Source of the DNA: Sinomonas sp. R1AF57
Lineage (GTDB): Bacteria > Actinomycetota > Actinomycetes > Actinomycetales > Micrococcaceae
DNA: 64,000 nucleotides
NCBI RefSeq assembly: GCF_002224485.1
Contig: NZ_CP022463.1
Location: 684,119-748,118 of the forward strand
Direction of reading: 5' to 3'
Position numbers and translations under genes: made by a program. Positions 1 through 64,000 of this stretch are shown in pieces (positions within the stretch are counted from its first letter, which is position 1; each line of letters opens with the position of its first letter). A model generated the notes under the pieces. The model did no database searches and was not told the DNA's origin. It saw only the letters and a list, made by a program, of their open reading frames with translations.

Positions 1-225
1 AAGTTCCACCGCGGGGTGCACGTGGGCATGATCGGGGTCAACGTCCCGATCCCCGTCCCGGTCGCGTACCACTCCTTCGGCGGGTGGAAGAACTCCCTCT
101 TCGGCGACAAGCACATCTACGGCGAGGAAGGCGTGGCCTTCTACACCCGCGCCAAGGTCATCACCCAGCGCTGGCCCGAACCCACCCACGCCTCCGGCGC
201 CACCTACAGCTTCCCCTCCAACTAG
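1..225 (+). CDS. mmsA: Methylmalonate-semialdehyde dehydrogenase, C-terminal part
   Basis: Only the last 74 codons are in the window; the frame is open from base 1 and stops at TAG 223-225. The segment [17 protein letters not shown] followed by SLFGD, GVAFYTR and a final RWP is characteristic of the CoA-acylating (methyl)malonate-semialdehyde dehydrogenase family (MmsA/IolA, about 490-500 residues). In inositol catabolism this enzyme converts malonate semialdehyde to acetyl-CoA and CO2; in valine catabolism it makes propionyl-CoA. The inositol-type genes that follow on the same strand favour the IolA role, but the missing N-terminal 85% prevents certainty. The next gene starts 94 bp downstream with its own Shine-Dalgarno sequence, so the two may share a transcript. 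Confidence 0.9.
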
Positions 226-319
226 CCACGCCGGTTCAACGGAGCCCAGCGGAGTCGAAACCCGCAAGCGGTTCCGACTCCGCCCAACCACCGCCTCGGC
301 CCGACCGCGAAGGAGCACC

Positions 320-1249
320 ATGACTGACATCGAGAACAAGATCATCATCGGGACGGCCCCGGACTCGTGGGGCGTCTGGTTCGCCGACGACCCGAAGCAG
401 ACCCCGTGGGAGCGCTTCCTCGACGAGGTGGCCGAGGCCGGCTACAAGTGGATCGAGCTGGGCCCCTACGGCTACCTGCCGACGGACCCGTCCCGGCTCG
501 CCGACGAGCTCAAGGCCCGCGACCTGCAGGTCTCCGCAGGGACCGTGTTCACCGCGTTCCACCGGGGCGGGCGGCCGGGGGACGCAGCCTTCGAGGAGGC
601 CTGGGAGCCGGCCTGGCGCGTCGCCGAGCTGACGGCCGCGATGGGCGGCGAGCACATCGTCGTCATCCCCGCCATGTGGCGCGACGACGTCACCGGCGAG
701 GCGGTCGAGAACCAGGTCCTCTCCTCCGAGCAGTGGGACTCGCTCTTTAACGGCCACAACGAGCTGGGCCGCCGCCTGCAGGAGCAGTTCGGCCTGGCGC
801 AGCAGTTCCACTCGCACGCGGACTCCCATGTCCAGGGCCAGGCCGACATCGAGCGGCTGCTGGAGAACACCGACCCGGAGCTGCTCACCCTGTGCCTCGA
901 CACGGGCCACGCGGAGTACGGGGGAGCGAGCAGCGTCGACCTCATCCGCAAGTACCCCGAGCGCATTGGCTACCTGCACCTGAAGCAGATCGACCCCGAC
1001 GTCCTCGCGAAGGTCCGCGCGGAGAACATGACCTGGGCTGCCGCGAATATCGCCGGGGTCATGGTCGAGCCGCCGTCGGGCCTGCCTGACCTGCGCGAGG
1101 TCATCGAGGCGGTCGAGGGGCTCGACCGCCCGATCTTCGGCATCGTCGAGCAGGACATGTACCCCGTCGCGTTCGACGTCCCGCTCCCGATCGCCAAGCG
1201 CACCCGCAACTACCTCCTCTCGTGCGGGTCCCGCACGCGCGTCTCCTGA
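320..1249 (+). CDS. IolE-like sugar isomerase/dehydratase (TIM barrel)
   Basis: A 309-residue protein of the xylose-isomerase-like TIM-barrel family (AP endonuclease 2 fold). The N-terminal GTAPDSWGVW (residues 11-20) and the IELGPYGYLPTDP stretch resemble actinobacterial IolE-type inosose dehydratases. Candidate metal or substrate residues lie in HSHADSHVQG (about 163-172), LCLDTGHAEY (190-199), GYLHLKQID and the C-terminal GIVEQDMYP (274-282). IolE dehydrates 2-keto-myo-inositol to a trihydroxycyclohexanedione. Start ATG 320 has AAGGAG at 311-315. It lies between mmsA and an inositol dehydrogenase gene, which supports the role, but this family also contains epimerases, so the exact reaction is inferred. 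Confidence 0.75.
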   Translation: MTDIENKIIIGTAPDSWGVWFADDPKQTPWERFLDEVAEAGYKWIELGPYGYLPTDPSRLADELKARDLQVSAGTVFTAFHRGGRPGDAAFEEAWEPAWRVAELTAAMGGEHIVVIPAMWRDDVTGEAVENQVLSSEQWDSLFNGHNELGRRLQEQFGLAQQFHSHADSHVQGQADIERLLENTDPELLTLCLDTGHAEYGGASSVDLIRKYPERIGYLHLKQIDPDVLAKVRAENMTWAAANIAGVMVEPPSGLPDLREVIEAVEGLDRPIFGIVEQDMYPVAFDVPLPIAKRTRNYLLSCGSRTRVS

Positions 1250-1292
1250 CCTGCCGGTCTTCACCGAAACAGACCTAGAAAGGCACATTCCC

Positions 1293-2333
1293 ATGGCTGA
1301 GAACCTGCGCGTCGCCGTCATCGGCGCCGGCCGTATGGGCGCTGACCACATCCAGCGCCTCCACACGCGCATCCACGGGGCCGACGTCGCCGCCGTCGTC
1401 GACATCGACCTCGAGCGCGCCAAGGCCGCGATCGCGGACATCCCGGGCGCCCAGGCGTTCGCGACCCCGGCGGAGGCCTATGCGTCCGGCACGGTGGACG
1501 CCGTCCTCATCGCCACGCCCGGGTTCCTGCACGAGCAGGCCCTCCTCGAGGCCCTCGAGCTGGACATCCCGATCCTCTGCGAGAAGCCGCTCACCCCGGA
1601 TGCCGCCTCCGCGTGGAAGATCGTCGAGGCCGAGCAGAGGCTGGGCCGCCAGCGCATACAGGTCGGCTTCATGCGCCGCTTCGACGCCGAGTACGCGCAG
1701 CTGGGCGGCCTCGTCCGCGGCGGCGACCTCGGCGAGCTGCTCATGCTGCACTGCAGGCACCGCAATCCCGACACCCCGGCAGGCTTCACCAACGAGATGC
1801 TCATCAATGACTCCGTGGTGCACGAGTTCGACGTGATCCGCTACCTCACGGGCGAGGAGATCACCTCCGTCCAGGTGCGCCTCGGCAAGGCCTCCTCGAA
1901 GGCGCCGGCAGGCCAGCACGATCCGCAGCACGTCCTCATCGAGACGGAGTCCGGCGTCCTCGCCGACGTCGAGATCTTCGTCAACGCCCAGTTCGGCTAC
2001 GAGGTCGCCACCCAGGCCGCGTTCGAGGACGGGATCGTGGACATCGGCAACGACGGCGGCGCCTACATCCGCCGGGCCGGCCGTTGGGGCGGTGAGGTCA
2101 CTCCCAGCTTCATCGAGCGCTTCGGCGCCGCCTACGACGTCGAGGTCCAGTCCTGGGTCGATGCTGCACTCCGGGGTGGGATCGGCGGCCCGTCCGCCTG
2201 GGACGGCTACGCCACCGCCGCCTGCTGCGAGGCGGGCGTCGAGGCGCAGAAGAGCGGCGAGAAGGTCGCCGTCGTGCTCAACGAGAAGCCGGAGCTGTAC
2301 CGTGCGGGGACAGCCGCGGAGGCGGCGAAGTGA
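1293..2333 (+). CDS. iolG: Inositol 2-dehydrogenase-type oxidoreductase
   Basis: A 346-residue Gfo/Idh/MocA oxidoreductase. The N-terminal Rossmann motif is VIGAGRMGADH (9-19) and the CEKPL motif puts Lys at residue 98. In the C-terminal domain INDSVVHEFDVIRYL gives Asp173 and His177. This triad is offset by one from the Lys97/Asp172/His176 set known in Bacillus inositol dehydrogenase, so I expect NAD-dependent oxidation of myo-inositol or a close cyclitol to the 2-keto form. The protein lies just after the IolE-like gene, and its stop overlaps the GTG of the next gene (GTGA at 2330-2333), indicating one operon with translational coupling. Other Gfo family substrates cannot be excluded. Confidence 0.8.
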   Translation: MAENLRVAVIGAGRMGADHIQRLHTRIHGADVAAVVDIDLERAKAAIADIPGAQAFATPAEAYASGTVDAVLIATPGFLHEQALLEALELDIPILCEKPLTPDAASAWKIVEAEQRLGRQRIQVGFMRRFDAEYAQLGGLVRGGDLGELLMLHCRHRNPDTPAGFTNEMLINDSVVHEFDVIRYLTGEEITSVQVRLGKASSKAPAGQHDPQHVLIETESGVLADVEIFVNAQFGYEVATQAAFEDGIVDIGNDGGAYIRRAGRWGGEVTPSFIERFGAAYDVEVQSWVDAALRGGIGGPSAWDGYATAACCEAGVEAQKSGEKVAVVLNEKPELYRAGTAAEAAK

Positions 2334-3205
2334 AGATCGCGCTCGATCCCACCCCGTTCCACTCCACGCATTCGCTGCTCGAGTTCCCCGCCCTCGCCGC
2401 GGAGCTGGGCTAAAAGTACCTCCAGATGACCCCGCACCGGGACTTCATCCCGTTCTTCACGCACCCCAAGGCCGACGACGAGCTCGTCCGGCAGTTCCGC
2501 AAGGCCTGCGCCGACGCGGAAGTCGAGGTCGCCTCGGTCCTGCCCGTCCTGCGCTGGTCCGGCCCGGACGAGACGATGCGCGAGGCCGCGGTGCGGTACT
2601 GGAAGCGTGCCGTCCAGATCACCGTGGACCTGGGATGCAGCCAGATGAACACAGAATTCTCGGGGCGCCCCGAGAAGCCCGAGGAGTCTGAGGCCTGCTT
2701 CTACAAGTCCATGGAGGAGCTCGTCCCCGTCTTCGAGCGGGAAGGCGTCCACGTGGCGATCGATCCGCACCCCGACGACTTCGTCGAGGAGGGCCTCGCC
2801 GCCCTGCGCGTGATCCGCGGCATCAATTCGCCCAGCATCGGGATGGTCTACGTCGCCTCGCACACCTTCCACATGAAGGACGAGCCGCTGGAGATCATGC
2901 GTGCCGCCGGGGAGCGCATCCGCGTGGTCCACGTTTCCGACACGATGAACCACCACGCCTCCCACGGACTGCGGTACATCACCAATCCGCCCGGCAACGA
3001 TGTGCGCGTGCACCAGCACCTCAAGATCGGCGACGGCGACGTCAACTGGGACCAGTTCTTCGGCGGCCTCGGCGAAATCGGCTTCCTCGACCGCGACGAC
3101 ACCGTCATGGTCTCGAGCGTCTTCGCCGAGAACGAGAACGCGGACGAGGTGTCCCGTTTCCAGCTGCGCACCATGCAGGACCGCGTCTCGCGGGTCTCGC
3201 GCTGA
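2330..3205 (+). pseudogene. TIM-barrel sugar isomerase gene interrupted by in-frame TAA
   Basis: The frame begins at GTG 2330, overlapping the iolG stop, and would encode a 291-residue TIM-barrel isomerase/epimerase. Codon 28 is TAA (2411-2413), in the context LAAELG-stop-KYLQMTPH; the family-like reading GYKYLQ needs only TAC at this codon, so a single C to A change explains it. Downstream the frame is uninterrupted to TGA 3205 with intact features (VAIDPHPDDFVEEG, IRVVHVSDT, ENENADE). An ATG at 2426, five codons after the stop, could allow restart of a 259-residue protein lacking the first barrel strand, but it has no clear Shine-Dalgarno sequence. A sequencing error is also possible. The role was probably an inositol-intermediate isomerase. 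Confidence 0.8.
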
Positions 3206-3245
3206 CGCAGCTTCCGGACGCCTCGATGGGGGATGACCGGATCCC

Positions 3246-3290
3246 GAGGGGCCCAGGCCCGGTGACTCGCTCACCGGGCCTGGGCCCCTC
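3246..3290. terminator. Perfect 20-bp stem hairpin
   Basis: The arm 3246-3265 (GAGGGGCCCAGGCCCGGTGA) pairs perfectly with 3271-3290 across a 5-nt loop, CTCGC. It lies 40 bp after the interrupted isomerase gene and faces the 3' end of iolB on the other strand. There is no U-tract, which is common in high-G+C actinobacteria. It probably ends both transcripts. Confidence 0.75.
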
Positions 3291-3306
3291 GCCGTCCCCG
3301 GCCGCC

Positions 3307-3382
3307 GAGGTCACCCCGTGTGCGCGCGAGGTCACCCCGCGTGCGCGCGAGGTCACCCCGTGTGCGCGCGAGGTCACCCCGC
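3307..3382. repeat. 21-bp tandem array, GAGGTCACCCC type
   Basis: Three 21-bp units start at 3307, 3328 and 3349, with a partial fourth at 3370-3382. Units begin GAGGTCACCCCG and continue with alternating TGTGCGCGC and CGTGCGCGC. The array is non-coding, between convergent genes, and is followed by a copy of the 12-mer CGCACGACGGCG (3390-3401). A second 21-bp array with a related GGTGACCCC core is at 45530-45600. Function unknown. Confidence 0.8.
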
Positions 3383-3437
3383 GGAAATGCGCACGACGGC
3401 GCGCGGCCGCCCGCGCCGGCGCCGGCCACCCGCCGTC

Positions 3438-3520
3438 GTACCTGAGAAGCGTGTGGGGCGGGAAGAGCTGTACCCGAAACGTCCTTGGGGCGAAAATGGC
3501 GTACCCGAAACAGGGTGGGC
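3438..3520. repeat. 31-bp periodic array, GTACCCGAAAC core
   Basis: The core occurs at 3470-3480 and 3501-3511 (31-bp spacing), with a degenerate copy GTACCTGAGAA at 3438. The spacer carries the partly conserved GGGGCG element seen in the other arrays. It lies just beyond the iolB stop codon at 3527. Together with the hairpin and the 21-bp array it fills the 321-bp gap 3206-3526, in which I see no gene. Confidence 0.8.
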
Positions 3521-3526
3521 GGTGGG

Positions 3527-4432
3527 TCAGGCGGTGAAGGGGAGGCGGGCGTCCACCTGCTGCGCGTCCCAGGTGGAGCGGATCCAGCCGTGGTGGGGGT
3601 CGTCGCTGATGAGCCACTCGCGCACGCGGCCCGGGCCGGCCATCACATTGAGGTAGTAGAGGTCGTAGCCGGGAGCCGCCATCGCGGGCCCGTGCCAGCC
3701 GTGGGGGACCAGCACGACGTCGCCGGTGCGCACCTCGGCGTTGACGTCGATCGGCCGCTCGTCCGAGGCGTACACGCGGGCGTACCCGACCGGGTCCTGG
3801 CCGGCGGCGGTGTCGGTGCCCGTGGGGGACCCGGGGGCCAGACGGGTCTCGAAGTAGTAGATCTCCTCGAGGAAGGTCTCCCCGTCCTTCTCCTCATCGT
3901 GCTTGTGCGGAGGGTAGGAGGACCAGTTCCCTGCAGGCGTGATGACCTCGCACACGATGAACCGGTCCGCTTCGAGCGCGGCGGGCGTGCCGAAGTTGTG
4001 CACCTGGCGCGAGCAGTTCCCCGCCCCGCGCAGCTCGACCGGCGTCTCTTCAGCCCGCACGAGCCGCGTCGGGTACTCCGCCTTCGCGGGGGCGAGGGCG
4101 ACGGCGACGCGGCCGCCCTCCGCGCTGGAGATCTCCACCGCCTTCCCGATGCCCGTGTAGAGGACGTCGCTCGGGCCGGAGAAGACCGAGGCCCGGCCGC
4201 GCAGGGAGTGGGCGACGCCGTCGACCGTCACCTCGAAGGCCCCGGTGAGCGGCACGACGATCCGCTCCTCGCCAGTGGCCTCGAGGGAGACCGAGGCGCC
4301 GGGCGCGAGCTCGGCGACCTTGAGACCCGTGTGCTCCCAGCCGTCCACGGCCGTGGAGCTGTCGTGGCCGCCGAGGGAGACCTGCCAGTCGCCGTCCTTG
4401 GCCGTTCCGAGGGGGTAGACCCACTCTGCCAT
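3527..4432 (-). CDS. iolB: 5-deoxy-glucuronate isomerase
   Basis: A 301-residue bicupin protein matching IolB, which converts 5-deoxy-glucuronate to 5-deoxy-2-keto-D-gluconate, the fourth step of myo-inositol breakdown. The family signature is visible: SSYPPHKHDEE (about 170-180, metal-binding His residues), FLEEIYYFE, and the C-terminal VLVPHGWHGP and DLYYLNVMAGP segments. Length is normal for the family (270-300). ATG 4432 is preceded by GAAAGGA. It lies 36 bp downstream of the GntR gene on the same strand, so regulator and isomerase are likely co-transcribed, away from the iolE/iolG operon. Confidence 0.93.
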   Translation of the reverse strand: MAEWVYPLGTAKDGDWQVSLGGHDSSTAVDGWEHTGLKVAELAPGASVSLEATGEERIVVPLTGAFEVTVDGVAHSLRGRASVFSGPSDVLYTGIGKAVEISSAEGGRVAVALAPAKAEYPTRLVRAEETPVELRGAGNCSRQVHNFGTPAALEADRFIVCEVITPAGNWSSYPPHKHDEEKDGETFLEEIYYFETRLAPGSPTGTDTAAGQDPVGYARVYASDERPIDVNAEVRTGDVVLVPHGWHGPAMAAPGYDLYYLNVMAGPGRVREWLISDDPHHGWIRSTWDAQQVDARLPFTA

Positions 4433-4468
4433 GTGATTCCTTTCGTCAGGTGCCGCTCGGGCGCTGCC

Positions 4469-5209
4469 TCAGCGCTGGACCAGCGTCATCTCGAAGCTGT
4501 ACGAGTCCGCCCGATAGACGTGCCGGCCGGTCTCGACGTTGCGCCCGGTGTCGTCCACGGCGGTGCGCTCCATCGTCACGAGCGCCGAGCCGGGCGCCGT
4601 CTCGAGGAGCTCGGCCTGGTACTCGTCGGCAACCGTGGCCCCGATGCGCTGGTTCGCGAGGCGGAAGTTCACCCCCGCGTCGCGCAGGATCTGGTACATG
4701 CCGCTCTGGCGCAGGCCTTCCTCGGTGAGCTCGGCGACGTCGTCGCGCACCCAGTTCTCCATGAGGGCCAACGGCTTCTCGCCGACCGAGCGCAGGCGCG
4801 TGAAGTGGTAGACGCCGACGTCGGGCGGCAGCTGCAGCGTCTCGGCGATGTCCCGCTCGGCGGGGCCGTGACGGAACGCGAGCACCTTCGTGGTGGGCTG
4901 CTTGCCGCCACGCGAGAGGTCGTCGAAGAGGCTCGAGAGCTCGAGGTGCCGGCGCACCTGGCTCGCGACGACCTGGGTGCCCACGCCGCGCTTGCGCACG
5001 AGCAGGCCGGCGCGGACCAGCTCGTCCATCGCCTTGCGCATGGTCGGGCGCGAGAGGTTGAGCTGCGCCGCGAGCTCGATCTCGTTCTCGAGCCTCGAGC
5101 CGGGCTCCAGAGTGCCGCTGCGGATCATCGCCTCGATCCCCTGGACCACCTGGTGGTACAGGGGAATGGGGGACGAGCGGTCGATTGGGATGTTGAGGCT
5201 GGCTGCCAT
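4469..5209 (-). CDS. GntR/HutC-family regulator (UTRA domain)
   Basis: A 246-residue transcription factor. Residues about 10-78 form the GntR winged helix (PIPLYHQVVQGIEAMIRSG, LSRPTMRKAMDELVRAGLL); residues about 95-240 form the UTRA ligand-binding domain (FRHGPAERDIAETLQL, VGEKPLALMENWV). Such proteins usually repress catabolic operons and release DNA on binding a sugar or pathway intermediate. The Shine-Dalgarno sequence AAGGAGG lies directly before ATG 5209. Its position between iolB and the ABC importer suggests it controls the inositol regulon. The recurrent TTGAYAGGACAAA motif (first copy 5265-5277, 56 bp upstream of this gene) is my candidate operator; that link is inference. Confidence 0.85.
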   Translation of the reverse strand: MAASLNIPIDRSSPIPLYHQVVQGIEAMIRSGTLEPGSRLENEIELAAQLNLSRPTMRKAMDELVRAGLLVRKRGVGTQVVASQVRRHLELSSLFDDLSRGGKQPTTKVLAFRHGPAERDIAETLQLPPDVGVYHFTRLRSVGEKPLALMENWVRDDVAELTEEGLRQSGMYQILRDAGVNFRLANQRIGATVADEYQAELLETAPGSALVTMERTAVDDTGRNVETGRHVYRADSYSFEMTLVQR

Positions 5210-5264
5210 GACCCCTCCTTGGGTCGAGGTGACGGGTCCTGTGTCCTCGAACCGCTTTGTTTAT

Positions 5265-5277
5265 TTGATAGGACAAA
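5265..5277. promoter_or_regulatory. Candidate GntR-type site TTGATAGGACAAA
   Basis: Located between the divergent GntR and ABC-importer genes. It is one of four close copies; the others are 8763-8775 (TTGACAGGACAAA), 10132-10144 (identical to the last) and 18602-18613 (TGTCAGGACAAA). In three cases it sits at a -35 region. At 18602 it lies just upstream of a separate -35, so it is not simply the -35 hexamer. A weaker copy is ATGTGTGGACAAA at 5412-5424. Confidence 0.5.
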
Positions 5278-5387
5278 TTCTCCACGCTCATCCTAGCAGT
5301 CGCAACCCCATTCCTCCGGGAATTCCGGCGGAAGGATGGTCGGCCGGCGCTTGTCTGCAGGAGGTGACAAACCATCATTGATGCTTC

Positions 5388-5397
5388 GGAGCGCTCC
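5388..5397. promoter_or_regulatory. LacI-type operator GGAGCGCTCC
   Basis: A perfect 10-bp palindrome followed by AAAAATTAG, upstream of the ABC importer. The same core followed by AAAATTAG recurs at 10167-10176 in front of the first oxidoreductase module. A weak promoter may overlap it (TTGATG at 5378-5383, about 17-18 bp before AATTAG/ATTAGT); another TTGACA is at 5428-5433. Together with the GGACAAA motifs this accounts for the 310-bp gap 5210-5519, in which I see no gene. Confidence 0.6.
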
Positions 5398-5519
5398 AAA
5401 AATTAGTGCGTATGTGTGGACAAACTGTTGACAGCGGTGATGTACGTCACCCAAGATCGACGCAAGAGCCTCAGGGGCCGGCGCAGCCGCCGGCCAGGCC
5501 GAGATCAAAGGAGATTTCC

Positions 5520-6512
5520 GTGACCAAGTTTTCGTGGCGCCGCGCAGCTGTTGTGGCCCTCGCCGTGCCCGCGCTCGCCCTCTCGGCCTGCTCGGCCGGC
5601 GGCAAGGCCGGTGACACCGGCGGCGGCAGCGGCGGCGGCCAGGCTGCCTCGACGCCCAGGATCAAGGTCGCGCTCGTCACGCACGCAGCAGCGGGCGACA
5701 CGTTCTGGGACATCGTCCGCAAGGGCGCCGAGGAGGCGGCGTCGAAGGACAACGTGGACCTGCAGTACCTCAACGACCCCGAGGCGGGGCGCCAGGCCCA
5801 GCTCGTCCAGCAGGCGATCGACTCGAAGGTCGACGGCATCGCCGTTACCCTCGCAACGCCCGATGCACTCAAGGACGTCGTGAAGAAGGCGACGGACGCC
5901 GGCATCCCCGTGGTGAGCCTCAACGCGGGCGAGGACGTCTCCGCGAAGCTCGGGGCGTTCACCCACTTCGGCTCCAACGAGAAGCTCGCCGGCGAGACGG
6001 TCGGCACGCGCCTCGCGTCCGATGGGTACAAGCACCCGATCTGCGTCATCCAGCAGCAGGGCCACGTCGGCCTCGAGAACCGCTGCGCGGGCGTCAAGGC
6101 CAAGGTCCCCGGCACGGAGATCCTCTACGTCAACGGCCAGGACATGACCTCGGTGCAGTCCACCGCGACCGCCAAGCTCCAGGCCACCAAGGACGCCGAC
6201 GTCATCATCGGCCTCGGCGCCCCGATCACCCTGACCCTGCTCAAGTCCGTCACGGACGCCGGCAGCTCCGCCAAGGTTGCCAGCTTCGACCTCAACGCCG
6301 AGCTCGCGCAGAAGATCGCCGACGGGACGGTCATCTTCACCATCGACCAGCAGCCGTGGCTCCAGGGGTACATGTCCGTCGACGCGCTCTGGCAGAACAA
6401 GCGCGGCGGCTTCAAGATCGGCGGCGGCCAGCCCGTCCTGACCGGTCCGACCATCGTCGACAAGTCCAACGCTGCCGACGTCGTCAAGTTCGCCCAGCAG
6501 GGCGTCCGCTAA
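5520..6512 (+). CDS. Sugar ABC transporter substrate-binding lipoprotein
   Basis: A 330-residue periplasmic-binding-protein type 1 (ribose/xylose family, Peripla_BP_4). GTG 5520 is chosen because AAGGAG lies at 5508-5513 and the protein then begins with a lipoprotein signal: MTKFSWRR, a hydrophobic core and lipobox LSAC with Cys24. A Gly/Ser-rich linker follows, then the binding fold (KVALVTHAAAGDTFWDIVRKG; SKVDGIAVTLATPDAL; GIPVVSLNAGED). It would be anchored outside the membrane and deliver a sugar or cyclitol to the permease encoded next. Context suggests inositol or a related polyol. The operator at 5388-5397 implies LacI control. Confidence 0.9.
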   Translation: MTKFSWRRAAVVALAVPALALSACSAGGKAGDTGGGSGGGQAASTPRIKVALVTHAAAGDTFWDIVRKGAEEAASKDNVDLQYLNDPEAGRQAQLVQQAIDSKVDGIAVTLATPDALKDVVKKATDAGIPVVSLNAGEDVSAKLGAFTHFGSNEKLAGETVGTRLASDGYKHPICVIQQQGHVGLENRCAGVKAKVPGTEILYVNGQDMTSVQSTATAKLQATKDADVIIGLGAPITLTLLKSVTDAGSSAKVASFDLNAELAQKIADGTVIFTIDQQPWLQGYMSVDALWQNKRGGFKIGGGQPVLTGPTIVDKSNAADVVKFAQQGVR

Positions 6513-6522
6513 CACCGGATCG

Positions 6523-6567
6523 CGGGCTGCGCGGCGCGCATCGTCCAGAAGTGCGCCGCGCGGCCCG
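6523..6567 (+). terminator. Intercistronic hairpin after the binding-protein gene
   Basis: The arms 6523-6540 (CGGGCTGCGCGGCGCGCA) and 6552-6567 (TGCGCCGCGCGGCCCG) pair with one G-U and a 2-nt bulge over an 11-nt loop. A stable stem between a binding-protein gene and its permease gene often stabilises the upstream message or partly terminates it, so that more binding protein than permease is made. That function is inferred here. Confidence 0.6.
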
Positions 6568-6587
6568 ACCACCAAGGAGCATCCCCC

Positions 6588-7640
6588 ATGGCAACAGCAA
6601 CCCTGCCGTCGGCGCCAGCGCCGCTTGCGGACGAGCGGATCGGGCGCCGCGGCCCGTTCCAGAAGCTCCTCGGGCGTCCCGAGGTCGGGGCCCTCGTGGG
6701 CGCCGTCGTCCTGTTCATCTTCTTCTCGTTCGTCTCGAGCACCTTCCTCCAGCCGAACGCCTTCGCCACCGTGCTGTACGGGTCCTCGACCATCGGGATC
6801 ATGGCCGTCGGGGTGTCGCTGCTGATGATCGGCGGCGAGTTCGACCTCTCCGCCGGCGTCGCCGTGATCTCGTCGGCCCTGACCGCCTCGCTGTTCTCCT
6901 GGAACTTCGGCGTTAACGTGTGGGTCGGCGTCCTGCTCGCCCTCGTCGTCTCCCTCGGCATCGGGTTCGTGAACGGCTGGATCCTCGTCAAGACCAAGCT
7001 GCCGTCCTTCATCGTCACCCTTGCCACGTTCCTCATGCTCACGGGCCTGAACCTCGCCCTGACCCGGGCGATCGGCGGGGCGGTGTCCTCGCCGTCGATC
7101 GGGGCGATGGACGGGTTCTCGGCGGCCAAGGCGATCTTCGCCTCCTCGGTCTCCATCGCCGGGGTGGATGTGAAGATCACGGTCTTCTACTGGGTCGTCC
7201 TGGTCCTCATCGCCTCCTGGGTCCTCCTGCGGACCCGGGTGGGGAACTGGATCTTCGCCTCCGGCGGCGACGCCAACGCGGCACGCGCCGTCGGCGTCCC
7301 CGTCACGGCGACCAAGATCGGCCTGTTCATGGGCGTGGGCTTCTGCGGGTGGCTGCTGGGCATGCACAACCTCTTCGCGTTCGACGCCGTGCAGTCCGGG
7401 GAGGGCGTGGGCAACGAGTTCCTCTACATCATCGCCGCGGTCATCGGTGGCTGCCTGCTCACCGGCGGGTACGGCTCGGCCGTGGGCGGGGCGATCGGCG
7501 CGTTCATCTTCGGCATGGCCAACAAGGGCATCGTGTACGCGCAGTGGAACCCGGACTGGTTCAAGTTCTTCCTTGGCCTGATGCTCCTGCTGGCCACGAT
7601 CGTGAACCTCATCGTCAAGCGCCGCGCGGAACTGAAGTAG
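6588..7640 (+). CDS. Sugar ABC transporter permease (RbsC family)
   Basis: A 350-residue integral membrane protein of the branched-chain/ribose permease superfamily with about ten hydrophobic segments. Family features include LMIGGEFDLSAGVAVISSAL (near residues 79-98), NGWILVKTKLPSFIVTLATF and ANAARAVGVPVTATK, the cytoplasmic coupling loop. It forms the channel of the importer together with the ATPase encoded 15 bp downstream. ATG 6588 is preceded by AAGGAG. The gene order binding protein, permease, ATPase differs from the E. coli rbs order. Only one permease gene is present, so it probably forms a homodimer. Confidence 0.92.
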   Translation: MATATLPSAPAPLADERIGRRGPFQKLLGRPEVGALVGAVVLFIFFSFVSSTFLQPNAFATVLYGSSTIGIMAVGVSLLMIGGEFDLSAGVAVISSALTASLFSWNFGVNVWVGVLLALVVSLGIGFVNGWILVKTKLPSFIVTLATFLMLTGLNLALTRAIGGAVSSPSIGAMDGFSAAKAIFASSVSIAGVDVKITVFYWVVLVLIASWVLLRTRVGNWIFASGGDANAARAVGVPVTATKIGLFMGVGFCGWLLGMHNLFAFDAVQSGEGVGNEFLYIIAAVIGGCLLTGGYGSAVGGAIGAFIFGMANKGIVYAQWNPDWFKFFLGLMLLLATIVNLIVKRRAELK

Positions 7641-7655
7641 GACGGAGTGGCCACC

Positions 7656-8603
7656 ATGGCACAGCACAACGCAGCCCAGCACATCAGCAACAAAGACCTC
7701 CTCGCGGGCGAGAGCGACCCGCTGACCGACCGGCCGGTGCACCTGCTGCACCTGGACTCTGTGGGCAAGCACTACGGGAACGTCATTGCCCTGCGGGACG
7801 TGACGATGGCCGTGGACAACGGCCGGGTGACCTGCGTCCTGGGCGACAACGGGGCGGGGAAGTCGACCCTGATCAAGATCATCGCCGGGCTCCACCAGCA
7901 CGACGAGGGCACCTTCACCATCATGGGCGAGGAGCGGAAGCTCTCCAGCCCACGCGAGGCTCTGGATGCCGGAATCGCCGCCGTGTACCAGGACCTAGCG
8001 GTGGTCTCGCTCATGCCGATCTGGCGGAACTTCTTCCTCGGCTCCGAGCTGACCACCGGCGTCGGCCCGTTCCGGCGCATGGACGTGAACCGGATGAAGG
8101 AGATCACCAAGAAGGAACTGGCGCAGATGGGCATCGACCTGCGCGATGTCGAGCAGCCCATCGGCCAGCTCTCCGGCGGCGAGCGCCAGTGCGTGGCGAT
8201 CGCCAGGGCCGTGTACTTCGGGGCCAAGGTCCTGATTCTGGACGAGCCCACCGCCGCCTTGGGTGTGAAGCAGTCCGGGGTGGTCCTGCGGTACATCCTC
8301 CAGGCCCGTGACCGGGGCCTCGGAGTCATCTTCATCACCCACAACCCGCACCACGCCTACCCCGTCGGGGACCGGTTCCTGCTCCTGAAGCGCGGCCGCT
8401 CGATCGGCTACTACGACAAGAAGGACATCACTCTCGAGGAGCTCACCGCCCAGATGGCCGGCGGCGCCGAGCTCGCAGAGCTCGCCCACGAGCTCGAACA
8501 GCTCGGCGGCCACACCCAGGCGCTCAAGGAGGTCAAGGCCGAAGCCGCCGCGGTCACGGCGGAGGCGCCCTCCTCCGAGCGGGACCTCTCGACCCGCCCC
8601 TGA
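7656..8603 (+). CDS. Sugar ABC transporter ATP-binding protein (single NBD)
   Basis: A 315-residue ATPase with Walker [10 protein letters not shown] (about 63-71), Q-loop AAVYQDL, signature LSGGERQ (about 172-178), Walker [13 protein letters not shown] (192-203) and the H-loop His in FITHNPHHA. It has one nucleotide-binding domain, unlike the ~500-residue two-domain RbsA/XylG ATPases, so it should work as a homodimer. The C-terminus after residue 265 is Ala/Glu-rich and not recognised. ATG 7656 is preferred over an in-frame GTG at 7647 because GGAG at 7644-7647 is correctly spaced for the ATG. It is the last gene of the importer operon and is followed by hairpins. Confidence 0.9.
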
Positions 8604-8611
8604 CCCCCTTT

Positions 8612-8672
8612 CATCGACTGCTCCACAAGTGTCGTTATCGAGCCTCAGACCGACACTTCTGGAGCAGTCGAT
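8612..8672. terminator. Long hairpin, family copy 1
   Basis: The left arm 8613-8634 (starting ATCGACTGCTCCACAAGTGT) pairs with 8651-8672 at 21 of 22 positions around a 16-nt loop. The same sequence with a perfect 24-bp stem is found at 12502-12567, and both loops contain a GTTAT(C)GAGCC sequence. It lies 9 bp after the ATPase gene, so termination is a likely role, but the sequence conservation between copies suggests a dispersed element. Confidence 0.75.
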
Positions 8673-8687
8673 CGGGGTGTGGGGGAC

Positions 8688-8738
8688 GCGCACGACGGCG
8701 CGGCGCGGCACCCAGCCCGCCGCGCCGCCGTCGTGCGC
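8688..8738. terminator. Hairpin built from inverted CGCACGACGGCG copies
   Basis: The 12-mer at 8689-8700 and its reverse complement at 8726-8737 form the outer arms of a G+C-rich hairpin with a 3-nt bulge (ACGGCGCGGCG against CGCCGCGCCGCCGT). It stands after the ABC importer operon and before the next promoter, consistent with a second terminator. Confidence 0.6.
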
Positions 8739-8762
8739 TGGTATGCGGGTGACGAGCGCACC

Positions 8763-8819
8763 TTGACAGGACAAAGTCGGAGCGTCTCAGATGGTGACAA
8801 CGTTACCTTGGAACGTTCC
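8763..8819 (+). promoter_or_regulatory. Promoter, GGACAAA site and GGAACGTTCC operator
   Basis: TTGACA (8763-8768) begins the shared motif TTGACAGGACAAA. A plausible -10 is TCAGAT (8787-8792, 18-bp spacing). The perfect palindrome GGAACGTTCC is at 8810-8819, with the flanks TT and AC. The palindrome is identical to that at 18659-18668. The unit now drives only a gene remnant (8843 onwards). Confidence 0.6.
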
Positions 8820-8842
8820 ACTAACCCGGCGGAGGAATCGGC

Positions 8843-8912
8843 ATGAGCATCAGAGTCGGCGTGATCGGCGCCGGAATCATGGGCGCGGAGCGCGTCCGTT
8901 ACCGGGCGCTGC
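8843..8912 (+). pseudogene. Truncated Gfo/Idh/MocA oxidoreductase remnant
   Basis: After the Shine-Dalgarno sequence CGGAGGAATCGGC, ATG 8843 opens with MSIRVGVIGAGIMGAERVR, a perfect N-terminal Rossmann motif of an inositol-dehydrogenase-type protein. Family resemblance ends after roughly 20-25 codons. The frame runs on only to about 9037 with unrelated low-complexity residues, and no remaining oxidoreductase domain is found before the LacI gene. The following ~140 bp contain short direct repeats (CAGAAGATG, CCTCAGGA) and an inverted AACTGCACA/TGTGCAGTT pair, possibly marking the deletion junction. A frame of 64 codons is open, but I doubt it is a functional protein. The 450-bp stretch 8604-9054 holds nothing else that I recognise as a gene. 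Confidence 0.7.
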
Positions 8913-9054
8913 AGATGTCAGGAACTGCACAAGCCGCGGCCGGAAGCGGCCACTGGGGGCGTCGTCCGTCCCCGAGATGTGCAGTTTCGGGCGCCGCTCA
9001 GAAGATGTCCCCTCAGGACGTGACCCTCAGAAGATGACCCTCAGGAGAGGACCT

Positions 9055-10068
9055 TCAGACGGAAGCCGCTGGGGCCGTCGAGGCGCGGACCACGAGCTCG
9101 GGCGCCAGGAGCTCGCGGTGCGGGGGAGCGTCAGGGTGGTCCAGCCGGGAGAGCAGGGCCCGGGCGGCGGCGGCGCCGACCTCTCGTGAGTGTCCGTCCA
9201 CGCTCGTGAGCTGGAGGTACCGGTAGGCGGCGAGAGGCGAGTCGTCGTGACCGACAAGCGATACCTCGGCCGGCACCGACAGGCCGCGTTCGCGAAGCGC
9301 CGCCAGCGCCCCGACCGCCATGACGTCGTTGCCTGCGACGATCGCCGTCACGCCCGCGGTCCCGTCGAGCAGGTCGCACGCAGCGGCATAGCCGTCCTCC
9401 TCGGAGGTCCCGCCGTCCTCGCCTGTCACGGCGGGCGCGAGGCCGGCCGCCGCCATCGCGGCCTCGTATCCCCGTCGCCGATGCGCGCCGGGCCCGCTGC
9501 GGCCGGTCAGGTGGCCGATGCGCCGGTGCCCCAAACCGATGAGGTGCTCAGTTGCGAGACGCGCGCCCAGCTCGTCGTCGCCGGTCACGATATCGGCGTC
9601 CTGCGCGCCGCCCAGTTCGCGGGTGCCGGCGACGACGATCGGCGCGCCCACGCCGTCGAGCGCGCCGGGCGCGGGCTCGGCGGCGACGACGAGCGCGTCG
9701 ACGTGCTGGGCGAGGAAGCCGTCCACGGGATTGCGGCCCGAAGCCGCGTCGAGCTGCAGATCGGCGACGCTCGCGGTGTACCCCGCAGGGTCGAGGACGG
9801 AGCGCAGCCCCGCGAGGAGCTCGACGAACCAAGGGTTGTGGAAGTCATCGATGAGCACCCCGACCGTGCGCGTGCGCTGGCTGGCGAGGGCTGCGGCGGC
9901 CCGCGACGGACGGTAGCCCAGCTCTTCGATGGCGGCCTCGACGGCCTCCCGCCGCGCCTCGCTCACGTGCGGAGAACCGCGCAGCACGAGCGAGACGAGC
10001 GACTTCGACACGCCGGCCCGCTGCGCGACATCGTAGATCGTCGGACGGGGGCTCGTATCGGCTGGCAC
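9055..10068 (-). CDS. LacI-family regulator 1
   Basis: A LacI/GalR repressor of about 337 residues. The helix-turn-helix and hinge read TIYDVAQRAGVSKSLVSLVL and ELGYRPSRAAAAL. The sugar-binding core follows (RTVGVLIDDFHNPWFVELLAGL; GVTAIVAGNDVMAVGALAAL; SLVGHDDSPLAAYRYLQLTS). GTG 10068 (12 codons after an upstream GTG at 10101) is preferred because GATGGA precedes it and the HTH then starts near residue 8. The gene is divergent from the oxidoreductase at 10225, and the palindrome GGAGCGCTCC lies between them, the likely operator. An identical core before the ABC importer suggests that it also controls uptake. Confidence 0.88.
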   Translation of the reverse strand: MPADTSPRPTIYDVAQRAGVSKSLVSLVLRGSPHVSEARREAVEAAIEELGYRPSRAAAALASQRTRTVGVLIDDFHNPWFVELLAGLRSVLDPAGYTASVADLQLDAASGRNPVDGFLAQHVDALVVAAEPAPGALDGVGAPIVVAGTRELGGAQDADIVTGDDELGARLATEHLIGLGHRRIGHLTGRSGPGAHRRRGYEAAMAAAGLAPAVTGEDGGTSEEDGYAAACDLLDGTAGVTAIVAGNDVMAVGALAALRERGLSVPAEVSLVGHDDSPLAAYRYLQLTSVDGHSREVGAAAARALLSRLDHPDAPPHRELLAPELVVRASTAPAASV

Positions 10069-10131
10069 GGGTCCATCATGGCACCCGCCGCTGACGGGCA
10101 CGCGCTGGGAAACGCCCCGCCGCGCTCTCTA

Positions 10132-10180
10132 TTGACAGGACAAAGTCGCCGCCTCTACCCTGTTTTGGAGCGCTCCAAAA
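10132..10180 (+). promoter_or_regulatory. Promoter with GGACAAA motif and LacI operator
   Basis: TTGACA (10132-10137) and TACCCT (10156-10161) are 18 bp apart and overlap the shared motif TTGACAGGACAAA. The perfect 18-bp palindrome TTTTGGAGCGCTCCAAAA occupies 10163-10180, over the predicted start of transcription, a classic repressor position. The core matches 5388-5397. Confidence 0.7.
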
Positions 10181-10224
10181 TTAGGCAATCCCCGGCGACG
10201 CCGGACCCCTCGAAGGAGAGAAAC

Positions 10225-11448
10225 ATGAGCAAGCCCCTCGGCGTCGCCGTCATCGGCGCAGGCATGGCCGGCAAGGCCCACGCCGCCGCATACCGCACCG
10301 CGAGCACCCTCTACAAGCCCACCCTGCCGGGGATCCGCCTCGTCTCGATCGGGGACGTCAACGCCGAGTTCGGTCAGGCCGCCGCGACCCGCTTCGGCTA
10401 CGCCCGCCACGACCCGAGCTGGCAGGCCATCGCCGAGGCGGACGACATCGACGTCGTCTCGGTCGTCATCGCCAACTCGCTGCACCGCGAGGTCGTCGAG
10501 GGCCTCCTCGCCGCCGGCAAGCACGTCCTCTGCGAGAAGCCGCTCTCCGACTCGCTCGTGGACGCCCGAGCGATGGCCGACGCCGCCCGCGCCGCCGAGG
10601 AGCGCGGCGTCCTGGGCCGCATCGGCTTCACGTTCCGCCGCACGCCCGGCATCGCCGCGATCCGCCAGCTCATGCAGGACGGCACGCTCGGCCGCCCGCT
10701 GCACTTCTCCGGCCGCTACTGGACCGACTACGGCTGCAGCCCCGAGGCCCCGATGAGCTGGCGCTACAAGGGCGGCCCCGGCTCGGGCGCGCTCGCGGAC
10801 GTCGGCAGCCACCTTGCCTACGTGGGCGAGTTCCTCTGCGGCGACATCCAGTCGGTCTCGGGCGGCCAGCTCTCCACCGCGATCGCGCATCGCCCCCTGC
10901 CCCTCGGCGCGGTCATGGGCCACGACCACGCGGCCGTCTCGGACCGCTTCGAGCGCGTGGAGAACGACGACGTCGCCTCCTTCTCGGCCGAGTTCGCCTC
11001 GTGCATGGGCTCGCTCTCGGTCTCCCGTGTCGCCGCAGGGCATGCGAACTCGCTCATGTTCGAGGTGTTCTGCGAGAACGGCGCGGCCGTCTTCGACCAG
11101 CGTCGCCCGGCCGAGATCGGCCTGTTCCTCCACGAGGGTCCCGACGCCCAGAATGGCTACCGCCAGGTCATCCTCGGCCCCGACCACCCGTACATCGCGG
11201 GCGGGCTGGCCATGGACGCCCCGAGCGTGGGCTTCGGCCAGAACGACGCCTTCGGCTACCAGGCGCGCGCGTTCCTCGAGGAGGTCGCCGGCCTGTCCGA
11301 GGCCGAGTCCCTCCCGCGCTGCGCGTCCTTCGACGAGGGCGTGCGGAACATGGAGATCCTCGACGCCGTCGCCGCCTCCGCCGCGGATGCCGGCCGCCGC
11401 GTCGAGGTGGGATCCGCCGCGAAGCCGACCGCCGCCGTCGTGCGCTGA
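10225..11448 (+). CDS. Gfo/Idh/MocA oxidoreductase (module 1)
   Basis: A 407-residue NAD(P)-dependent oxidoreductase. VAVIGAGMAGKAHAAAY (6-22) is the nucleotide-binding motif; CEKPLSDS carries the catalytic Lys near residue 105; ALADVGSHLAYVGEFL supplies the Asp and His four residues apart typical of the family. It is longer than IolG and resembles the MocA/ThuB-like branch acting on sugars or cyclitols; the substrate is not determinable from sequence. ATG 10225 has AAGGAG at 10213-10218. It is followed 22 bp later by a TIM-barrel isomerase gene, forming a two-gene operon under the palindromic operator upstream. Confidence 0.87.
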   Translation: MSKPLGVAVIGAGMAGKAHAAAYRTASTLYKPTLPGIRLVSIGDVNAEFGQAAATRFGYARHDPSWQAIAEADDIDVVSVVIANSLHREVVEGLLAAGKHVLCEKPLSDSLVDARAMADAARAAEERGVLGRIGFTFRRTPGIAAIRQLMQDGTLGRPLHFSGRYWTDYGCSPEAPMSWRYKGGPGSGALADVGSHLAYVGEFLCGDIQSVSGGQLSTAIAHRPLPLGAVMGHDHAAVSDRFERVENDDVASFSAEFASCMGSLSVSRVAAGHANSLMFEVFCENGAAVFDQRRPAEIGLFLHEGPDAQNGYRQVILGPDHPYIAGGLAMDAPSVGFGQNDAFGYQARAFLEEVAGLSEAESLPRCASFDEGVRNMEILDAVAASAADAGRRVEVGSAAKPTAAVVR

Positions 11449-11470
11449 CCCCCTGAAAGGAACCGACATC

Positions 11471-12490
11471 ATGGAGCTCGGCGTCTACAACGCGATCCTG
11501 CACGACCGTTCCCTGCCCGAGGCCCTCAAGGTCATCGCCGGCCTGGGTCTGACCGGGATCGAGATCAACACCGGCGGCTTCCTGCCCGCCGTCCATGTCC
11601 CCACCTTCGATGAGATCCTCGTCAGCGACGCCGCCCGCGACGACTACCTCGGGATCTTCGAGGGCACGGGCGTGGGCATCGCGGGCCTGAACTGCAACGG
11701 CAACCCGCTGCACCCCAAGGCCGAGATCGGCCAGAAGCACGCGGAGGACATCCGCCGCTCCATCCGCCTCGCGGAACGGCTCGGCCAGACCCGGCTGGTG
11801 ACCATGTCCGGCCTGCCCGGCGGCGAGCCCGGAGCGACCGTGACGAACTGGGTCGTGAACGCCTGGAACTCCGCCGCCCTGGACGTGCTGGACTACCAGT
11901 GGGGGATCGCCGCGGACTTCTGGCGCGAGACCGACCGGTTCGCCGCGGACCACGGCGTCAAGGTGGCCCTCGAGCTCCACCCGCAGAACATCGTGTTCAA
12001 CACGGCGGATGTGTACAGGCTCGTGGAGCTGACCGGCGCGACGCACGTGGGAGTGGAGCTGGACGCGTCGCACCTGTTCTGGCAGCAGATGGACCCGGTC
12101 GCGGTGGTCCGCGAGCTCGGCCCGCTCGTGTTCCACGCCGCCGCGAAGGATGTGCGCGTCAACCCCGAGAACGCTCGCCTGTACGGCGTCCTCGACAACC
12201 GCTTCCGCCGGCTCTCCCCGGACGAGCCCCGCACCAACCTCGGCGGTGACGAGTGGGCCAACGAGTGGCCCAAGGACTCGGCGTGGGACTTCGTGGCGCT
12301 GGGCCGCGGGCACGACGCCGCGTACTGGGCCGAGTTCCTGCGCGCTCTCCGCGACGTGGACCCGGAGATGATGGTCAACATCGAGCACGAGGACGTCTCC
12401 CTCGGTCGGATCGAGGGGCTCGAGGTCGCCGCCGGCGTGCTGCTCGAGGCGGCGCGGATGATCGGGGAGGACGCCCCGGCGCGCGCCTGA
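11471..12490 (+). CDS. Sugar phosphate isomerase/epimerase (TIM barrel)
   Basis: A 339-residue xylose-isomerase-like TIM-barrel protein. Putative metal or catalytic residues are Glu/His in VALELHPQNIVFN (about 164-176), Glu/Asp/His in GVELDASHLFW (195-205), His in PLVFHAAAKDVR, and the C-terminal Glu in VNIEHEDV (302-309). It probably interconverts or dehydrates a keto-sugar or inosose made by the partner oxidoreductase. ATG 11471 is preceded by GAAAGGA. The gene is separated by 79 bp from a convergent LacI gene, with a long hairpin between them. Confidence 0.85.
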   Translation: MELGVYNAILHDRSLPEALKVIAGLGLTGIEINTGGFLPAVHVPTFDEILVSDAARDDYLGIFEGTGVGIAGLNCNGNPLHPKAEIGQKHAEDIRRSIRLAERLGQTRLVTMSGLPGGEPGATVTNWVVNAWNSAALDVLDYQWGIAADFWRETDRFAADHGVKVALELHPQNIVFNTADVYRLVELTGATHVGVELDASHLFWQQMDPVAVVRELGPLVFHAAAKDVRVNPENARLYGVLDNRFRRLSPDEPRTNLGGDEWANEWPKDSAWDFVALGRGHDAAYWAEFLRALRDVDPEMMVNIEHEDVSLGRIEGLEVAAGVLLEAARMIGEDAPARA

Positions 12491-12501
12491 CGTCCCGCCC
12501 A

Positions 12502-12567
12502 CCCATCGACTGCTCCGCAAGTGTCGTTATGAGCCCTGAAACGGACACTTGCGGAGCAGTCGATGGG
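12502..12567. terminator. Long perfect hairpin, family copy 2
   Basis: A perfect 24-bp stem (12502-12525 with 12544-12567) encloses an 18-nt loop. Arm and loop are near-identical to 8612-8672 (shared ATCGACTGCTCC and AAGTGTCGTTAT). It lies between the convergent isomerase and LacI genes and probably terminates both. The loop begins GTTATGAGCC. Confidence 0.8.
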
Positions 12568-12569
12568 GT

Positions 12570-13571
12570 CTAGCGCACGACGGCGCGCGGCGGGGCCGTG
12601 CTCGACCTCACCGTCAGCGAGGGCGGGACGAGGACCTGCGCGGGCTGCCCGTCGAGCGCGGCGGACGCGGCACCGACCGCGGCTGCGGCGAGGGCGTCAG
12701 GGTCCTGGCGCACGCTCGTGAGGCTCACGTGGGCGAGGGCGGCGAGCCGTGAGTCGTCGTAGCCGACCATCGAGACGTCCTCCGGGATGCGCACCCCCCG
12801 CTCGCGCAACCCGTGCATGAGCCCCACGGCGAGGACGTCGTTGAACGCAACGACGGCGGTCGGCCGGGACGCGTCCGCACCGCGGAGGATCTCCGCGAGG
12901 CCGTCAGCCGCGGCCATGCCGTGCTCCTCGGTGGGGCCGGCGGGAAGCAGGAGGGGAGCGGCGCCGTCGTGCGCGGCGAGCAGCTCGAAGGCGTCTGCCC
13001 GGGCACGGGATCCGACGGCCCCGCCGCCGGTGACGTGCGCGATCCGCGCGTGCCCGAGGGCGCGCAGGTGCTCGACGGCGAGACGCACGCCGGCCGCCTC
13101 GTCGGTCGCGACGCTCGCGAGGGTCGGGCGCCCGGACGGCTCGAGGACGGAGACGGCCGGAACCGGCAGCTCGAGGAGGCTCTCGCCGGGCGCATCGGGA
13201 GCGAGGACCAGGAGCGCCTCGACGCCCAGGTCCAGCAGGTCCTGGACGGCCTCGCGCTCCGGCCGGCGCGGTCCCCGCGCCGAGAGCGCGACGCCGAAGC
13301 CCGCCTGCGCCGCAGCCGGATACAGCGCTTCGACGAGCTCGGCGTGGAACGCGCCGTCGAGGGCGAACACCACGCCCAGCAGGCGGCTCCGTGCGCTGCG
13401 GAGGAGCCGGGCCCGGGTGTCCGGCCGGTATCCGAGGCGCCGGGCGGCGGCGAGGACGCGCTCGCGGGTCGCATCGCTCGCGCCGGGTGCGTCGCGGAAC
13501 ACGATCGAGACGAGGGCACGCGAGACGCCCGCCGCTGCGGCGACGTCGGCCATGGTGGGGCGTCCGGCCAT
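12570..13571 (-). CDS. LacI-family regulator 2
   Basis: A 333-residue LacI/GalR protein. The HTH is TMADVAAAAGVSRALVSIVF with hinge RRLGYRPDTRARLL, followed by a periplasmic-binding-like effector domain (VEHLRALGHARIAHVTGGGA; TAVVAFNDVLAVGLMHGL; SMVGYDDSRLAALAHVSLTS). ATG 13571 is preceded by GAAGGAGGGAGC. It is divergent from the oxidoreductase at 13719; the intergenic region has two perfect copies of CTAGATCGATCTAG, the probable operators. It differs in its recognition helix from the other two LacI proteins, matching the different palindrome. The inducer is unknown, probably a sugar or cyclitol. Confidence 0.88.
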   Translation of the reverse strand: MAGRPTMADVAAAAGVSRALVSIVFRDAPGASDATRERVLAAARRLGYRPDTRARLLRSARSRLLGVVFALDGAFHAELVEALYPAAAQAGFGVALSARGPRRPEREAVQDLLDLGVEALLVLAPDAPGESLLELPVPAVSVLEPSGRPTLASVATDEAAGVRLAVEHLRALGHARIAHVTGGGAVGSRARADAFELLAAHDGAAPLLLPAGPTEEHGMAAADGLAEILRGADASRPTAVVAFNDVLAVGLMHGLRERGVRIPEDVSMVGYDDSRLAALAHVSLTSVRQDPDALAAAAVGAASAALDGQPAQVLVPPSLTVRSSTAPPRAVVR

Positions 13572-13607
13572 GCTCCCTCCTTCCGGGCGTCATCCTCACC
13601 CATACTA

Positions 13608-13678
13608 CTAGATCGATCTAGACGAGCGCGGCAGTGCCGTGCCACACTGGCTCCAGACGCTTTGCTAGATCGATCTAG
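13608..13678. promoter_or_regulatory. Twin palindromic operators CTAGATCGATCTAG
   Basis: Two perfect 14-bp palindromes at 13608-13621 and 13665-13678, 57 bp apart start to start, lie in the 147-bp gap between LacI regulator 2 and the oxidoreductase of module 2. Paired identical operators flanking a divergent promoter fit repression by a looping LacI tetramer. They are the most A+T-rich sequences nearby. Confidence 0.75.
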
Positions 13679-13718
13679 AAGCCTCGCTGCTATCGCCCCG
13701 ACCCCGAGAGGACCCGTC

Positions 13719-14900
13719 ATGAGCTACCTCCCCATCGCCTCCACGAGGCCCGCCCCCGTGCGCGTCGGCCTCGTCGGCGCCGGCTGGATGGGTGCCTACC
13801 ACGCGCGCAGCCTCGCGCTCCACATCCCGGGCGCGGCCCTCGCCGCGATCGCCGACCCCGCCCTCGAGCCGGCCTCGGCGCTCGCGGCCGAGCTCGGCGT
13901 CGCCCGCGTGACCGCCGACCCGGCGGACCTCTTCTCCGACCCGGAGATCGATGCCGTGGTGATAGCGGGGCCCGCCCGCTTCCATGCGCAGCTCTCGGTC
14001 GACGCCGCCCGCGCCGGCAAGCACGTGTTCTGCGAGAAGCCCGCGGCGCTCACCCTCGAGGAGCTCGCCGCCGTCCAGGACGCGGTCGCCGAGGCGGGGG
14101 TGCACTGGCAGATCGGCTTCAACCGCCGCTACGCCGCCGACTTCCTCGCCGCCCGCCGCGACATCGCCGCCGGCGCCGTGGGCACGCCGCAGCTGCTCCG
14201 CTCGCTCACACGGGACCCGGGCACCGGCAGCATTCCCCACGCCGCGCGCGTCCCCCAGTGGACGATCTTCCTCGAGACCCTCATCCACGACTTCGACGCG
14301 CTCAACTGGTACAACGCCGGCGCCGAGCCCCTCAGCGTCCACGTCACGGCCGACGCGCTCGTCGAGCCATCCCTCAAGGACGCGGGGTTCCTCGACACCG
14401 CGGTGGTGACCGTCCGCTACGCGAACGGCGCGATCGCCGTGGCCGAGGCCAGCTTCTCCGCGCTGTACGGCTACGACGTCCGCGGCGAGGTGTTCGGCTC
14501 TGCCGGGATGGTCCAGGCCGGGCGCCCCACCGAGACCGCGGCCCTGCGCTACGGCGCGGGCGGCCTCTCCGCCGAGACCCCGCGCCTGAACATCGAGCTC
14601 TTCGCGGACGCCTACCGCGACGAGCTCGCCGACTTCGCGGCCCACGTCGCCGCCCTCCGCGGCGGCGCCCCCGCCCCGGACCACGGCGTGCCCCTCACCC
14701 CCGGGCTCGACGATGCCCGGCGGGCGCTCGCCGTGGCCCTTGCGTGCATCGAGTCGGCCCAGACGGGGGCCGCGGCGGCGGTCCCGGGGTTCGCGCCCGG
14801 CTCACCGTCACGAACGGGGCCCGCGCACGACGCCGCCGGCTCGCCCGCCGCCTCGGCGGCACCTGCCGCCGCACCTCGCGCCGCGGGAGCCCGGGCATGA
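13719..14900 (+). CDS. Gfo/Idh/MocA oxidoreductase (module 2)
   Basis: A 393-residue oxidoreductase. The Rossmann motif VGLVGAGWMGAYHARSL starts near residue 14 and CEKPAALT carries the conserved Lys near 107. In FLETLIHDFDALNWY the residue four before the His is Glu rather than the usual Asp, so the catalytic set may differ. The last ~60 residues are an Ala/Pro-rich tail outside the fold. ATG 13719 is chosen because the longer in-frame extension is non-homologous and overlaps the LacI gene and operators. Its stop overlaps the start of the hydroxypyruvate-isomerase-type gene (ATGA 14897-14900), showing translational coupling. Substrate unknown. Confidence 0.85.
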   Translation: MSYLPIASTRPAPVRVGLVGAGWMGAYHARSLALHIPGAALAAIADPALEPASALAAELGVARVTADPADLFSDPEIDAVVIAGPARFHAQLSVDAARAGKHVFCEKPAALTLEELAAVQDAVAEAGVHWQIGFNRRYAADFLAARRDIAAGAVGTPQLLRSLTRDPGTGSIPHAARVPQWTIFLETLIHDFDALNWYNAGAEPLSVHVTADALVEPSLKDAGFLDTAVVTVRYANGAIAVAEASFSALYGYDVRGEVFGSAGMVQAGRPTETAALRYGAGGLSAETPRLNIELFADAYRDELADFAAHVAALRGGAPAPDHGVPLTPGLDDARRALAVALACIESAQTGAAAAVPGFAPGSPSRTGPAHDAAGSPAASAAPAAAPRAAGARA

Positions 14901-15664
14901 GGCTCGCCGTCTGCGCCGAGATGGTCTACACGGACCTGCCCTTCCCCGAGCGGGTGCGCCGCATCCACGAGGCCGGATTCGACGTCGAGCTCTGGGACTC
15001 GCGCACCAAGGATCTCGCAGCGCTCACGGCCACGGGAGCGCGCTTCTCGTCCATGACCGGCTACGGCGCGGGCTCGATCGTCGAGCCGGACACCGCGGAC
15101 CTCGTGGTGCGAACCGCGGAGGGCCTGATCCCGGCCGCACTCGAGCTCGGCGTCGAGCGTCTCGTGGTGCACCCGGCCGAGCTCGTCGACGGGCAGGCGG
15201 CGAGGCCCCACTGGCGCTCGGACGGGACGATGTGGCTGACCGCGGCCAGGACGCTCGAGCGGCTCGGCGATCTCGGCGCGCGGCACGGGTTCACGTTCTG
15301 CCTCGAGAACCTCAACACGGTCCTCGACCACCCGGGCATCCCGCTGGCCCGTGCGAAGGACACGCTCGCGCTCGTCCGCGCAGTGGACCACCCCAACGTG
15401 CGGCTCATGCTCGACCTCTACCACGCCCAGATCGGCGAGGGGAACCTCATCGGGCTGGTGCGCGAGGCGCTGCCGTGGATCGGCGAGATCCAGATCGCGG
15501 ACGTGCCGGGCCGCTGCGAGCCCGGCACCGGGGAGGTCAACTACGCGGCGGTGCACCGGGCCCTCGCCGAGGCTGGCTACGAGGGGACCGTGGGGATGGA
15601 GGCCTACGCCTCCGGGGACTCGGACGACGCGCTCAAGGCCTTCGGCTCCGCCTTCGGGCGCTGA
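14897..15664 (+). CDS. hyi: Hydroxypyruvate isomerase-family protein
   Basis: A 255-residue TIM-barrel protein closely resembling Hyi, which interconverts hydroxypyruvate and tartronate semialdehyde. Family signatures are FCLENLNT (134-141), LMLDLYHAQIGEGNLI (170-185), IQIADVPGRCEPGTGEVNY (about 197-215) and GMEAY near residue 235. Length is the family norm (about 255-260). It overlaps the oxidoreductase gene by 4 bp. The pairing with a Gfo/Idh/MocA dehydrogenase rather than glyoxylate carboligase suggests it may act on another keto-sugar, as several Hyi-like isomerases do. Confidence 0.82.
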   Translation: MRLAVCAEMVYTDLPFPERVRRIHEAGFDVELWDSRTKDLAALTATGARFSSMTGYGAGSIVEPDTADLVVRTAEGLIPAALELGVERLVVHPAELVDGQAARPHWRSDGTMWLTAARTLERLGDLGARHGFTFCLENLNTVLDHPGIPLARAKDTLALVRAVDHPNVRLMLDLYHAQIGEGNLIGLVREALPWIGEIQIADVPGRCEPGTGEVNYAAVHRALAEAGYEGTVGMEAYASGDSDDALKAFGSAFGR

Positions 15665-15734
15665 GCCACGCACGACGGCGTGGCACACGCCCGGCCGGTC
15701 GACCCGAGCGGCGGCCGGTGGGAGACTGGGCCGC

Positions 15735-16316
15735 ATGACCCTGCGCATCACCGGCGACGCCGACGCCGACCGCCTGCTCACCGACGACCCGCTCGCCCTG
15801 CTCATCGGGATGCTCCTGGACCAGCAGGTCCCGATGGAGACGGCCTTCGCCGGGCCGCACAAGATCGCCCAGCGCGCGGGCACCCTAGACCCCGCGGCCC
15901 TCGCGCAGATGAACCCCGACGAGTTCGCGGAGCTGTTCAAGGAGACGCCTGCCGTGCACCGCTTCCCCGGCTCGATGGCGGCCCGCGTGCAGGCGCTGTG
16001 CGGGGCGGTCGAGCAGGACTTCGGCGGGGACGCCAAGGCGATCTGGACCCAGGGCGACCCGGACGGCGCCGAGGTCCTCAAGCGGCTCAAGAAGCTGCCC
16101 GGCTTCGGGGAGCAGAAGGCGAAGATCTTCCTCGCCCTGCTCGGCAAGCAGTACGGGTACGCCGGCGCGGGCTGGCGCGAGGCGTCCGGGGCCTACGGGG
16201 AGGAGGACTCGTACCGCAGCGTCGCAGACATCGTCTCGCCTGAGTCCCTCGCGAAGGTCCGCGAGTACAAGCGCGGGCAGAAGGCAGCGGCCAAGGCGAA
16301 GGCGCAGACCTCCTAG
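15735..16316 (+). CDS. HhH-GPD family DNA-repair-type protein
   Basis: A 193-residue protein resembling the actinobacterial HhH-GPD family (TIGR03252-like), related to endonuclease III/AlkA glycosylases. The N-terminal half carries LLTDDPLALLIGMLLDQQVPMETAF, as in the glycosylase fold, and LKKLPGFGEQKAKIFLALLG (about 117-136) is the helix-hairpin-helix. I do not see the four-Cys iron-sulfur cluster of Nth/MutY. A specific glycosylase substrate is not known for this group. The C-terminus is Lys/Ala-rich. The gene has no functional link to the neighbouring sugar genes; ATG 15735 lies 70 bp after hyi. Confidence 0.8.
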   Translation: MTLRITGDADADRLLTDDPLALLIGMLLDQQVPMETAFAGPHKIAQRAGTLDPAALAQMNPDEFAELFKETPAVHRFPGSMAARVQALCGAVEQDFGGDAKAIWTQGDPDGAEVLKRLKKLPGFGEQKAKIFLALLGKQYGYAGAGWREASGAYGEEDSYRSVADIVSPESLAKVREYKRGQKAAAKAKAQTS

Positions 16317-16336
16317 GCCGTTCCGGAGGAGAGGGA

Positions 16337-17512
16337 ATGCAGAACGGGTACAGCCACATCGTCATCGGAGCCGGCGCGATCGGCTCGGCGGCGGCCTACT
16401 GGCTCTCGCGCAGGCCCGGCACGCGCGTGCTCGTGGTGGAGCAGTTCGGCCTCGTCAACACGCTCAACTCCTCCCGCGACGTCTCGCGGATCATCCGCCA
16501 CGCCTACCACAGCAGCGACTACACCAAGCTCACGCCGGCGATGTTCGAGGCGTGGGCCGAGGTGGAGGAGCGCTCGGGGATGACCCTCTACGTGAAGACG
16601 GGCGGCCTGGACCTCGCGACCTCGGCCGAGGCCAGCATCGCCGAGCTGGACGCCTACCGCGGCGCGCTCGCCGCCGAGGGTATCCCGTACGAGGACCTGA
16701 CCGCGGCGGAGATCCGCGCGCGCTACCCGCAGTGGCACATCGACGACGACGTGACCGGCATGTACCAGGAGGCAGGGGGACTGGTCGACATCCGCGCCAC
16801 GGTCGCGGCCCACACTTCGCTTGCGCTCGCCGCCGGGGTGCAGTTCCTCCCCGACACCCGCGTGACGGGGGTGGGCGTGCTGCCGGACAGCGTCACCGTC
16901 AGGACCGACGGCGGCGAGTTCCACGCGCAGAACCTGGTCGTCGCGGCCGCGTCCTGGCTCCCCGAGCTCATGCCGGACCTCGGGCTCGATTACCCGCTCA
17001 CGCTCTCACAGGAGCAGGTCACCTACTTCACCTCGCCGAACCTCGGCGACTTCGCCCCCGAGAAGTTCCCCATCTGGATCTTCCACGGCGACGAGACCTT
17101 CTACGGCTTCCCGGTGTACGGAGAGCCGGGCGTCAAGCTCGCCCGGGACATGCGCGGGCGGTTCATCACCAGCAGCGAGCGGGTCTTCGAGGGCGACGAC
17201 GATGAGGCCGCCATCCTGCGCAGCTTCCTCGAGCGGCACCTGCCCGGCGCGGTCGGCCCGGTCTGGGCCAACAAGACGTGCGTGTACGACATGGCCCCGG
17301 ACCGCGACTTCGTCCTCGACACGCTCCCCGGCAGCCCCCACGTCGCGGTCTTCAACGGCGCCGGCCACGCGGGCAAGTTCGCGAGCCTCATCGGGAAGAT
17401 CCTCGCCGAGCTCACGGTCGACGGCGCGGCCTCCCTCCCGATCGGGCCCTTCTCGCTGACGCGGCCCGCCCTGACGGATCCCGGCTTCGTGCCAGCGTTC
17501 CGGCTCACCTGA
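16337..17512 (+). CDS. Monomeric sarcosine oxidase-family flavoenzyme
   Basis: A 391-residue FAD amine oxidase (MSOX/N-methyltryptophan oxidase family, about 390 residues). The dinucleotide motif is IVIGAGAIGSAAAYWL (8-23); RIIRHAY matches the conserved region near the flavin; in NKTCVYDMAPDRDFVLD the Cys is residue 315, the position of the covalent FAD-linking Cys in Bacillus sarcosine oxidase. FNGAGHAGKFA near the C-terminus is also family-typical. It should oxidise an N-methyl or secondary amino acid, releasing H2O2 and an aldehyde; the substrate is not certain. The Shine-Dalgarno sequence GGAGAGG precedes ATG 16337. It lies 20 bp after the HhH-GPD gene. Confidence 0.87.
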   Translation: MQNGYSHIVIGAGAIGSAAAYWLSRRPGTRVLVVEQFGLVNTLNSSRDVSRIIRHAYHSSDYTKLTPAMFEAWAEVEERSGMTLYVKTGGLDLATSAEASIAELDAYRGALAAEGIPYEDLTAAEIRARYPQWHIDDDVTGMYQEAGGLVDIRATVAAHTSLALAAGVQFLPDTRVTGVGVLPDSVTVRTDGGEFHAQNLVVAAASWLPELMPDLGLDYPLTLSQEQVTYFTSPNLGDFAPEKFPIWIFHGDETFYGFPVYGEPGVKLARDMRGRFITSSERVFEGDDDEAAILRSFLERHLPGAVGPVWANKTCVYDMAPDRDFVLDTLPGSPHVAVFNGAGHAGKFASLIGKILAELTVDGAASLPIGPFSLTRPALTDPGFVPAFRLT

Positions 17513-17548
17513 TGCACCGACGATGGCGCGGACCGCTGCGGGGCCGGG

Positions 17549-18586
17549 TCAGCGCACGACGCCGGTCGGCGGCGCCGTGCTCGAGCGCGCCTTGAGCTCA
17601 GGGCTCAGGAGGACGACGGCGGTCGGTTCCGCGCCGCCGTCGTCCGTGCCACCCGTGCCCGAGCCCCGTGCGCCGGCGATGCGCTGGGCGAGCAGGTCCG
17701 CCGCGACGCGCCCGGCCTCGCGGCTCGCGTTGTCCACGCTCGTGAGGCCGACGGCGCGCAGCCTCGCCGCGGGCGTGTCGTCGTAGCCCGCCAGCGAGAC
17801 GTCCCCGGGGACGCCCAGGCCCAGCTCCTCGGCGGCGGAGAGCGCACCGAAGGCGGCCATGTCGTTCACGGCGAAGAGCGCCGTGGGCCGCGGATCCTTC
17901 CGGAGCGCCTCGAGGGCTGCCCGGCGCCCGGCCTCCTCCGTCAGCCCGCCCGGGACGGTGGATGCCTCGATCCCGGCGCGGCGGGCCTCGTCCTCGAACC
18001 CCGCTTGGCGCGCTTCGCCCACGGGCGTCCCGGGCGCGGAGAGGTGCGCGATGCGCCGGTGGCCGAGGGCCGCGAGGTGGCGGACCACGCGGCGGGCGCC
18101 CTCGGCGTCGTCGTTCGTCACCACGGCCGCGCCCGGGACCTGGGCGAGCGGGGAGCCGACCTGGACCGCCGGAAGCCCGCCGAGCGCGGGGAGGGCGCTC
18201 TCGGCGCCGTCGAGCGTCCCCACCAGCACGAGGCCCTCCACGCGCAGTTCGAGGAAGCGCTCGGCGAGGGCCGCGCCCTCGAGCCGCCAGTCCCCGAGCA
18301 GCGGGCTCAGGCCCGCGGCGTGAAGGCCGTCTGAGAGGCCCTCGACGGCGGGCACGAACCACGGGTTGCGCAGGTCGTCGAGGATGAGGCCCACGGTGCC
18401 GCTGCGGGCTGAGCCCATCGCGCGGGCGGCGGCGTTCGGCCGGTAGCCGAGCTCCGCGGCCGCCTCGAGGACGGCGCGGCGCTTCGCCTCGCTCACGTAG
18501 CCCGTCCCGCGCAGGGCGAGGGATGCGGCCGACTTCGAGACGCCCGCGCGTGCGGCGACGTCGAGGATCGTGACGGACTTCGCCAC
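17549..18586 (-). CDS. LacI-family regulator 3
   Basis: A 345-residue LacI/GalR repressor. The HTH reads TILDVAARAGVSKSAASLAL with hinge AELGYRPNAAARAM, then effector domain segments GTVGLILDDLRNPWFVPAVEGL, RPTALFAVNDMAAFGALSAA and SLAGYDDTPAARLRAVGLTS. ATG 18586 is preceded by AGGAGG. It is divergent from the inositol-dehydrogenase gene at 18690, with GGAACGTTCC between them. The same palindrome is in front of the truncated oxidoreductase at 8843, which this regulator may once have controlled too. Confidence 0.88.
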   Translation of the reverse strand: MAKSVTILDVAARAGVSKSAASLALRGTGYVSEAKRRAVLEAAAELGYRPNAAARAMGSARSGTVGLILDDLRNPWFVPAVEGLSDGLHAAGLSPLLGDWRLEGAALAERFLELRVEGLVLVGTLDGAESALPALGGLPAVQVGSPLAQVPGAAVVTNDDAEGARRVVRHLAALGHRRIAHLSAPGTPVGEARQAGFEDEARRAGIEASTVPGGLTEEAGRRAALEALRKDPRPTALFAVNDMAAFGALSAAEELGLGVPGDVSLAGYDDTPAARLRAVGLTSVDNASREAGRVAADLLAQRIAGARGSGTGGTDDGGAEPTAVVLLSPELKARSSTAPPTGVVR

Positions 18587-18601
18587 CCCGACCTCCTTTC
18601 A

Positions 18602-18668
18602 TGTCAGGACAAAGCTTGACCGCGCGTGCGGCCTCAGAGATACTCTAAGGGAAATGTTGGAACGTTCC
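18602..18668 (+). promoter_or_regulatory. Promoter with GGACAAA site and GGAACGTTCC operator
   Basis: The motif TGTCAGGACAAA (18602-18613) lies directly upstream of TTGACC (18616-18621), which is 17 bp from GATACT (18639-18644). The perfect palindrome GGAACGTTCC (18659-18668) covers the expected transcription start. Two kinds of site therefore suggest dual control, by a shared regulator and the local LacI protein. Confidence 0.65.
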
Positions 18669-18689
18669 CACAACACGATGGAGTGCCTC

Positions 18690-19727
18690 ATGAAGACTGT
18701 CACGCTCGGGCTCGTCGGCGTCGGCCGGATCGGCGTCATGCATGCCCGGAACATCGCGGCAATCGCACCGCAGCTCGCCGCGCGCGGCGTCGAGCTGCGC
18801 CTCGCGCTCACCGACGTGGCCGAGGAGCACGCCCGCGGCGTTGCCGCCGAGGTCGGCGCGGAGTTCGTCCCCGGGGGCGCGGCCGGGCTCATCGCCCATG
18901 GCGTCGACGCGCTCGTCGTCGCGACCGGCACCCAGACCCACCCCGAGCTCATCCGCGCCGGCGTCGACGCCGGCCTGCCCGTGTTCTGCGAGAAGCCGGT
19001 CGCGGGCTCCGTCGCAGAGTCCCGGCCCGTGCTCGAGTACATCGCCGAGAAGGGCGGCACGGTCCAGATCGGCCACCAGCGCCGCTTCGACGCCGGCTAC
19101 CTCGAGGCCAAGCGCCGCTTCGACGCGGGAGAGATCGGCTGGATCCACTCGCTGCGCGCGATGACCGGGGACATGGTCCCGCCGTCGGTGGAGTTCATCG
19201 CCACCTCGGGCGGGCTCTTCCGCGACTGCTCCGTGCACGACTTCGACATCCTGCGCTGGCTCACCGGCCGCGAGATCACCGAGGTCTACGCGAAGGGCTC
19301 CAACAACGGCGACCCGGCGATCGGCGAGGTCGGCGACGTCGACACGGCGCTCGCGGTCGTCACGTTCGACGACGGCACGGTCGGCACCGTCTCCGCGACC
19401 CGCTACAACGGTGCTGGCCACGACGTGCGGCTCGAGATCCAGGGCTCGAAGTCCTCGGTCATGGTCGGGCTCGACGACAAGACCGCGCTGCGCTCGACCG
19501 AGGCCGGGGTCGCGTTCCCCGCGGGCGAGACGCACAAGACCTTCGCCGAGCGGTTCGACGCCGCGTACCGCGCCGAGCTTGTGGCGTTCGTCGAGCTCGT
19601 GCTCGGCGAGCGGGAGAATCCCTGCACCCCGGAGGACGCGGTGGCAGCGTCCCGCGTGGCCGACGCAGCCCAGGAGTCCCTCGAGACCGGCGCCCCCGTC
19701 CAAGTGGGGGTCCCCGCCCGCGCCTGA
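18690..19727 (+). CDS. iolG: Inositol 2-dehydrogenase-type oxidoreductase (module 3)
   Basis: A 345-residue Gfo/Idh/MocA protein very like bacterial myo-inositol 2-dehydrogenases: GLVGVGRIGVMHARNI (about 7-22), CEKPVAGS with Lys102, and RDCSVHDFDILRWL giving Asp179 and His183, the same spacing as the Bacillus triad. It also has the IolG-like C-terminal ATRYNGAGHDVRLEIQGS. ATG 18690 is chosen for GGAG at 18680-18683; ATG 18678 is an alternative four codons upstream. It is the second IolG-type gene in the window, under a different LacI operator, so it may handle another inositol isomer. Its 3' end runs straight into the 31-bp tandem array. Confidence 0.83.
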   Translation: MKTVTLGLVGVGRIGVMHARNIAAIAPQLAARGVELRLALTDVAEEHARGVAAEVGAEFVPGGAAGLIAHGVDALVVATGTQTHPELIRAGVDAGLPVFCEKPVAGSVAESRPVLEYIAEKGGTVQIGHQRRFDAGYLEAKRRFDAGEIGWIHSLRAMTGDMVPPSVEFIATSGGLFRDCSVHDFDILRWLTGREITEVYAKGSNNGDPAIGEVGDVDTALAVVTFDDGTVGTVSATRYNGAGHDVRLEIQGSKSSVMVGLDDKTALRSTEAGVAFPAGETHKTFAERFDAAYRAELVAFVELVLGERENPCTPEDAVAASRVADAAQESLETGAPVQVGVPARA

Positions 19728-19882
19728 CCCGTTTCGGGTACGCCAAACTCGCGCCAGGCCCGTTTCGGGTACGCCAAGTTCGCGCCCCGCCCGTTTCGGG
19801 TACGCCAAGTTCGCGCCCCGCCCGTTTCGGGTACGCCAAGTTCGCGCCCCGCCCGTTTCGGGTACGCCAAGTTCGCGGCAGG
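19728..19882. repeat. Five tandem 31-bp units (GTTTCGGGTACGCCAA core)
   Basis: Units start at 19728, 19759, 19790, 19821 and 19852, each CCCGTTTCGGGTACGCCAAG followed by TTCGCGCCCCG, with only a few differences in units 1 and 5. This is the most regular member of the window's 31-bp array family. It starts one base after the iolG-type stop codon. An inverted single core (GTACCCGAAAC, 19937-19947) stands 55 bp further, 23 bp before the next start codon. No spacer variation as in CRISPR is seen. Confidence 0.9.
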
Positions 19883-19969
19883 GCGGGTTCCGGCCACGCC
19901 GTCGCGTACCCGGAGGCCGCTCGGGCGCGATCATCTGTACCCGAAACGGAGTCCCGCTACGCTGGCCCC

Positions 19970-21094
19970 ATGGACCCCGCCCCAGCGCTCAACCCGATGC
20001 CGCGCACTCTGGAGGTCGAGTCGCTTGAGCAGTTCGACGCGCTCGTCGAGGCGGGGGCCACCGAGATGACCGGTTGGCATGTCCAGTCAGTCGACCTCAC
20101 GGAGCGCTCCGGCGTGCTGAAGGCGCTCAACCCGGCGGCGGCGATGTTCCTCGGCTGCGCCCTGCAGCCCGGCATGGAGCAGTCGCTGCGGGCAAGGGGC
20201 GCGCTGGTCTTTCCGATACTCCCCGGTGTGCCGTTCAACCCCTACCGCCCGACCCTCTACACCGGTCCCGAGCTCTACGAGGGGGTCCTCGCCCGCCCCT
20301 ACGAGGAGACCCCGGACGCCCGGATCTACGCCTGGACCAAGCGCCAGGGCCGAGCCGGCGTCGAGTCCGCCCTGTCCGCGGCCCTCCACGACCACCACAT
20401 CGGCGACGCCCTCCTCGACACGCTCGAGGAGCTCGGCGCGGGGAGGCGCGTGGTCGGCGTCATGGGCGCCCACGCGGCGGCGCGGGGGAGCCACACGTAC
20501 GACGACGCCGCGCGGCTCGGGCGCGCGATCGCCGCGGCGGGGCACGTGGTCGCCACGGGCGGCGGTCCCGGGGCGATGGAGGCGGCGAACCTCGGGGCGT
20601 ACCTCGCGGCCGTGCCCGACCGCGAGTTCGCCGCGGCGCTCCGGGAGATCGCCGTCGTCCCCTCGTTCCGCCCGTCCGTGAGCGCGTGGGCGCGCGTGGC
20701 CCTCGCGGTGCTCGGGCGCTTCCCGGGCGGGACGCCGAGCCTCGGCATCCCAACCTGGTTCTACGGGCACGAGCCGCCGAACATGTTCGCCACCCACATC
20801 GCCAAGTACTTCGCGAACTCGGTGCGCGAGGCGGTGCTGCTCGAGAAGTGCACCGGGGGCGTCGTGTTCCTCCCCGGCGCGGCCGGCACCGTCCAAGAGG
20901 TGTTCCAGGACGCGTGCGAGAACTACTACGGCACTCCCGAGACGATCACGCCCATGGTCCTCGTCGGGGTGCGCCACTGGACCGAGGAGCTGCCCGCGTG
21001 GCCCCTGCTGGCGCGCCTTGCCGAGGGGCGGGGCATGGCCGGGCGCGTGCATCTCGTCGACTCGGTCGAGGAGGCGGTCGCGGTCCTCGGCTGA
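19970..21094 (+). CDS. LOG/TIGR00730-family Rossmann protein
   Basis: A 374-residue protein whose C-terminal two-thirds resemble the LOG (lysine-decarboxylase-like) nucleotide-binding fold: GVMGAHAAARGSHTYDDAA (163-181), ATGGGPGAMEAANLG (about 195-209) and LPGAAGTVQEVFQDA (300-314). The canonical PGGxGTxxE motif reads PGAAGTVQE, with Ala replacing the second Gly. Residues 1-150 form an extra N-terminal domain not in the ~190-residue phosphoribohydrolases. Known LOG enzymes cleave cytokinin-type nucleotides to bases; whether this long form does so is unknown. It stands alone between two repeat arrays, and ATG 19970 lacks a clear Shine-Dalgarno sequence. Confidence 0.75.
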   Translation: MDPAPALNPMPRTLEVESLEQFDALVEAGATEMTGWHVQSVDLTERSGVLKALNPAAAMFLGCALQPGMEQSLRARGALVFPILPGVPFNPYRPTLYTGPELYEGVLARPYEETPDARIYAWTKRQGRAGVESALSAALHDHHIGDALLDTLEELGAGRRVVGVMGAHAAARGSHTYDDAARLGRAIAAAGHVVATGGGPGAMEAANLGAYLAAVPDREFAAALREIAVVPSFRPSVSAWARVALAVLGRFPGGTPSLGIPTWFYGHEPPNMFATHIAKYFANSVREAVLLEKCTGGVVFLPGAAGTVQEVFQDACENYYGTPETITPMVLVGVRHWTEELPAWPLLARLAEGRGMAGRVHLVDSVEEAVAVLG

Positions 21095-21225
21095 CCCCGC
21101 AACGGACCGGACGGGACCCCGCAACGGACCGGACGGGACCCCGCAACGGACCGGACTGGACCCCGCAACCAGTGCGGTTGTGGGGTCCCGTCCCGGTGGT
21201 TGCGGGGTCGTGTCCCGCTGGTCGG
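21094..21225. repeat. 22-bp tandem array with inverted arms
   Basis: Units at 21094, 21116 and 21138 (ACCCCGCAACGGACCGGACG plus two bases), with a fourth partial unit at 21160, are followed by inverted degenerate copies (GGTTGTGGGGTCCCG about 21177-21191 and GGTTGCGGGGTCGTG about 21198-21212). The block fills the gap between convergent genes; inverted copies allow a stable hairpin, so it may terminate transcription. Confidence 0.8.
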
Positions 21226-21229
21226 GTTG

Positions 21230-22585
21230 TCAGTCGAGGTCCCGCCGGGTCCCCTCCGGGGTGGCGCGGACCGCGACGAACGCGACGAGCAGGATCCCGA
21301 TCCAGAATGCCGCGACGGGCCAGAGCGCTCCGCCGGCGGCGAGGGTCAGGCCGGTGATGATCATCGGGGTGAAGCCGGCGCCCAGCATCGACGCGGTGTG
21401 GTACGCGAGCGATGCGCCGGTGTAGCGGTGCCGGGTCGGGAACTGCTCCGCGACGTACGCCGCGATCGGGCCGTAGAGGACGCCCTGCACGAGGCCGTTG
21501 CCGATGAAGATCGCGAGCCCGAAGCCCCAGAGCGTGCCGTTGGTCATGAGCAGGACCGTCGGGTACGCCGCGACGATGCCGAGCAGGGCGCCGAAGGCGA
21601 GCACGCGGCGTCGTCCGAACCGGTCGGAGAGGCGCGCCGAGACGAAGCACATCACGAGGGTCAGGACCGCCGCGCCCGCCTTGATGTTGAGCACGCCGTT
21701 CTTGTCCGCACCGGACTCGACGGCGACCGAGACGCCCCACACCGTGGTCATGGCCTGGCAGACGTAGAAGGCGGTGGTCGCGGCCAGGCCGAGCAGGACG
21801 GCGCGCTTCGAGTGGCGCAGGACGTCGACGATCGGCACCCTGCGCTTCTCGCTCGCGGCCTCGAGGCGCTGGAAGGCCGGGGTCTCGGAGACCTTGAGGC
21901 GGATCACGAGGCCGACAGCGATCAGGAGCGCCGAGAGCAGGAACGGCACCCGCCAGCCCCACACGAGGAACTGGCTGCCCGAGATCGCGGCGAAGAACGA
22001 GAGCGCCAGCGTGCCGAGGATCGCGCCCGCGGGGCCGCCGGCGTTGGCGAAGGAGGCCGCGAAGCCGCGGTGCTTCTGCGGAGCGTGCTCGATCGCCATG
22101 AGCGCGGCGCCGCCCCACTCGCCGCCCACCGCGACGCCCTGGACGAGGCGCAGCAGCACGAGCGCAATGGGGGCGACCATCCCGACCTGGGCCGTCGGGG
22201 GGAGCAGGCCGATCGCGATCGTGCCGGCGCCCATGATCACCATGGACAGCACGAGCATCTTCTTGCGGCCCACGAGATCGCCGAAATGGCCGAAGATGAG
22301 CCCGCCGAGGGGCCGGGCCACGTATCCGACGGCGAGGGTCACGAACGAGGCGAACAGGGCGAAGCCGGGGCCGAGGTTCGCGAAGAACACCTTGTCGAAC
22401 ACGAGGGAGGCCGCGGTCGCGTAGAGCATGAAGTCGTAGTACTCGATGGCGCTGCCGGCGAAGGACGAGGCCAGGATGCGGCGCATGTCCTTCGTGTTGA
22501 GCGTCTCGGTCGACCCGGTCTGCTGCCCACGGGTGGTTTCGGTTGCCATGGTGCTCTCGGTGGTGGCGGTGCTTTCAGTGGTCAC
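21230..22585 (-). CDS. MFS transporter, metabolite:H+ symporter (MHS) family
   Basis: A 451-residue protein with about 12 membrane segments, similar to KgtP/ProP/ShiA-type MHS symporters. The first helix region SSFAGSAIEYYDFMLYATAA and the loop motif HFGDLVGRKKML (near 100-111) are diagnostic, as is GVAVGGEWGGAALM. The N-terminal ~30 residues are a Thr/Glu-rich cytoplasmic tail. These carriers import organic acids or aromatic compounds with protons. It is preceded 40 bp upstream on the same strand by a metallo-hydrolase gene, forming an operon divergent from a LysR gene. Substrate unknown. Confidence 0.88.
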   Translation of the reverse strand: MTTESTATTESTMATETTRGQQTGSTETLNTKDMRRILASSFAGSAIEYYDFMLYATAASLVFDKVFFANLGPGFALFASFVTLAVGYVARPLGGLIFGHFGDLVGRKKMLVLSMVIMGAGTIAIGLLPPTAQVGMVAPIALVLLRLVQGVAVGGEWGGAALMAIEHAPQKHRGFAASFANAGGPAGAILGTLALSFFAAISGSQFLVWGWRVPFLLSALLIAVGLVIRLKVSETPAFQRLEAASEKRRVPIVDVLRHSKRAVLLGLAATTAFYVCQAMTTVWGVSVAVESGADKNGVLNIKAGAAVLTLVMCFVSARLSDRFGRRRVLAFGALLGIVAAYPTVLLMTNGTLWGFGLAIFIGNGLVQGVLYGPIAAYVAEQFPTRHRYTGASLAYHTASMLGAGFTPMIITGLTLAAGGALWPVAAFWIGILLVAFVAVRATPEGTRRDLD

Positions 22586-22625
22586 GGTGGTCCTCTTCCA
22601 ATGATGGACTCAGGTGGGTCGGCCG

Positions 22626-23651
22626 TCAGCGCTGGCGGCCGAAGGGGATGACGTCGAGGTCGTTGGGCAGCACGAAGCTGCCGGTGAAGTGCTCGGCGGC
22701 CTCGGCCCAGACGGCCTGGGGCGCGTGGCCGGGCACGAGGTGGTGCAGGGCGAGCGTGGCCGCGCCCGCGGCGTCGGCGGCCTTGGCTGCCTCGCGGACG
22801 CTCGTGTGCGACTTGTAGTGGTGGTCGCGCCCGGCGCGGGAGGCTTCGTCGGTCTTGTCCCCGTAGAGGGACTCGACCCAGTCGAAGTCGATGGCCTCAT
22901 GCAGGAGCAGGTCGGTGCCCTGCGCGAGGGTGATGAGGTTCTGCGTGTAGCAGGTGTCGCCGGAGATGGTCACCGAGCCCTCGGCGGTGTCGAAGCGGAA
23001 CGCGAACGCCGGCGCGACGGGCGGGTGCTCGACCAGGATCGCCGTGACGGTGACGAGTTCGTCGCGGTAGACCTCGAACGGGTCCATCTCGGGGGTCTGG
23101 TTGTCGTTCGGGTGGTAGCCGATCCCGGCTGGAATCTCGATGTCCTCGGCGCTGAACACGTCCAGCGGGCTCGGCTTGAGCGAGTCGAGGATGCGGTCGT
23201 TGAGGTCCGTGGCGTGCGCGGCCATGAGGGTCTCGAACATCTCCCGGGTGCCCGGCGTCGGGCTCTGCGGCGCGAGGGGCTCGGGACGCACGACGGCGCG
23301 CGGGGACACCGGGGGCAGCTCGCCGCGGTTGCCGGGGCCGAGGATGCGCACAGGGTCCTTCCCGGCCCGGTCCTGGAGGGCGTAGAGGCCGAAGATGCCG
23401 AGGCCCGCGAGGTCGTAGACGTGGTCGGAGTGCAGGTGCGTGATGAACAGGGCCCGGAGGTCCTTCAGGTCCAGGCCCGCCTGTGCGATCCGGCGGCCCG
23501 CTCCCTGGCCCACGTCCACGAGGTAGAAGGACTCGCCGACCACGACGGCGGTCGCGATCCCGGTGCGCTCGCCCGAGTCGGCGGCGGCCCACCACCGGGG
23601 GCCGCCGGCGGTGCCGAGGGTGACGATGTGCGGGGCGAGTGGCGCTGCCAT
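22626..23651 (-). CDS. MBL-fold metallo-hydrolase
   Basis: A 341-residue metallo-beta-lactamase-fold protein. ITHLHSDHVYDL (about 69-80) is the zinc-binding HxHxDH motif; ISGDTCYTQNL, LLHEAIDF and the late His in LALHHLVPGH complete a ribonuclease Z-like metal site. SFYLVDVGQGAGRRIAQAG precedes it. Such enzymes hydrolyse esters, lactones or phosphodiesters; with the adjacent transporter and LysR gene, hydrolysis of an imported compound is more likely than tRNA processing. ATG 23651 lies 104 bp from the divergent LysR start. There is no export signal, so it should be cytoplasmic. Confidence 0.85.
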   Translation of the reverse strand: MAAPLAPHIVTLGTAGGPRWWAAADSGERTGIATAVVVGESFYLVDVGQGAGRRIAQAGLDLKDLRALFITHLHSDHVYDLAGLGIFGLYALQDRAGKDPVRILGPGNRGELPPVSPRAVVRPEPLAPQSPTPGTREMFETLMAAHATDLNDRILDSLKPSPLDVFSAEDIEIPAGIGYHPNDNQTPEMDPFEVYRDELVTVTAILVEHPPVAPAFAFRFDTAEGSVTISGDTCYTQNLITLAQGTDLLLHEAIDFDWVESLYGDKTDEASRAGRDHHYKSHTSVREAAKAADAAGAATLALHHLVPGHAPQAVWAEAAEHFTGSFVLPNDLDVIPFGRQR

Positions 23652-23710
23652 GGGGATTCCTGTTCTTCCGGTCCTGCGGGTCTGGGATCCAGTGTGTCCT
23701 CGGCCACTCC

Positions 23711-23733
23711 ATTTGTATAATCAATCATTCCGG
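23711..23733. promoter_or_regulatory. A+T-rich LysR intergenic promoter
   Basis: TATAAT at 23716-23721 sits in ATTTGTATAATCAATCATTC, the only A+T-rich stretch between the divergent MBL and LysR genes. It gives a good -10 for the LysR gene (the -35 is poor), and the ATGATTGATTATAC reading on the other strand has the spaced T/A bases of a LysR site. The exact binding site is not resolved. Confidence 0.45.
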
Positions 23734-23754
23734 TCAGAGGCATAAGGAGAGTTG

Positions 23755-24654
23755 ATGTCTGACTTCACGCTGCGGCAGCTCGAGTACTTCGTCGCAGTCC
23801 TCGACACGGGCTCCGTCACCGAGGCCGCGCAGGTCTGCCGGATCTCACAGGCCGCCGCCTCCATGGCCGTCGCGCAGCTCGAACGGTCGCTCGGCGTCGA
23901 CCTCCTGGTGCGGGCGCGCTCCAAGAAGGTAGTTCCGACGCCCGCCGGCGTCGAGCTCGGGGCGCGGGCCCGCCGGATCCTCTCCGAGGCGGCCGACATC
24001 CCGGACGCGATCAGGACCGGCTTCGAGGAGCTCCGCGGCCGGGTCCGGCTCGGGTGCATGATCGCGATCGGGCCAAGGCTCATGCCCCGCCTCCTCGCCG
24101 AGGTCGGAGAGCGCTGGCCGGAGATCAGCGTCGAGTTCCGCGAGGGTGCGGCCGAGGAGCTCCAGCGCGCCGTCGCCGACGGTGAGCTCGACGCGGCGTT
24201 CGTCTACTCGCTCCAGGCGATCGGCGGCGTCGACCTCGTGGCGGTGGCGGAGTCCCGTCCGCAGATCATGCTGCACGAGTCCCACCCGCTTGCCGGCCGG
24301 GAGTCGCTCGCGTTCGCCGACCTCGCCGGCGAGGACGCGGTCCTGTTCGACGTTCCTCCCAGCGCGGAGCGGGTCCTGGCCATGTTCCGCTCCGCCGGGG
24401 TCGAGCCGCGGGTCCGGTGGAGGAGCGTCGTCGCCGAGAACATCCGGGGCATCGTCGCCCGGGGCCTGGCCTACTCGGTGGTGAATGTCTGGGAGGGGAT
24501 GGGGGAGCTGTTCGCATCGTCGGGCGTGGTCCTGGTGCCGGTTTCGGACCCGACGCCGCACAACGCCGTGGTGGCAGCCGTCCCGCCGGGGCTGAGCAGG
24601 CCCCGGCGGGTCGATGCCGTCATCGCCGCGGCGCGCGAGATCGCGAGCGCGTGA
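23755..24654 (+). CDS. LysR-family regulator
   Basis: A 299-residue LysR protein. Residues 4-63 form the winged HTH (FTLRQLEYFVAVLDTGSVTE, ISQAAASMAVAQLERSLG). The effector domain follows (RVRLGCMIAIGPRLMPRLLA, DAAFVYSLQAIGGVDLVAV). ATG 23755 follows AAGGAGAG; the in-frame TTG at 23752 is too close to it. It is divergent from the MBL hydrolase/MHS transporter operon, the usual LysR arrangement, so it most likely activates that operon in response to its substrate. It is convergent with the amino-acid ABC operon, with only 37 bp between stop codons. Confidence 0.9.
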   Translation: MSDFTLRQLEYFVAVLDTGSVTEAAQVCRISQAAASMAVAQLERSLGVDLLVRARSKKVVPTPAGVELGARARRILSEAADIPDAIRTGFEELRGRVRLGCMIAIGPRLMPRLLAEVGERWPEISVEFREGAAEELQRAVADGELDAAFVYSLQAIGGVDLVAVAESRPQIMLHESHPLAGRESLAFADLAGEDAVLFDVPPSAERVLAMFRSAGVEPRVRWRSVVAENIRGIVARGLAYSVVNVWEGMGELFASSGVVLVPVSDPTPHNAVVAAVPPGLSRPRRVDAVIAAAREIASA

Positions 24655-24691
24655 GCGGGACCGGCCAAGCCCCCGCCGCCCCCGCCGCCCC

Positions 24692-25549
24692 TCAGCCGAT
24701 CGGCGCCCCCGCGGGCTCCTGCTCCGCGACGGCCCGGGCCGGACGCGCGGTGCGCCCCGAGATCCGTCGTTCCAGGTACCGGGCGAAGTGCGAGATGAGA
24801 ATGTTGGTGACGATGTAGACGGCGGCGATGACGAGGAAGGTCTGGATGAGGTGGCTCGTGTACGCCGTGAGGTTGTTGGCCGTCTTCATCAGCTCCGGGT
24901 AGCTGACCGCATAGCCGAGGGTCGTGTCCTTCAGGAGCACGACGAGCTGCGCGACCATCGAGGGCACCACGATGCGCACGGCCTGCGGCAGGACCACGTA
25001 CCGGGTGGCCTGGGAGGGCTGGAGGCCGATGCTGAGGGCGGCCTCGACCTGCCCGGCGGGAAGGGCGAGGATGCCGGCCCGGAAGATCTCCGCCATCACC
25101 GCCGAGCTGCACAGTGTGATGGGAATGACGAGCTTCCAGAAGATGTCCGGGTTGATCCCGTAGGACGGCAGTCCGCTCACGAAGACGTAGACGACGAGCA
25201 GGAGCGGGACCGAACGGAAGAACTCGATGTAGGCGACCGCGGGCAGCCGAAGCCACGCGCGGTGCGAGGTGCGCGCCAACGCCATGAGCAGCGCCGTGGG
25301 GATGGCGAAGACCGCGGAGGCCCCGGCCGCGAGGGCGGTGTTGCCCAGGCCCGCCAGCAGGAACTGGAGGTAGGGCCACTGCGTGAACTCCGCCCAGCGG
25401 TCGGCGGCGAGCTGCCCTGCCTGGCCGAAGCGCAGGACGATCAGGATGGCGACGGCCGCGATCGCCAGGAGGCTGAGGGCTGTCACCGCCCGGATCGTGC
25501 GCCGCGCGCGCGGTCCTGCCGCGTCGAAGATGTGCTCCTGGGTGCTCAC
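24692..25549 (-). CDS. Amino-acid ABC transporter permease (GluD-like)
   Basis: A 285-residue His/Glu/Gln/Arg/opine-family permease. After a ~25-residue cytoplasmic N-terminus there are about five to six membrane segments, with VAYIEFFRSVPLLLVVYVFV and the coupling loop QVEAALSIGLQPSQATRYVV (EAA motif). GTG 25549 overlaps the stop of the upstream permease gene (GTGA 25546-25549), so the two are coupled. It resembles the actinobacterial GluD subunit of glutamate importers. The last ~25 residues are a polar Ala/Arg/Glu tail. The ATPase gene expected for such a system is not in this cluster. Confidence 0.9.
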   Translation of the reverse strand: MSTQEHIFDAAGPRARRTIRAVTALSLLAIAAVAILIVLRFGQAGQLAADRWAEFTQWPYLQFLLAGLGNTALAAGASAVFAIPTALLMALARTSHRAWLRLPAVAYIEFFRSVPLLLVVYVFVSGLPSYGINPDIFWKLVIPITLCSSAVMAEIFRAGILALPAGQVEAALSIGLQPSQATRYVVLPQAVRIVVPSMVAQLVVLLKDTTLGYAVSYPELMKTANNLTAYTSHLIQTFLVIAAVYIVTNILISHFARYLERRISGRTARPARAVAEQEPAGAPIG

Positions 25550-26193
25550 CGCTGGACCCTCCACCGCTTCTCGAGCCGCGCGCCGAGGCCACCGGCGAGG
25601 AGCGAGATGATGACGTAGGCGAAGGCGACGACGACGTACGCCGTGAGACCCAGAGCCGCCTGGTTGTTGATCTCGGACACCTGGAGCGTGAGGTCCTTGA
25701 CGCCGATGACCCCCGCGAGCGAGGAGCTCAGGAGGATCCCGATGAAGACGTTCACGAGCGGCTGGACCACGCTCCGGTAGGCCTGCGGGAACAGGACGTG
25801 CCGGAGCACCCCCGAGAAGTCCAGCCCGATCGAGCGGGCCGCCTCGATCTGCCCGACCGAGACCGCGTTGATTCCCGTGCGGATGGCCTCGCACGTGAAC
25901 GCGCCGCCCAGCAGCGTCATGGACAGGGCGGCGCACGTGAAGAGGTCGAACGTCACCCCGATGTCAGGCAGCCCGAACGTCACGACGACCAGGAGGCTGA
26001 TCAGCGGGATGTTGACGAACAGCTCGACGTAGACCCTGCCCACGGCGCGGAGCGGCACGATCGGGCTGATCCGGAAGGCAGCCGCGACCGTGCCGACCAC
26101 GAGCGAGCCCAGGAAGCTGACCGCCGTGAGCCTGAGGGTCATCCACAGGCCGTCGAGCAGCTCCGGCAGGTAGGTGCTGAACAGCTCCTCCAT
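25546..26193 (-). CDS. Amino-acid ABC transporter permease (GluC-like)
   Basis: A 215-residue permease with about five membrane helices. The family loop is GQIEAARSIGLDFSGVLRHV (about 118-137), and YVELFVNIPLISLLVVVTFG corresponds to the conserved amino-acid permease segment ELFRGTPLL. It should pair with the GluD-like subunit to form the channel. ATG 26193 lies three bases after the substrate-binding protein stop codon. A compact binding protein-permease-permease operon on the minus strand is typical of Corynebacterium/Arthrobacter glutamate systems. Confidence 0.9.
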   Translation of the reverse strand: MEELFSTYLPELLDGLWMTLRLTAVSFLGSLVVGTVAAAFRISPIVPLRAVGRVYVELFVNIPLISLLVVVTFGLPDIGVTFDLFTCAALSMTLLGGAFTCEAIRTGINAVSVGQIEAARSIGLDFSGVLRHVLFPQAYRSVVQPLVNVFIGILLSSSLAGVIGVKDLTLQVSEINNQAALGLTAYVVVAFAYVIISLLAGGLGARLEKRWRVQR

Positions 26194-26196
26194 GGG

Positions 26197-27174
26197 TCAG
26201 GAGGCGATGGCGGGCGGCGCGGGCGGCTCCGTCTTGACCACCTGGCCGACGGTCGCCTTCCAGAGGGCGGCCCAGGATCCGTCGCCCTCCATGACCTTCA
26301 GCCAGGCGTTGACGAAGGCGAGCGCATCGCTGCCCTTGTGCAGCCCGATCCCGTACGGATCCGACGAGCCGAACGGCTCCCCGACGATCTTGACGTCCTT
26401 GTTCTTCGCGACGTTCGACAGCAGGATCGACTGGTCGATCACGTACGCATCGACACGGCCCTGCTGCACCGCCGCGAGGCACTTCGGGTTGTCGTCGAAG
26501 GTCTGCACGTTCGCCTTGGGTGCGTACTTCTGCAGGAGTGCGACGCCGGTGCTCGCCGCCTGGGTCGCGACGTTCTTGCCCGCGAGGTCGTCGACGGAGT
26601 TGATGTCGTTGTTGGTGGACTTGACCAGGATCGCCGACTTCGACTCGTAGTACGGCCCCGCGAAGTCGACCTTCTGCTGGCGGGCGGGGGTGATCGAGTA
26701 GGTCGCCACGATCAGGTCGACGGACTGGTTCTGCAGGAGCGTCTCCCGGGTGTCGACCGTGACCTGGCTGAGGTTCTCCTTCGGCTGCCCGGTGATGTAC
26801 TTCGCCAGGAGCTGGGAGATGCCCGCGTCGAAGCCCGCGACCTTCCCCGTGGTCGGGTCCCTGAGCGAGAAGAGCGACGACGTGTCGGTGCCGCCGCGGT
26901 TGATCGTCCCGCGGTCCTTGATGGCCTTGGCCCAGGAGTTGCCGTCCACGAGCGAGGCATCCGCGACCGCCCCCTTCGAGAGGACGGCATCGAAGGCCGC
27001 GAGGTCGATCGCCGAGCCGGAGGAGGACGCCCCCGCGCTCGCGGAACCCGACGACGCCGGAAGCGTGGGGGAGCTGGAACAGGCGGCCAGCGCTCCGGCA
27101 CTCACTGCGCCGAGGCCGATTCCCAGAAGTCCCCTTCTGCTGAGGCTGCGCCGAGCATTCTCGATCTGGTCCAT
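26197..27174 (-). CDS. Amino-acid ABC substrate-binding lipoprotein (GluB-like)
   Basis: A 325-residue SBP_bac_3 family protein. The signal region has twin arginines (LSRRGLLGIGLG, residues 11-22) and ends in lipobox LAAC with Cys32, so it may be a Tat-exported lipoprotein. The binding fold contains LFSLRDPTTGKVAGFDAGIS, TRETLLQNQSVDLIVATYSI and KVDFAGPYYESKSAILV, as in glutamate/aspartate-binding proteins. ATG 27174 has GGGAGGAACTGCC before it. It opens the three-gene importer operon. The 188-bp region upstream holds only presumed promoter sequence. Confidence 0.9.
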   Translation of the reverse strand: MDQIENARRSLSRRGLLGIGLGAVSAGALAACSSSPTLPASSGSASAGASSSGSAIDLAAFDAVLSKGAVADASLVDGNSWAKAIKDRGTINRGGTDTSSLFSLRDPTTGKVAGFDAGISQLLAKYITGQPKENLSQVTVDTRETLLQNQSVDLIVATYSITPARQQKVDFAGPYYESKSAILVKSTNNDINSVDDLAGKNVATQAASTGVALLQKYAPKANVQTFDDNPKCLAAVQQGRVDAYVIDQSILLSNVAKNKDVKIVGEPFGSSDPYGIGLHKGSDALAFVNAWLKVMEGDGSWAALWKATVGQVVKTEPPAPPAIAS

Positions 27175-27362
27175 GGCAGTTCCTCCCGTTTCCCCTGATT
27201 CCTCAGTACGGGCGCCTGACCGTGGCTCTCGGGCCCCACCAGGTGCCGCAGGGTCAGTCTAGGCACGCGGTGCGCCAGTACTGCAGACCCCGCGCGGGAG
27301 TGGCTCGGCGCCGTCCGGCCGCAGGGGCCGCGGGACGTGCCGGGATGCCGGCCTCCGCCCAG

Positions 27363-28481
27363 CTAGCCGACCGTGGCCCCGAAGACCCAGCCGAGAACGT
27401 ACGTCACTCCGGCCGCGCCGAAGCCGATGCCCAGCTGGCGCAGGGCCCGCGTGAGCGGCGAGGCGCCGGCGAGCAGGCCGACCACTGCCCCGGTGGCGAG
27501 GAGTGCGAGGCCCACGAGGACTCCGGCCAGGACCAGCGCCGGAACCCCGGTCATGCCGAAGAGGAACGGGATGATCGGCACAATCGCGCCCGAGGCGAAG
27601 AAGCAGAAGCTCGAGAGCGCCGCGCCCCACGCGGAGCCGATGGCCTCGTGCTCGTCCTCGGCCTCCTCCTTCTCCGGGTGGAGCGACAGGCTCGGGTCGC
27701 AGTCGCACGCGAAGTGGCCGAGCCGCTCGGCCGCGCGGTGCTCGGCGGCCTGCTGGCTCATGCCGCGCGCCTTGTAGACGAGCACGAGCTCGTTCTGGGT
27801 GAGGTCCAGGTCCGGGGCGGCGGTCAGGGTGATCTGGGTGGGGCGCGACGCCGAGAGCAGCTCGCGCTGCGAGCGGACGGAGATGAACTCCCCGGCGCCC
27901 ATGGACAGCGCGCCGGCAAGCAGCCCTGCGACGCCGGAGAGCAGCACGACGTGGCTCGCGACGCCCGAGGCGGCCATGCCTGCCACGAGGGACAGGTTGC
28001 TCACGAGGCCGTCGTTGGCCCCGAACACCGCTGCGCGGAACGTCCCGGAGAGGCGGGTGCGGCCGCGGATCGCGAGGCCTCGCACGACCTCCTCGTGGAT
28101 GCGCTCGTCCGCCGCCATCGCGGGGGTGGCGAATGGGTCGTCCGCGTACGGGGAGCGGCTCTCGGCCCGCTGGGCGAGCGCGAGGACGAAGACGCTGCCG
28201 AAGTGCCGGGCGAGGAACCCGAGGAGCTGGCTGCGCAGCGAGGGCGCCACGGGACGGCCGGCCTTCTCGCCCAGCAGGGTCCTCCAGTGGGCCTCATGGC
28301 GTCCCTCGGCCTCGGCCAGGCCGAGCAGGATGTCGCGCTCCTCGCCCTCGCGGCGCGACGCGAGCGCCCGGTAGATGGCTGCCTCGGCCCTCTCGTCGGC
28401 GAGGTACTGGCGCCAGCGCCGGACGTCGGACGAGGAGGGGTCCGGGCGGGATCCGGGCGCGGTGGGGGAGGTCTTCTGCAT
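27363..28481 (-). CDS. VIT1/CCC1 transporter with rubrerythrin-like N-terminus
   Basis: A 372-residue membrane protein. Residues about 15-75 are a ferritin/rubrerythrin-like helical domain (WRQYLADERAEAAIYRAL, LAEAEGRHEAHWRTLLGEK) with Glu and His residues suited to iron binding. The remainder is a VIT1/CCC1 vacuolar iron transporter fold: FGANDGLVSNLSLVAGMAAS, AGALSMGAGEFISVRSQREL, and a cytoplasmic acidic loop. This fusion is known in bacteria and is thought to export Fe2+ or Mn2+. ATG 28481 follows CAGGAGACGCC. It stands alone, divergent from the XRE-cupin gene. Confidence 0.9.
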   Translation of the reverse strand: MQKTSPTAPGSRPDPSSSDVRRWRQYLADERAEAAIYRALASRREGEERDILLGLAEAEGRHEAHWRTLLGEKAGRPVAPSLRSQLLGFLARHFGSVFVLALAQRAESRSPYADDPFATPAMAADERIHEEVVRGLAIRGRTRLSGTFRAAVFGANDGLVSNLSLVAGMAASGVASHVVLLSGVAGLLAGALSMGAGEFISVRSQRELLSASRPTQITLTAAPDLDLTQNELVLVYKARGMSQQAAEHRAAERLGHFACDCDPSLSLHPEKEEAEDEHEAIGSAWGAALSSFCFFASGAIVPIIPFLFGMTGVPALVLAGVLVGLALLATGAVVGLLAGASPLTRALRQLGIGFGAAGVTYVLGWVFGATVG

Positions 28482-28628
28482 GGCGTCTCCTGGGCTTCAC
28501 GGGCGAACTGCGGGCGCCTTTGCCTCCAGCACTGTAGTCCTTTTGGCCGCCGATTTTCGGCCGGTATACCGCTGCTCCTGAGTTAGGCGGGCCGCAATCT
28601 CGCCCTCCTCGGGCACGGGTGCCTAGAA

Positions 28629-28653
28629 GGCAACGGCTGTTGTCCTCTAGGCT
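28629..28653 (+). promoter_or_regulatory. Promoter with GGCAAC motif, XRE-cupin gene
   Basis: The imperfect palindrome GGCAACGGCTGTTGTCC (28629-28645) directly precedes a -10-like TAGGCT (28648-28653). A similar arrangement, GGCAAC (32204-32209) then TAGGCT (32218-32223), lies before the agmatinase gene. This may be the regulator's own operator. The rest of the 237-bp gap 28482-28718 shows nothing definite. Confidence 0.4.
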
Positions 28654-28718
28654 TGCGGGACCGAGCACATCGTCCTGGCAGAACGCCAGCCTGCCTCCAG
28701 CGTCTTGGGGAGAACCAG

Positions 28719-29294
28719 ATGAAAGCCCTGCCCGTCGAGCCGAGCAACGCCCCCGTGGCCATCGGTTCCCGCATCCGCGCCGCGCGGCAGTCCCAGCGGA
28801 TGACCATCGAGCAGGTGGCAGACGCGACCGGGCTGACGAAGGGGTTCCTCTCACGGGTGGAGCGGGACCTCACCTCCCCCTCGGTCGCCTCGCTCGTGAC
28901 GCTGTGCCAGGTCCTCTCCCTCTCGATCGGCGACCTCTTCGCCACCCCCGAGACCCACCTCACCCGCGCCGCCGAGGCCCCACGGATCTCCCTCGGCGGC
29001 GAGGGGATCGTGGAGAAGCTCCTCACCGCGAGGTCGGAGCGGCGGGTGCAGGTGCTGCAGGCGGACATCGAGCCGCACGGCACGGGGGAGTCGGAGCTCT
29101 ACGCCGTGGACTGCGACGTGGACGTGCTCCACGTGGTGCGGGGCCAGATCGAGCTCGTGATGACCAACGAGCGGTACGCCCTCAGTGCCGGGGACACGCT
29201 CACCTTCCCCGGCCGCGAACCGCACACCTGGGTCAACCCCACGGACAGGCCCGCGACCGTCCTCTGGATCCTCGTGCCGGCTGCCTCGCGCTGA
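28719..29294 (+). CDS. XRE-family regulator with C-terminal cupin
   Basis: A 191-residue protein of the PuuR/SutR-like class. The N-terminal HTH_3 domain (IGSRIRAARQSQRMTIEQVA, GLTKGFLSRVERDLTSPSVA; about 15-72) is followed by a short linker and a cupin_2 barrel (VDVLHVVRGQIELVMTNERY, SAGDTLTFPGREPHTWVNP; 125-175). Members of this class sense polyamines, amino acids or small acids. ATG 28719 has GGGGAG upstream. It is about 3 kb from an agmatinase-family gene whose promoter shares a GGCAAC/TAGGCT arrangement, so guanidino or polyamine control is possible but unproven. Confidence 0.87.
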   Translation: MKALPVEPSNAPVAIGSRIRAARQSQRMTIEQVADATGLTKGFLSRVERDLTSPSVASLVTLCQVLSLSIGDLFATPETHLTRAAEAPRISLGGEGIVEKLLTARSERRVQVLQADIEPHGTGESELYAVDCDVDVLHVVRGQIELVMTNERYALSAGDTLTFPGREPHTWVNPTDRPATVLWILVPAASR

Positions 29295-29348
29295 CCCCGC
29301 CCTTGCCCAGCGCAATCCCCATCCGGCCGGGAAGGCCGGCGGCCCGCG

Positions 29349-29951
29349 TCACCGCCGCGTCATGAGGTACGCCGCCCACCCGTGCGGCCAGCCCTTCAGC
29401 CCGGACTCGCCCGCGATGCGCTCGATGGAGAAGTCTCGTCCGAAGCGGTCCTCGACCTCACCCGGGCGCAGCGCCATGTCCCCGAAGGGCAGCGCGGCCA
29501 CGGCCGCCCTCTCCCACAGCGATGGAACCCACTCGAAGCACCACAGCAGGAACAGCCCGCCCGCGCGGAGCAGCGGCACGACCGCGCGCACGTACGCCTC
29601 CCGGTCCCGTCCATGCAGGTCGTCGAACGAGCCGTAGTCCACGAGGACATCGAAGGGACCGGACACGCGGCGCATGGTGGTGAGGTCGTCTTCGATGAAG
29701 CGCACGACGACGCCCGCCGCCTCCGCCTTCGACCTCGCCTTCGCGAGGGCTGCCGGGGCGAAGTCGACGCCGGTCGCCTCGAAGCCGTGCCGCGCGAGGA
29801 ACACGGAGTTGTCCCCTTCGCCGCAGCCCAGGTCGAGGGACCGGCCCGGCGGGATGCGGCCCGACTCGACCAGCTGAACGAGCTCCACCCGGGCCGGGCC
29901 TACCCAGGGCGGAGTGCCGCGGCGGTACCAGAGGTTGTAGAAGGCCCTCAT
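29349..29951 (-). CDS. Class I SAM-dependent methyltransferase
   Basis: A 200-residue Rossmann methyltransferase. SLDLGCGEGDNSVFLARHG (about 38-56) is the SAM-binding motif I; GVDFAPAALAKARSKAEAAG is the acidic-loop region; FIEDDLT and FDVLVDYGSFDDLHGRDRE follow. It resembles the small thiopurine/tellurite-resistance-like methyltransferases, but the acceptor is not identifiable. ATG 29951 is preceded by AGGAGGACTGAGCC. Transcribed after the APC permease gene with a 75-bp gap; convergent with the XRE-cupin gene. Confidence 0.85.
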   Translation of the reverse strand: MRAFYNLWYRRGTPPWVGPARVELVQLVESGRIPPGRSLDLGCGEGDNSVFLARHGFEATGVDFAPAALAKARSKAEAAGVVVRFIEDDLTTMRRVSGPFDVLVDYGSFDDLHGRDREAYVRAVVPLLRAGGLFLLWCFEWVPSLWERAAVAALPFGDMALRPGEVEDRFGRDFSIERIAGESGLKGWPHGWAAYLMTRR

Positions 29952-30026
29952 GGCTCAGTCCTCCTTGGGTCAGTGCGAGGTGGGCCGGCGCCGTCGTGCG
30001 TACCCGCCACGGCCCGGACGAGAGGC

Positions 30027-32006
30027 TCAGCCGACGTGGACCCAGGGCCGCTCAGTGATGTCCGGCTCGGCCTCGCGGAGCACCTCGCGGGTCACCGGGG
30101 CGATCTCGCCCTCGCCGAAGAACAGGAACTTCGTGAGGTTCGTGACCGGGTTTCCCTCGGTCCAGCGGAAGTAGATGTGCGGCATGAGGCCGGTGACGTT
30201 GCGCAGGTGCAGGAGCACGGCGGCGAGGGTGTTGGGCACGTTGTTCGAGTGCACCTCGAGCACCTTGAAGCCGTGCCGCTTGATGCCCACGACGTCGAGC
30301 TCCTGCTCGAATTCGGAGGAGTCGTCCACGACGACCTCGATGAACAGGATGTCCGCGTCCTCGGGCAGGTGGTTCGCGGCGCGGGCGTGCTCGAGCTTGT
30401 TGCGGTAGCGCTCGGAGTCGAGGCGCTTGGGCTCGTGGGCGATGAGCCGGATCGGGCCCTGCTCGACGTCGGTGAGGAACTCGAGGGCCTGCTCGTCGAG
30501 GCGGACGTGGGTGGCGCGCAGCTCGAACGAGCGCCGCACGCGGGAGGCGAACGAGACCACGATGATGCCGACGATGAACAGCGCTGCGATCCGGATGCCG
30601 TCCGGCCGCTCGACCACGTTGGCGATCGTCGTGTAGGTGAACACGGCGCTGACCACCCCGAACGCCCAGGTCCGGGACCGCTGCCTGCGGTGCTTCGCCG
30701 AGAGGGTCACGGCCACGGCCGCCGAGGTCATGAGCACGAGGACGCCGGTGGCATACGCGCCGCCCTGGGCCTCGACGTTCGCGTCGAAGATCCAGGTGAT
30801 GAGGAACGCGACCGCGGAGAACACGAGCACGAGCGGCCGCACCGCGCGCGTCCACGCCGGGGCCATCCCGTAGCGGGGGAGGTACCTCGGGACGAGGTTG
30901 AGGAGCCCGGCCATGGCCGAGGCCCCTGCGAACCAGAGGATCGCGATGGTGGAGATGTCGTAGACCGTGCCGAACCCGTCGCCGAAGAACTGGTGGGCGA
31001 GGTAGGCGAGGGCGCGCCCGTTGGCCTTGCCGCCGTCCTCGAACTCCTGCGCGGGGATGAGCACGGTCGTGGCGAAGCTCGAGGTGATCAGGAACGAGGA
31101 CATGATGAGCGCCGCGGTGGTCAGGAGCCGGTGCGTCCCGCGGATACGGCCCTCGGGGTTCTCCTCGGTGTCCGTCGGGTAGCCCTTGACCTGCGGCATG
31201 ACGGCCACGCCGGTCTCGAAGCCGGACAGGCCGAGCGCGAGCTTCGGGAACACGAGCAGGGAGATGCCCACCATCATGAGGGGGTCGCTGTGCTGGGTGG
31301 TGAGGGCGGTCCACCAGTCGGTGACCACCGCACCTTCCGTGAACACGCGCACGACGGCGGTCCCGACCACCACCGCGTTCAGCGCCAGGTACAGCCCCAC
31401 GAGCACGACCGCGACGTTGATGGCCTCCTTGAACCCGCGCAGGAACACGACCGCGAGCGCCGCGATGAGCACGAGCGTGATGGTGACCTGCTGGCCGTGG
31501 AACGCCTCCGGCGCGAACGGGTTCTCGATGAGGTGCGCGCTCGCATCCGCCGCCGAGAGCGTCATGGTGATCATGAAGTCCGTGGCCGCGAAGCCGAGGA
31601 GCGCCAGTACGAACAGCTTCCCGGTCCACCGGCCCATGAGCCGCTCGAGCATGGCGATCGACCCCTCGCCGCGATGGCTCTCGCGCGCCACCCGGCGGTA
31701 GACCGGAAGCGCTCCCGCGAGGGTGACGATCACGAGGATGACCGTCGCCATCGGAGCGAGCAGCCCCGCGGCAAGGGCCGCGATGGCGGGCTGGTAGCCG
31801 AGGGTCGAGAAGTAGTCGACGCCGGTGAGGCACATGACGCGCCACCATGAGGCGGGCTTGTGGTCCTCCTTGGGGACGCCGTGGGGGCCTTGCCTCTTGC
31901 CGGCCGTCTCGGGCATCCCCTCGAGGAGCCAGGTCCTCAGTGGGTGCTGGTCGTGGTGGCGCCGCTTGGGGCTCGGCTCGGCGGGGGGTCGGGTGAGTGT
32001 GCTCAT
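30027..32006 (-). CDS. APC-superfamily permease with large cytosolic C-terminus
   Basis: A 659-residue protein: about 70 cytoplasmic residues, then some 12 membrane helices (beginning [20 protein letters not shown]), then a ~190-residue soluble domain from about residue 470 ([56 protein letters not shown]). Actinobacterial homologues are annotated as amino acid permeases; the overall plan resembles KUP/KimA-type potassium importers, so the substrate is open. ATG 32006 lacks a strong Shine-Dalgarno sequence. It is divergent from the agmatinase gene. I see no convincing riboswitch in its 250-bp upstream region. Confidence 0.8.
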
Positions 32007-32203
32007 GGCTCCTGCTGGTGCGGGACGCGGGGATGGCGTCCACTGGAGCGTAGGGCGGCGCCGCGGCCGGGACTGCTGCCTTTTATGGAACCTTTACGGC
32101 GCCCTCGCGGCGTCTTTGCGGACGACGCCGGCGAGGAACCCTGCGCGACGAGGTCACGGCGCGATCCCAGTCGGCCAATCCGGTAAACAAGGGGTGCATA
32201 GAG

Positions 32204-32223
32204 GGCAACTTTTCCTGTAGGCT
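32204..32223 (+). promoter_or_regulatory. Agmatinase promoter region (GGCAAC, TAGGCT)
   Basis: GGCAAC (32204-32209) followed by a -10-like TAGGCT (32218-32223), 34 bp before the agmatinase start codon. The combination resembles 28629-28653 in front of the XRE-cupin gene, although the spacing differs (14 against 19 bp). The remaining sequence of 32007-32256 has no evident gene. Confidence 0.4.
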
Positions 32224-32256
32224 GGCTCACAGAAGAGCCACCTACGGAGGGTTATC

Positions 32257-33297
32257 GTGCAAGAGCTGCGCATCGAGGAGAACGGCAACCTCGGCCCCAT
32301 TGATTCATCCCGCATCCCGCGCTTCTCCGGCGCCGCGACGTTCGCCCGGCTGCCCCGCCTGGACCAGGTGCAGCGGGCGGACATCGCGGTCGTGGGCGTC
32401 CCCTTCGACTCGGGCGTCTCCTACCGCCCGGGCGCGCGCTTCGGCGCGAACCACGTCCGCGAGGCGAGCCGCCTCCTGCGCCCCTACAACCCGGCGCAGG
32501 ACGTCTCGCCGTTCGCGAGCGCCCAGGTCGCCGACGCCGGTGACATGGCGGTGAACCCCTTCAACATCCACGAGGCCATCGAGACCATCCAGCAGGACGC
32601 GCTGGACCTCACGGCCGACGGCGCGCGCCTCCTCACGCTCGGCGGCGACCACACCATTGCCCTCCCGCTCCTGCGCGCCGCGTCCGAACGCGCGGGGGAA
32701 CCCGTGGCGCTCCTGCACTTCGACGCCCACCTCGACACCTGGGACACGTACTTCGGCGCCGAGTACACGCACGGCACCCCGTTCCGGCGGGCCGTCGAGG
32801 AGGGCCTCCTCGACACCGAGGCGATCTCCCACGTCGGCACCCGCGGCCCGCTCTACGGCAAGCGCGACCTCGAAGACGACCGCCGCTTCGGCTTCGGCAT
32901 CGTCACGTCCTCCGACGTCTACTACCAGGGCGTCCGCGAGGTGGTGGCGAAGCTGCGCGACCGCATCGGCAGACGCCCGCTGTACATCTCGGTGGACATC
33001 GACGTCCTGGACCCCGCGCACGCGCCGGGCACCGGCACGCCCGAGGCCGGCGGCATGACCAGTCGCGAACTCCTCGAGATCATCCGCGGCCTGCGCGGGC
33101 TCAACCTCGTCGCTGCCGACGTCGTCGAAGTCGCCCCCGCCTACGACCACGCCGAGATCACCGGCGTCGCCGCGAGCCACGTCGCCTACGACCTCGTCAC
33201 GCTCATGAGCGAACTGCCCCGCCCGGTGGTTGAGCGCAGTCGAAACCAAGAGCACGGGATCCCCGCCGAGCAGCGCACGACGGCGGGCGCCCAGTGA
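32257..33297 (+). CDS. Agmatinase-family ureohydrolase
   Basis: A 346-residue binuclear-manganese ureohydrolase. All metal-ligand segments are present: [10 protein letters not shown] (128-137), [10 protein letters not shown] (about 153-162) and [19 protein letters not shown] (245-263). It would release urea from agmatine, guanidinobutyrate or a related guanidino compound. GTG 32257 follows GGAGG. The stop overlaps the GTG of the next gene (33294-33297), tying it to a ThDP-dependent decarboxylase; in Pseudomonas the arginine transaminase route uses exactly such a pair (AruI decarboxylase, GbuA guanidinobutyrase). Urea produced could feed the urease encoded later in this window. The C-terminal ~30 residues are an unstructured extension. 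Confidence 0.88.
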
Positions 33298-35108
33298 GCG
33301 CCGTCGAGTCGCCCCGCACGGGGGAGGCCGAGGCGATCCAGGCCCGCGAGGCGGGCATCGCCGCGGCGGCCCGCGAGGACGGCGAGCGTGCAGCGCAGGG
33401 CGGCCAGGACGGCGTCGTGCGCCAGGTCGGTGACCGTTCCGTGCGGAACGGCGGCGACCTCGTCGTCGAGACGCTCGAGGCGCTGGGCGCGAAGACCGTG
33501 TTCGGAATCCCCGGCCAGCACGCGCTCGGGCTGTTCGACGCGATGGGCCGCGGGAACCTGAAGTTCGTCTCGAGCCGGGTGGAGAACAACTCGGCGTTCG
33601 CCGCGGACGGCTATTCCCGGGCCACGGGCGAGGTCGGGGTCCTGTTCCTCTCCACCGGCCCCGGTGCGCTCACCTCGCTCGCGGGCCTCCAGGAGGCGTA
33701 CGCGACCGGCGTGCCGATGGTGGTCATCGCGAGCCAGATCCCGCTCGAGGGCCTCGGCGCGCGGCGCAAGGGCATGCTGCACCAGCTCGACGACCAGAAG
33801 GCATCCGCCGCGAACGTCACGAAGAGCCAGCGGCTCATCCAGCACGCCTCGGGCATCCCGTCCGCCATCCAGGACGCCTGGACAGACGCGATCTCCTCGC
33901 CACAGGGTCCCGTGTGGGTCGAGATCCCGCAGAACGTGCTGCTCGAGCCGATCATGGTCCCGCCGGTCGAGGACGCGCTCGCGGTCGCGGCCGACAACCC
34001 GCCCCGCGTCGAGCTCGTGCGCGAGGCCGTCAGGTGGCTGCGCGAGGCCCGTCGGCCCGCGGTCATCGCCGGCGGCGGCACCCGGCGCGGGCACGCCGAG
34101 AAGGCGCTGCTCTCCTTCGCCGAGCGCCTGCGGGCCCCGGTGATCTGCACGCCCGGCGGCAACGGAGCGTTCCCGTGGGAGCACCCGCTCTCGCTCCAGT
34201 CCTGGATCGAGGACCGGCACATGACCGACCTCCTCGAGGACGCGGACGTGCTCGTGGTCATCGGGTCCTCGCTGGGGGAGGTCACGTCGAACTACTTCAC
34301 GTTCGAGCCGCGCGGGCGGATCATCCAGATCGACGCCGAACCGAGGGTCCTCGAGTCGAACCGGCCCGGACTGGGGATCCGGGCCGACGCCGGGCAGGCG
34401 CTGGACGCACTGAACGCCGCATTGGACGCGGCGCTGCCCGGGGCGCTCGACGGGGAGCGGCCGGCCCCGGACTGGCACGGGAGGAGCCCGGAGGAGGTGG
34501 TCGCCGACTCGCTCGAAGCTGTCCGCGCGCGCCTCGCCTCGCAGGACCTCGGCAAGGAGCTGCGCTTCATGGCGGACATCCGCGCGGCCGTGCCGGACGA
34601 CATGCAGACCTTCTGGGACATGACGATCTCCGCCTACTGGGCCTGGAGCTGCTGGGACGCCCGGCAGGGCCAGTTCCACTCCGCCCAGGGCGCGGGCGGC
34701 CTCGGCTTCGGGTTCCCCGCCGCGATCGGCGGGGCCGTGGGGCTCGCGACCATCGGCAAGCCCGCGCGCGTGCTCGCGGTGTCCGGGGACGGTTCCGCGA
34801 TGTACTCGATCTCCGAGCTCGCGACGGCGCGGCAGCACAACGTCCCGGTCACGTGGCTCATCGTCGACGACGGCGGGTACGGGATCCTGCGCGAGTACAT
34901 GGTGGGCGCCTTCGGCAAGGCCACCGCGACGGAGCTCGCGCGTCCGGACTTCGTGGCGCTCGCAGAATCCTTCGGCGTCCCGGCCAAGCGCGTCCCCGTG
35001 GACCGGGTGCGGGAGGCGCTGGAGGAGGGCTTCGCCGCGGACGGGCCCAACGTCGTCGTGGTCGAGACGCTCCTGAAGATGTTCGCCCCGACGCACCTGG
35101 AGGCGTAG
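33294..35108 (+). CDS. ThDP-dependent decarboxylase (AruI/benzoylformate decarboxylase-like)
   Basis: A 604-residue thiamine-diphosphate enzyme. After ~45 extra N-terminal residues come the PYR domain ([20 protein letters not shown]), the activating Glu in [20 protein letters not shown] (Glu near 97), the middle domain and the PP domain with [19 protein letters not shown] (about 498-516). The usual NN of the ThDP/Mg motif reads DD (LIVDDGGYG), a noteworthy change. It is coupled by GTGA to the ureohydrolase, suggesting decarboxylation of 2-ketoarginine or a similar guanidino keto acid; acetolactate-synthase activity is less likely because no small subunit or ilv genes are present. Confidence 0.8.
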
Positions 35109-35126
35109 CCCGCCCGCGCGCCGCCC

Positions 35127-35187
35127 CGTCTGGGGGTCACCTTCTGGGGGTCACTTGATGTGACCCCCAGAAGGTGACCCCCAGACG
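35127..35187. terminator. Perfect 28-bp stem made of GTGACCCCCAG repeats
   Basis: The arm 35127-35154 pairs perfectly with 35160-35187 over the 5-nt loop TTGAT. Each arm contains two direct copies of CTGGGGGTCAC (the reverse complement is GTGACCCCCAG), so the hairpin has four copies in all. It begins 18 bp after the decarboxylase stop and is a strong terminator candidate. Confidence 0.85.
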
Positions 35188-35231
35188 TCGTTAAGGGCGG
35201 GCGCCCGCGCCGGAGAGTGGCGAAGCTTACA

Positions 35232-35293
35232 AAGGTTACCTAGCGAATTGGTTTGTGTAGGCAACCTTCACGGCGTATAGTTGCTGTAAGCAA
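35232..35293 (+). promoter_or_regulatory. MarR operator and promoter
   Basis: The inverted repeat AAGGTTACCTA (35232-35242) and TAGGCAACCTT (35258-35268) matches at 10 of 11 positions. It overlaps a -35-like TTGTGT (35253-35258), which lies 17 bp before TATAGT (35276-35281). A second perfect palindrome, TTGCTGTAAGCAA, is at 35281-35293. Both are probable autoregulatory sites for the MarR protein encoded just downstream. Confidence 0.65.
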
Positions 35294-35311
35294 TCAATTG
35301 AGGAGGCGGCA

Positions 35312-35812
35312 ATGCCTGTCGATCCCGAGACCGCGCGGGAACTCGTCCACCGGGTCTTCGACCTCCAGCGCGTCGTGCGCTGCCTCGCCAACTCGGAGCT
35401 CAAGCACCACGACCTCGGCGTCGCCTTCCAGGGCGTGCTGCGCATGGTCGCCGAGCACGGGGGGCGCGCCGTCGAGATCGCCTCGCGGCTCGGGGTGAGC
35501 GCCCCGGTCCTGAGTCGGCACCTCTCCGACCTCGAGGCCCTCGGGTACGTCGAGCGGCACCGCGACCCCGAGGACCGCAGGGCCCAGCTCATCGCGCTCA
35601 CCGAGTCCGGGTGGGCCGCGCTGCGCGAGATCGAGGAGCACCGGATCGCCCGGCTCCAGGGCTACCTCGCCGACTGGGACGAGGGGCAGGCGGCCGCCGC
35701 GGTCGAGGGCCTGTCCCAGCTCTCGGACGCCCTCCGGCGCGGCTCCGCCGACCGCCGCCTCACAGCCGTGACCACTACGACCGCACAGGAGGAAGCGCGT
35801 GCAGCCCACTGA
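35312..35812 (+). CDS. MarR-family regulator
   Basis: A 166-residue winged-helix protein. The DNA-binding part is HGGRAVEIASRLGVSAPVLS, RHLSDLEALGYVERHRDPED (about 50-92), with the wing RRAQLIALTESG. ATG 35312 follows GAGGAGG. Its 3' end overlaps the start of the efflux-pump gene by 14 bp, so the two are one transcript. MarR repressors next to DHA2 pumps normally sense toxic compounds and derepress the pump; palindromes over the promoter fit autoregulation. Confidence 0.9.
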   Translation: MPVDPETARELVHRVFDLQRVVRCLANSELKHHDLGVAFQGVLRMVAEHGGRAVEIASRLGVSAPVLSRHLSDLEALGYVERHRDPEDRRAQLIALTESGWAALREIEEHRIARLQGYLADWDEGQAAAAVEGLSQLSDALRRGSADRRLTAVTTTTAQEEARAAH

Positions 35813-37850
35813 AGCACCGGCTCCGCAGATGAGCCACAAGCAGATCCTCGAGGCCCTCACGGGCCTCCTCGCGGCGTTCTTCACCGCGATCCTCTCGTCC
35901 ACGATCGTGGCGAACGCCCTGCCGACCATCATGTCGGACCTCAAGGGCACCCAGACCGACTTCGCGTGGGTCATCACCGCGGCCCTCCTGGCCAACGCCG
36001 TGACCACCCCGGTCTGGGGCAAGCTCGCGGACCTGTTCAACAAGAAGCTCCTCACCCAGCTGAACATCGTGGTGTTCGTCGCGGGATCGGTCATCGCCGG
36101 GTTCGCGCAGGACATCCCGTCGCTCCTCACGGCGCGCGTGATCCAGGGCATCGGCATGGGCGGCCTCACGGCCCTGGCCATGGCGATCATCGGCACCATG
36201 ATCCCGCCGCGCGAGCGCGGCAAGTACTCGGGCTACATGGGCGCCGTCATGGCGGTCGGCACCGCGGGCGGCCCGCTCCTGGGCGGCTTCATCGTGGACT
36301 CGCCGCTCGGCTGGCGCTGGACGTTCTTCGTCTGCGTGCCGCTCGCCGTCGTCGCGCTGTTCCTCATCCAGACCACGCTCAAGATCCAGCACGTCAAGCG
36401 CCCCGCCAAGATCGACTGGCTCGGCACCATCCTGCTCACCGCCTCGGTCTCGACGCTGCTCATCTGGGTCTCCTTCGCCGGCAAGGCCGACTACTACGAC
36501 TGGTGGAGCTGGCAGACCGCCGTCATGGTCGGCGGGTCCGTCCTGGGCCTGATCCTCCTCGTGGTCGTCGAGTCACGCGTGGCCATGCCGATCATCCCGC
36601 TCAAGATCGTCGCCAACCGCACGACGGCGCTCAGCATCCTCGCGTCCGCGGCCGTCGGCGTGGCCATGTTCGCGTCGTCCTCCTTCCTGGGCCAGTACTT
36701 CCAGGTGGCCCGCGGCGCGACGCCGACCGAGGCCGGCCTGCTGACCCTGCCCATGATCGCGGGCAACTTCCTCGGCTCGGTCGCGTCCGGCCAGATCATC
36801 ACGCGGACCGGCAAGTGGAAGCGCTGGCTCGTCCTCGGCTCCGTCCTGACGATCGCGAGCCTGGGCCTCCTCGGCACGATCGACCACACCACCGAGCTCT
36901 GGATCACCGGCGTGTACACGTTCGGGCTCGGCCTCGGCCTCGGCATGACCATGCAGAACCTCGTGCTCGGCGTGCAGAACACTGTCCGCGCCGCGGATAT
37001 CGGCACGGCCAGCTCCACGGTCGCGTTCTTCCGCTCGGTGTTCGGCGCGGTCGGGGTCTCGGTGCTCGGCGCCGTCCTGAGCAACCGCTCGAGCGACCTC
37101 GTCGTCCAGGGCCTCGCCGACCACGGCATCCAGGCCTCGGGCGGCTCCGCCGGCGGGAGCATGGACCTCAAGGACATGCCTGCCCCCATCGCCGAGATCG
37201 TCCGCGGCGCGTTCGGCGACGCGACCGCCCGGGTGTTCCTCATCGCCGCCGTGATCGCGGTCGTCGCGCTCATCGCGGTGGCCTTCATCAAGGAGGTCCC
37301 GCTGCGCCGCACGGTGGACATCGTCAAGCCCTCCGAACCGGGCCAGGCGCACGACGCCGCCTCCTCGCCCGAGGCGACCGGCTCGCCGTCGTCCGCTGTC
37401 CGTCGCGGCGCGGAGGCACGCACACCCGCGGCGGGTGCGGCCGACGACGGCGCGTCCCGCCGGGCTGCGGTCCGCGCCGCACTGGCCGGGCGCGAGGGCG
37501 AGGCCGCGGGCCTGGACGGCGAGCTGCAGCTCCTGCTGGCCGAGGCCGAGTCAGCGTCTTCGTCCGCGGAGCGCGCAGGTGCCGCCGGCGTGCCCGACGC
37601 CGCTGTCCTCCAGGAGACGCAGCGGCTCCTCGCCGCGCAGCAGGTCCAACTGGGCCAGCTGTTCTCCCGGGTCGCGGACCAGCTCGAGGTACAGCAGCGC
37701 ATCGCCGCCGAGCAGGGCCAGACGGCCAAGGCCCAGGCCGAGACGGCGGCGTTGCTCGCCGAACTCCAGGCCGAGCTTGCGGCCGAGCGGCAGCTCCAGA
37801 AGGAGGCGGCGCTCTACCTCGCCACGCGGGGCCGCCACACGGCGACCTGA
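35799..37850 (+). CDS. DHA2-family (14-helix) MFS multidrug efflux pump
   Basis: A 683-residue drug:H+ antiporter. Membrane region about 25-510: first helix LAAFFTAILSSTIVANALPT, loop motif GKLADLFNKKLL, antiporter motif GYMGAVMAVGTAGGPLLGGF. It is longer than usual (about 500): residues 515-683 are a polar Ala/Glu/Gln-rich tail, predicted coiled coil (LQETQRLLAAQQVQLGQL, AKAQAETAALLAELQAELAA). GTG 35799 follows AGGAGG and lies inside the MarR gene. It probably exports organic toxicants. The role of the tail is unknown. Confidence 0.87.
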   Translation: MQPTEAPAPQMSHKQILEALTGLLAAFFTAILSSTIVANALPTIMSDLKGTQTDFAWVITAALLANAVTTPVWGKLADLFNKKLLTQLNIVVFVAGSVIAGFAQDIPSLLTARVIQGIGMGGLTALAMAIIGTMIPPRERGKYSGYMGAVMAVGTAGGPLLGGFIVDSPLGWRWTFFVCVPLAVVALFLIQTTLKIQHVKRPAKIDWLGTILLTASVSTLLIWVSFAGKADYYDWWSWQTAVMVGGSVLGLILLVVVESRVAMPIIPLKIVANRTTALSILASAAVGVAMFASSSFLGQYFQVARGATPTEAGLLTLPMIAGNFLGSVASGQIITRTGKWKRWLVLGSVLTIASLGLLGTIDHTTELWITGVYTFGLGLGLGMTMQNLVLGVQNTVRAADIGTASSTVAFFRSVFGAVGVSVLGAVLSNRSSDLVVQGLADHGIQASGGSAGGSMDLKDMPAPIAEIVRGAFGDATARVFLIAAVIAVVALIAVAFIKEVPLRRTVDIVKPSEPGQAHDAASSPEATGSPSSAVRRGAEARTPAAGAADDGASRRAAVRAALAGREGEAAGLDGELQLLLAEAESASSSAERAGAAGVPDAAVLQETQRLLAAQQVQLGQLFSRVADQLEVQQRIAAEQGQTAKAQAETAALLAELQAELAAERQLQKEAALYLATRGRHTAT

Positions 37851-37874
37851 GGCCCTGTCGGAGGCTTCTCATCG

Positions 37875-37917
37875 ATCAGCCAGCCTGCGGACAATCGCTG
37901 TCCGCAGGCTGGCTGAT
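37875..37917 (+). terminator. Perfect 19-bp stem terminator
   Basis: The arm 37875-37893 (ATCAGCCAGCCTGCGGACA) pairs perfectly with 37899-37917 over the loop ATCGC. It lies 24 bp after the efflux-pump stop codon. The sequence TAGTCCTCAG follows, so there is no strong U-tract. Confidence 0.85.
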
Positions 37918-38013
37918 TAGTCCTCAGGACTGATGCCCCGCAGGTGCGCGCAGGCCTACGCTTGACACGCCCCTTTCGGCATCCCGCAGGGGCCCAAGAC
38001 TCGAAGGACTTCG

Positions 38014-39783
38014 ATGCTCCTCACACTCATCCGGCGCTACAGCGCCCGCTACTGGCTCTGGATTCTGGCTGTGGTTGTCTTCCAGCTCGCGACCACCATT
38101 GCGACCCTCTACCTGCCCAGCATCAACGCCCAGATCATCGACCAGGGCGTCGCGAAGGGCGACACCGGGTACATCTGGCGCCAGGGCGCCCTCATGCTCG
38201 GCATCGCGCTGGCACAGGTGATCACCGCGATCGCGGCGGTCTACTTCGGCTCGAAGACCGCGATGGCCTTCGGCAGGGACCTCCGGCAGGCAGTGTTCCG
38301 CAAGGTCACGTCCTACTCTGCACAGGAGGTGCAGTCCTTCGGTGCGCCGACCCTGATCACCCGCGGGACCAATGATGTCCAGCAGGTCCAGATGGTCCTC
38401 CTGATGGGGCTGAACTTCATGGTGTCCGCGCCGATCATGTGCGTGGGCGGCATCATCATGGCGCTTCGCGAGGACCTCGGGCTCTCGTGGCTCGTCTGGG
38501 TGTCCGTGCCGGTGCTGTTCGCGATCGTCGGCTACCTCGTGTACCTGCTCCTGCCACTCTTCCGCGGCATGCAGAAGCGGGTCGACGGGATCAACGGCGT
38601 GCTGCGCGAGCAGATCATGGGCATCCGAGTGGTGCGCGCCTTCGTGCGCGAGCCGTTCGAGGAAGGGCGGTTCGCCGAGGCGAACAAGGCCCTCACCGAC
38701 ATCTCCCTCCGCGTCGGCGCGATCTTCGTGCTCATGTTCCCGATCATCATGATGCTCCTGCACCTGTCCACCGCCGCGGTCCTGTACTTCGGCGGCCAGC
38801 GTGTGGACGCGGGCGAAATGCAGGTCGGGTCGCTCACGGCGTTCCTCCAGTACCTCCTGCAGATCCTCATGGCCGTCATGATGGGCACGTTCATGGCCAT
38901 GATGATCCCGCGCGCCTCCGTCTGCGCCGACCGCATCGGCGAGGTGCTCGCCGTCGTGCCCTCGATGGCCGCTCCCGGCGATCCGCAGATCCCGGCCAAG
39001 CGCGAGGGCGTCGTCGAGTTCCGCGACGTCTCGTTCTCGTATCCGGGCGCGGAGGCCGCGGTCCTCTCGGGCCTCACGTTCACCGCGCGGCCGGGGCAGA
39101 CGGTGGCGATCATCGGTGCGACCGGTTCGGGCAAGACGACCCTGCTGTCCCTCATCCCGCGCCTCTACGACGCGGAGCGCGGCCAGGTGCTCCTCGACGG
39201 GGTGCCCGTAGACAGGATGCCCCGCTCCGAGATCACCTCCCGCGTGGCGATGGTCCCGCAGCGGCCCTACCTGTTCTCGGGCTCGATCGCACACAACCTC
39301 CGGTTCGGCCGCGAGGACGCGAGCGAGGATGAGCTCTGGCAGGCACTCGACGTGGCGCAGGGAGCGGACTTCGTCCGCGAGAAGCCCAAGGGCCTCGAGG
39401 CCGGGATCGCGCAGGGCGGCACGAACGTCTCCGGCGGCCAGCGCCAGCGCCTGTGCATCGCGCGCGCCCTCGTCGCGAAGCCCGCGGTGTACCTGTTCGA
39501 CGACTCCTTCTCGGCCCTCGACGTCACCACGGACGCGAGGCTGCGCCGCGCCCTGAAGAAGCAGACCGCCGACGCGACGGTCATCATCGTGGCCCAGCGG
39601 GTGTCCACGATCATCGACGCGGACCTCATCCTCGTGCTCGACAAGGGCAAGATCGTGGACCGCGGCACGCACGAGGAACTGCTCGAGACGTCGCCGACGT
39701 ACCAGGAGATCGTGCAGTCGCAGATCACGGCCGAAGAGGCCGCGAGCGTCTCCTCCGGCAGCAAGGAGGTGCACGGTGGCTGA
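38014..39783 (+). CDS. ABC exporter half-transporter, degenerate-site subunit
   Basis: A 589-residue type IV exporter: a six-helix transmembrane domain (about 15-310) followed by an ATPase domain with Walker A GATGSGKTT (367-375), signature VSGGQRQR (about 471-478) and Walker B YLFDDSFSALD (493-503). The catalytic Glu after Walker B is Asp, as in the non-consensus subunits of heterodimeric exporters such as BmrC/TmrB-type pairs. ATG 38014 follows GAAGGA. It overlaps the next subunit gene by 8 bp. Probable substrates are drugs, lipids or peptides; none is evident from context. Confidence 0.92.
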   Translation: MLLTLIRRYSARYWLWILAVVVFQLATTIATLYLPSINAQIIDQGVAKGDTGYIWRQGALMLGIALAQVITAIAAVYFGSKTAMAFGRDLRQAVFRKVTSYSAQEVQSFGAPTLITRGTNDVQQVQMVLLMGLNFMVSAPIMCVGGIIMALREDLGLSWLVWVSVPVLFAIVGYLVYLLLPLFRGMQKRVDGINGVLREQIMGIRVVRAFVREPFEEGRFAEANKALTDISLRVGAIFVLMFPIIMMLLHLSTAAVLYFGGQRVDAGEMQVGSLTAFLQYLLQILMAVMMGTFMAMMIPRASVCADRIGEVLAVVPSMAAPGDPQIPAKREGVVEFRDVSFSYPGAEAAVLSGLTFTARPGQTVAIIGATGSGKTTLLSLIPRLYDAERGQVLLDGVPVDRMPRSEITSRVAMVPQRPYLFSGSIAHNLRFGREDASEDELWQALDVAQGADFVREKPKGLEAGIAQGGTNVSGGQRQRLCIARALVAKPAVYLFDDSFSALDVTTDARLRRALKKQTADATVIIVAQRVSTIIDADLILVLDKGKIVDRGTHEELLETSPTYQEIVQSQITAEEAASVSSGSKEVHGG

Positions 39784-41863
39784 TCGCCGCTTCAAGAGGC
39801 AGGGCAGGAACGAGGTCCGGAAGGAAGCCGTGTCCCAGGACGGAGCACCCCAGAGCGGCCAGGTGGTCGCCGAAGCCGAGGAGATCCTCGAGGAGGAGTA
39901 CCGCCCCACCGAGGCCGACGGCGGCATGTTCGGCGAATTGCCGGCCAAGAAGGCCAAGAACTTCGGCCCCAGTGCCAAGCGGGTCATGGGGCTGCTGAAG
40001 CCCGAGCGGGCGCTGATGAGCGTCGTCGTGCTCTTCATCCTCGTCTCTGTGGTGCTCACCGTGATCGCCCCGAAGATCCTCGGCCAGGCCATGGATGTCA
40101 TCTTCGCCGGTGCGATCGGGAAGCAGATGCCTGCCGGCGTCACGAAGGAGCAGGTCGTCGAGGGCCTGCGGGCGCAGGGCCAGGACAACTTCGCGGACAT
40201 GCTCTCAGGCATGAACCTCGTGCCGGGACAGGGCATCGACTTCTCGCGGCTGACGTTCCTCATCGCCGTCGTGCTGCTCATGTACTTCGTGGCCGGCGTG
40301 TTCATGTGGGCGCAGGGCTACATCCTCAACCGGCTCGTCATGCGGGTCGTCTACCGGCTCCGTCAGGACATCGAGGCGAAGATCAACCGCCTCCCGCTCG
40401 GCTACTTCGACACCCGGCAGCGCGGCGACGTGCTCTCCCGGGTGACGAACGACGTGGACAACATCCAGCAGGGCCTCCAGCAGGCGTTCTCGCAGCTGCT
40501 GTCCTCGCTCCTGCAGGTGCTCGGCATCGTCGTCATGATGTTCATCGTGTCGTGGCAGCTCGCCCTCATCGCCCTCATCGCGCTGCCCCTCTCAGGCGTG
40601 GTCGCGGGCGTGATCGGCTCGCGCAGCCAGAAGATGTTCCAGTCGCAGTGGAAGAACACGGGTCTGCTCAACGGACAGATCGAGGAGTCCTTCTCGGGCC
40701 ACGACCTCGCGACGGTGTTCGGCCGCCAGGCGGACATGGTGCGCCGGTTCGACGAGAAGAACGAGGAACTGTACCGGGCCTCGTTCAACGCGCAGTTCGT
40801 GTCCGGCATGATCTTCCCAGTCATGAACTGGGTGAGCTACCTCGCCTACGTGGGCATCGCCGTCGTGGGCGGCCTGCGGGTCGCCGCCGGCCAGATGAGC
40901 CTCGGCGACGCGACCGCGTTCATCCAGTACTCCCGCGAGTTCACGCAGCCGCTGGGCCAGATCGCGGGCATGGCCAACATGCTCCAGTCCGGCGTCGCCT
41001 CCGCCGAACGGACCTTCGAGCTGCTCGACGCCGACGAAGAGGAGCCGGAGACGGCCACTTCGCACCTGCCGGCGGTCACGGACGGGCACGTCGACTTCGA
41101 GCACGTCTCGTTCTCCTACTCCGAGGACAAGCCGCTCATCGAGGACCTGTCGCTCACGGCCGAGCCGGGCCACACCGTCGCCATTGTCGGCCCCACCGGC
41201 GCCGGCAAGACGACCCTCGTGAATCTCGTGATGCGGTTCTACGAGATCCAGGCCGGCCGGATCCTGCTCGACGGCGTGGACATCCGCGACCTCTCGCGGG
41301 CCGAACTCCGCTCGAAGGTGGGCATGGTCCTGCAGGATGCGTGGCTGTTCGGCGGGACGATCTACGACAACATCCGCTACGGGAACCTCGATGCGACGGA
41401 AGAGGAGGTCATCGCCGCGGCGAAGGCCACCTACGTGGACCGGTTCGTCAGGGCCCTTCCCGACGGCTACCAGACCGTCATCGACGAGGAGGGCACCAAC
41501 GTCTCCGCCGGCGAGAAGCAGCTCATCACGATCGCCCGCGCCTTCGTCTCCAACCCCTCGCTGCTGATCCTCGACGAGGCCACCTCGTCCGTGGACACCC
41601 GCACCGAGCTGCTCGTGCAGAAGGCCATGGCCGCGCTCCGCACGGACCGCACCTCGTTCGTGATCGCCCACCGGCTCTCCACGATCCGGGACGCGGACAC
41701 GATCCTGGTCATGGAGAACGGCAAGATCGTCGAGCAGGGCCGGCACGACGAACTCCTAGAGCGCGGCGGCGCCTACCACCGGCTCTACATGAGCCAATTC
41801 GCGGGGGGCATCGATCTCGACGAGCAGACCGCAGCGTCGGCCGGAGCGCCGCCCCGCACCTAG
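39776..41863 (+). CDS. ABC exporter half-transporter, catalytic subunit
   Basis: A 695-residue partner of the preceding gene. About 75 polar N-terminal residues precede the six-helix domain, which has an enlarged loop after helix 1 (IGKQMPAGVTKEQVVEGLRA, LSGMNLVPGQG). ATPase motifs: Walker A GPTGAGKTT (471-480), a variant signature VSAGEKQ (about 575), and a canonical Walker B/Glu LLILDEATSS (596-605). Signature variation here and the Asp in the partner place one degenerate and one active ATP site in the dimer. GTG 39776 lies inside the upstream gene after AAGGAGG. It is the last gene before a repeat-rich gap. Confidence 0.92.
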   Translation: MADRRFKRQGRNEVRKEAVSQDGAPQSGQVVAEAEEILEEEYRPTEADGGMFGELPAKKAKNFGPSAKRVMGLLKPERALMSVVVLFILVSVVLTVIAPKILGQAMDVIFAGAIGKQMPAGVTKEQVVEGLRAQGQDNFADMLSGMNLVPGQGIDFSRLTFLIAVVLLMYFVAGVFMWAQGYILNRLVMRVVYRLRQDIEAKINRLPLGYFDTRQRGDVLSRVTNDVDNIQQGLQQAFSQLLSSLLQVLGIVVMMFIVSWQLALIALIALPLSGVVAGVIGSRSQKMFQSQWKNTGLLNGQIEESFSGHDLATVFGRQADMVRRFDEKNEELYRASFNAQFVSGMIFPVMNWVSYLAYVGIAVVGGLRVAAGQMSLGDATAFIQYSREFTQPLGQIAGMANMLQSGVASAERTFELLDADEEEPETATSHLPAVTDGHVDFEHVSFSYSEDKPLIEDLSLTAEPGHTVAIVGPTGAGKTTLVNLVMRFYEIQAGRILLDGVDIRDLSRAELRSKVGMVLQDAWLFGGTIYDNIRYGNLDATEEEVIAAAKATYVDRFVRALPDGYQTVIDEEGTNVSAGEKQLITIARAFVSNPSLLILDEATSSVDTRTELLVQKAMAALRTDRTSFVIAHRLSTIRDADTILVMENGKIVEQGRHDELLERGGAYHRLYMSQFAGGIDLDEQTAASAGAPPRT

Positions 41864-41884
41864 CCCCCCGCGCCCTCCTGCGGC

Positions 41885-41957
41885 GTTTCGGGTACGCCAA
41901 ATTCGCGTTGGTGGCGTTTCGGGTACGCCAAATTCGCCCCCGGCGCGTTTCGGGTAC
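41885..41957. repeat. 31-bp periodic array, forward type, three cores
   Basis: GTTTCGGGTAC cores start at 41885, 41916 and 41947, exactly 31 bp apart; the first two continue GCCAAATTCGC. The array begins 22 bp after the ABC exporter stop. It faces the reverse-type array at 42224 across about 265 bp. Confidence 0.85.
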
Positions 41958-42223
41958 AGCAACTCTGGCGCGGGCTGCAGGCGGACGGGGGAGGTGAGCC
42001 TCGAGGCACGGAGACGCCTCGACGCGAGGGAGGCGACTCGAGGGCGTCCTGCCCGCGACAGGGCGTCTCACCATCACCCGCAACCCGTCTCATCCGCATC
42101 TCGGCGCCTCAGTCGGGGAGAAAACCCGTGCCCTCTGCCAGACGGCGGTTCACCCGGCCTGACCGAGAAGTCGGCCAGCAGGGCGGGTAGCGTGTCGGGC
42201 GCGGGGCGCCGACGGCGTCGTGC
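41958..42223. other. Non-coding stretch between opposed 31-bp arrays
   Basis: No gene with family features is seen in the whole gap 41864-42385. The central part contains scattered inverted repeats (CCTCGAGG-type, and CTGACCGA/TCGGCCAG at about 42159-42178) and a degenerate version of the 12-mer (near 42211-42224). It could encode a small structured RNA, but I cannot identify one. Confidence 0.5.
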
Positions 42224-42379
42224 GTACCCGAAACGGCGTGCGTGTGGATTAGCTGTACCGGAAACGGCGTGGGGCGTGGATTATCTGTACCCGAAACGGC
42301 GCGGGTGTCGATTATCTGTACCCGAGACGGCGTGGGCGCGGAATAGCTGTACCCGAAACGGTGTGGGGCGCGTGGCAGG
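42224..42379. repeat. 31-bp periodic array, reverse type, five cores
   Basis: GTACCCGAAAC cores (two with one change) start at 42224, 42255, 42287, 42318 and 42349: spacings 31, 32, 31, 31. Each is followed by GGCG, a G-rich segment, then GGATTATCT or GGAATAGCT before the next core. The array ends just beyond the ferredoxin stop codon (42386). It is the clearest evidence that the 31-bp period persists while the inter-core sequence drifts. Confidence 0.88.
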
Positions 42380-42385
42380 GGCCCC

Positions 42386-42706
42386 TCAGGACTCCGGCGC
42401 GAGCTCCACGCGGATGCCGTCCAGCTCCTGGTCGTGCGCGATCTGGCAGGAGAGGCGGGAGCCGCACTCGCGGAACCCCTCGGCGTCGGCCAGGAGCTCC
42501 TCCTCGTCGGCGCTGCGCGCGCCCAGCCGGACCGCGACAGGCTCGTCGAGGTATACGTGGCACGTCGCGCAGGACGCCGTCCCGCCGCACGAGGCGAGCA
42601 CGGGCAGGTCGTTGTCGCGGAGGACCTCCATGAGGGACTGATCCTCGTCCCATTCGAGGGAGTGCTGGGTGCCGTCGCGGTCGACGGCGGTGATGGTCGT
42701 GGGCAT
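42386..42706 (-). CDS. [2Fe-2S] ferredoxin
   Basis: A 106-residue adrenodoxin/putidaredoxin-type ferredoxin. Cluster ligands are Cys40, Cys46 and Cys49 in SCGGTASCATCHVYL and Cys87 in RLSCQI, the C-x5-C-x2-C...C pattern. It carries electrons from the reductase encoded immediately upstream to the P450. ATG 42706 has GAAAGGTGAGCGCC before it. The three redox genes P450, reductase and ferredoxin lie in transcription order on the minus strand, so this is a class I bacterial P450 system. Confidence 0.93.
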   Translation of the reverse strand: MPTTITAVDRDGTQHSLEWDEDQSLMEVLRDNDLPVLASCGGTASCATCHVYLDEPVAVRLGARSADEEELLADAEGFRECGSRLSCQIAHDQELDGIRVELAPES

Positions 42707-42738
42707 GGCGCTCACCTTTCGGCAGTGGTTGGTAGGGG

Positions 42739-44007
42739 TCAGAATGCCGGTTCGAGCGACACAACGGCCTGCTCGAGCGGGACGGACGGGTCCGCGGCAA
42801 GTGCGGGGGAGAGTGCAGCCCGCTGGGCGACGAGCCGCTTGCCGGCGTTGAAGTCGGCGAGCGATCCGACGGTGTCCACGGCAGCAACGCGGCCGTCGCG
42901 GAGGTAGACCACGGTGAACTTCCCCGTGGCCGGGGCGCCGCGCAGGATGACGTCGTCGTCCGGGTGGCGCACGCCCGCGGTCTGCAGCCGCACGCCGTGC
43001 TGGACCGTCCAGAACCAGGGCACCTCGGCGGCCGGCTGCGCCTGCCCGGTGATGTCCGCCGCGATGGCCTCGGCCTGGGCGCGGGCGTTCTGGATGCATT
43101 CGAGACGCTGGCTCGCCCCGTCGTAGAGGCTCGCGAACCGGGTCGCATCGCCGGCGGCGTAGATGTCCGGATCGGAGGTCCGCCCGGCCGCATCGACGAG
43201 CACGCCGTCGCTCACGTCCAGGCCGGCCGCGGCGGCGAGCCCCTGCTCGGGCACCACCCCGATCCCGGCGACGACGACGTCGGCACGGTGCCGCGCGCCG
43301 TCGGCCGTCACGACCCACTCGACCCGGCCCGCGCCTCCCGCGGAACCCGTGCCCTCGATCGCGGTGACCGCGGCGCCGAAGCGGAACTCGACCCCGGCAC
43401 GGCGGTGGGCGTCCTCGAAGAACCGGGACACGGGCTCGCTCGTCACCCGGCTCATGACCCGGTCCTGGAACTCGAGGACGGTGACCGAGCAGCCGAGCTT
43501 CGCCGCCGCCGCAGCCACCTCGAGCCCGATGTAGCCGGCCCCGATCACGACGACGTGCCGGCCGGGCGCCAGCTCGCCGGCGAGGCGGCGGGCGTCCGGG
43601 AGGGTCTTGAGGAGCAGGACGCCGTCGAGGTCCCCACCTGGGACGGTGAGCCGGCGCGGCGTCGACCCCGTCGCGAGGACGAGCTTCGCGTACGGCAGGA
43701 CGCGGCCGTCGTCGAGCGTCAGTTCGCGGCGCTCCCGGTCGACCGACACGGCCGTGGCGTGCACGCGCTCGATGCGCCGCGCGGCGTACCAGGCCTCTTT
43801 GCGCATGGGCACGGGCTCGGCCGCGGCGCCGGGGGCGAGGAGGTCCTTGGAGAGCGGTGGCCGCTCGTACGGAAGCTGATCCTCGGCGTCGACGAGGACA
43901 ACACGGCCGTCCCAGCCGCGCGAGCGCAGCCCCGCGGCGACGCCGACCCCTGCGTGTCCCGATCCGACGACGACGATCGGCCGCGCCGGCTGGATGGTCT
44001 CACTCAT
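42739..44007 (-). CDS. FAD-dependent ferredoxin reductase
   Basis: A 422-residue pyridine-nucleotide oxidoreductase of the rhodocoxin/putidaredoxin reductase group. FAD site VVVGSGHAGVGVAAGLRSRG (11-30) with QLPYERPPLSKDLL; NAD(P)H site VVVIGAGYIGLEVAAAAAKL (about 149-168); DIYAAGDATRF (near 281-291) is the second FAD motif. It transfers electrons from NAD(P)H to the adjacent ferredoxin. Its start overlaps the P450 stop by 8 bp (44000-44007), indicating coupled translation. Confidence 0.93.
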   Translation of the reverse strand: MSETIQPARPIVVVGSGHAGVGVAAGLRSRGWDGRVVLVDAEDQLPYERPPLSKDLLAPGAAAEPVPMRKEAWYAARRIERVHATAVSVDRERRELTLDDGRVLPYAKLVLATGSTPRRLTVPGGDLDGVLLLKTLPDARRLAGELAPGRHVVVIGAGYIGLEVAAAAAKLGCSVTVLEFQDRVMSRVTSEPVSRFFEDAHRRAGVEFRFGAAVTAIEGTGSAGGAGRVEWVVTADGARHRADVVVAGIGVVPEQGLAAAAGLDVSDGVLVDAAGRTSDPDIYAAGDATRFASLYDGASQRLECIQNARAQAEAIAADITGQAQPAAEVPWFWTVQHGVRLQTAGVRHPDDDVILRGAPATGKFTVVYLRDGRVAAVDTVGSLADFNAGKRLVAQRAALSPALAADPSVPLEQAVVSLEPAF

Positions 44008-45337
44008 GGCTTCCCTCCACGGTGTTGCGTCCCTCCACGGAGACGACGAGGCGCTCCGGCCCCGAGTTGGTCAGGTTGTTGCCGCGCACGTACTCGATCG
44101 GGTGCGCCGGGTCGAGCGCCACGCCCGCGAGGCGCTGGCTCAGGAGCTCGGCGGTCACAACCGTCTCGAGGCGGGCGAGGGGCGCTCCGAGGCACGCGTG
44201 GACACCGTGGCCGAAGCCCATGTGGCCGCTCGTGTCCCGGTCGAGGTCGAACACGTCGGGGTTGGGGTACTTGCGGGGGTCGTGGTTCGCCGCCGCGGGC
44301 ATGAGCCGGACGATGGAGCCGGCTGGGACCGTCACCCCGGCGACCTCGACGTCCTCGGTCGTGACCCGGGAAACGCGCTGGACGGTGCCCCGGAACCGGG
44401 CGAGCTCCTCGACGAACTTCTCGGCGCCCGACGGCGTCTCACGCACCTGCGCGAGCAGCTGCGGGTTCTCGGCGCAGACGCGGAAGGCGTTGGCCAGGAG
44501 GATCGTCGTGGTGTCGTGGCCTGCGATGAAGACGAACGCGCACAGCTCCTTGGCTTCCTTCTCGGAGAGCTGCCCGTCCTTCCACATCCGGGCGATCTGG
44601 CCTCCGACCGACTCGTTGCCGGCGGCGTGCAGTCGCTCCATCGTGTCCTTGAGGTACGCGAAGAATGCGTGGGCGCTCTCCTCGTCCGTCCCGGTGCCCG
44701 GGGCGTTGCGGGCGAGGCGGCCGAAGTAGCTGAACGTCTCGTCGGACCAGAACTTCATCTTGTCGAAGTCCTCGGCGGGGACGTCGAGGAGGGCGCTGAT
44801 GGTGGACATGCTCAGCGGGATCGCGTACTCCTCGACGACGTCGCCGCCTCCGCGGGCGATCAGCCCGTCGAGCAGGCGTGTGGCGGTCTCGCGGATGCGG
44901 TCCTCGAAGAGGCCGATGGCCTTGGGCGTGAACGCCTTCGCGACGATCTGCCGCAGCCGGGCGTGGTCGGGGGCGTCGATGAGCGTCAGGAACGTCAGCG
45001 GCACGGGCTTGACCACCTCGGAGGAGAACACCTTGGGGGCGCGGAGCGCCTTGCGGACGTCCTCGAAGCGCGAGATGAACCAGACGTCCGTGGTCGCGGA
45101 GGCCGCGCGCAGGACCGGGGCGTTCTCGAGCATCCACGCGTAGTGGGCGTAGGGGTCGCCCTGGCTGCCGTCGTCGACCACCTTGAAGGGCTCCAGGCCG
45201 TCGGGCCAGGGGAGCTCGTGCGAGTACGGCGGCAGGGTCGGTTCGGTGGGGCGCACGACGCCGGCCTGGTCGCCGGCGCTGGGAGCCGCACCGGCGGCGT
45301 CGGCCGTGGCTCCGGTGAAGGGGCAGGTGATGGTCAT
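44000..45337 (-). CDS. Cytochrome P450
   Basis: A 445-residue bacterial P450. The I helix has FIAGHDTTTI (near 270), the ExxR pair is in EELARF, and the heme loop is MGFGHGVHACLGAPLARLE with heme-ligand Cys382. The EELARF region continues RGTVQRVSR, lacking the Pro common after it in many CYP101/CYP102-like proteins. The N-terminal ~40 residues are an Ala/Pro-rich extension. With its own ferredoxin and reductase and the neighbouring FAD dehydrogenases and SDRs, it probably hydroxylates a cyclic or terpenoid substrate at the start of degradation; the substrate is not determinable. Confidence 0.94.
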   Translation of the reverse strand: MTITCPFTGATADAAGAAPSAGDQAGVVRPTEPTLPPYSHELPWPDGLEPFKVVDDGSQGDPYAHYAWMLENAPVLRAASATTDVWFISRFEDVRKALRAPKVFSSEVVKPVPLTFLTLIDAPDHARLRQIVAKAFTPKAIGLFEDRIRETATRLLDGLIARGGGDVVEEYAIPLSMSTISALLDVPAEDFDKMKFWSDETFSYFGRLARNAPGTGTDEESAHAFFAYLKDTMERLHAAGNESVGGQIARMWKDGQLSEKEAKELCAFVFIAGHDTTTILLANAFRVCAENPQLLAQVRETPSGAEKFVEELARFRGTVQRVSRVTTEDVEVAGVTVPAGSIVRLMPAAANHDPRKYPNPDVFDLDRDTSGHMGFGHGVHACLGAPLARLETVVTAELLSQRLAGVALDPAHPIEYVRGNNLTNSGPERLVVSVEGRNTVEGSHE

Positions 45338-45487
45338 CCTGGGTCCTTTCCGCCGAGGGCGCGCGGCACTGCGCGCACTGCGGTCGCAAGGGTCGGGGTG
45401 TCGGAGTGGGTGCTGGACCCTGCTCCGTGACGCTGATCACGTCGATGGATTGAGTCTGGCCGAGCCCGGCACACTGTGGCAGGCACC

Positions 45488-45504
45488 CTTCCGGTGACCG
45501 GAAG
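45488..45504. promoter_or_regulatory. Palindrome CTTCCGGTGACCGGAAG
   Basis: A perfect 17-bp palindrome (8-1-8) about 150 bp upstream of the P450 start and 117 bp past the end of the first IclR gene. Its TTCC and GGAA outer parts recall the second palindrome, at 53139-53157 beside the other IclR gene. It is a candidate IclR operator. Confidence 0.5.
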
Positions 45505-45529
45505 AAGTCACCGCCCCAGGCGCGGAGGT

Positions 45530-45610
45530 GACCCCTCGACAGGGGTAAGCGACCCCTCGGCAGGGGGAGGCGACCCCTCGACAGGGGGAGGGGGAGGGGG
45601 AGGGGGAGAG
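45530..45610. repeat. 21-bp tandem array, GACCCCTCGAC type
   Basis: Units start at 45530, 45551 and 45572 (GACCCCTCGACAGGGG-type, 21-bp period) and run into a GGGGGA-rich tract to 45610. It has the same period and a similar GGTGACCCC lead-in as the array at 3307-3382. With the palindrome at 45488 it accounts for most of the 283-bp gap 45338-45620; no gene is seen there. Confidence 0.8.
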
Positions 45611-45620
45611 GGCCGAGGGC

Positions 45621-46394
45621 TCAGCCGCGGAGGGCGCGGGACATGCCGCGGGCAGCCGTCGTCAGCGCCGGGACGACGCGAGGGACGAGGTCGGCGGCGT
45701 CGAGGGGGAGGATGCAGTTCAGCGCAGCCGCGATGCAGGGCCCGTGCGCGCTCTGGCCGGGCCCGAACACGGGCACGGCGACGCCGATCCATTCGGCGCG
45801 TCCCACGCCGGGCGGCGCGGCGAAGCCCCTCTGCCGGATGTCGGCGAGGTGGCGCCGCAGCTGCTCGGGGTCCGTGACGGTGGCGGGCGTGACCTTCTCG
45901 AGCGGGCCGGCAAGGGCGCTGGCCCGGACTGAGGGGTCCGAGAACGCGAGCAGGACGAGGCCGCTCGAGGAGGCGTGCAGCGGCATGCGCTGGGCGATGT
46001 GGGCGGCGTCGAGCGGGGACTCGGGCGCGGAGAGCCGCTCGACGTAGAGGGCGCTGCCACGGTCCATCACCGCCAGGGTCACGTGCTGGCGCACGGTGTC
46101 CTGGAGGTCCTCCATGTAGGGGCGGCAGGCCTCGCTCAGCGTGAGGGCGTGGGAGGCGCGGGAGCCCAGCTCCCAGATGCGCAGCCCCGGGCGCAGGTCG
46201 CCGGCGGCGTCGCGCTCGAGGAGGCCATGCCGGAGCAGCTCCTCGCAGAGCCGGTGGGCAGTGGTGAGCGGCAGCCCCGAGCGCCGAGCGAGGCTGCTCA
46301 GGCTCAGGGCTGCGGTGCTGCGGTCGAAGCAGCTCAGGATGCGCACGACGCGGCTGATGATCGAGTCACGGGTGGGTTCGGCGGGCGTGGGCAT
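45621..46394 (-). CDS. IclR-family regulator 1
   Basis: A 257-residue IclR protein. The N-terminal winged HTH includes VRILSCFDRSTAALSLSSLA and SGLPLTTAHRLCEELLRHGL (about 15-60), followed by the GAF-like effector domain (VTLAVMDRGSALYVERLSA, MPLHASSSGLVLLAFSD, FAAPPGVGRAEWIGVAVPVF). ATG 46394 lies 6 bp after the SDR stop, so it is the last gene of the seven-gene operon. It may bind the palindrome at 45488-45504 between itself and the P450 operon; that is inference. Confidence 0.9.
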   Translation of the reverse strand: MPTPAEPTRDSIISRVVRILSCFDRSTAALSLSSLARRSGLPLTTAHRLCEELLRHGLLERDAAGDLRPGLRIWELGSRASHALTLSEACRPYMEDLQDTVRQHVTLAVMDRGSALYVERLSAPESPLDAAHIAQRMPLHASSSGLVLLAFSDPSVRASALAGPLEKVTPATVTDPEQLRRHLADIRQRGFAAPPGVGRAEWIGVAVPVFGPGQSAHGPCIAAALNCILPLDAADLVPRVVPALTTAARGMSRALRG

Positions 46395-46400
46395 GGCCGG

Positions 46401-47150
46401 CTACACCGCGGTGTACCCGCCGTCGACCGCGAGGACGGCGCCGACCACGAACGACGCCGCGTCCGAGGCGAGGAAGGCGATGGCCTCGGCCACCTCCTCG
46501 GGCCCGGCAAGCCGCCCGATCGGCTGCCGCGCCGCGATCGCGGCGCGGACCTCGTCGGGAAGGCCCGCCACGAGCGGGGTGTCGGCATAGCCGGGCGCGA
46601 CCGCATTGACGCGGATCCCCTGGGACGCGTACGTCACGGCCGCCGACCGGGTCAGATTCGCGACGGCGGCCTTCGCGGCCGAGTAGGACGTGCTGTTCGC
46701 CTGGCCCACGGTCCCGAGGATCGAGGACACGTTGACGATCGAGCCGCGGCCGGCGGCGACCATGTGCCGCAGCGCGTGCTTCCCGCACAGCGCGACCCCG
46801 GTGAGGTCGATCTCCACGACGCGCCGCCACGCGTCGACGTCGAGCTCGTGCAGCGGCGCCTTCGGCTCGGCGATGCCGGCGTTGGCCACGAGCACGTCGG
46901 GGGCGCCGAACTCGGCGGCCGCGCGGTCCATGAGCGCGGCCACCGAGTCCTCGTCCGTGACGTCGGTGCGCACGCACAGCGCCCGGTGCCCGTCCCCGCG
47001 GAGGGAGCGCGCGACGTCGTGCGCCCCCTCCGCGACGTCGCCGAGCACGACGGCGGCGCCCCGCTCGGCGAGCAGCCTCGCCGTCGCGGCCCCGATGCCC
47101 GACGCCGCACCGGTGATGACGGCGACGCGGTCCGTGAAGGACGCGCTCAC
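46401..47150 (-). CDS. Short-chain dehydrogenase/reductase 1
   Basis: A 249-residue classical SDR: cofactor motif VITGAASGIGAATARLLAER (about 10-29), NAG in VANAGIAE, catalytic Ser in NVSSILG, and the Tyr/Lys pair in SYSAAKAAVANLTR, with the C-terminal AVDGGYTAV. Asp after the second strand (VVLGDVAEG) suggests NAD(H). It probably oxidises an alcohol to a ketone in the pathway started by the P450 or FAD enzymes. GTG 47150 overlaps the preceding gene by 4 bp (GTGA). Confidence 0.9.
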   Translation of the reverse strand: MSASFTDRVAVITGAASGIGAATARLLAERGAAVVLGDVAEGAHDVARSLRGDGHRALCVRTDVTDEDSVAALMDRAAAEFGAPDVLVANAGIAEPKAPLHELDVDAWRRVVEIDLTGVALCGKHALRHMVAAGRGSIVNVSSILGTVGQANSTSYSAAKAAVANLTRSAAVTYASQGIRVNAVAPGYADTPLVAGLPDEVRAAIAARQPIGRLAGPEEVAEAIAFLASDAASFVVGAVLAVDGGYTAV

Positions 47151-47926
47151 GCGTCCTGCCGCAGGTTGTTGCCCGCGGTCTCGCCGCCGTCGATCGCGAG
47201 GTTCGCCCCGGTCATGAACCGCGACTCGTCCGAGGCGAGGTAGAGGATGAGGTCGGAGATCTCCTCAGGCGCGGCGTCCCGGCCCAGTGGGATCTGCCCG
47301 AACCCGCGCTTCAGGCCCGCCGTCAGCGGCGTCTTGACCGACCCCGGATGCACGGAGTTGACGCGGATGCCGTACGGCCCGAGGTCCAGCGCGCTGGTCT
47401 TGGTGAGCCCCTGGACGCCCCACTTCGCCGCGGCGTACGCGGCGCGGTTCTTGAACCCGACGAGCCCGGCGATCGAGGAGATGTTGATGATCGACCCGCC
47501 CGCGGCCTTCATGGCCGGCACCGCGGCCTTCATGCCGAGGAAGTTCCCGGTGAGGTCGATGTCGATGGTGCGGCGCCACTCGTCGACGTCGGCCTCCTCG
47601 ACGCTGCCCCGCGTGAAGATGCCGGCGTTGTTCACCAGCACGTCCAGCGTCCCGAAACGCTCGACGGCGGCCCCCACCGCCTGCTCCCAGCTCGCGAAGT
47701 CCGTCACGTCCAGGTGGACGAACAGCGCCACGTCCCCGCCGAAGCCGGTGTTGAACTCAGCATTGATCTTCGCCGCGAGGGCGCGGCCCTCGTCGTCGAG
47801 CAGGTCTCCGATGACGACCTTCGCCCCGTGCGCGGCGAGGACGCGGGCGTGGGAGGCGCCCATGCCGCGGGCGGCGCCGGAGATGAGGGCGACCTTTCCG
47901 GCGACGCGGTCCGACAGCGTGCTCAT
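47147..47926 (-). CDS. Short-chain dehydrogenase/reductase 2
   Basis: A 259-residue classical SDR resembling 3-alpha-hydroxysteroid/carveol-type dehydrogenases: LISGAARGMGASHARVLAAH (about 14-33), NNAGIFTRG, NISSIAGLVGF and the active-site YAAAKWGVQGLTK, then GSVKTPLTAG. Asp in VVIGDLLDDEG favours NAD. ATG 47926 overlaps the FAD-dehydrogenase stop by 4 bp; its own stop overlaps SDR 1. The tight coupling implies that the two SDRs and the FAD enzyme act in one pathway on a cyclic alcohol or ketone. Confidence 0.9.
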   Translation of the reverse strand: MSTLSDRVAGKVALISGAARGMGASHARVLAAHGAKVVIGDLLDDEGRALAAKINAEFNTGFGGDVALFVHLDVTDFASWEQAVGAAVERFGTLDVLVNNAGIFTRGSVEEADVDEWRRTIDIDLTGNFLGMKAAVPAMKAAGGSIINISSIAGLVGFKNRAAYAAAKWGVQGLTKTSALDLGPYGIRVNSVHPGSVKTPLTAGLKRGFGQIPLGRDAAPEEISDLILYLASDESRFMTGANLAIDGGETAGNNLRQDA

Positions 47927-49677
47927 CGTGCCGCCTCCTCGGTGGTCTCGACCCCGCGGGCCGCACCGCGGACCGCCCCGCGCTCGGCTGCGAGCCGGGC
48001 GATGTCGCGTCCGGCGCGGTAGCCGAAGACGAGGGCCGCTCCGATGTGGGAGCCGTAGCCGGGGTAGCCGCCGCCGAACACGCTGCGTGCGGCGGCGCCG
48101 ACCGCGTACAGGCCCGGGATGGGCGCGCCCTCTTCGGTCACCACGGTGTTGTCCGAGTCGACGGCCACCCCGGCGAACGTGCCCAGGTCGCCCATCTGGA
48201 TCTTGGCGGCGTAGAACGGGCCCTTGTCCAGCGGGGCGAGGTTGGGGTTGGGGCGGTGGTCCATGTCGCCGCGGAAGTGGTTGTACTCGGTGGAGCCGCG
48301 GCCGAACTCCGGGTCGGTGCCAGCTGCGGCGTTGCGGTTGAACTCGGCGACGGTGGCCTCGAGCCCGGCGGCGTCCACGCCGATCTTCCCCGCGAGCTCC
48401 GGCAGGGTGGCGCCCTTGACGAGGTACCCGACCCTGTAGAAGTACCCGCGCGGCATGGGCCACGGCTTGGCGTAGCCGATGCCGTACTTGTGCATCGTCT
48501 TCGCGTCCCCGATGACCCAGCCGAAGGTCTTCTCCTCGCCGGCGTTGTGGGCGATCATCGCCCCGCCGAAGTCGTGGTAGCTCAGGGCCTCGTTGCCGAA
48601 GCGCTTCCCGTGCCGGTCCACGGCGATGAGGCCGGGAAGGCCGATCGCGCGAAGGTGCGGGAAGAGCCGCTGGCGCCCGTCGTTGTGCCGGAACACAGTC
48701 ACGGGGGCCCACGAGCCGACCGAGGAGACGCGGTCGTCGATGTACCCGCCGGCGGAGAGCGCGAGGTTCGCGGCGTCGCCACCGTGGCCCACGGTCGGGG
48801 TGAAGTGGTCGTCGCCCGCGGCGTCGTGCGGGAAGTACTTCTGCCGCAGCTGTGCGCTGCCGGAGAACCCGCCGGCGGCGAGGACGACGCCGAGCCTCGC
48901 CTCGACCCGGGCGGCGTGCCGGCCGCCGAGCACGGCACCGGTGACGGCGCCGTCGTCGCCCCGGGTGAGGGAGACGACCGGGGTGCCCTCCCACAGCCGG
49001 ATGCCGGCGTCGAGGGCGCTCTTGACCATGAGGGTCATGAGCGCGTTGCCGTTGGTGCGCAGCACGGGGCGGCGGTAGCGGGCCGTGTCGAACCAGGTCC
49101 GCAGGAGCTTCTTCGCCACGTACACGAAGGACTTCAGCGACTGGTTGACGTGGACGAACTCGTTCATGTCCGGGCCCACCTGCGGCATGTACCCGAACAC
49201 GGTGTAGGAGGACAGATAGGGCTGCATGAGCAGGCGCTTGTCCCCGAGGATGCGGGCGTCGGTGTCCTTGGGCAGGATCGCCCGTCCGCCCAGGCGGGCG
49301 CCGGGGAGGTCCATCTGGTAGTCGGGTGCCTTGTCGGGGTAGACGAACTCGACGTCGGTCTCCCGCTCGAAGAACTCCAGCGCCTCGGGGACGGTGTCGA
49401 GGAACTGCCTGACGCCGTCGGCGTTGTACGTCTCCGGGGCGAGGTTCTTCAGGTAGGTCTCGACCTCCTCGCGGGTGTCCCCGGCGGCGGCGCCCACGCG
49501 GTTGCCGGGCACCCAGGCCCAGCCAGCGGAGATCGCCGTCGTGCCGCCGAAGTGCTGCTCCTTCTCGGCGACGATCACGCTCAGGCCCCGGCTCGCGGCC
49601 GCCAGGGCTGCGGCCATCCCGGCCGCTCCCGATCCGACGACGAGGACGTCGCAGGCTACTGTCTTGTCGTTGCTCAT
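47923..49677 (-). CDS. FAD-dependent dehydrogenase 1 (ketosteroid dehydrogenase-like)
   Basis: A 584-residue flavoprotein of the fumarate reductase/3-ketosteroid dehydrogenase superfamily. N-terminal FAD motif VLVVGSGAAGMAAALAAASR (about 11-30) with HFGGTTAISAGWAWVPGN; C-terminal FAD closure GLYAVGAAARSVFGGGYPGY, GSHIGAALVFGYRAGRDIA. Such enzymes desaturate ring ketones or related compounds. ATG 49677 is chosen because family homology starts there; the frame is open further upstream into the MFS gene, but that part is out-of-frame MFS coding sequence. It lies 20 bp after the MFS stop. Confidence 0.88.
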   Translation of the reverse strand: MSNDKTVACDVLVVGSGAAGMAAALAAASRGLSVIVAEKEQHFGGTTAISAGWAWVPGNRVGAAAGDTREEVETYLKNLAPETYNADGVRQFLDTVPEALEFFERETDVEFVYPDKAPDYQMDLPGARLGGRAILPKDTDARILGDKRLLMQPYLSSYTVFGYMPQVGPDMNEFVHVNQSLKSFVYVAKKLLRTWFDTARYRRPVLRTNGNALMTLMVKSALDAGIRLWEGTPVVSLTRGDDGAVTGAVLGGRHAARVEARLGVVLAAGGFSGSAQLRQKYFPHDAAGDDHFTPTVGHGGDAANLALSAGGYIDDRVSSVGSWAPVTVFRHNDGRQRLFPHLRAIGLPGLIAVDRHGKRFGNEALSYHDFGGAMIAHNAGEEKTFGWVIGDAKTMHKYGIGYAKPWPMPRGYFYRVGYLVKGATLPELAGKIGVDAAGLEATVAEFNRNAAAGTDPEFGRGSTEYNHFRGDMDHRPNPNLAPLDKGPFYAAKIQMGDLGTFAGVAVDSDNTVVTEEGAPIPGLYAVGAAARSVFGGGYPGYGSHIGAALVFGYRAGRDIARLAAERGAVRGAARGVETTEEAAR

Positions 49678-49697
49678 GGTGCCGATGTCTCCTGAGG

Positions 49698-51068
49698 TCA
49701 CTTCGTGCGGGTGGCGGTGAGGTAGGGCTCGCCGAGCTCGTCGACCGGCGTGTGGGCGGTCTCGCGGGCGCTGAAGGCGGCGATGGCGGCGGCGATCGCG
49801 CAGGCCGCCCCGAAGACGGCGACCGGGACCCAGCCCGTGGGGCCTGCCGTCATGAGCAGGCCGCCGATCATGGGCCCGAAGCCCGCGACGAGGAGGCCGA
49901 GCTGGTTGCCCAGGGCCATGCCCGTGTAGCGGACGGGGGCGGCGAAGAGCTCCGCGAAGAAGGCCGGCCACACGCCGTTGAAGCCCGAGTACAGCAGCGT
50001 CATGAAGACGAAGCTCGCGATGAACACGAGGACGAGGTTGCCGGTGCCGAGGGCCCAGAAGTAGGCGAACAGCGCGGCCGAGCAGCCGAGCATCGCGGTG
50101 AGCATGAGGGGCTTGCGGCCGATCCGGTCCGAGAGTGTGGCCACGGCGGGCATCACCAGCATGGAGGCGCCGATGGTCACGGCGTTGATCGTCAGGATCG
50201 CGCCCTTGTCGAGACCGCCGTGGGCGGTGGCGTAGGACAGCCCGAACACCGTGAAGATGGTCTGCATGACCGAGAAGATGGACATGCACAGGACCCGCAG
50301 CACGTCGGGCGCCTGGAACCGGAGCACCTGGCCGAGCGGGAGCTTGCGGGCCGTGCCCGTCTCGAGGGCCTCCTCCTTGGCCTCCTCGAACACCGGGGTC
50401 TCCTCGAGGTGCGTCCGGACCCAGTAGGCGATCGCGAGGACCACGATGGAGCACCAGAACGGCACGCGCCAGCCCCAGGACATGAGGTCGTCCTTCGGCA
50501 GCGCCGTGATCGGGACGAACACGAGGGTTGCCAGGACCATCCCGGAGGCGTAGCCGGTCATGACGAACGAGGTGAAGAAGCCGCGGCGGCCCTCGGGGGA
50601 GTGCTCGAGGGTCAGCGTCGAGGCGCCTGCCGACTCCGCACCTGCGGAGAAGCCCTGGATGAGCCGGCCGAGGGTGAGGAGCACGGGCGCGAGGAGGCCC
50701 ACGGCGTCGTACGTCGGGAGGAAGCCGATGCCGAGCGAAGCGAGCCCCATGAGCGAGAGCGTCACGAGGAGCACGTTGCGGCGCCCGAGGCGGTCGCCGA
50801 AGTGGCCCATGACCATGCCGCCGAGCGGGCGGGCCACGTAGGCGACGCCGAAGGTCGCGAACGCCGCCACGAGGCCCGCGGTCGGGTTGTCGGCTGGGAA
50901 GAACAGCGCGGGGAAGACCAGCGCGGCGGCGGTGCCGTAGATGAAGAAGTCGTAGTACTCGAGCGTGGAGCCGAGGAACGACGCGAGCGCCGCCTTGCCC
51001 GGGGTCTTGCGGGGCTGCGCCGCGGAGGGCGCGGGTGCTGCTGCGGTGCGCGGAGCGACGTTGCTCAT
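49698..51068 (-). CDS. MFS transporter, MHS family
   Basis: A 456-residue symporter with about 12 membrane helices: SFLGSTLEYYDFFIYGTAAA (first helix), HFGDRLGRRNVLL (loop 2-3) and LIQGFSAGAESAGASTL. It closely resembles the MHS transporter at 21230-22585 in motifs, but the ~30-residue N-terminus is Ala/Pro-rich. It probably imports the organic substrate degraded by this operon. ATG 51068 overlaps the Dabb-protein stop by 4 bp. Confidence 0.9.
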   Translation of the reverse strand: MSNVAPRTAAAPAPSAAQPRKTPGKAALASFLGSTLEYYDFFIYGTAAALVFPALFFPADNPTAGLVAAFATFGVAYVARPLGGMVMGHFGDRLGRRNVLLVTLSLMGLASLGIGFLPTYDAVGLLAPVLLTLGRLIQGFSAGAESAGASTLTLEHSPEGRRGFFTSFVMTGYASGMVLATLVFVPITALPKDDLMSWGWRVPFWCSIVVLAIAYWVRTHLEETPVFEEAKEEALETGTARKLPLGQVLRFQAPDVLRVLCMSIFSVMQTIFTVFGLSYATAHGGLDKGAILTINAVTIGASMLVMPAVATLSDRIGRKPLMLTAMLGCSAALFAYFWALGTGNLVLVFIASFVFMTLLYSGFNGVWPAFFAELFAAPVRYTGMALGNQLGLLVAGFGPMIGGLLMTAGPTGWVPVAVFGAACAIAAAIAAFSARETAHTPVDELGEPYLTATRTK

Positions 51069-51370
51069 GGTGCATCCTTGCTGATCTCGAAGTCGACGGA
51101 GATGATCTGCTCGCTGTTGGGGAAGGAGTACTTCTTCAGCGGTTCGTGCAGGGGGTGGGTGTTGTACACCTCGATGTCGGCGACGGACTCGAAGTCCGCG
51201 ACGATCGCGTAGTCGAAGGCCCGCTCGGAGCGGATGACGTCCGGCCCGTGCGTCAGGGCCAGGAGCCCGGGGACGTTCCCGCGCATGCGGTCCAGTCCCG
51301 CGGTCCAGGCCTCGCGCTGCTCGGCAGGGAAGTCGGGCTTGAACTTGAACAGGACGGCGTGGCGGATCAT
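51065..51370 (-). CDS. Dabb (stress-responsive A/B barrel) domain protein
   Basis: A 101-residue dimeric alpha-beta barrel protein: MIRHAVLFKFKPDFPAEQRE at the start and the family segment DYAIVADFESVADIEVYNTH (about 65-84) with HPLHEPLKKY. Members include polyketide cyclase-like enzymes and proteins of unknown role in catabolic operons. It overlaps both neighbours by 4 bp, so it should be made in step with the FAD dehydrogenase and transporter; a lyase or isomerase step is conceivable. No known catalytic motif is certain. Confidence 0.87.
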   Translation of the reverse strand: MIRHAVLFKFKPDFPAEQREAWTAGLDRMRGNVPGLLALTHGPDVIRSERAFDYAIVADFESVADIEVYNTHPLHEPLKKYSFPNSEQIISVDFEISKDAP

Positions 51371-53067
51371 CGCGCCGCCCCCGCCAGCTCGGCGGTGACA
51401 GCGCCGGCGGCGGCAGCCCCGGCATCGTACTCGACCGGCTCCCCGGCGATCGTCCGGCCGGCAAGGTACCCCATCGTCATGAGCGGGCCGAGGGTCGCGC
51501 CGGCGCCGGGGTAGCCCGCCGCGTAGGCGCTCTCGGTCGCGTTGCCCACGGCGAAGAGGCCGGCGATCGGGGCGCCGTCGACGTCGAGCACGCGGGCCCG
51601 GCCGTCGGTGGCGATCCCGCCGTTCGTGCCGAACGCGCCGTTGACCACCTCCATCGCGTAGAACGGGCCGCGCTCGAGCGGGCCGAGCGAGGGGTTGGGC
51701 CACGCGTTCTCGGCGTCGCCCCAGTACTTGTCGTAGGCCGTCTCGCCGCGGTGGAAGTCCGGGTCCTCGCCCTTGACCGCGAACGCGTTGAACCGCTCGA
51801 CCGTCGCGACGAGGTTCTCGGCGGGCACGCCGATCTTCGCCGCGAGCTCCGGCAGGGTCGCGCCCTCGATGAGGTACGACGGCGTCGGCTCGCCCGCGCG
51901 GTGGGCGAGGATGCCGTAGCGCTCGAGGTAGGCGTGGTCGAAGACGACGTGCGCCGGGGTGTTGAGCGTGGTGTTGGCGGGGGAGTCCCAAGACTGGAGG
52001 CAGCGGGCCAGGTCGTTGTAGTTCTGCGACTCGTTGGCGAAGCGCTTCCCGTGGCGGTTGAGCATGATCGAGCCCGGTCCCTGGCGTTCGAAGCGCAGGA
52101 GGGTGCCGATCGGCTTGCCGTCCCGGGTGTCGCCGGTGATGGACATGGGCGCCCACCAGGCCTCGCGCGTGCCGCGCGTCTGGGCGCCGAGGCGCTGGGC
52201 CATCCGCAGGCCGTCGCCCTCGTTCGTGGGCGGGGAGCACATCGTGTAGAGGCGGCTCGCGAGCATCGAGTCGGCGAGGGCGTGGTCCCATTCGAAGCCG
52301 CCCGTGCCGATCACCACGGCGTCCGCCGCGGCGATCTCCTCGCCGGTGGCGAGCACGACGCCGGTGACCCGGCCGCCGTCGTGCGCCAGCCTCTCGCCGC
52401 GGGCCTCGACCGCGATGTGGACGCCGTCGCGGACGGCGGCCGCGAGGAGCATCGCGATGAGGGCGCGGCCCTTGGCGACGAGTCCGGCCTTCGCGCGGGC
52501 GTCGAGCTCGTCCCAGGGGAAGCGCGTGAAGGCGCCCCAGTCCTCGTACTCCTGCATCGTGAAGGGGGCGCGGCCGTCGGAGCGCACGTGCTCGGCGAGG
52601 TCGCCGAGGAGCTCGTTGATGTTCGCCAGCTGCGGCTCGATGGTGCGGCCGCCGTCCACCGCGCCCGGGAGGTCCTGGCGGTAGTCCGGGAAGTTGTCGA
52701 GGAAGAGGAACTTCACGCCGAGCTCGTCCTCGGCGTAGCGGAGCATGGTGTCGCCGTAGGAGACCGCGGCGTCGAGGAGCTCCTCGCGGCCGCGGCCGCG
52801 GGACACGGCCCGGACGTACTCGGCGGCGGCCTCGCGGGTGTCGGCGAACCCACCGTCCGCCATGGCCTCGCGGGCGTGGTGGTTCGCCGCGATCCAGAGC
52901 ATGCCGCCCGAGATGGCGCTCGTTCCGCCGAGCAGGCTGGCCTTCTCGAGGACGAGGACGGACTTGCCGGAGCGCGCGGCCGTCGCCGCGGCGGTGAGGG
53001 CGCCTGCGCCGGAGCCGAGCACGACGACGTCGTACGAGCTGCGCGGGGCGCCGATGAGGTACTTCAT
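51367..53067 (-). CDS. FAD-dependent dehydrogenase 2 (ketosteroid dehydrogenase-like)
   Basis: A 566-residue flavoprotein of the same superfamily as FAD dehydrogenase 1. FAD motif DVVVLGSGAGALTAAATAAR (about 13-32), LLGGTSAISGGMLWIAANHH, and the C-terminal GLFAVGNATESAYAAGYPGA, GATLGPLMTMGYLAGRTIA. The middle has RFANESQNYNDL and YDKYWGD, typical of this group. ATG 53067 follows GAAGGAGAG and fits the family start. It is the first gene of the seven-gene operon; the palindrome 53139-53157 lies about 70 bp upstream. Two paralogues in one operon suggest two successive dehydrogenations. Confidence 0.88.
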   Translation of the reverse strand: MKYLIGAPRSSYDVVVLGSGAGALTAAATAARSGKSVLVLEKASLLGGTSAISGGMLWIAANHHAREAMADGGFADTREAAAEYVRAVSRGRGREELLDAAVSYGDTMLRYAEDELGVKFLFLDNFPDYRQDLPGAVDGGRTIEPQLANINELLGDLAEHVRSDGRAPFTMQEYEDWGAFTRFPWDELDARAKAGLVAKGRALIAMLLAAAVRDGVHIAVEARGERLAHDGGRVTGVVLATGEEIAAADAVVIGTGGFEWDHALADSMLASRLYTMCSPPTNEGDGLRMAQRLGAQTRGTREAWWAPMSITGDTRDGKPIGTLLRFERQGPGSIMLNRHGKRFANESQNYNDLARCLQSWDSPANTTLNTPAHVVFDHAYLERYGILAHRAGEPTPSYLIEGATLPELAAKIGVPAENLVATVERFNAFAVKGEDPDFHRGETAYDKYWGDAENAWPNPSLGPLERGPFYAMEVVNGAFGTNGGIATDGRARVLDVDGAPIAGLFAVGNATESAYAAGYPGAGATLGPLMTMGYLAGRTIAGEPVEYDAGAAAAGAVTAELAGAAR

Positions 53068-53138
53068 GGGACTCTCCTTCGAGCCGGGAAACTGGCTACT
53101 CACGAGAGTCGAGGTTCGGTGTGTTCTGCACATCACAC

Positions 53139-53157
53139 ATTCCCGATCATCGGGAAT
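53139..53157. promoter_or_regulatory. Palindrome ATTCCCGATCATCGGGAAT
   Basis: A perfect 19-bp palindrome (9-1-9) in the 122-bp gap between FAD dehydrogenase 2 and the second IclR gene, upstream of the seven-gene operon. Its position and symmetry fit an IclR-family operator. A+T-rich TGTTCTGCACATCACACATT next to it may carry the promoter. Confidence 0.65.
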
Positions 53158-53189
53158 TGTTTCGGTCAGTGGCTCCGCTGGCGCGTGTC

Positions 53190-53972
53190 CTAGAGGCTCC
53201 GGCGGATCGCGTCGCGCAGCGTCCCGTCCCAGCCGAGCGCGCGGGAGATGCCGCGCGCCGCGGTCTGGAGCGCGGAGATCGAGGTCTGGAGGGGCCCGCC
53301 TGCGCGGGGGATCACGACGCTGAGGCCCGCGATAGCGGTGCCCTCCGCGTTGAAGACCGGCACCGCGACGCCCGTCGACTCGGGCACGATCGCGCCCGTC
53401 ATGACGCAGAAGCCCATCTGGCGGACCTCGGCGAGCCTGCGGCGGAGCTCATCCGGGTTCGTCGTGGTCGTGTCGGTGTACCGGGGCAGGCGCCGGCGGA
53501 GGAAGGTCTCCTGCGCGTCCGCGGGGCCGAAGGCCATGAGGACCAGGCCGGTCGACGTCGCGTGGACGGGCAGGCGGCCGGCCACCTTGGTGATGTTGAT
53601 GGTCGAGGAGTTGGAGCCGATCCGCTCGATGTAGAGGACCTCGTTCTGGTCCAGGATCCCGAGGACGGTGTGGTGGCCCACCACGGACTGCACGTCCTCC
53701 ATGAAGGGCAGGGCCGCCTCGCGGAGCCCCAGGACCTTGGAGCCACGGGAGACCAGCTCCCAGAGCCGGGTCCCGAGCCGGAGGCGCCGCCCGTCACGGT
53801 CGAGGAGCGACTCGGCGAGGAGTTCGTCGACGAGGCGGTACGCGGTGCTCGTGGGGAGGTCCGCGCGGCGGGCGATCTCCGCCGCGCTCAGGGTGCGGTG
53901 CTCGCCGTCGAACGCCTCGATGACCCGCACGAGGCGGTGGACCATCGAGTCGCCCGACGGCGAGTTGGCCAT
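53190..53972 (-). CDS. IclR-family regulator 2
   Basis: A 260-residue IclR protein: HTH RVIEAFDGEHRTLSAAEIAR, DLPTSTAYRLVDELLAESLL (about 15-58), effector domain HTVLGILDQNEVLYIERIGS, LPVHATSTGLVLMAFG and a late GVAVPVFNAEGTAIAGLSVV. ATG 53972 lies 16 bp after the pyridoxamine-oxidase-like gene. It precedes the FAD-dehydrogenase operon on the same strand with the palindrome in between, so control of that operon is the simplest reading. Confidence 0.9.
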   Translation of the reverse strand: MANSPSGDSMVHRLVRVIEAFDGEHRTLSAAEIARRADLPTSTAYRLVDELLAESLLDRDGRRLRLGTRLWELVSRGSKVLGLREAALPFMEDVQSVVGHHTVLGILDQNEVLYIERIGSNSSTINITKVAGRLPVHATSTGLVLMAFGPADAQETFLRRRLPRYTDTTTTNPDELRRRLAEVRQMGFCVMTGAIVPESTGVAVPVFNAEGTAIAGLSVVIPRAGGPLQTSISALQTAARGISRALGWDGTLRDAIRRSL

Positions 53973-53988
53973 GGCGCGGCGCCAGGGC

Positions 53989-54435
53989 TCAGTAGTCGTG
54001 CGCGGTCGTGGCCTCCGGCTCCGCGCCGAGGCGGAAGTGGCGGCCCTCGACGTGCTGGGGCTCGATCTCGACGTACACGGACTTGACGGTGGGCAGCCAG
54101 GTCTCGATGCCGACGGCCTCCGCCTCCTCGATCTCGGCGGAGTGCTCGAGCACTCGGGCGGTGCCCTTGACGACGACGCTCCACGCCTCGTCCTGCATCA
54201 CGCCGTCGGCCTCGAAGGCGACGCCGGGGTGGATGGTGAGCTCCGCGAGCTTGGTGCCGGGCGTCGTCTTGAGGAACAGGCGGCGGCCCGAGGCCCGGAA
54301 GTTGATGGGCACGATGTCGAGCTCACCCGCGGCGAAGGTGGCCAGACGGCCATGGCGCGCGGCTTCGAGCAGTTCCCAGCTCTCGGCGTCGTTCAGGACG
54401 CGGATCGGATCGTCGTTGTCGTGGTCGAACAGCAT
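53989..54435 (-). CDS. Pyridoxamine 5'-phosphate oxidase-like FMN-binding protein
   Basis: A 148-residue split-barrel protein: LEAARHGRLATFAAGELDIV, PINFRASGRRLFLKTTPGTK, VAFEADGVMQDEAWSVVVKG. These match the F420/FMN split-barrel group that includes many actinobacterial PPOX-class proteins. True PdxH is longer (about 210), so vitamin B6 synthesis is unlikely; a flavin or F420 redox or heme-type role is possible. ATG 54435 follows GAGAAAGAGGCGACA. It lies between the urease operon and the IclR gene and may be co-transcribed with either. Confidence 0.8.
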   Translation of the reverse strand: MLFDHDNDDPIRVLNDAESWELLEAARHGRLATFAAGELDIVPINFRASGRRLFLKTTPGTKLAELTIHPGVAFEADGVMQDEAWSVVVKGTARVLEHSAEIEEAEAVGIETWLPTVKSVYVEIEPQHVEGRHFRLGAEPEATTAHDY

Positions 54436-54469
54436 CGTTGTCGCCTCTTTCTCTCCGAGTGATCCCATC

Positions 54470-55375
54470 CTAGGCATGCCGGGGAGGTGCTCCGGAACCG
54501 CCTTTCGTCCTGCTTCGCGCCAGGTGGATCAGCACCAGCGCGGCCCACGTCACGAGGACGAACGGCCACGTGTACACGGGCACGCCGGCGCCTGCCAGGA
54601 GGAACCGCACCGGGACCGTGAGCGCCACTCCGGCGAGGGTGATCGGGACCCGATACCGGGACCGCACGAAGACCAGGCCGAGGCTCAGCGCCACGAGCAC
54701 TCCCGAGTACCCGTCCAGGCCGTTGAGCACGCCGTCCGCGTCCGCGCCGACGGCCCATGCGACGGTGGAGGCCACGGCGGCGCCGACGAGGGCCCACAGG
54801 CCCACAGCCCATCCCGCGGCGAAGAGCCCCGCCAGGATGAGGGCGCCGCTCCAGACGTTGTCCAGCAGGACCACCTGGGCGACGCTGAGGAGCACGGCGA
54901 CGACCGGGTCGAGGAGCGTGCCCGTCGGGTGGTAGGCGAAGGCCGGGGGCGGCGACTGCATCGACGCGGTGGCCAGGAGCGCAACGCTGCTGACGGCGCA
55001 GAACGGCGCGGTCATCGCGGGCAGGCCACGCTCGGCGGTCCTGCCGCGGTCCATGAGGAGCACGACGCCGGCGCACGCCACCGAGCCTGCCAGCGCCCAC
55101 ACGAGCGCCGCGGCCGTCGGGCCCAGGGCGGTGCCGGCCGCGACGGCGGTCAGGGCCCCGCAGAACCCGTGCTTGCCCTCGACGACGTCGGCCCGGTCCA
55201 GCGCCGGGATGAACCAGGCTGCGGCGGACTGGACCGCCGCGCCGAGCAGCGCGAACCCCGCCAGGAGCGGACTCGCGACGGCGAAGGCGGCGAGGAGCAG
55301 GACTCCTGTGGGCCACGCGGGCTGGAAGAAGATCTGGGCCTGGCTCCTGACGAGGGCCAGCGGGAGGCGGGTCAC
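54470..55375 (-). CDS. Urea transporter (UT family)
   Basis: A 301-residue membrane protein of the bacterial urea-transporter (Yut/UT-B-like) family with about ten helices. Family features: QIFFQPAWPTGVLLLAAFAV, GKHGFCGALTAVAAGTAL, LNGLDGYSGVLVALSLGLVF and PVYTWPFVLVTWAALVLIHL. It would let urea into the cell for the urease encoded upstream. GTG 55375 overlaps the stop of the nickel transporter gene (GTGA 55372-55375). It ends the urease operon; the PPOX-like gene follows 34 bp later. Confidence 0.88.
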   Translation of the reverse strand: MTRLPLALVRSQAQIFFQPAWPTGVLLLAAFAVASPLLAGFALLGAAVQSAAAWFIPALDRADVVEGKHGFCGALTAVAAGTALGPTAAALVWALAGSVACAGVVLLMDRGRTAERGLPAMTAPFCAVSSVALLATASMQSPPPAFAYHPTGTLLDPVVAVLLSVAQVVLLDNVWSGALILAGLFAAGWAVGLWALVGAAVASTVAWAVGADADGVLNGLDGYSGVLVALSLGLVFVRSRYRVPITLAGVALTVPVRFLLAGAGVPVYTWPFVLVTWAALVLIHLARSRTKGGSGAPPRHA

Positions 55376-56433
55376 GGTTCCCGGACCGTTGGCTCGGGCC
55401 GGCGCCGTGCCCGTTCCAGGAGCGCGGCGACGCCCCAGAAGGCGAGCATGAGCGCCACGAGGGCGAGCCCTGCCTCCCCGAGGTCGACGCCGGCGAGCCA
55501 TGTGGTCAGCGGGTCGTGCAGGCCGAGCCCGCGGTGCGCCACCCCGCCGATCGTGATGGCGGCGATGAACAGCGCCGAGACGGCCGAGGCACCCGTGACG
55601 GCCGCGTTGAATCCCAGCTTTCGCGCAGGATCCTGCCAGGCGGTGCGGTACAGCCGCAGGACGGCGAAGCCGTTGAGCGAATCGCACAGGCACATGCCTG
55701 CGGCGAAGAAGAACGGCAGGGATGCGAGCGTCCACGCGGACACCCCGCTGAGGGAGGCTGAGGCGGTGAGGATCAGCAGCGACATGGTGCTTGCGGTGTC
55801 GAAGCCCAGTCCGAAGAGGAAGCCGAGCACGTACATGCCCCGCGGCGTCACCAGGCGGGACAGCGGCCGGGCGAGCAGCCGCGTGAGGAGGCCCTGGGCT
55901 TCGAGCTGGTGGGGCTCGAGGGCGGCTCCGGCGTGCGCTCTCGCGCGCAGGGTCCAGGCGCGGCGCGCTGCTGCCGCGTTGAAGCAGCCGATCAGCAGGA
56001 GGAAACCGCCGGAGACGGACCCGCCCACGAGGGCGAGCACCGTGTTCGCCGCGGTGCCCTCCTGCAGGAGCGAGGACATGAAGGCCGCGCCGGCGACGAC
56101 GAGCACGCCGGCGGCCATGACCACGCTGCTGTGGCCCAGGCTGAACGCGAGGCCGACGCTCGCGGGCTCGCGGCCCATGGCCACCAGCCGGCGGGTCGAG
56201 TTGTCGATTGCCGCGATGTGGTCCCAGTCGTAGCTGTGCCGGACGCCGGTGAGGTAGGCGGTCGCGACAAGGCCTGCTGCGAGGGGACCCCCGCCGCCGG
56301 CGGCACCCGCCAGCAGGAGGATGACGGCGACGGCGTGCAGCGCTGCGACCGCGGCGAGCGTGGCAAGCACCCGGTGCCGTAAGGACCGGCGCTCCCCCCG
56401 GGCGACGCCGGGCTGGAGCCTGCTGCTGGTCAT
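55372..56433 (-). CDS. NiCoT-family nickel/cobalt transporter
   Basis: A 353-residue HoxN/NixA-type transporter with eight or so helices. The signature RHSYDWDHIAAIDNSTR (about 65-81) is the metal-recognition motif (usual form RHAxDADHI); FSLGHSSVVM, FLFGLGFDTASTMSLL and FAAGMCLCDSLNGFAV are the other conserved segments. It supplies Ni2+ for urease. ATG 56433 lies 11 bp after ureD in the same operon, which argues for nickel rather than cobalt. I do not see a separate nickel riboswitch. Confidence 0.92.
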   Translation of the reverse strand: MTSSRLQPGVARGERRSLRHRVLATLAAVAALHAVAVILLLAGAAGGGGPLAAGLVATAYLTGVRHSYDWDHIAAIDNSTRRLVAMGREPASVGLAFSLGHSSVVMAAGVLVVAGAAFMSSLLQEGTAANTVLALVGGSVSGGFLLLIGCFNAAAARRAWTLRARAHAGAALEPHQLEAQGLLTRLLARPLSRLVTPRGMYVLGFLFGLGFDTASTMSLLILTASASLSGVSAWTLASLPFFFAAGMCLCDSLNGFAVLRLYRTAWQDPARKLGFNAAVTGASAVSALFIAAITIGGVAHRGLGLHDPLTTWLAGVDLGEAGLALVALMLAFWGVAALLERARRRPEPTVREP

Positions 56434-56444
56434 GGTCCCTCCCC

Positions 56445-57296
56445 TCAGTACTTCCTGAGGTCCACCCGGCCCTGGCCGCCCCAGCGGGCGCGCAGGTTGT
56501 CCACGGCGGACCGGATGACGCCCCCCACATCATCCGTCGAGGGGCCGAGGGCCCGCAGCGCGAACCCCGGCACCGCCAGCGCCGAGACGCCGCCGCGCAG
56601 GGCCGGCCGGTCCGCGAGGAGGCCGCGGACGGCGTCGACCGCGTCCTGGTCGGCCCGGGGGTCGACCACGAGCAGCGAGCCGAGGTGGCTGTGGCCCTCG
56701 AGCAGGCCGAGTGCGCCCAGGCCGCCGGCGCCGTCGGACGGGTCGAGCACGATGCTGTCCACCACGACCGGGCGGCCGCCCATCGCGACCTCCGTCCGCA
56801 GCCGCAGCTCCCGGTAGCCGAAGGGCGCGCCCGACGGCGACCAGCCCGGGGTCACGACTTCGGCCATCACCAGACCCGCCGTCGGATCCATCTCGATCCG
56901 CGTGTCCTGCTCGTAGCGGGAGCCGCGGTAGGCGATGAGCTGGTCGGGGAGGTATTCGAGCCTGCTCCCGCTGCCGAGGACGAACCTCGCCTCCTGGATG
57001 GCGCCCTCCCTCGGGGTCCGGTAGACCTTGGTCGCTGACTGGGTGGTCAAGAGGAGGTCGGCGCCGTCGTCGAGCGTCACGTCGATGCGGTACCGGTCGC
57101 CGTCCAGGTACGCACCGCCCGGATTGACGACGACGTACGTCACCTGCCCGGTCGCGTCCAGGTACATCGGACGCAGGACGCGCAGGGCGCCCCTGTGGTA
57201 CTGCGACCTGGCGACCGTCCGCCCGTCCCCGCGACGGTCCAGACCGAGGTCGAGCTCCCCCCGGTACAGCGTCGCCGCATCGGCCAGCGCGCTCAC
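56445..57296 (-). CDS. ureD: Urease accessory protein UreD
   Basis: A 283-residue UreD/UreH scaffold protein that binds the apo-urease and receives UreF and UreG. Family features include [56 protein letters not shown] and a C-terminal [11 protein letters not shown]. Length is normal (about 270). ATG 57296 overlaps the ureG stop by 4 bp (57293-57296). It lies at the end of the accessory block ureEFGD, the usual actinobacterial order. Confidence 0.92.
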
Positions 57297-57904
57297 GCGA
57301 GATCCATCATGAGAACGTCGTGCCTGAGCCAGCGGATCACGTGCTCGAGGCCCTCGTCCGTCTTGAGGTTGGTGAAGCAGAAGGCCTTGTTGCCGCGGAA
57401 CGTCTTCGAGTCGGCCTCCATCACGGAGAGGTCCGCTCCGACAAATGGGGCGAGGTCGGTCTTGTTGATGATGAACAGGTCCGACTTGATCATGCCCTGT
57501 CCGGCCTTCCGGGGGATCTTCTCGCCCTGGGCCACGTCGATGATGTAGACCGAGAAGTCCACGAGCTCGGGGCTGAACGTCGCGGAGAGGTTGTCCCCTC
57601 CGGATTCGACGAAGATGACCTGGAGGTCGGGGTGGGCCTCGATGAGCCTGTCGATCGCCGCCTGGTTCATCGAGGTGTCCTCGCGGATCGCGGTGTGCGG
57701 GCAGCCGCCGGTCTCGAGGCCCACGATCCGGTCCAACGGCAGGACGCTCGTGCGGGCGAGGATCTTCGCGTCCTCGATCGTGTAGATGTCGTTGGTGATG
57801 GCGGCCATCGAGATCTCATGGCTGAGGGCCCGGGTGAGCCGCTCGACCAGCTGGGTCTTGCCGGCGCCCACGGGGCCGCCGATGCCGATCTTCACCGGTG
57901 TCAT
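57293..57904 (-). CDS. ureG: Urease accessory GTPase UreG
   Basis: A 203-residue SIMIBI GTPase that drives nickel insertion into urease. P-loop [13 protein letters not shown] (7-19), the Cys-Pro-His nickel motif in [17 protein letters not shown] (about 64-80), switch [19 protein letters not shown] and the base motif INKTDLAP. It lacks any His-rich N-terminal extension. It lies 46 bp after ureF and overlaps ureD by 4 bp. Confidence 0.96.
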
Positions 57905-57950
57905 GTCAGGTGTCCTTTCGCGGTGCTGGTCGCTCTGGCAGGGGCAGGGC

Positions 57951-58676
57951 TCAGCTCATGAACAGCCGGGCCCGCTGGGTCTCGTGTTGCATCTGGGCGA
58001 TCTCGAGGCCCGGGGGCACGGCGCCCAGGTCGCGGAGGCCGAGCTGCTGGATGCGGCGCTGCGCCGCGACGACGCGCGGCCGCATCGTGGCCAGGACGCG
58101 CTGGCCCGCGTTCTGGCCTAGGGGGACGCCACGGACCGCGTTCTGGGTGAGCGCCGTGAGGCTGGAGAAGAGGTAGGCGCGGACGAGGACTGGGGTGGGC
58201 GCTCCGTGGTCCACGCCGATGAGGGCGAACGCGATCGACTGGTGCGCGCGGCACCGGCCGCTCTCCACGAGGCGCGCGTACTGCCCGAGACGTGGACCCG
58301 GGAGGGCCTGGGACCCGATCTCCACGAGGCGGCGTCCCATGGTCACGCCGGCCTCGCGCAGCTGGGCGGGCAGGGACTGCGCGTGCATGAGGGCATCGAG
58401 GTGGACCAGGGCCTCGTCCGCCGGGCCGCCGTCGGGGGAGCAGAGGTCCGCGGCGAGCCGGACCGCGAGCCCGTCGGCGTGCACGAGCTGGTGGTCGAGG
58501 AACTGCCCGAGCCACTCGCGGAAGCTCGCCTCGTCGTCCACCGTGCCCCGGTCCATGTAGGTTTCGAGGCCGAAGCTGTGGGCGAAGGACCCCGTGGGCA
58601 GCGCCGAGTCGCACAGCTGCAGCAGCGGCAGGACCCAGTCCACGGCGCCCTCCTCCCGGAGGCTGTTTCCTCCCAT
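57951..58676 (-). CDS. ureF: Urease accessory protein UreF
   Basis: A 241-residue all-helical UreF, which couples UreG GTP hydrolysis to nickel delivery within the UreD-UreF-UreG complex. Diagnostic segments are [20 protein letters not shown] (about 19-38), [20 protein letters not shown] and [29 protein letters not shown]. Its start overlaps the ureE stop (58676). An ATG 58676 start gives a short leader [14 protein letters not shown]; a later internal start is possible but less well placed. Confidence 0.93.
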
Positions 58677-59161
58677 CAGTGGGTGTGCTCCGCGTGGCGG
58701 AACGGGACGGGCATGACCCGCTCCTGCCGCTGGTAGGGCACGCTGTGGTGGTCGAGGTAGTCCTGGACCGTGTGGTCGTACTGGACCACCATCACGGCCG
58801 CCCCGTCCTCCGAGCCCTCGTCGAAGAACTGCGCCTGGAGGTGCCGGTTGCCCAGCGCATGGGCCGTCACCCCCATCTCGTGGACCGACCGCGGTGCGAT
58901 CACGAGCACGTCCGTGGCCTCGACCGAGACGACGACGAGCCCGGCGTCGTCGCGGACGAGAATGTCCCCGTCGCGCAGGTCGCCCTCAGGCCCGGGAGCG
59001 GCCTCGAGCCTCAGCCCGATCTCCCGCCCGTGGTCGGTAGTCACCCGCTGGATGCGCTTGACGAGGGCGGCGCTGGGCAGCACCACCTTCTCCACGTGCA
59101 GCCCGGCAAGCTCTTCGTCCGTGAGCTCGGAGACGTTGCCTGCAACGGCTTCGACGATCAT
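58676..59161 (-). CDS. ureE: Urease nickel metallochaperone UreE
   Basis: A 161-residue UreE. The N-terminal peptide-binding domain includes VEKVVLPSAALVKRIQRVTT and GREIGLRLEAAPGPEGDLRD; the C-terminal metal domain includes MGVTAHALGNRHLQAQFFDE (about 95-114), with the conserved His. The tail has only a short RHAEHTH, not the long His stretch of Klebsiella UreE, so nickel storage capacity is probably modest. ATG 59161 lies 24 bp after ureC. Confidence 0.94.
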   Translation of the reverse strand: MIVEAVAGNVSELTDEELAGLHVEKVVLPSAALVKRIQRVTTDHGREIGLRLEAAPGPEGDLRDGDILVRDDAGLVVVSVEATDVLVIAPRSVHEMGVTAHALGNRHLQAQFFDEGSEDGAAVMVVQYDHTVQDYLDHHSVPYQRQERVMPVPFRHAEHTH

Positions 59162-59185
59162 TGGATGCCTGTCCTTCCGTCAGCC

Positions 59186-60913
59186 TCAGAAGAGGAAGTA
59201 GCGCTGGGCCATGGGCAGGACGTCGACCGGGTCGCAGGTGGCCCTCTCGCCGTCGACGCGGACCTCGTACGTCTCGGGGTCGACGTCGATCTGCGGCGTC
59301 TCGCCGTTGAACTTCAAGTCGGACTTGCGCAGGGTGCGGATCCCGCGGACCGGCCGGACGTGCTTGCGCAGGCCGAGCGCCTCCGGGACCCCGGCGTCGA
59401 CCGCTGCCTGGGACATGAACGTGATCGAGGAGGCGTGCACGGCGCTGCCGAGGGCGCCGAAGGAGCCGCGCATCGTCTGCGGCTGCGGTGTGGGGATCGA
59501 CCCGTTCGAGTCCCCCATGAGCGAGGTCACGACCTGGCCGCCCTTGAGGACCGCGTACGGCTTGACGCCGAAGAACGCGGGTTCCCACAGCACGAGGTCC
59601 GCGACCTTGCCCACCTCGATGCTCCCGATGTACTCGGCCACCCCGTGTGCGAGAGCGGGGTTGATCGTGTACTTCGAGACGTAGCGCTTGAGCCGGAAGT
59701 TGTCCCCCCGCTCGGTGTCGCCCTCGAGCTTGCCCCGCTGCTTCTTCATCTTGTCGGCGACCTGCCAGGTCCGCAGGACCACCTCGCCGACGCGCCCCAT
59801 CGCCTGCGAGTCGGAGCTGGTGATGGAGAAGACGCCCATGTCCTGGAGCACGTCCTCGGCCGCGATTGTCTCCGGCCGGATGCGTGAGTCGGCGAACGCG
59901 ACGTCCTCGGGGATGTCCGGGTTGAGGTGGTGGCACACCATGAGCATGTCGAGGTGTTCTTCTTCGGTGTTCTTCGTATAGGGCAGGGTCGGGTTTGTCG
60001 AGGCCGGCAGGACGTTCGGGAGCCCCGCGATCTTGATGATGTCGGGCGCGTGGCCGCCGCCGGCGCCCTCCGTGTGGTACGTGTGGATCACCCGGCCGGC
60101 GATCGCCGCGATGGTGTCCTCGACGAAGCCGCCCTCGTTCAGGGTGTCGGTGTGGATTGCCACCTGGACGTCGTAGTGGTCTGCCACCCGCAGGGAGTTG
60201 TCGATCGAGGAGTGGGTCGCACCCCAGTCCTCGTGGACCTTGAGCCCGATCGCGCCAGCCTTGATCTGCTCCGCCAGGGGCTCGACCGAGCTCGCGTGCC
60301 CCTTGCCGAGGAAGCCGATGTTCAGCGGGACGTCCTCGACCGCCTTGAGCATGTTCGCGAGGTTCCAGGGGCCGGGGGTGATCGTCGTGGCCTTCGTGCC
60401 CTCGGCCGGCCCCGTGCCCCCGCCGATCAGGGTAGTGACCCCGGAGTTGAGGGCTGTCGGGAACTGGTCCGGGCTGATGAAGTGGACGTGCGTGTCTATC
60501 CCGCCGGCGGTGACGATTCGGCCCTCGCCGGAGATCACCTCGGTGCTCGGGCCGATCACGATGGTGACGCCGTCCATGATGTTGGGGTTGCCGGCCTTGC
60601 CGATCGCGAGGATGCGCCCGTCGCGCAGCCCGATGTCCGCCTTGTAGATGCCGGTGTAGTCCAGGACGATCACGCTCGTGATCACAGTGTCGGCCACGGA
60701 CAGGTCTCCCGGAGCGCCGTCCCGGACCGTGTTGCCGTCCTGCCCCATGCCGTCGCGGATGACCTTGCCTCCGCCGAACACGACCTCGTCGCCGTGGACG
60801 GTGCGGTCCTCCTCGATCTCCAGGAACAGATCCGTGTCGGCCAGCCGGACGCAGTCTCCCGTCGTGGGGCCGTAGAGGTCCGAGTACTGCCGCCTGCTCA
60901 TGTCAAAGCTCAT
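59186..60913 (-). CDS. ureC: Urease alpha (catalytic) subunit UreC
   Basis: A 575-residue catalytic subunit with all active-site residues at a constant offset of eight from Klebsiella UreC. His142 and His144 (THVHFISPD), carbamylated Lys225 (GLKVHEDWG), His in [10 protein letters not shown] (about 254), His in [12 protein letters not shown] (about 280), flap Cys in MVCHHLN (about 327) and Asp in [10 protein letters not shown] (about 368). It hydrolyses urea to ammonia and carbamate with two nickel ions. The 45-bp gap from ureB is the longest between the structural genes. Length is slightly above the usual 567. Confidence 0.98.
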
Positions 60914-60958
60914 GGTGTTCCTCCCGTGGTGAAGGGTCCGGACGCACTGGTGGGACGC

Positions 60959-61267
60959 TCAGTCCAGGTGGCCATTGACGGCGTTGTCGAAGCCGTAGAC
61001 GGCGCGGGCGCCGGCCATGGCGACGAGCCGGACGGTCTTGCGGTCGCCGGGCTCGAAGCGGACGGCCGTGCCTGCCGGGATGTCGAGGTGGAAGCCGCGG
61101 GTCGGGCCGCGGTCGAACTCGAGGGCATTGTTGGTCTCGAAGAAGTGGAAGTGCGAGCCGACCTGGATGGGCCGGTCGCCGGTGTTGGTGACCTCGACCT
61201 CGACGGTCTCGCGGCCTTCGTTGCACGTCACCGGCGTGTCGCTGAGGATGTACTCCCCGGGGATCAT
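60959..61267 (-). CDS. ureB: Urease beta subunit UreB
   Basis: A 102-residue beta subunit: [50 protein letters not shown] and the [13 protein letters not shown] end. Length is normal for a separate beta subunit (about 101-105), so urease here is the three-subunit type rather than the fused Helicobacter form. ATG 61267 lies 10 bp after ureA with GGAGGAGCGCC before it. Confidence 0.97.
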
Positions 61268-61277
61268 GGCGCTCCTC

Positions 61278-61580
61278 CTAGCGGATCGGGTGGTGGACGG
61301 TGACGAGCTTCGTCCCGTCGGGGAACGTGGCCTCGACCTGGACGTCGGAGATCATCTCGGGGACGCCTTCCATGACGTCGTCCCTCGTCAGCAGGGTGGC
61401 CCCGTAGCTCATGAGGTCGGGCACCGTCCGCCCGTCGCGTGCGCCCTCGATCAGTTCGTAGGTGATGATGGCGACCGCCTCCGGGAAGTTGAGCTTGAGG
61501 CCCCGGGCCTGTCTGCGCCGCGCCAGATCCGCGGCGACCACGATCTGCAGCTTCTCCTGCTCGCGGGGGGTGAGGTGCAT
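61278..61580 (-). CDS. ureA: Urease gamma subunit UreA
   Basis: A 100-residue gamma subunit: [60 protein letters not shown] and [11 protein letters not shown], matching the family over its full length. It is the first gene of the urease operon (ureA-B-C-E-F-G-D-nickel transporter-urea transporter, about 7.1 kb). ATG 61580 follows AAGGAGTTCGCTG. Expression should start from the region 61581-62027; a possible promoter is at 61696-61723. Confidence 0.97.
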
Positions 61581-61695
61581 CAGCGAACTCCTTGATCGGC
61601 GTTGCGTGGGCCCCTTCACGATAGACCTCGCCCGGACGGGTGCACCCTGGGGCGGACGGACTCCCATGAAAATCCCAGCAAGCGCCGTAACCGCG

Positions 61696-61723
61696 ATTAA
61701 ACACACGGGACACCCCGGCGCAA
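61696..61723 (-). promoter_or_regulatory. Candidate urease promoter
   Basis: On the minus strand TTGCGC (61723-61718) and TTTAAT (61701-61696) are 16 bp apart, in the only A+T-rich part of the 447-bp gap 61581-62027. Transcription would begin about 108 nt before ureA. The rest of the gap is G+C-rich, has one GGTCACCCC motif (61922-61930) and a copy of the inverted 12-mer (61960-61971), and no evident gene. I could not confirm a GlnR or AmtR box. Confidence 0.4.
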
Positions 61724-62027
61724 GCTGCCCTCCGTACGCTGGAGCCATCGGTTCGGACGGGACGGCCAGGCAGCAGCGCACTGGGTCCCAGAGCACAACT
61801 GAGCACAGCACAGGCCAGCCGCGGGGCTGGCGCCGGCGGGGCACGGAGCGTCCCGGGCGGTTCCCCGCGGCCACCGGCGTCGGGCGGAGAGGCACCGCCC
61901 GGCACTGCGCCCCGCCCCGGGAGGTCACCCCGGCGGCGGGGCGCCACCTTGCCGCCGCGCGCCGTCGTGCGCCCCGCGCGGTCCTGCCTGTCCCGGCCCC
62001 CGGGATCGGCTGTGGTAGACCGGTGGG

Positions 62028-62561
62028 GTGAGCAGTGAGAGCGCGGCGCGGCCCGCGGGCGGCGGGGACGCGACGACGCACGACGGCGGCGAGCGGCTCC
62101 GCGTCACGGTCCCCATGCGCTGGGGCGACATGGACGCGTACGGGCACATCAACAATGTCGAGATCATCCGCATGCTCGAGGAGGCCCGCATCGCCGCCTT
62201 CGGCCCTCCCGGGGGCACAGGTGCCGCCGGGGTGGAGCCCCTCGTGCCGCTCTTCTCCGCGGTGCCGGACGGGACGCTCGCGCTCGTCGTCGAGCACCGC
62301 GTCCGGTACCTCAGGCCCCTCGACTACCGCAACGTCCCGGCCGAGGTCGACGTGTGGGTCAGCGGGCTCAAGGCGGCCGCCCTCACTCTCGACTACGTGG
62401 TGCGCGACCCTGTCGACGGCCACGAGTGCGTGCGCGCGACGACGCAGCTCGCCTTCGTCGAGGAGTCCTCGGGGCGCCTCATGCGGCTCACCACGGACCA
62501 GCGGGAGCGGCTGGCTCCGTACGTCGGCACGGGAATCTTCGCCGCCGGCACGCGGAATTGA
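62028..62561 (+). CDS. Acyl-CoA thioesterase (4HBT hot-dog fold)
   Basis: A 177-residue hot-dog protein. [20 protein letters not shown] (about 29-48) contains the catalytic-Asp motif of 4-hydroxybenzoyl-CoA thioesterase-like enzymes, followed by [10 protein letters not shown] and [20 protein letters not shown]. It probably hydrolyses an acyl-CoA; the chain type is unknown. The first ~25 residues are a disordered Gly/Ala stretch, so GTG 62028 could be replaced by a later start near ATG 62115; GGTGGGG is the only Shine-Dalgarno-like sequence. Copies of the 12-mer lie before and inside the start region (61960, 62077). Confidence 0.85.
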
Positions 62562-62648
62562 CGCTGCGGAGTGGGATACTCGGCTCATGCGCCCGGTCGT
62601 CTCGGCGAGGGGCCGGGAGGGGGCGCATCAAGCAATAGGGGGGAACCT

Positions 62649-63440
62649 ATGAGCACCACACCGCAGCAGCCTGCCCAGCCGCAGGGCCAGCCGCCTGTCC
62701 AGGGCCAGCAGCCCGACTATGCGAAGCCGCAGACGTACGGCCAGCCGCAGCATGGCGCTCCCGGCTATGGCCAGCCCGGTCAGGCGCAGGGCTACGGCCA
62801 GCCTCAGGGCTACGGCCAGGGGCAGGGCTACGGCCAGCCCGGCGCGGCCTACGGCGCTCCGGGACCGCAGCCCAGCAAGGCCCTCGCAATCGTCGCCCTC
62901 GTGCTCGGCGGCGTGGCCTTCCTGACCTGCTGGATCCCGTTCGTCAACGGGCTGGCGATCGCCCTCGGCATCGCCGGCGCAGTCTGCGGCCTCATCGCCC
63001 TCATCCGGAAGCAGGCCGGCAAGCCGCTCGCCATCACAGGACTCGCCCTCTCTGTCGTGGCGGTCATCATCTCGGTGGTGGTCAACATGATCGTCATCGC
63101 CGCGGCAACATCGGCGTCCGACGAGCTGCGCAAGTTCTCCGAGACCTACTCGGCCCAGGCGAGTGCGCAGCACAGCGTCCAGTACAAGGTCACGACGACC
63201 GGCAAGGCCACCGTGACCTACATCGACAGCAACGGGAGCAGCAACGAGGAGGTCACGGCGAACTGGAACAAGGACTTCGCTGAGACGGGCTACGTCATCG
63301 GCTCCCTGTCCGTGATGAGCGACGCCGGGGACGCGTCGACCCACGTGAGCTGCGAGATCATCATCGACGGCAAGAGCGTGTCGAAGAAGACGGGCACGGG
63401 CGCGTACGCGAACGCCTCCTGCTCCGGTTCGTCCAACTGA
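62649..63440 (+). CDS. DUF4190/MmpS-like membrane protein
   Basis: A 263-residue protein in three parts. Residues 1-78 are a Gln/Pro/Gly/Tyr-rich cytoplasmic region with YGQPQ-type repeats; residues about 80-160 hold two membrane helices ([40 protein letters not shown]), the DUF4190 layout; the C-terminal outside domain ([37 protein letters not shown]) resembles the MmpS-like secreted domain. Such proteins are common and poorly characterised in Actinobacteria; a cell-envelope role is likely. ATG 62649 has a GGGGGGAA-type Shine-Dalgarno sequence. A strong hairpin follows. Confidence 0.85.
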
Positions 63441-63455
63441 CGCGCGGCTGAGCCA

Positions 63456-63497
63456 CGCCTGCGGGGCACGGGAAGGGGTTCCCGTGCCCCGCAGGCG
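63456..63497. terminator. Perfect 19-bp stem terminator
   Basis: The arm 63456-63474 (CGCCTGCGGGGCACGGGAA) pairs perfectly with 63479-63497 over a GGGG loop. It lies between the convergent MmpS-like and helicase genes and can serve both strands. Confidence 0.85.
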
Positions 63498-63521
63498 TCT
63501 CCAGGTCGGGGCCGTCAGGCG

Positions 63522-64000
63522 TCAGGCGCCGCTGCAGAGTCCGATGAACGCCCCCAGCTCCTCGAGCGCCGCCGTCCGTCGGGGGAGCGCCGCCGTGAGC
63601 TGCGGCGAGCGCACGATGACGGCCCGCCACTTCGCACGCGAGACCGCCACGTTGACTCGGTTGCGGTTGAGCAGGAAGTCCAGGCCCCGCGGCGCCTCGC
63701 GGGGGGACGAGCAGGCCATGGAAACGATCACGACGACGGCCTCCTGCCCCTGGAACCTGTCGACCGTGCCCACCCTGACGTCTCCGGCGCCGGCAGCTGC
63801 GAGCCGCTCCCGGATCAGGTTGACCTGCGCGTTGTACGGGGCGACGACGAGGACGTCGGCGTCCGTCAGGGCCCGGGAGCCCGACTCGTCGTGCCAGACG
63901 AGGCCCACGTGGGCGAGGACCTGGCGGACCGCCTCCTCGGCCTCCTCGATGGAGCACGTCGCATTGCCCGCGTGGTCGACCATGACCGTCTCTACTCCCG
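63522..64000 (-). CDS. Superfamily I helicase, C-terminal part
   Basis: The last ~158 residues of a DNA2/NAM7-type helicase (AAA_12 domain), often fused to a RecB-like nuclease in Actinobacteria. Visible motifs: DVLVVAPYNAQVNLIRERL (helicase motif V region), RVGTVDRFQGQEAVVVIVSM (motif Va/Q-rich) and NRNRVNVAVSRAKWRAVIV (motif VI with the arginine finger). The frame is open to the window edge (GVETVMVDHAGN), so the start lies beyond 64000. The role is probably DNA repair or recombination, or RNA-DNA processing. Confidence 0.88.
   Translation of the reverse strand, partial: GVETVMVDHAGNATCSIEEAEEAVRQVLAHVGLVWHDESGSRALTDADVLVVAPYNAQVNLIRERLAAAGAGDVRVGTVDRFQGQEAVVVIVSMACSSPREAPRGLDFLLNRNRVNVAVSRAKWRAVIVRSPQLTAALPRRTAALEELGAFIGLCSGA

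Follow-up and report, generated by a model that had tools for sequence, protein, structure and literature searches.

Mirror-image repeat arrays with a period of about three helical turns at gene 3′ ends in Sinomonas, candidate sites for a two-way transcription barrier

In the soil genus Sinomonas, dozens of genes are followed by intergenic arrays of a directional unit that recurs every 31 or 32 bp and that is laid out in two mirror-image arms; the positions of these arrays persist between species, and the family has been lost as a whole in four of 15 genomes. All that unites the different loci is a directional site repeated about every three helical turns and arranged in mirror pairs, and much of the genus retains these arrays at the same genes. 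The pattern points to an undescribed putative DNA-binding protein with binding sites at the 3′ ends of many genes. We infer that this protein binds cooperatively, and we assign a probability of roughly 40% to the reading that the arrays are its sites and act there as a two-way transcription barrier. The arrays make it possible to test directly, in a soil genus, whether DNA-bound barriers are a general means of marking gene ends in bacteria. The starting point was a prediction made from a single 64-kb window, the whole stretch of DNA that was analysed (C1:684119-748118 of the single-contig 3.94-Mb genome of a Sinomonas strain, Micrococcaceae). It had described a core spaced by 31 bp at four places; new beyond it are the mirror-image anatomy, the tie to stop codons, the limit to one genus, the concerted loss and a second family of arrays.

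The core, GTACCCGAAAC, is present at all four window places (3438-3520, 19728-19947, 41885-41957 and 42224-42379). Exact copies lie on the plus strand at 3470, 3501, 19937, 42224, 42287 and 42349 and on the minus strand at 19731, 19762, 19793, 19824, 19855, 41885, 41916 and 41947; copies with one mismatch begin at 42255 and 42318, and a degraded copy, GTACCTGAGAA, lies at 3438. These exact and near-exact positions bear out the predicted spacing of 31 bp, the sole exception being the 32 bp between 42255 and 42287. Core matches with at most two mismatches number 32 in the 64-kb window against a mean of 8.6 (largest 15) in shuffled sequence, and the window is locally dense in arrays.

The first place is a single plus-strand arm without a partner (3438-3511), with three units at 3438 (degraded), 3470 and 3501, 15 bp from the stop of an iolB-like minus-strand gene (KduI/IolB family, 3527-4432). 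The plus-strand gene on its other flank encodes a xylose-isomerase-like TIM barrel (2426-3205), and after the end of this gene, on the side that has no left arm, a perfect hairpin was seen by eye at 3246-3290. At the second place a minus-strand left arm of five units spaced by 31 bp (19731-19865) has its first core 3 bp past the stop of a plus-strand GFO/IDH/MocA oxidoreductase gene (18678-19727). The 71 bp between this arm and the exact plus-strand core at 19937 form the element centre (19866-19936), which includes a degraded plus-strand unit at 19906; that unit and the core at 19937 make up a plus-strand right arm (19906-19947), which is start-facing and lies upstream of the next plus-strand gene, one with a SLOG cluster4 match (19970-21094). 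The remaining two places are the arms of one head-to-head element: a minus-strand left arm of three units spaced by 31 bp (41885-41957), 21 bp past the stop of an ABC transporter gene (39830-41863, plus strand), a centre of 266 bp (41958-42223), and a plus-strand right arm of five units spaced by 31, 32, 31 and 31 bp (42224-42359), which faces the stop of a 2Fe-2S ferredoxin-like gene (42386-42706, minus strand).

Genome-wide the core consensus is GTACCCGARAC, the third base from the end being A or G, and an element reads on one strand as GTYTCGGGTAC repeats, a centre and then GTACCCGARAC repeats. Statistics on elements come mostly from array-selected loci, chiefly of S. albida, S. humi, S. 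susongensis, S. gamaensis and the window's own genome, with genes called simply from codon usage. The mirror order is kept in 89 of the 90 intergenic regions that have both arms, and 38 further regions have one arm only; 20 of the single arms are convergent and 12 are tandem and stop-facing. Divergent regions with both arms and with one arm number three each. On the sense strand the unit comprises CGTYTCGGGTAC, a degenerate RSMWAMTC tail and a C-rich, G-poor spacer, the site itself measuring about 20 bp. Two features of the original prediction survive in part: its "GGGGCG-like element" reflects a real G-rich (on the sense strand, C-rich) composition but not a fixed motif, and its "two endings", the reverse of the sense-strand tail, are the two commonest forms of a sequence that is itself degenerate.

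The spacing is held closely. Among 451 pairs of neighbouring cores (up to 130 bp apart, with no more than one mismatch in total), the distance is 31 bp in 310 cases, 32 in 116, 33 in four, 30 in two and elsewhere in 19; in S. atrocyanea and in genome G013 it is 32 bp as a rule. That 426 of the 451 pairs lie at 31 or 32 bp agrees with the earlier claim that spacing is kept while inter-core sequences differ. The unit is asymmetric and runs head-to-tail inside an arm, unlike the short alternating palindromes of the REP type, and its 31/32-bp period and intergenic location are not those of a coding tandem repeat. Neighbouring spacers within one array have 15 to 16 of 20 bases in common; since spacers are alike within arrays and not between loci, arrays appear to grow mainly by local tandem duplication.

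Facing arms also prefer set distances. We measured the gap between facing innermost cores in 90 elements, picked as a minus-strand arm followed by a plus-strand arm and so no test of arm order, which was tested separately. Gaps cluster at 8-11, 18-19, 37-41 and 48-50 bp, and gaps of 12-17 bp are empty. In statistics that assume independent elements, with 81 of the 90 left after crude removal of near-copies, the 49 gaps of at most 65 bp give R 0.70 at 10.5 bp (nominal p 4e-11) with a best period of 10.3, and 39 of the 49 fall within 1.5 bp of helical phase against 14 expected. The data can also be read without a general helical rule: preferred gaps of 9 and 18.5 together with multiples of 31-32 account for 35 of the 49. 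For gaps of 20-65 bp alone the best period is 11.1. The 10.5-bp signal is weak for gaps of 66-130 bp (R 0.43, nominal p 0.018, best period 7.2) and was not found for gaps of 66-300 bp (p 0.37). Because spacing is held while spacers diverge and facing arms prefer certain distances, compatible with a period of 10.3-10.5 bp, selection on the geometry of double-stranded DNA rather than on coding is the best reading, as first suggested from the window.

The preferred and nearly empty gap distances suit double-stranded DNA better than an RNA loop, and this bears on the main RNA-level rival, a paired-arm RNA structure in which the GUYUCGGGUAC arm would pair with the GUACCCGARAC arm in the transcript to form a bidirectional terminator or a protector of mRNA ends. 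The arms are complementary by construction, and a perfect stem of at least 10 is found in 20 of the 32 elements with a gap of up to 20 bp but in only 5 of the 58 with wider gaps. Between grpE and dnaJ, the inner stem survives matched changes on its two sides (CTTTC/GAAAG in G000, GGTTC/GAACC in G003 and G014), and G003 and G014 have a hairpin, identified by eye, after mfd, where other genomes have an array. Innermost cores are identical in 28 of 90 elements against 22.6 expected (p 0.045), yet fully pairing facing cores, at 45 of 90, compare with 43.2 in within-species permutations (p 0.30). Pairing explains neither the 31/32-bp periodicity nor the empty loop sizes of 12-17, and single arms exist. 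Taken together, we consider an RNA structure of this kind unlikely. A hairpin centre was rejected as a general part of the element, given that 53 of the 58 wide-gap elements have no perfect stem of at least 10. The idea that arrays are strict substitutes for hairpins was likewise rejected, convergent regions showing only a weak trend (local hairpin excess over shuffles of -8.8 kcal/mol where wide-gap arrays are missing and -6.5 where they are present).

Placement ties the arrays to gene ends. Of 235 distinct blocks with at least two units, counted with two non-Sinomonas loci left out, 168 are stop-facing at a median of 16 bp, 38 of these within 4 bp, and 47 are start-facing at a median of 118 bp and a minimum of 23; nine lie at a locus edge, and for ten the next gene is over 600 bp away. 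Just one block of the 235 lies inside a called gene; the location is extragenic, like that of REP, BIME and REPIN sequences. Regions of at least 15 bp in the array-selected loci carry units in 72 of 130 cases when convergent, in 50 of 327 when tandem and in 6 of 127 when divergent. In the window's own genome the 29 array regions are made up of 16 convergent, 11 tandem and 2 divergent, against 19, 83 and 19 in a background of 121 regions, which consists of the window and 80 kb of random stretches and includes the window's three array regions. The convergent excess in this genome (16/29 against 19/121) has a p of 3e-5; the comparison of any 3′ end against none in this genome alone is not significant (27/29 against 102/121, p 0.37).

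The preference for convergent regions would also be in keeping with the main DNA-level rival, a chromosome-architecture or supercoil element, in which arrays would anchor loops, or would recruit gyrase or a nucleoid protein to gene ends, the places where positive supercoils build up, and would hardly affect termination. It draws on the same DNA-level evidence as a barrier does, namely spacing, facing gaps and arm symmetry, but a first core 2-4 bp past the stop, as in those 38 of 168 blocks, is tighter than such a role requires, and we regard it as improbable.

Symmetry is evident in the 35 tandem elements with two arms, where start-facing arms hold 102 units and stop-facing arms 97 (p 0.64), with 0.29 and 0.21 core mismatches per unit, respectively (p 0.41). 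Since the start-facing arms match the stop-facing ones in length and core quality, this is a symmetric DNA element irrespective of the direction of transcription. The same comparison weighs on a different RNA-level proposal, a post-stop signal, for example one where Rho loads or an RNA-binding protein attaches. Sense-strand spacers rich in C and poor in G that begin at the stop codon would suit such a signal, but the start-facing arms, which the neighbouring gene reads in the other sense, match the stop-facing ones in length and preservation, with a slightly lower C content (0.358 against 0.406, n 28, p 0.10), and a signal of this type does not need fixed spacing; we therefore judge it extremely unlikely.

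Enrichment of the 31-bp spacing across the genome had been set beforehand as the test on which the original prediction could fail, and enrichment was found. The window's own genome contains 56 exact cores against one for the reversed control, and 67 core-N20-core matches with at most three mismatches, at least two of which are opposite-strand readings of near-palindromic units, against none for the reversed control. With matches no more than 2 kb apart counted together, the 67 make up 26 loci. A whole-genome search of 58 relatives revealed exact core pairs in 12 of 15 Sinomonas genomes and in none of the 43 others, and pair counts across the genus range from 0 (G003, G007 and G012) and 1 (G014) up to 176 (G001, S. 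albida). In a sample of the order, 2 of 396 genomes have exact pairs; both are among the three drawn from the same genus, and the other 393 have none, the reversed control matching in two of them. A scan of one genome per species (84,980 species) gave at least 108 stretches; among the matches listed, 101 are Sinomonas records and seven come from other bacteria, and these seven were rejected as family members, being runs with a 15-bp unit. Twenty random 20-kb stretches from five Sinomonas genomes contain no region with at least two units, which is unsurprising because there are about 26 loci per 3.9 Mb. In the open-access literature on repeat arrays, Sinomonas repeats and roadblocks we found no description of such arrays, and the listed papers that contain the core string are unrelated by title.

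Comparison of the 15 Sinomonas genomes indicates both persistence and loss. After mfd, 11 of the 15 have at least two units, and the four without are the family-negative genomes G003, G007, G012 and G014. The grpE-dnaJ gap has two units per arm in 10 of 15 genomes, two of which, G006 and G009, were scored from their whole loci, and a reduced single pair, assigned partly by eye, in G012, G003 and G014, and no units were seen there in G002 and G007. Cores in this gap are retained while spacers vary, and the atrocyanea group shows a joint change, with one extra base in both spacers and altered tails. Units are found on both sides in 64 of 73 orthologous pairs, a proportion biased by the choice of loci for having arrays and drawn from a set that included two non-Sinomonas loci; the genome-by-genome counts serve as the unbiased check. 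Not all positions are old, because units follow the window's ABC transporter gene in only 4 of 14 genomes. On an Mfd tree the absence of the family takes three changes, two of them forced by well-supported branches, and family-negative G007 groups with array-rich G001 at support 95/95. Such a pattern of absence is as expected after loss of a putative trans factor.

The original prediction had also allowed for a mobile-repeat family, and a REP-, MITE- or transposon-end-like repeat spread by some enzyme would account for elements that are dispersed and intergenic, have mirror-image ends and vary from 0 to 176 pairs between species, as well as for the few genomes (4 of 14) with units after the window's ABC gene. 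However, mean identity of between-locus spacers is at or below that of column-shuffled spacers in 4 of 4 genomes, so a common full sequence of the MITE type is not seen, and the small excess in the tail is explicable by class-linked tails alone. Near-identical between-locus spacers are rare but above the column-shuffled level in three of the four genomes (1.5% against 0.35% in S. albida), and the inner 9-bp centre AGATSATCT is common to eight S. albida elements and nearly so to two more; these would allow for a limited contribution from copying or gene conversion. Centres of about 1 kb contain unrelated genes. A mobile unit with cargo was rejected, the six proteins checked from such centres being NAD-binding, FMN reductase, weak RecX/endonuclease-like and HTH matches and one without a match, and nine loci yielding no Rfam RNA. 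Plasmids and phages, each searched with one element as query, gave no match, and RAYT-driven REPs are excluded, as PF01797 occurs in 0 of 15 Sinomonas genomes against 5 of 14 control genomes. With between-locus spacers no more alike than shuffled ones, old positions common to species and no RAYT domain in 15 genomes, this part of the prediction was not upheld: copy-and-paste mobility is disfavoured, and we think a mobile repeat very unlikely.

A second family is present in the same genus. At window positions 21093-21222 a core of GACCCCGCAAC recurs as a 22-bp repeat, the first copy overlapping a stop codon, and two inverted copies lie ahead of the next gene's stop. Pairs of GACCCCGCAAC occur in 9 of 15 Sinomonas genomes (control 0; the period is 21 bp in G011) and in none of 280 other genomes of the family Micrococcaceae (9 of 295 overall). 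This family does occur in G003 and G014, where the first one is scarce. Placement is looser, with either arm order and also an occurrence between divergent genes (L191). The design is similar to that of the first family with a period of about two helical turns, and because two families with periods of about two and about three turns exist in one genus, a helix-phase rule is more likely. A third candidate family, GTCGGAAWCTCACCA, guessed from G007, gave 12 matches in 5 of 15 genomes at up to one mismatch (control 1) and was dropped.

Several features suggest a site-specific, cooperatively binding DNA protein: the long directional site, the spacing of about three turns, the preferred mirror distances, the old positions and the wholesale loss. 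The location of the arrays right after stop codons in turn suggests a two-way barrier. In such a barrier the unit of about 20 bp would be a directional site for a putative Sinomonas DNA-binding protein, and the 31-32 bp spacing, about three helical turns, would set bound molecules on the same face of the DNA, cooperatively. The mirror-image arms would then bring two rows of protein together at set distances, and the complex at gene 3′ ends might halt or attenuate transcription from both sides. A polymeric or nucleoid protein, as the original prediction had it, would be one candidate. RNA polymerase can be blocked by DNA-bound proteins (PMC4132739). Against a barrier, the grpE-dnaJ element lies within a cluster of heat-shock genes, an unexpected place for complete arrest; where the first core is 2-4 bp past the stop, a polymerase stalled ahead of it would have little space; and ordinary hairpins coexist with arrays in many regions. 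Because an element sits between grpE and dnaJ, attenuation would be more plausible than full arrest. A broader proposal, which we put forward tentatively and consider rather doubtful, is that helix-phased mirror rows of a putative DNA-binding protein terminate or attenuate transcription at dozens of Sinomonas genes, as a bacterial counterpart of eukaryotic roadblock terminators, that the second family serves a second such protein, and that genomes without one of the families have lost its protein.

Repeats at bacterial gene ends are common and are usually palindromes or mobile copies. The closest known systems are REP/BIME sequences with RAYT, with which we group REPINs (PMC3116915). REP/BIME sequences (PMC2817692) resemble the Sinomonas arrays in being specific to a genus or species, dispersed, extragenic and regularly spaced with inverted copies, and roles in protein binding and termination have been proposed for them. 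They differ in that the Sinomonas unit is a directional site forming direct repeats at 31-32 bp in each arm, with no RAYT domain and with loci that lack a common spacer sequence. The TAACTGA direct repeats of Beggiatoaceae (PMC4679880) lie mostly just before starts, whereas the Sinomonas arrays lie after stops, with helical spacing and in mirror pairs. Intrinsic terminators of GC-rich bacteria occupy the same places, and some Sinomonas centres are strong hairpins; such terminators have no periodic sites, and 53 of the 58 wide-gap elements have no strong perfect hairpin. In eukaryotes, Sal-box arrays are among the roadblock terminator sites of Pol I. In eukaryotic Pol I transcription, a roadblock protein and an RNA hairpin end transcription (PMC12366685). 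The Sinomonas arrays differ in being bacterial, mirror-image and spread over many loci, with a protein that is putative, and we claim no homology; if the barrier reading holds, the two would be alike in that a DNA-bound protein at the gene end stops the polymerase.

Intergenic tandem arrays with periods of 12–70 bp are commoner in Sinomonas, with 32 in 464 kb of sequence (stretches L143–L162 together with the window, which itself supplies 10 of them), than in other genera of the family, where 353 kb (L163–L182) holds 8; periods of 17 and 21 recur in this survey. Three short arrays of the window lie between genes near gene ends, two with a period of 21 bp (3306–3381 and 45524–45591) and one with a period of 28 or 14 bp (8997–9059). 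By eye, a small hairpin can form in every unit of the array at 45524.

A second tandem-array family at gene ends, with the core GACCCCGCAAC, is found across the genus. Its repeat period is 22 bp, or 21 bp in the genome G011, and a mirror arm is often present. One array occupies window positions 21093–21222; others in the source genome lie on its single contig at 3385, 246756, 350771, 1637783 and 2916854, and five further Sinomonas genomes (G001, G002, G003, G011 and G014) carry such arrays at many places.

Among elements of the main family, one with two units per arm lies between grpE and dnaJ (L012, at about 2947.5–2947.7 kb of the source contig) and is present in 10 of the 15 Sinomonas genomes; its position falls within a heat-shock gene cluster. 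A GC hairpin of the form ACGACGGCGGG...CCCGCCGTCGT recurs in some element centres (L006, L116, L026, L010, L013 and others); it may be a terminator that is common in the genus.

Window positions 60454–60729 (+) match the Rfam family 5_ureB_sRNA at 81 bits (cut-off 40). This RNA family is known from Helicobacter, and conservation of the ureB coding sequence may be all that lies behind the match.
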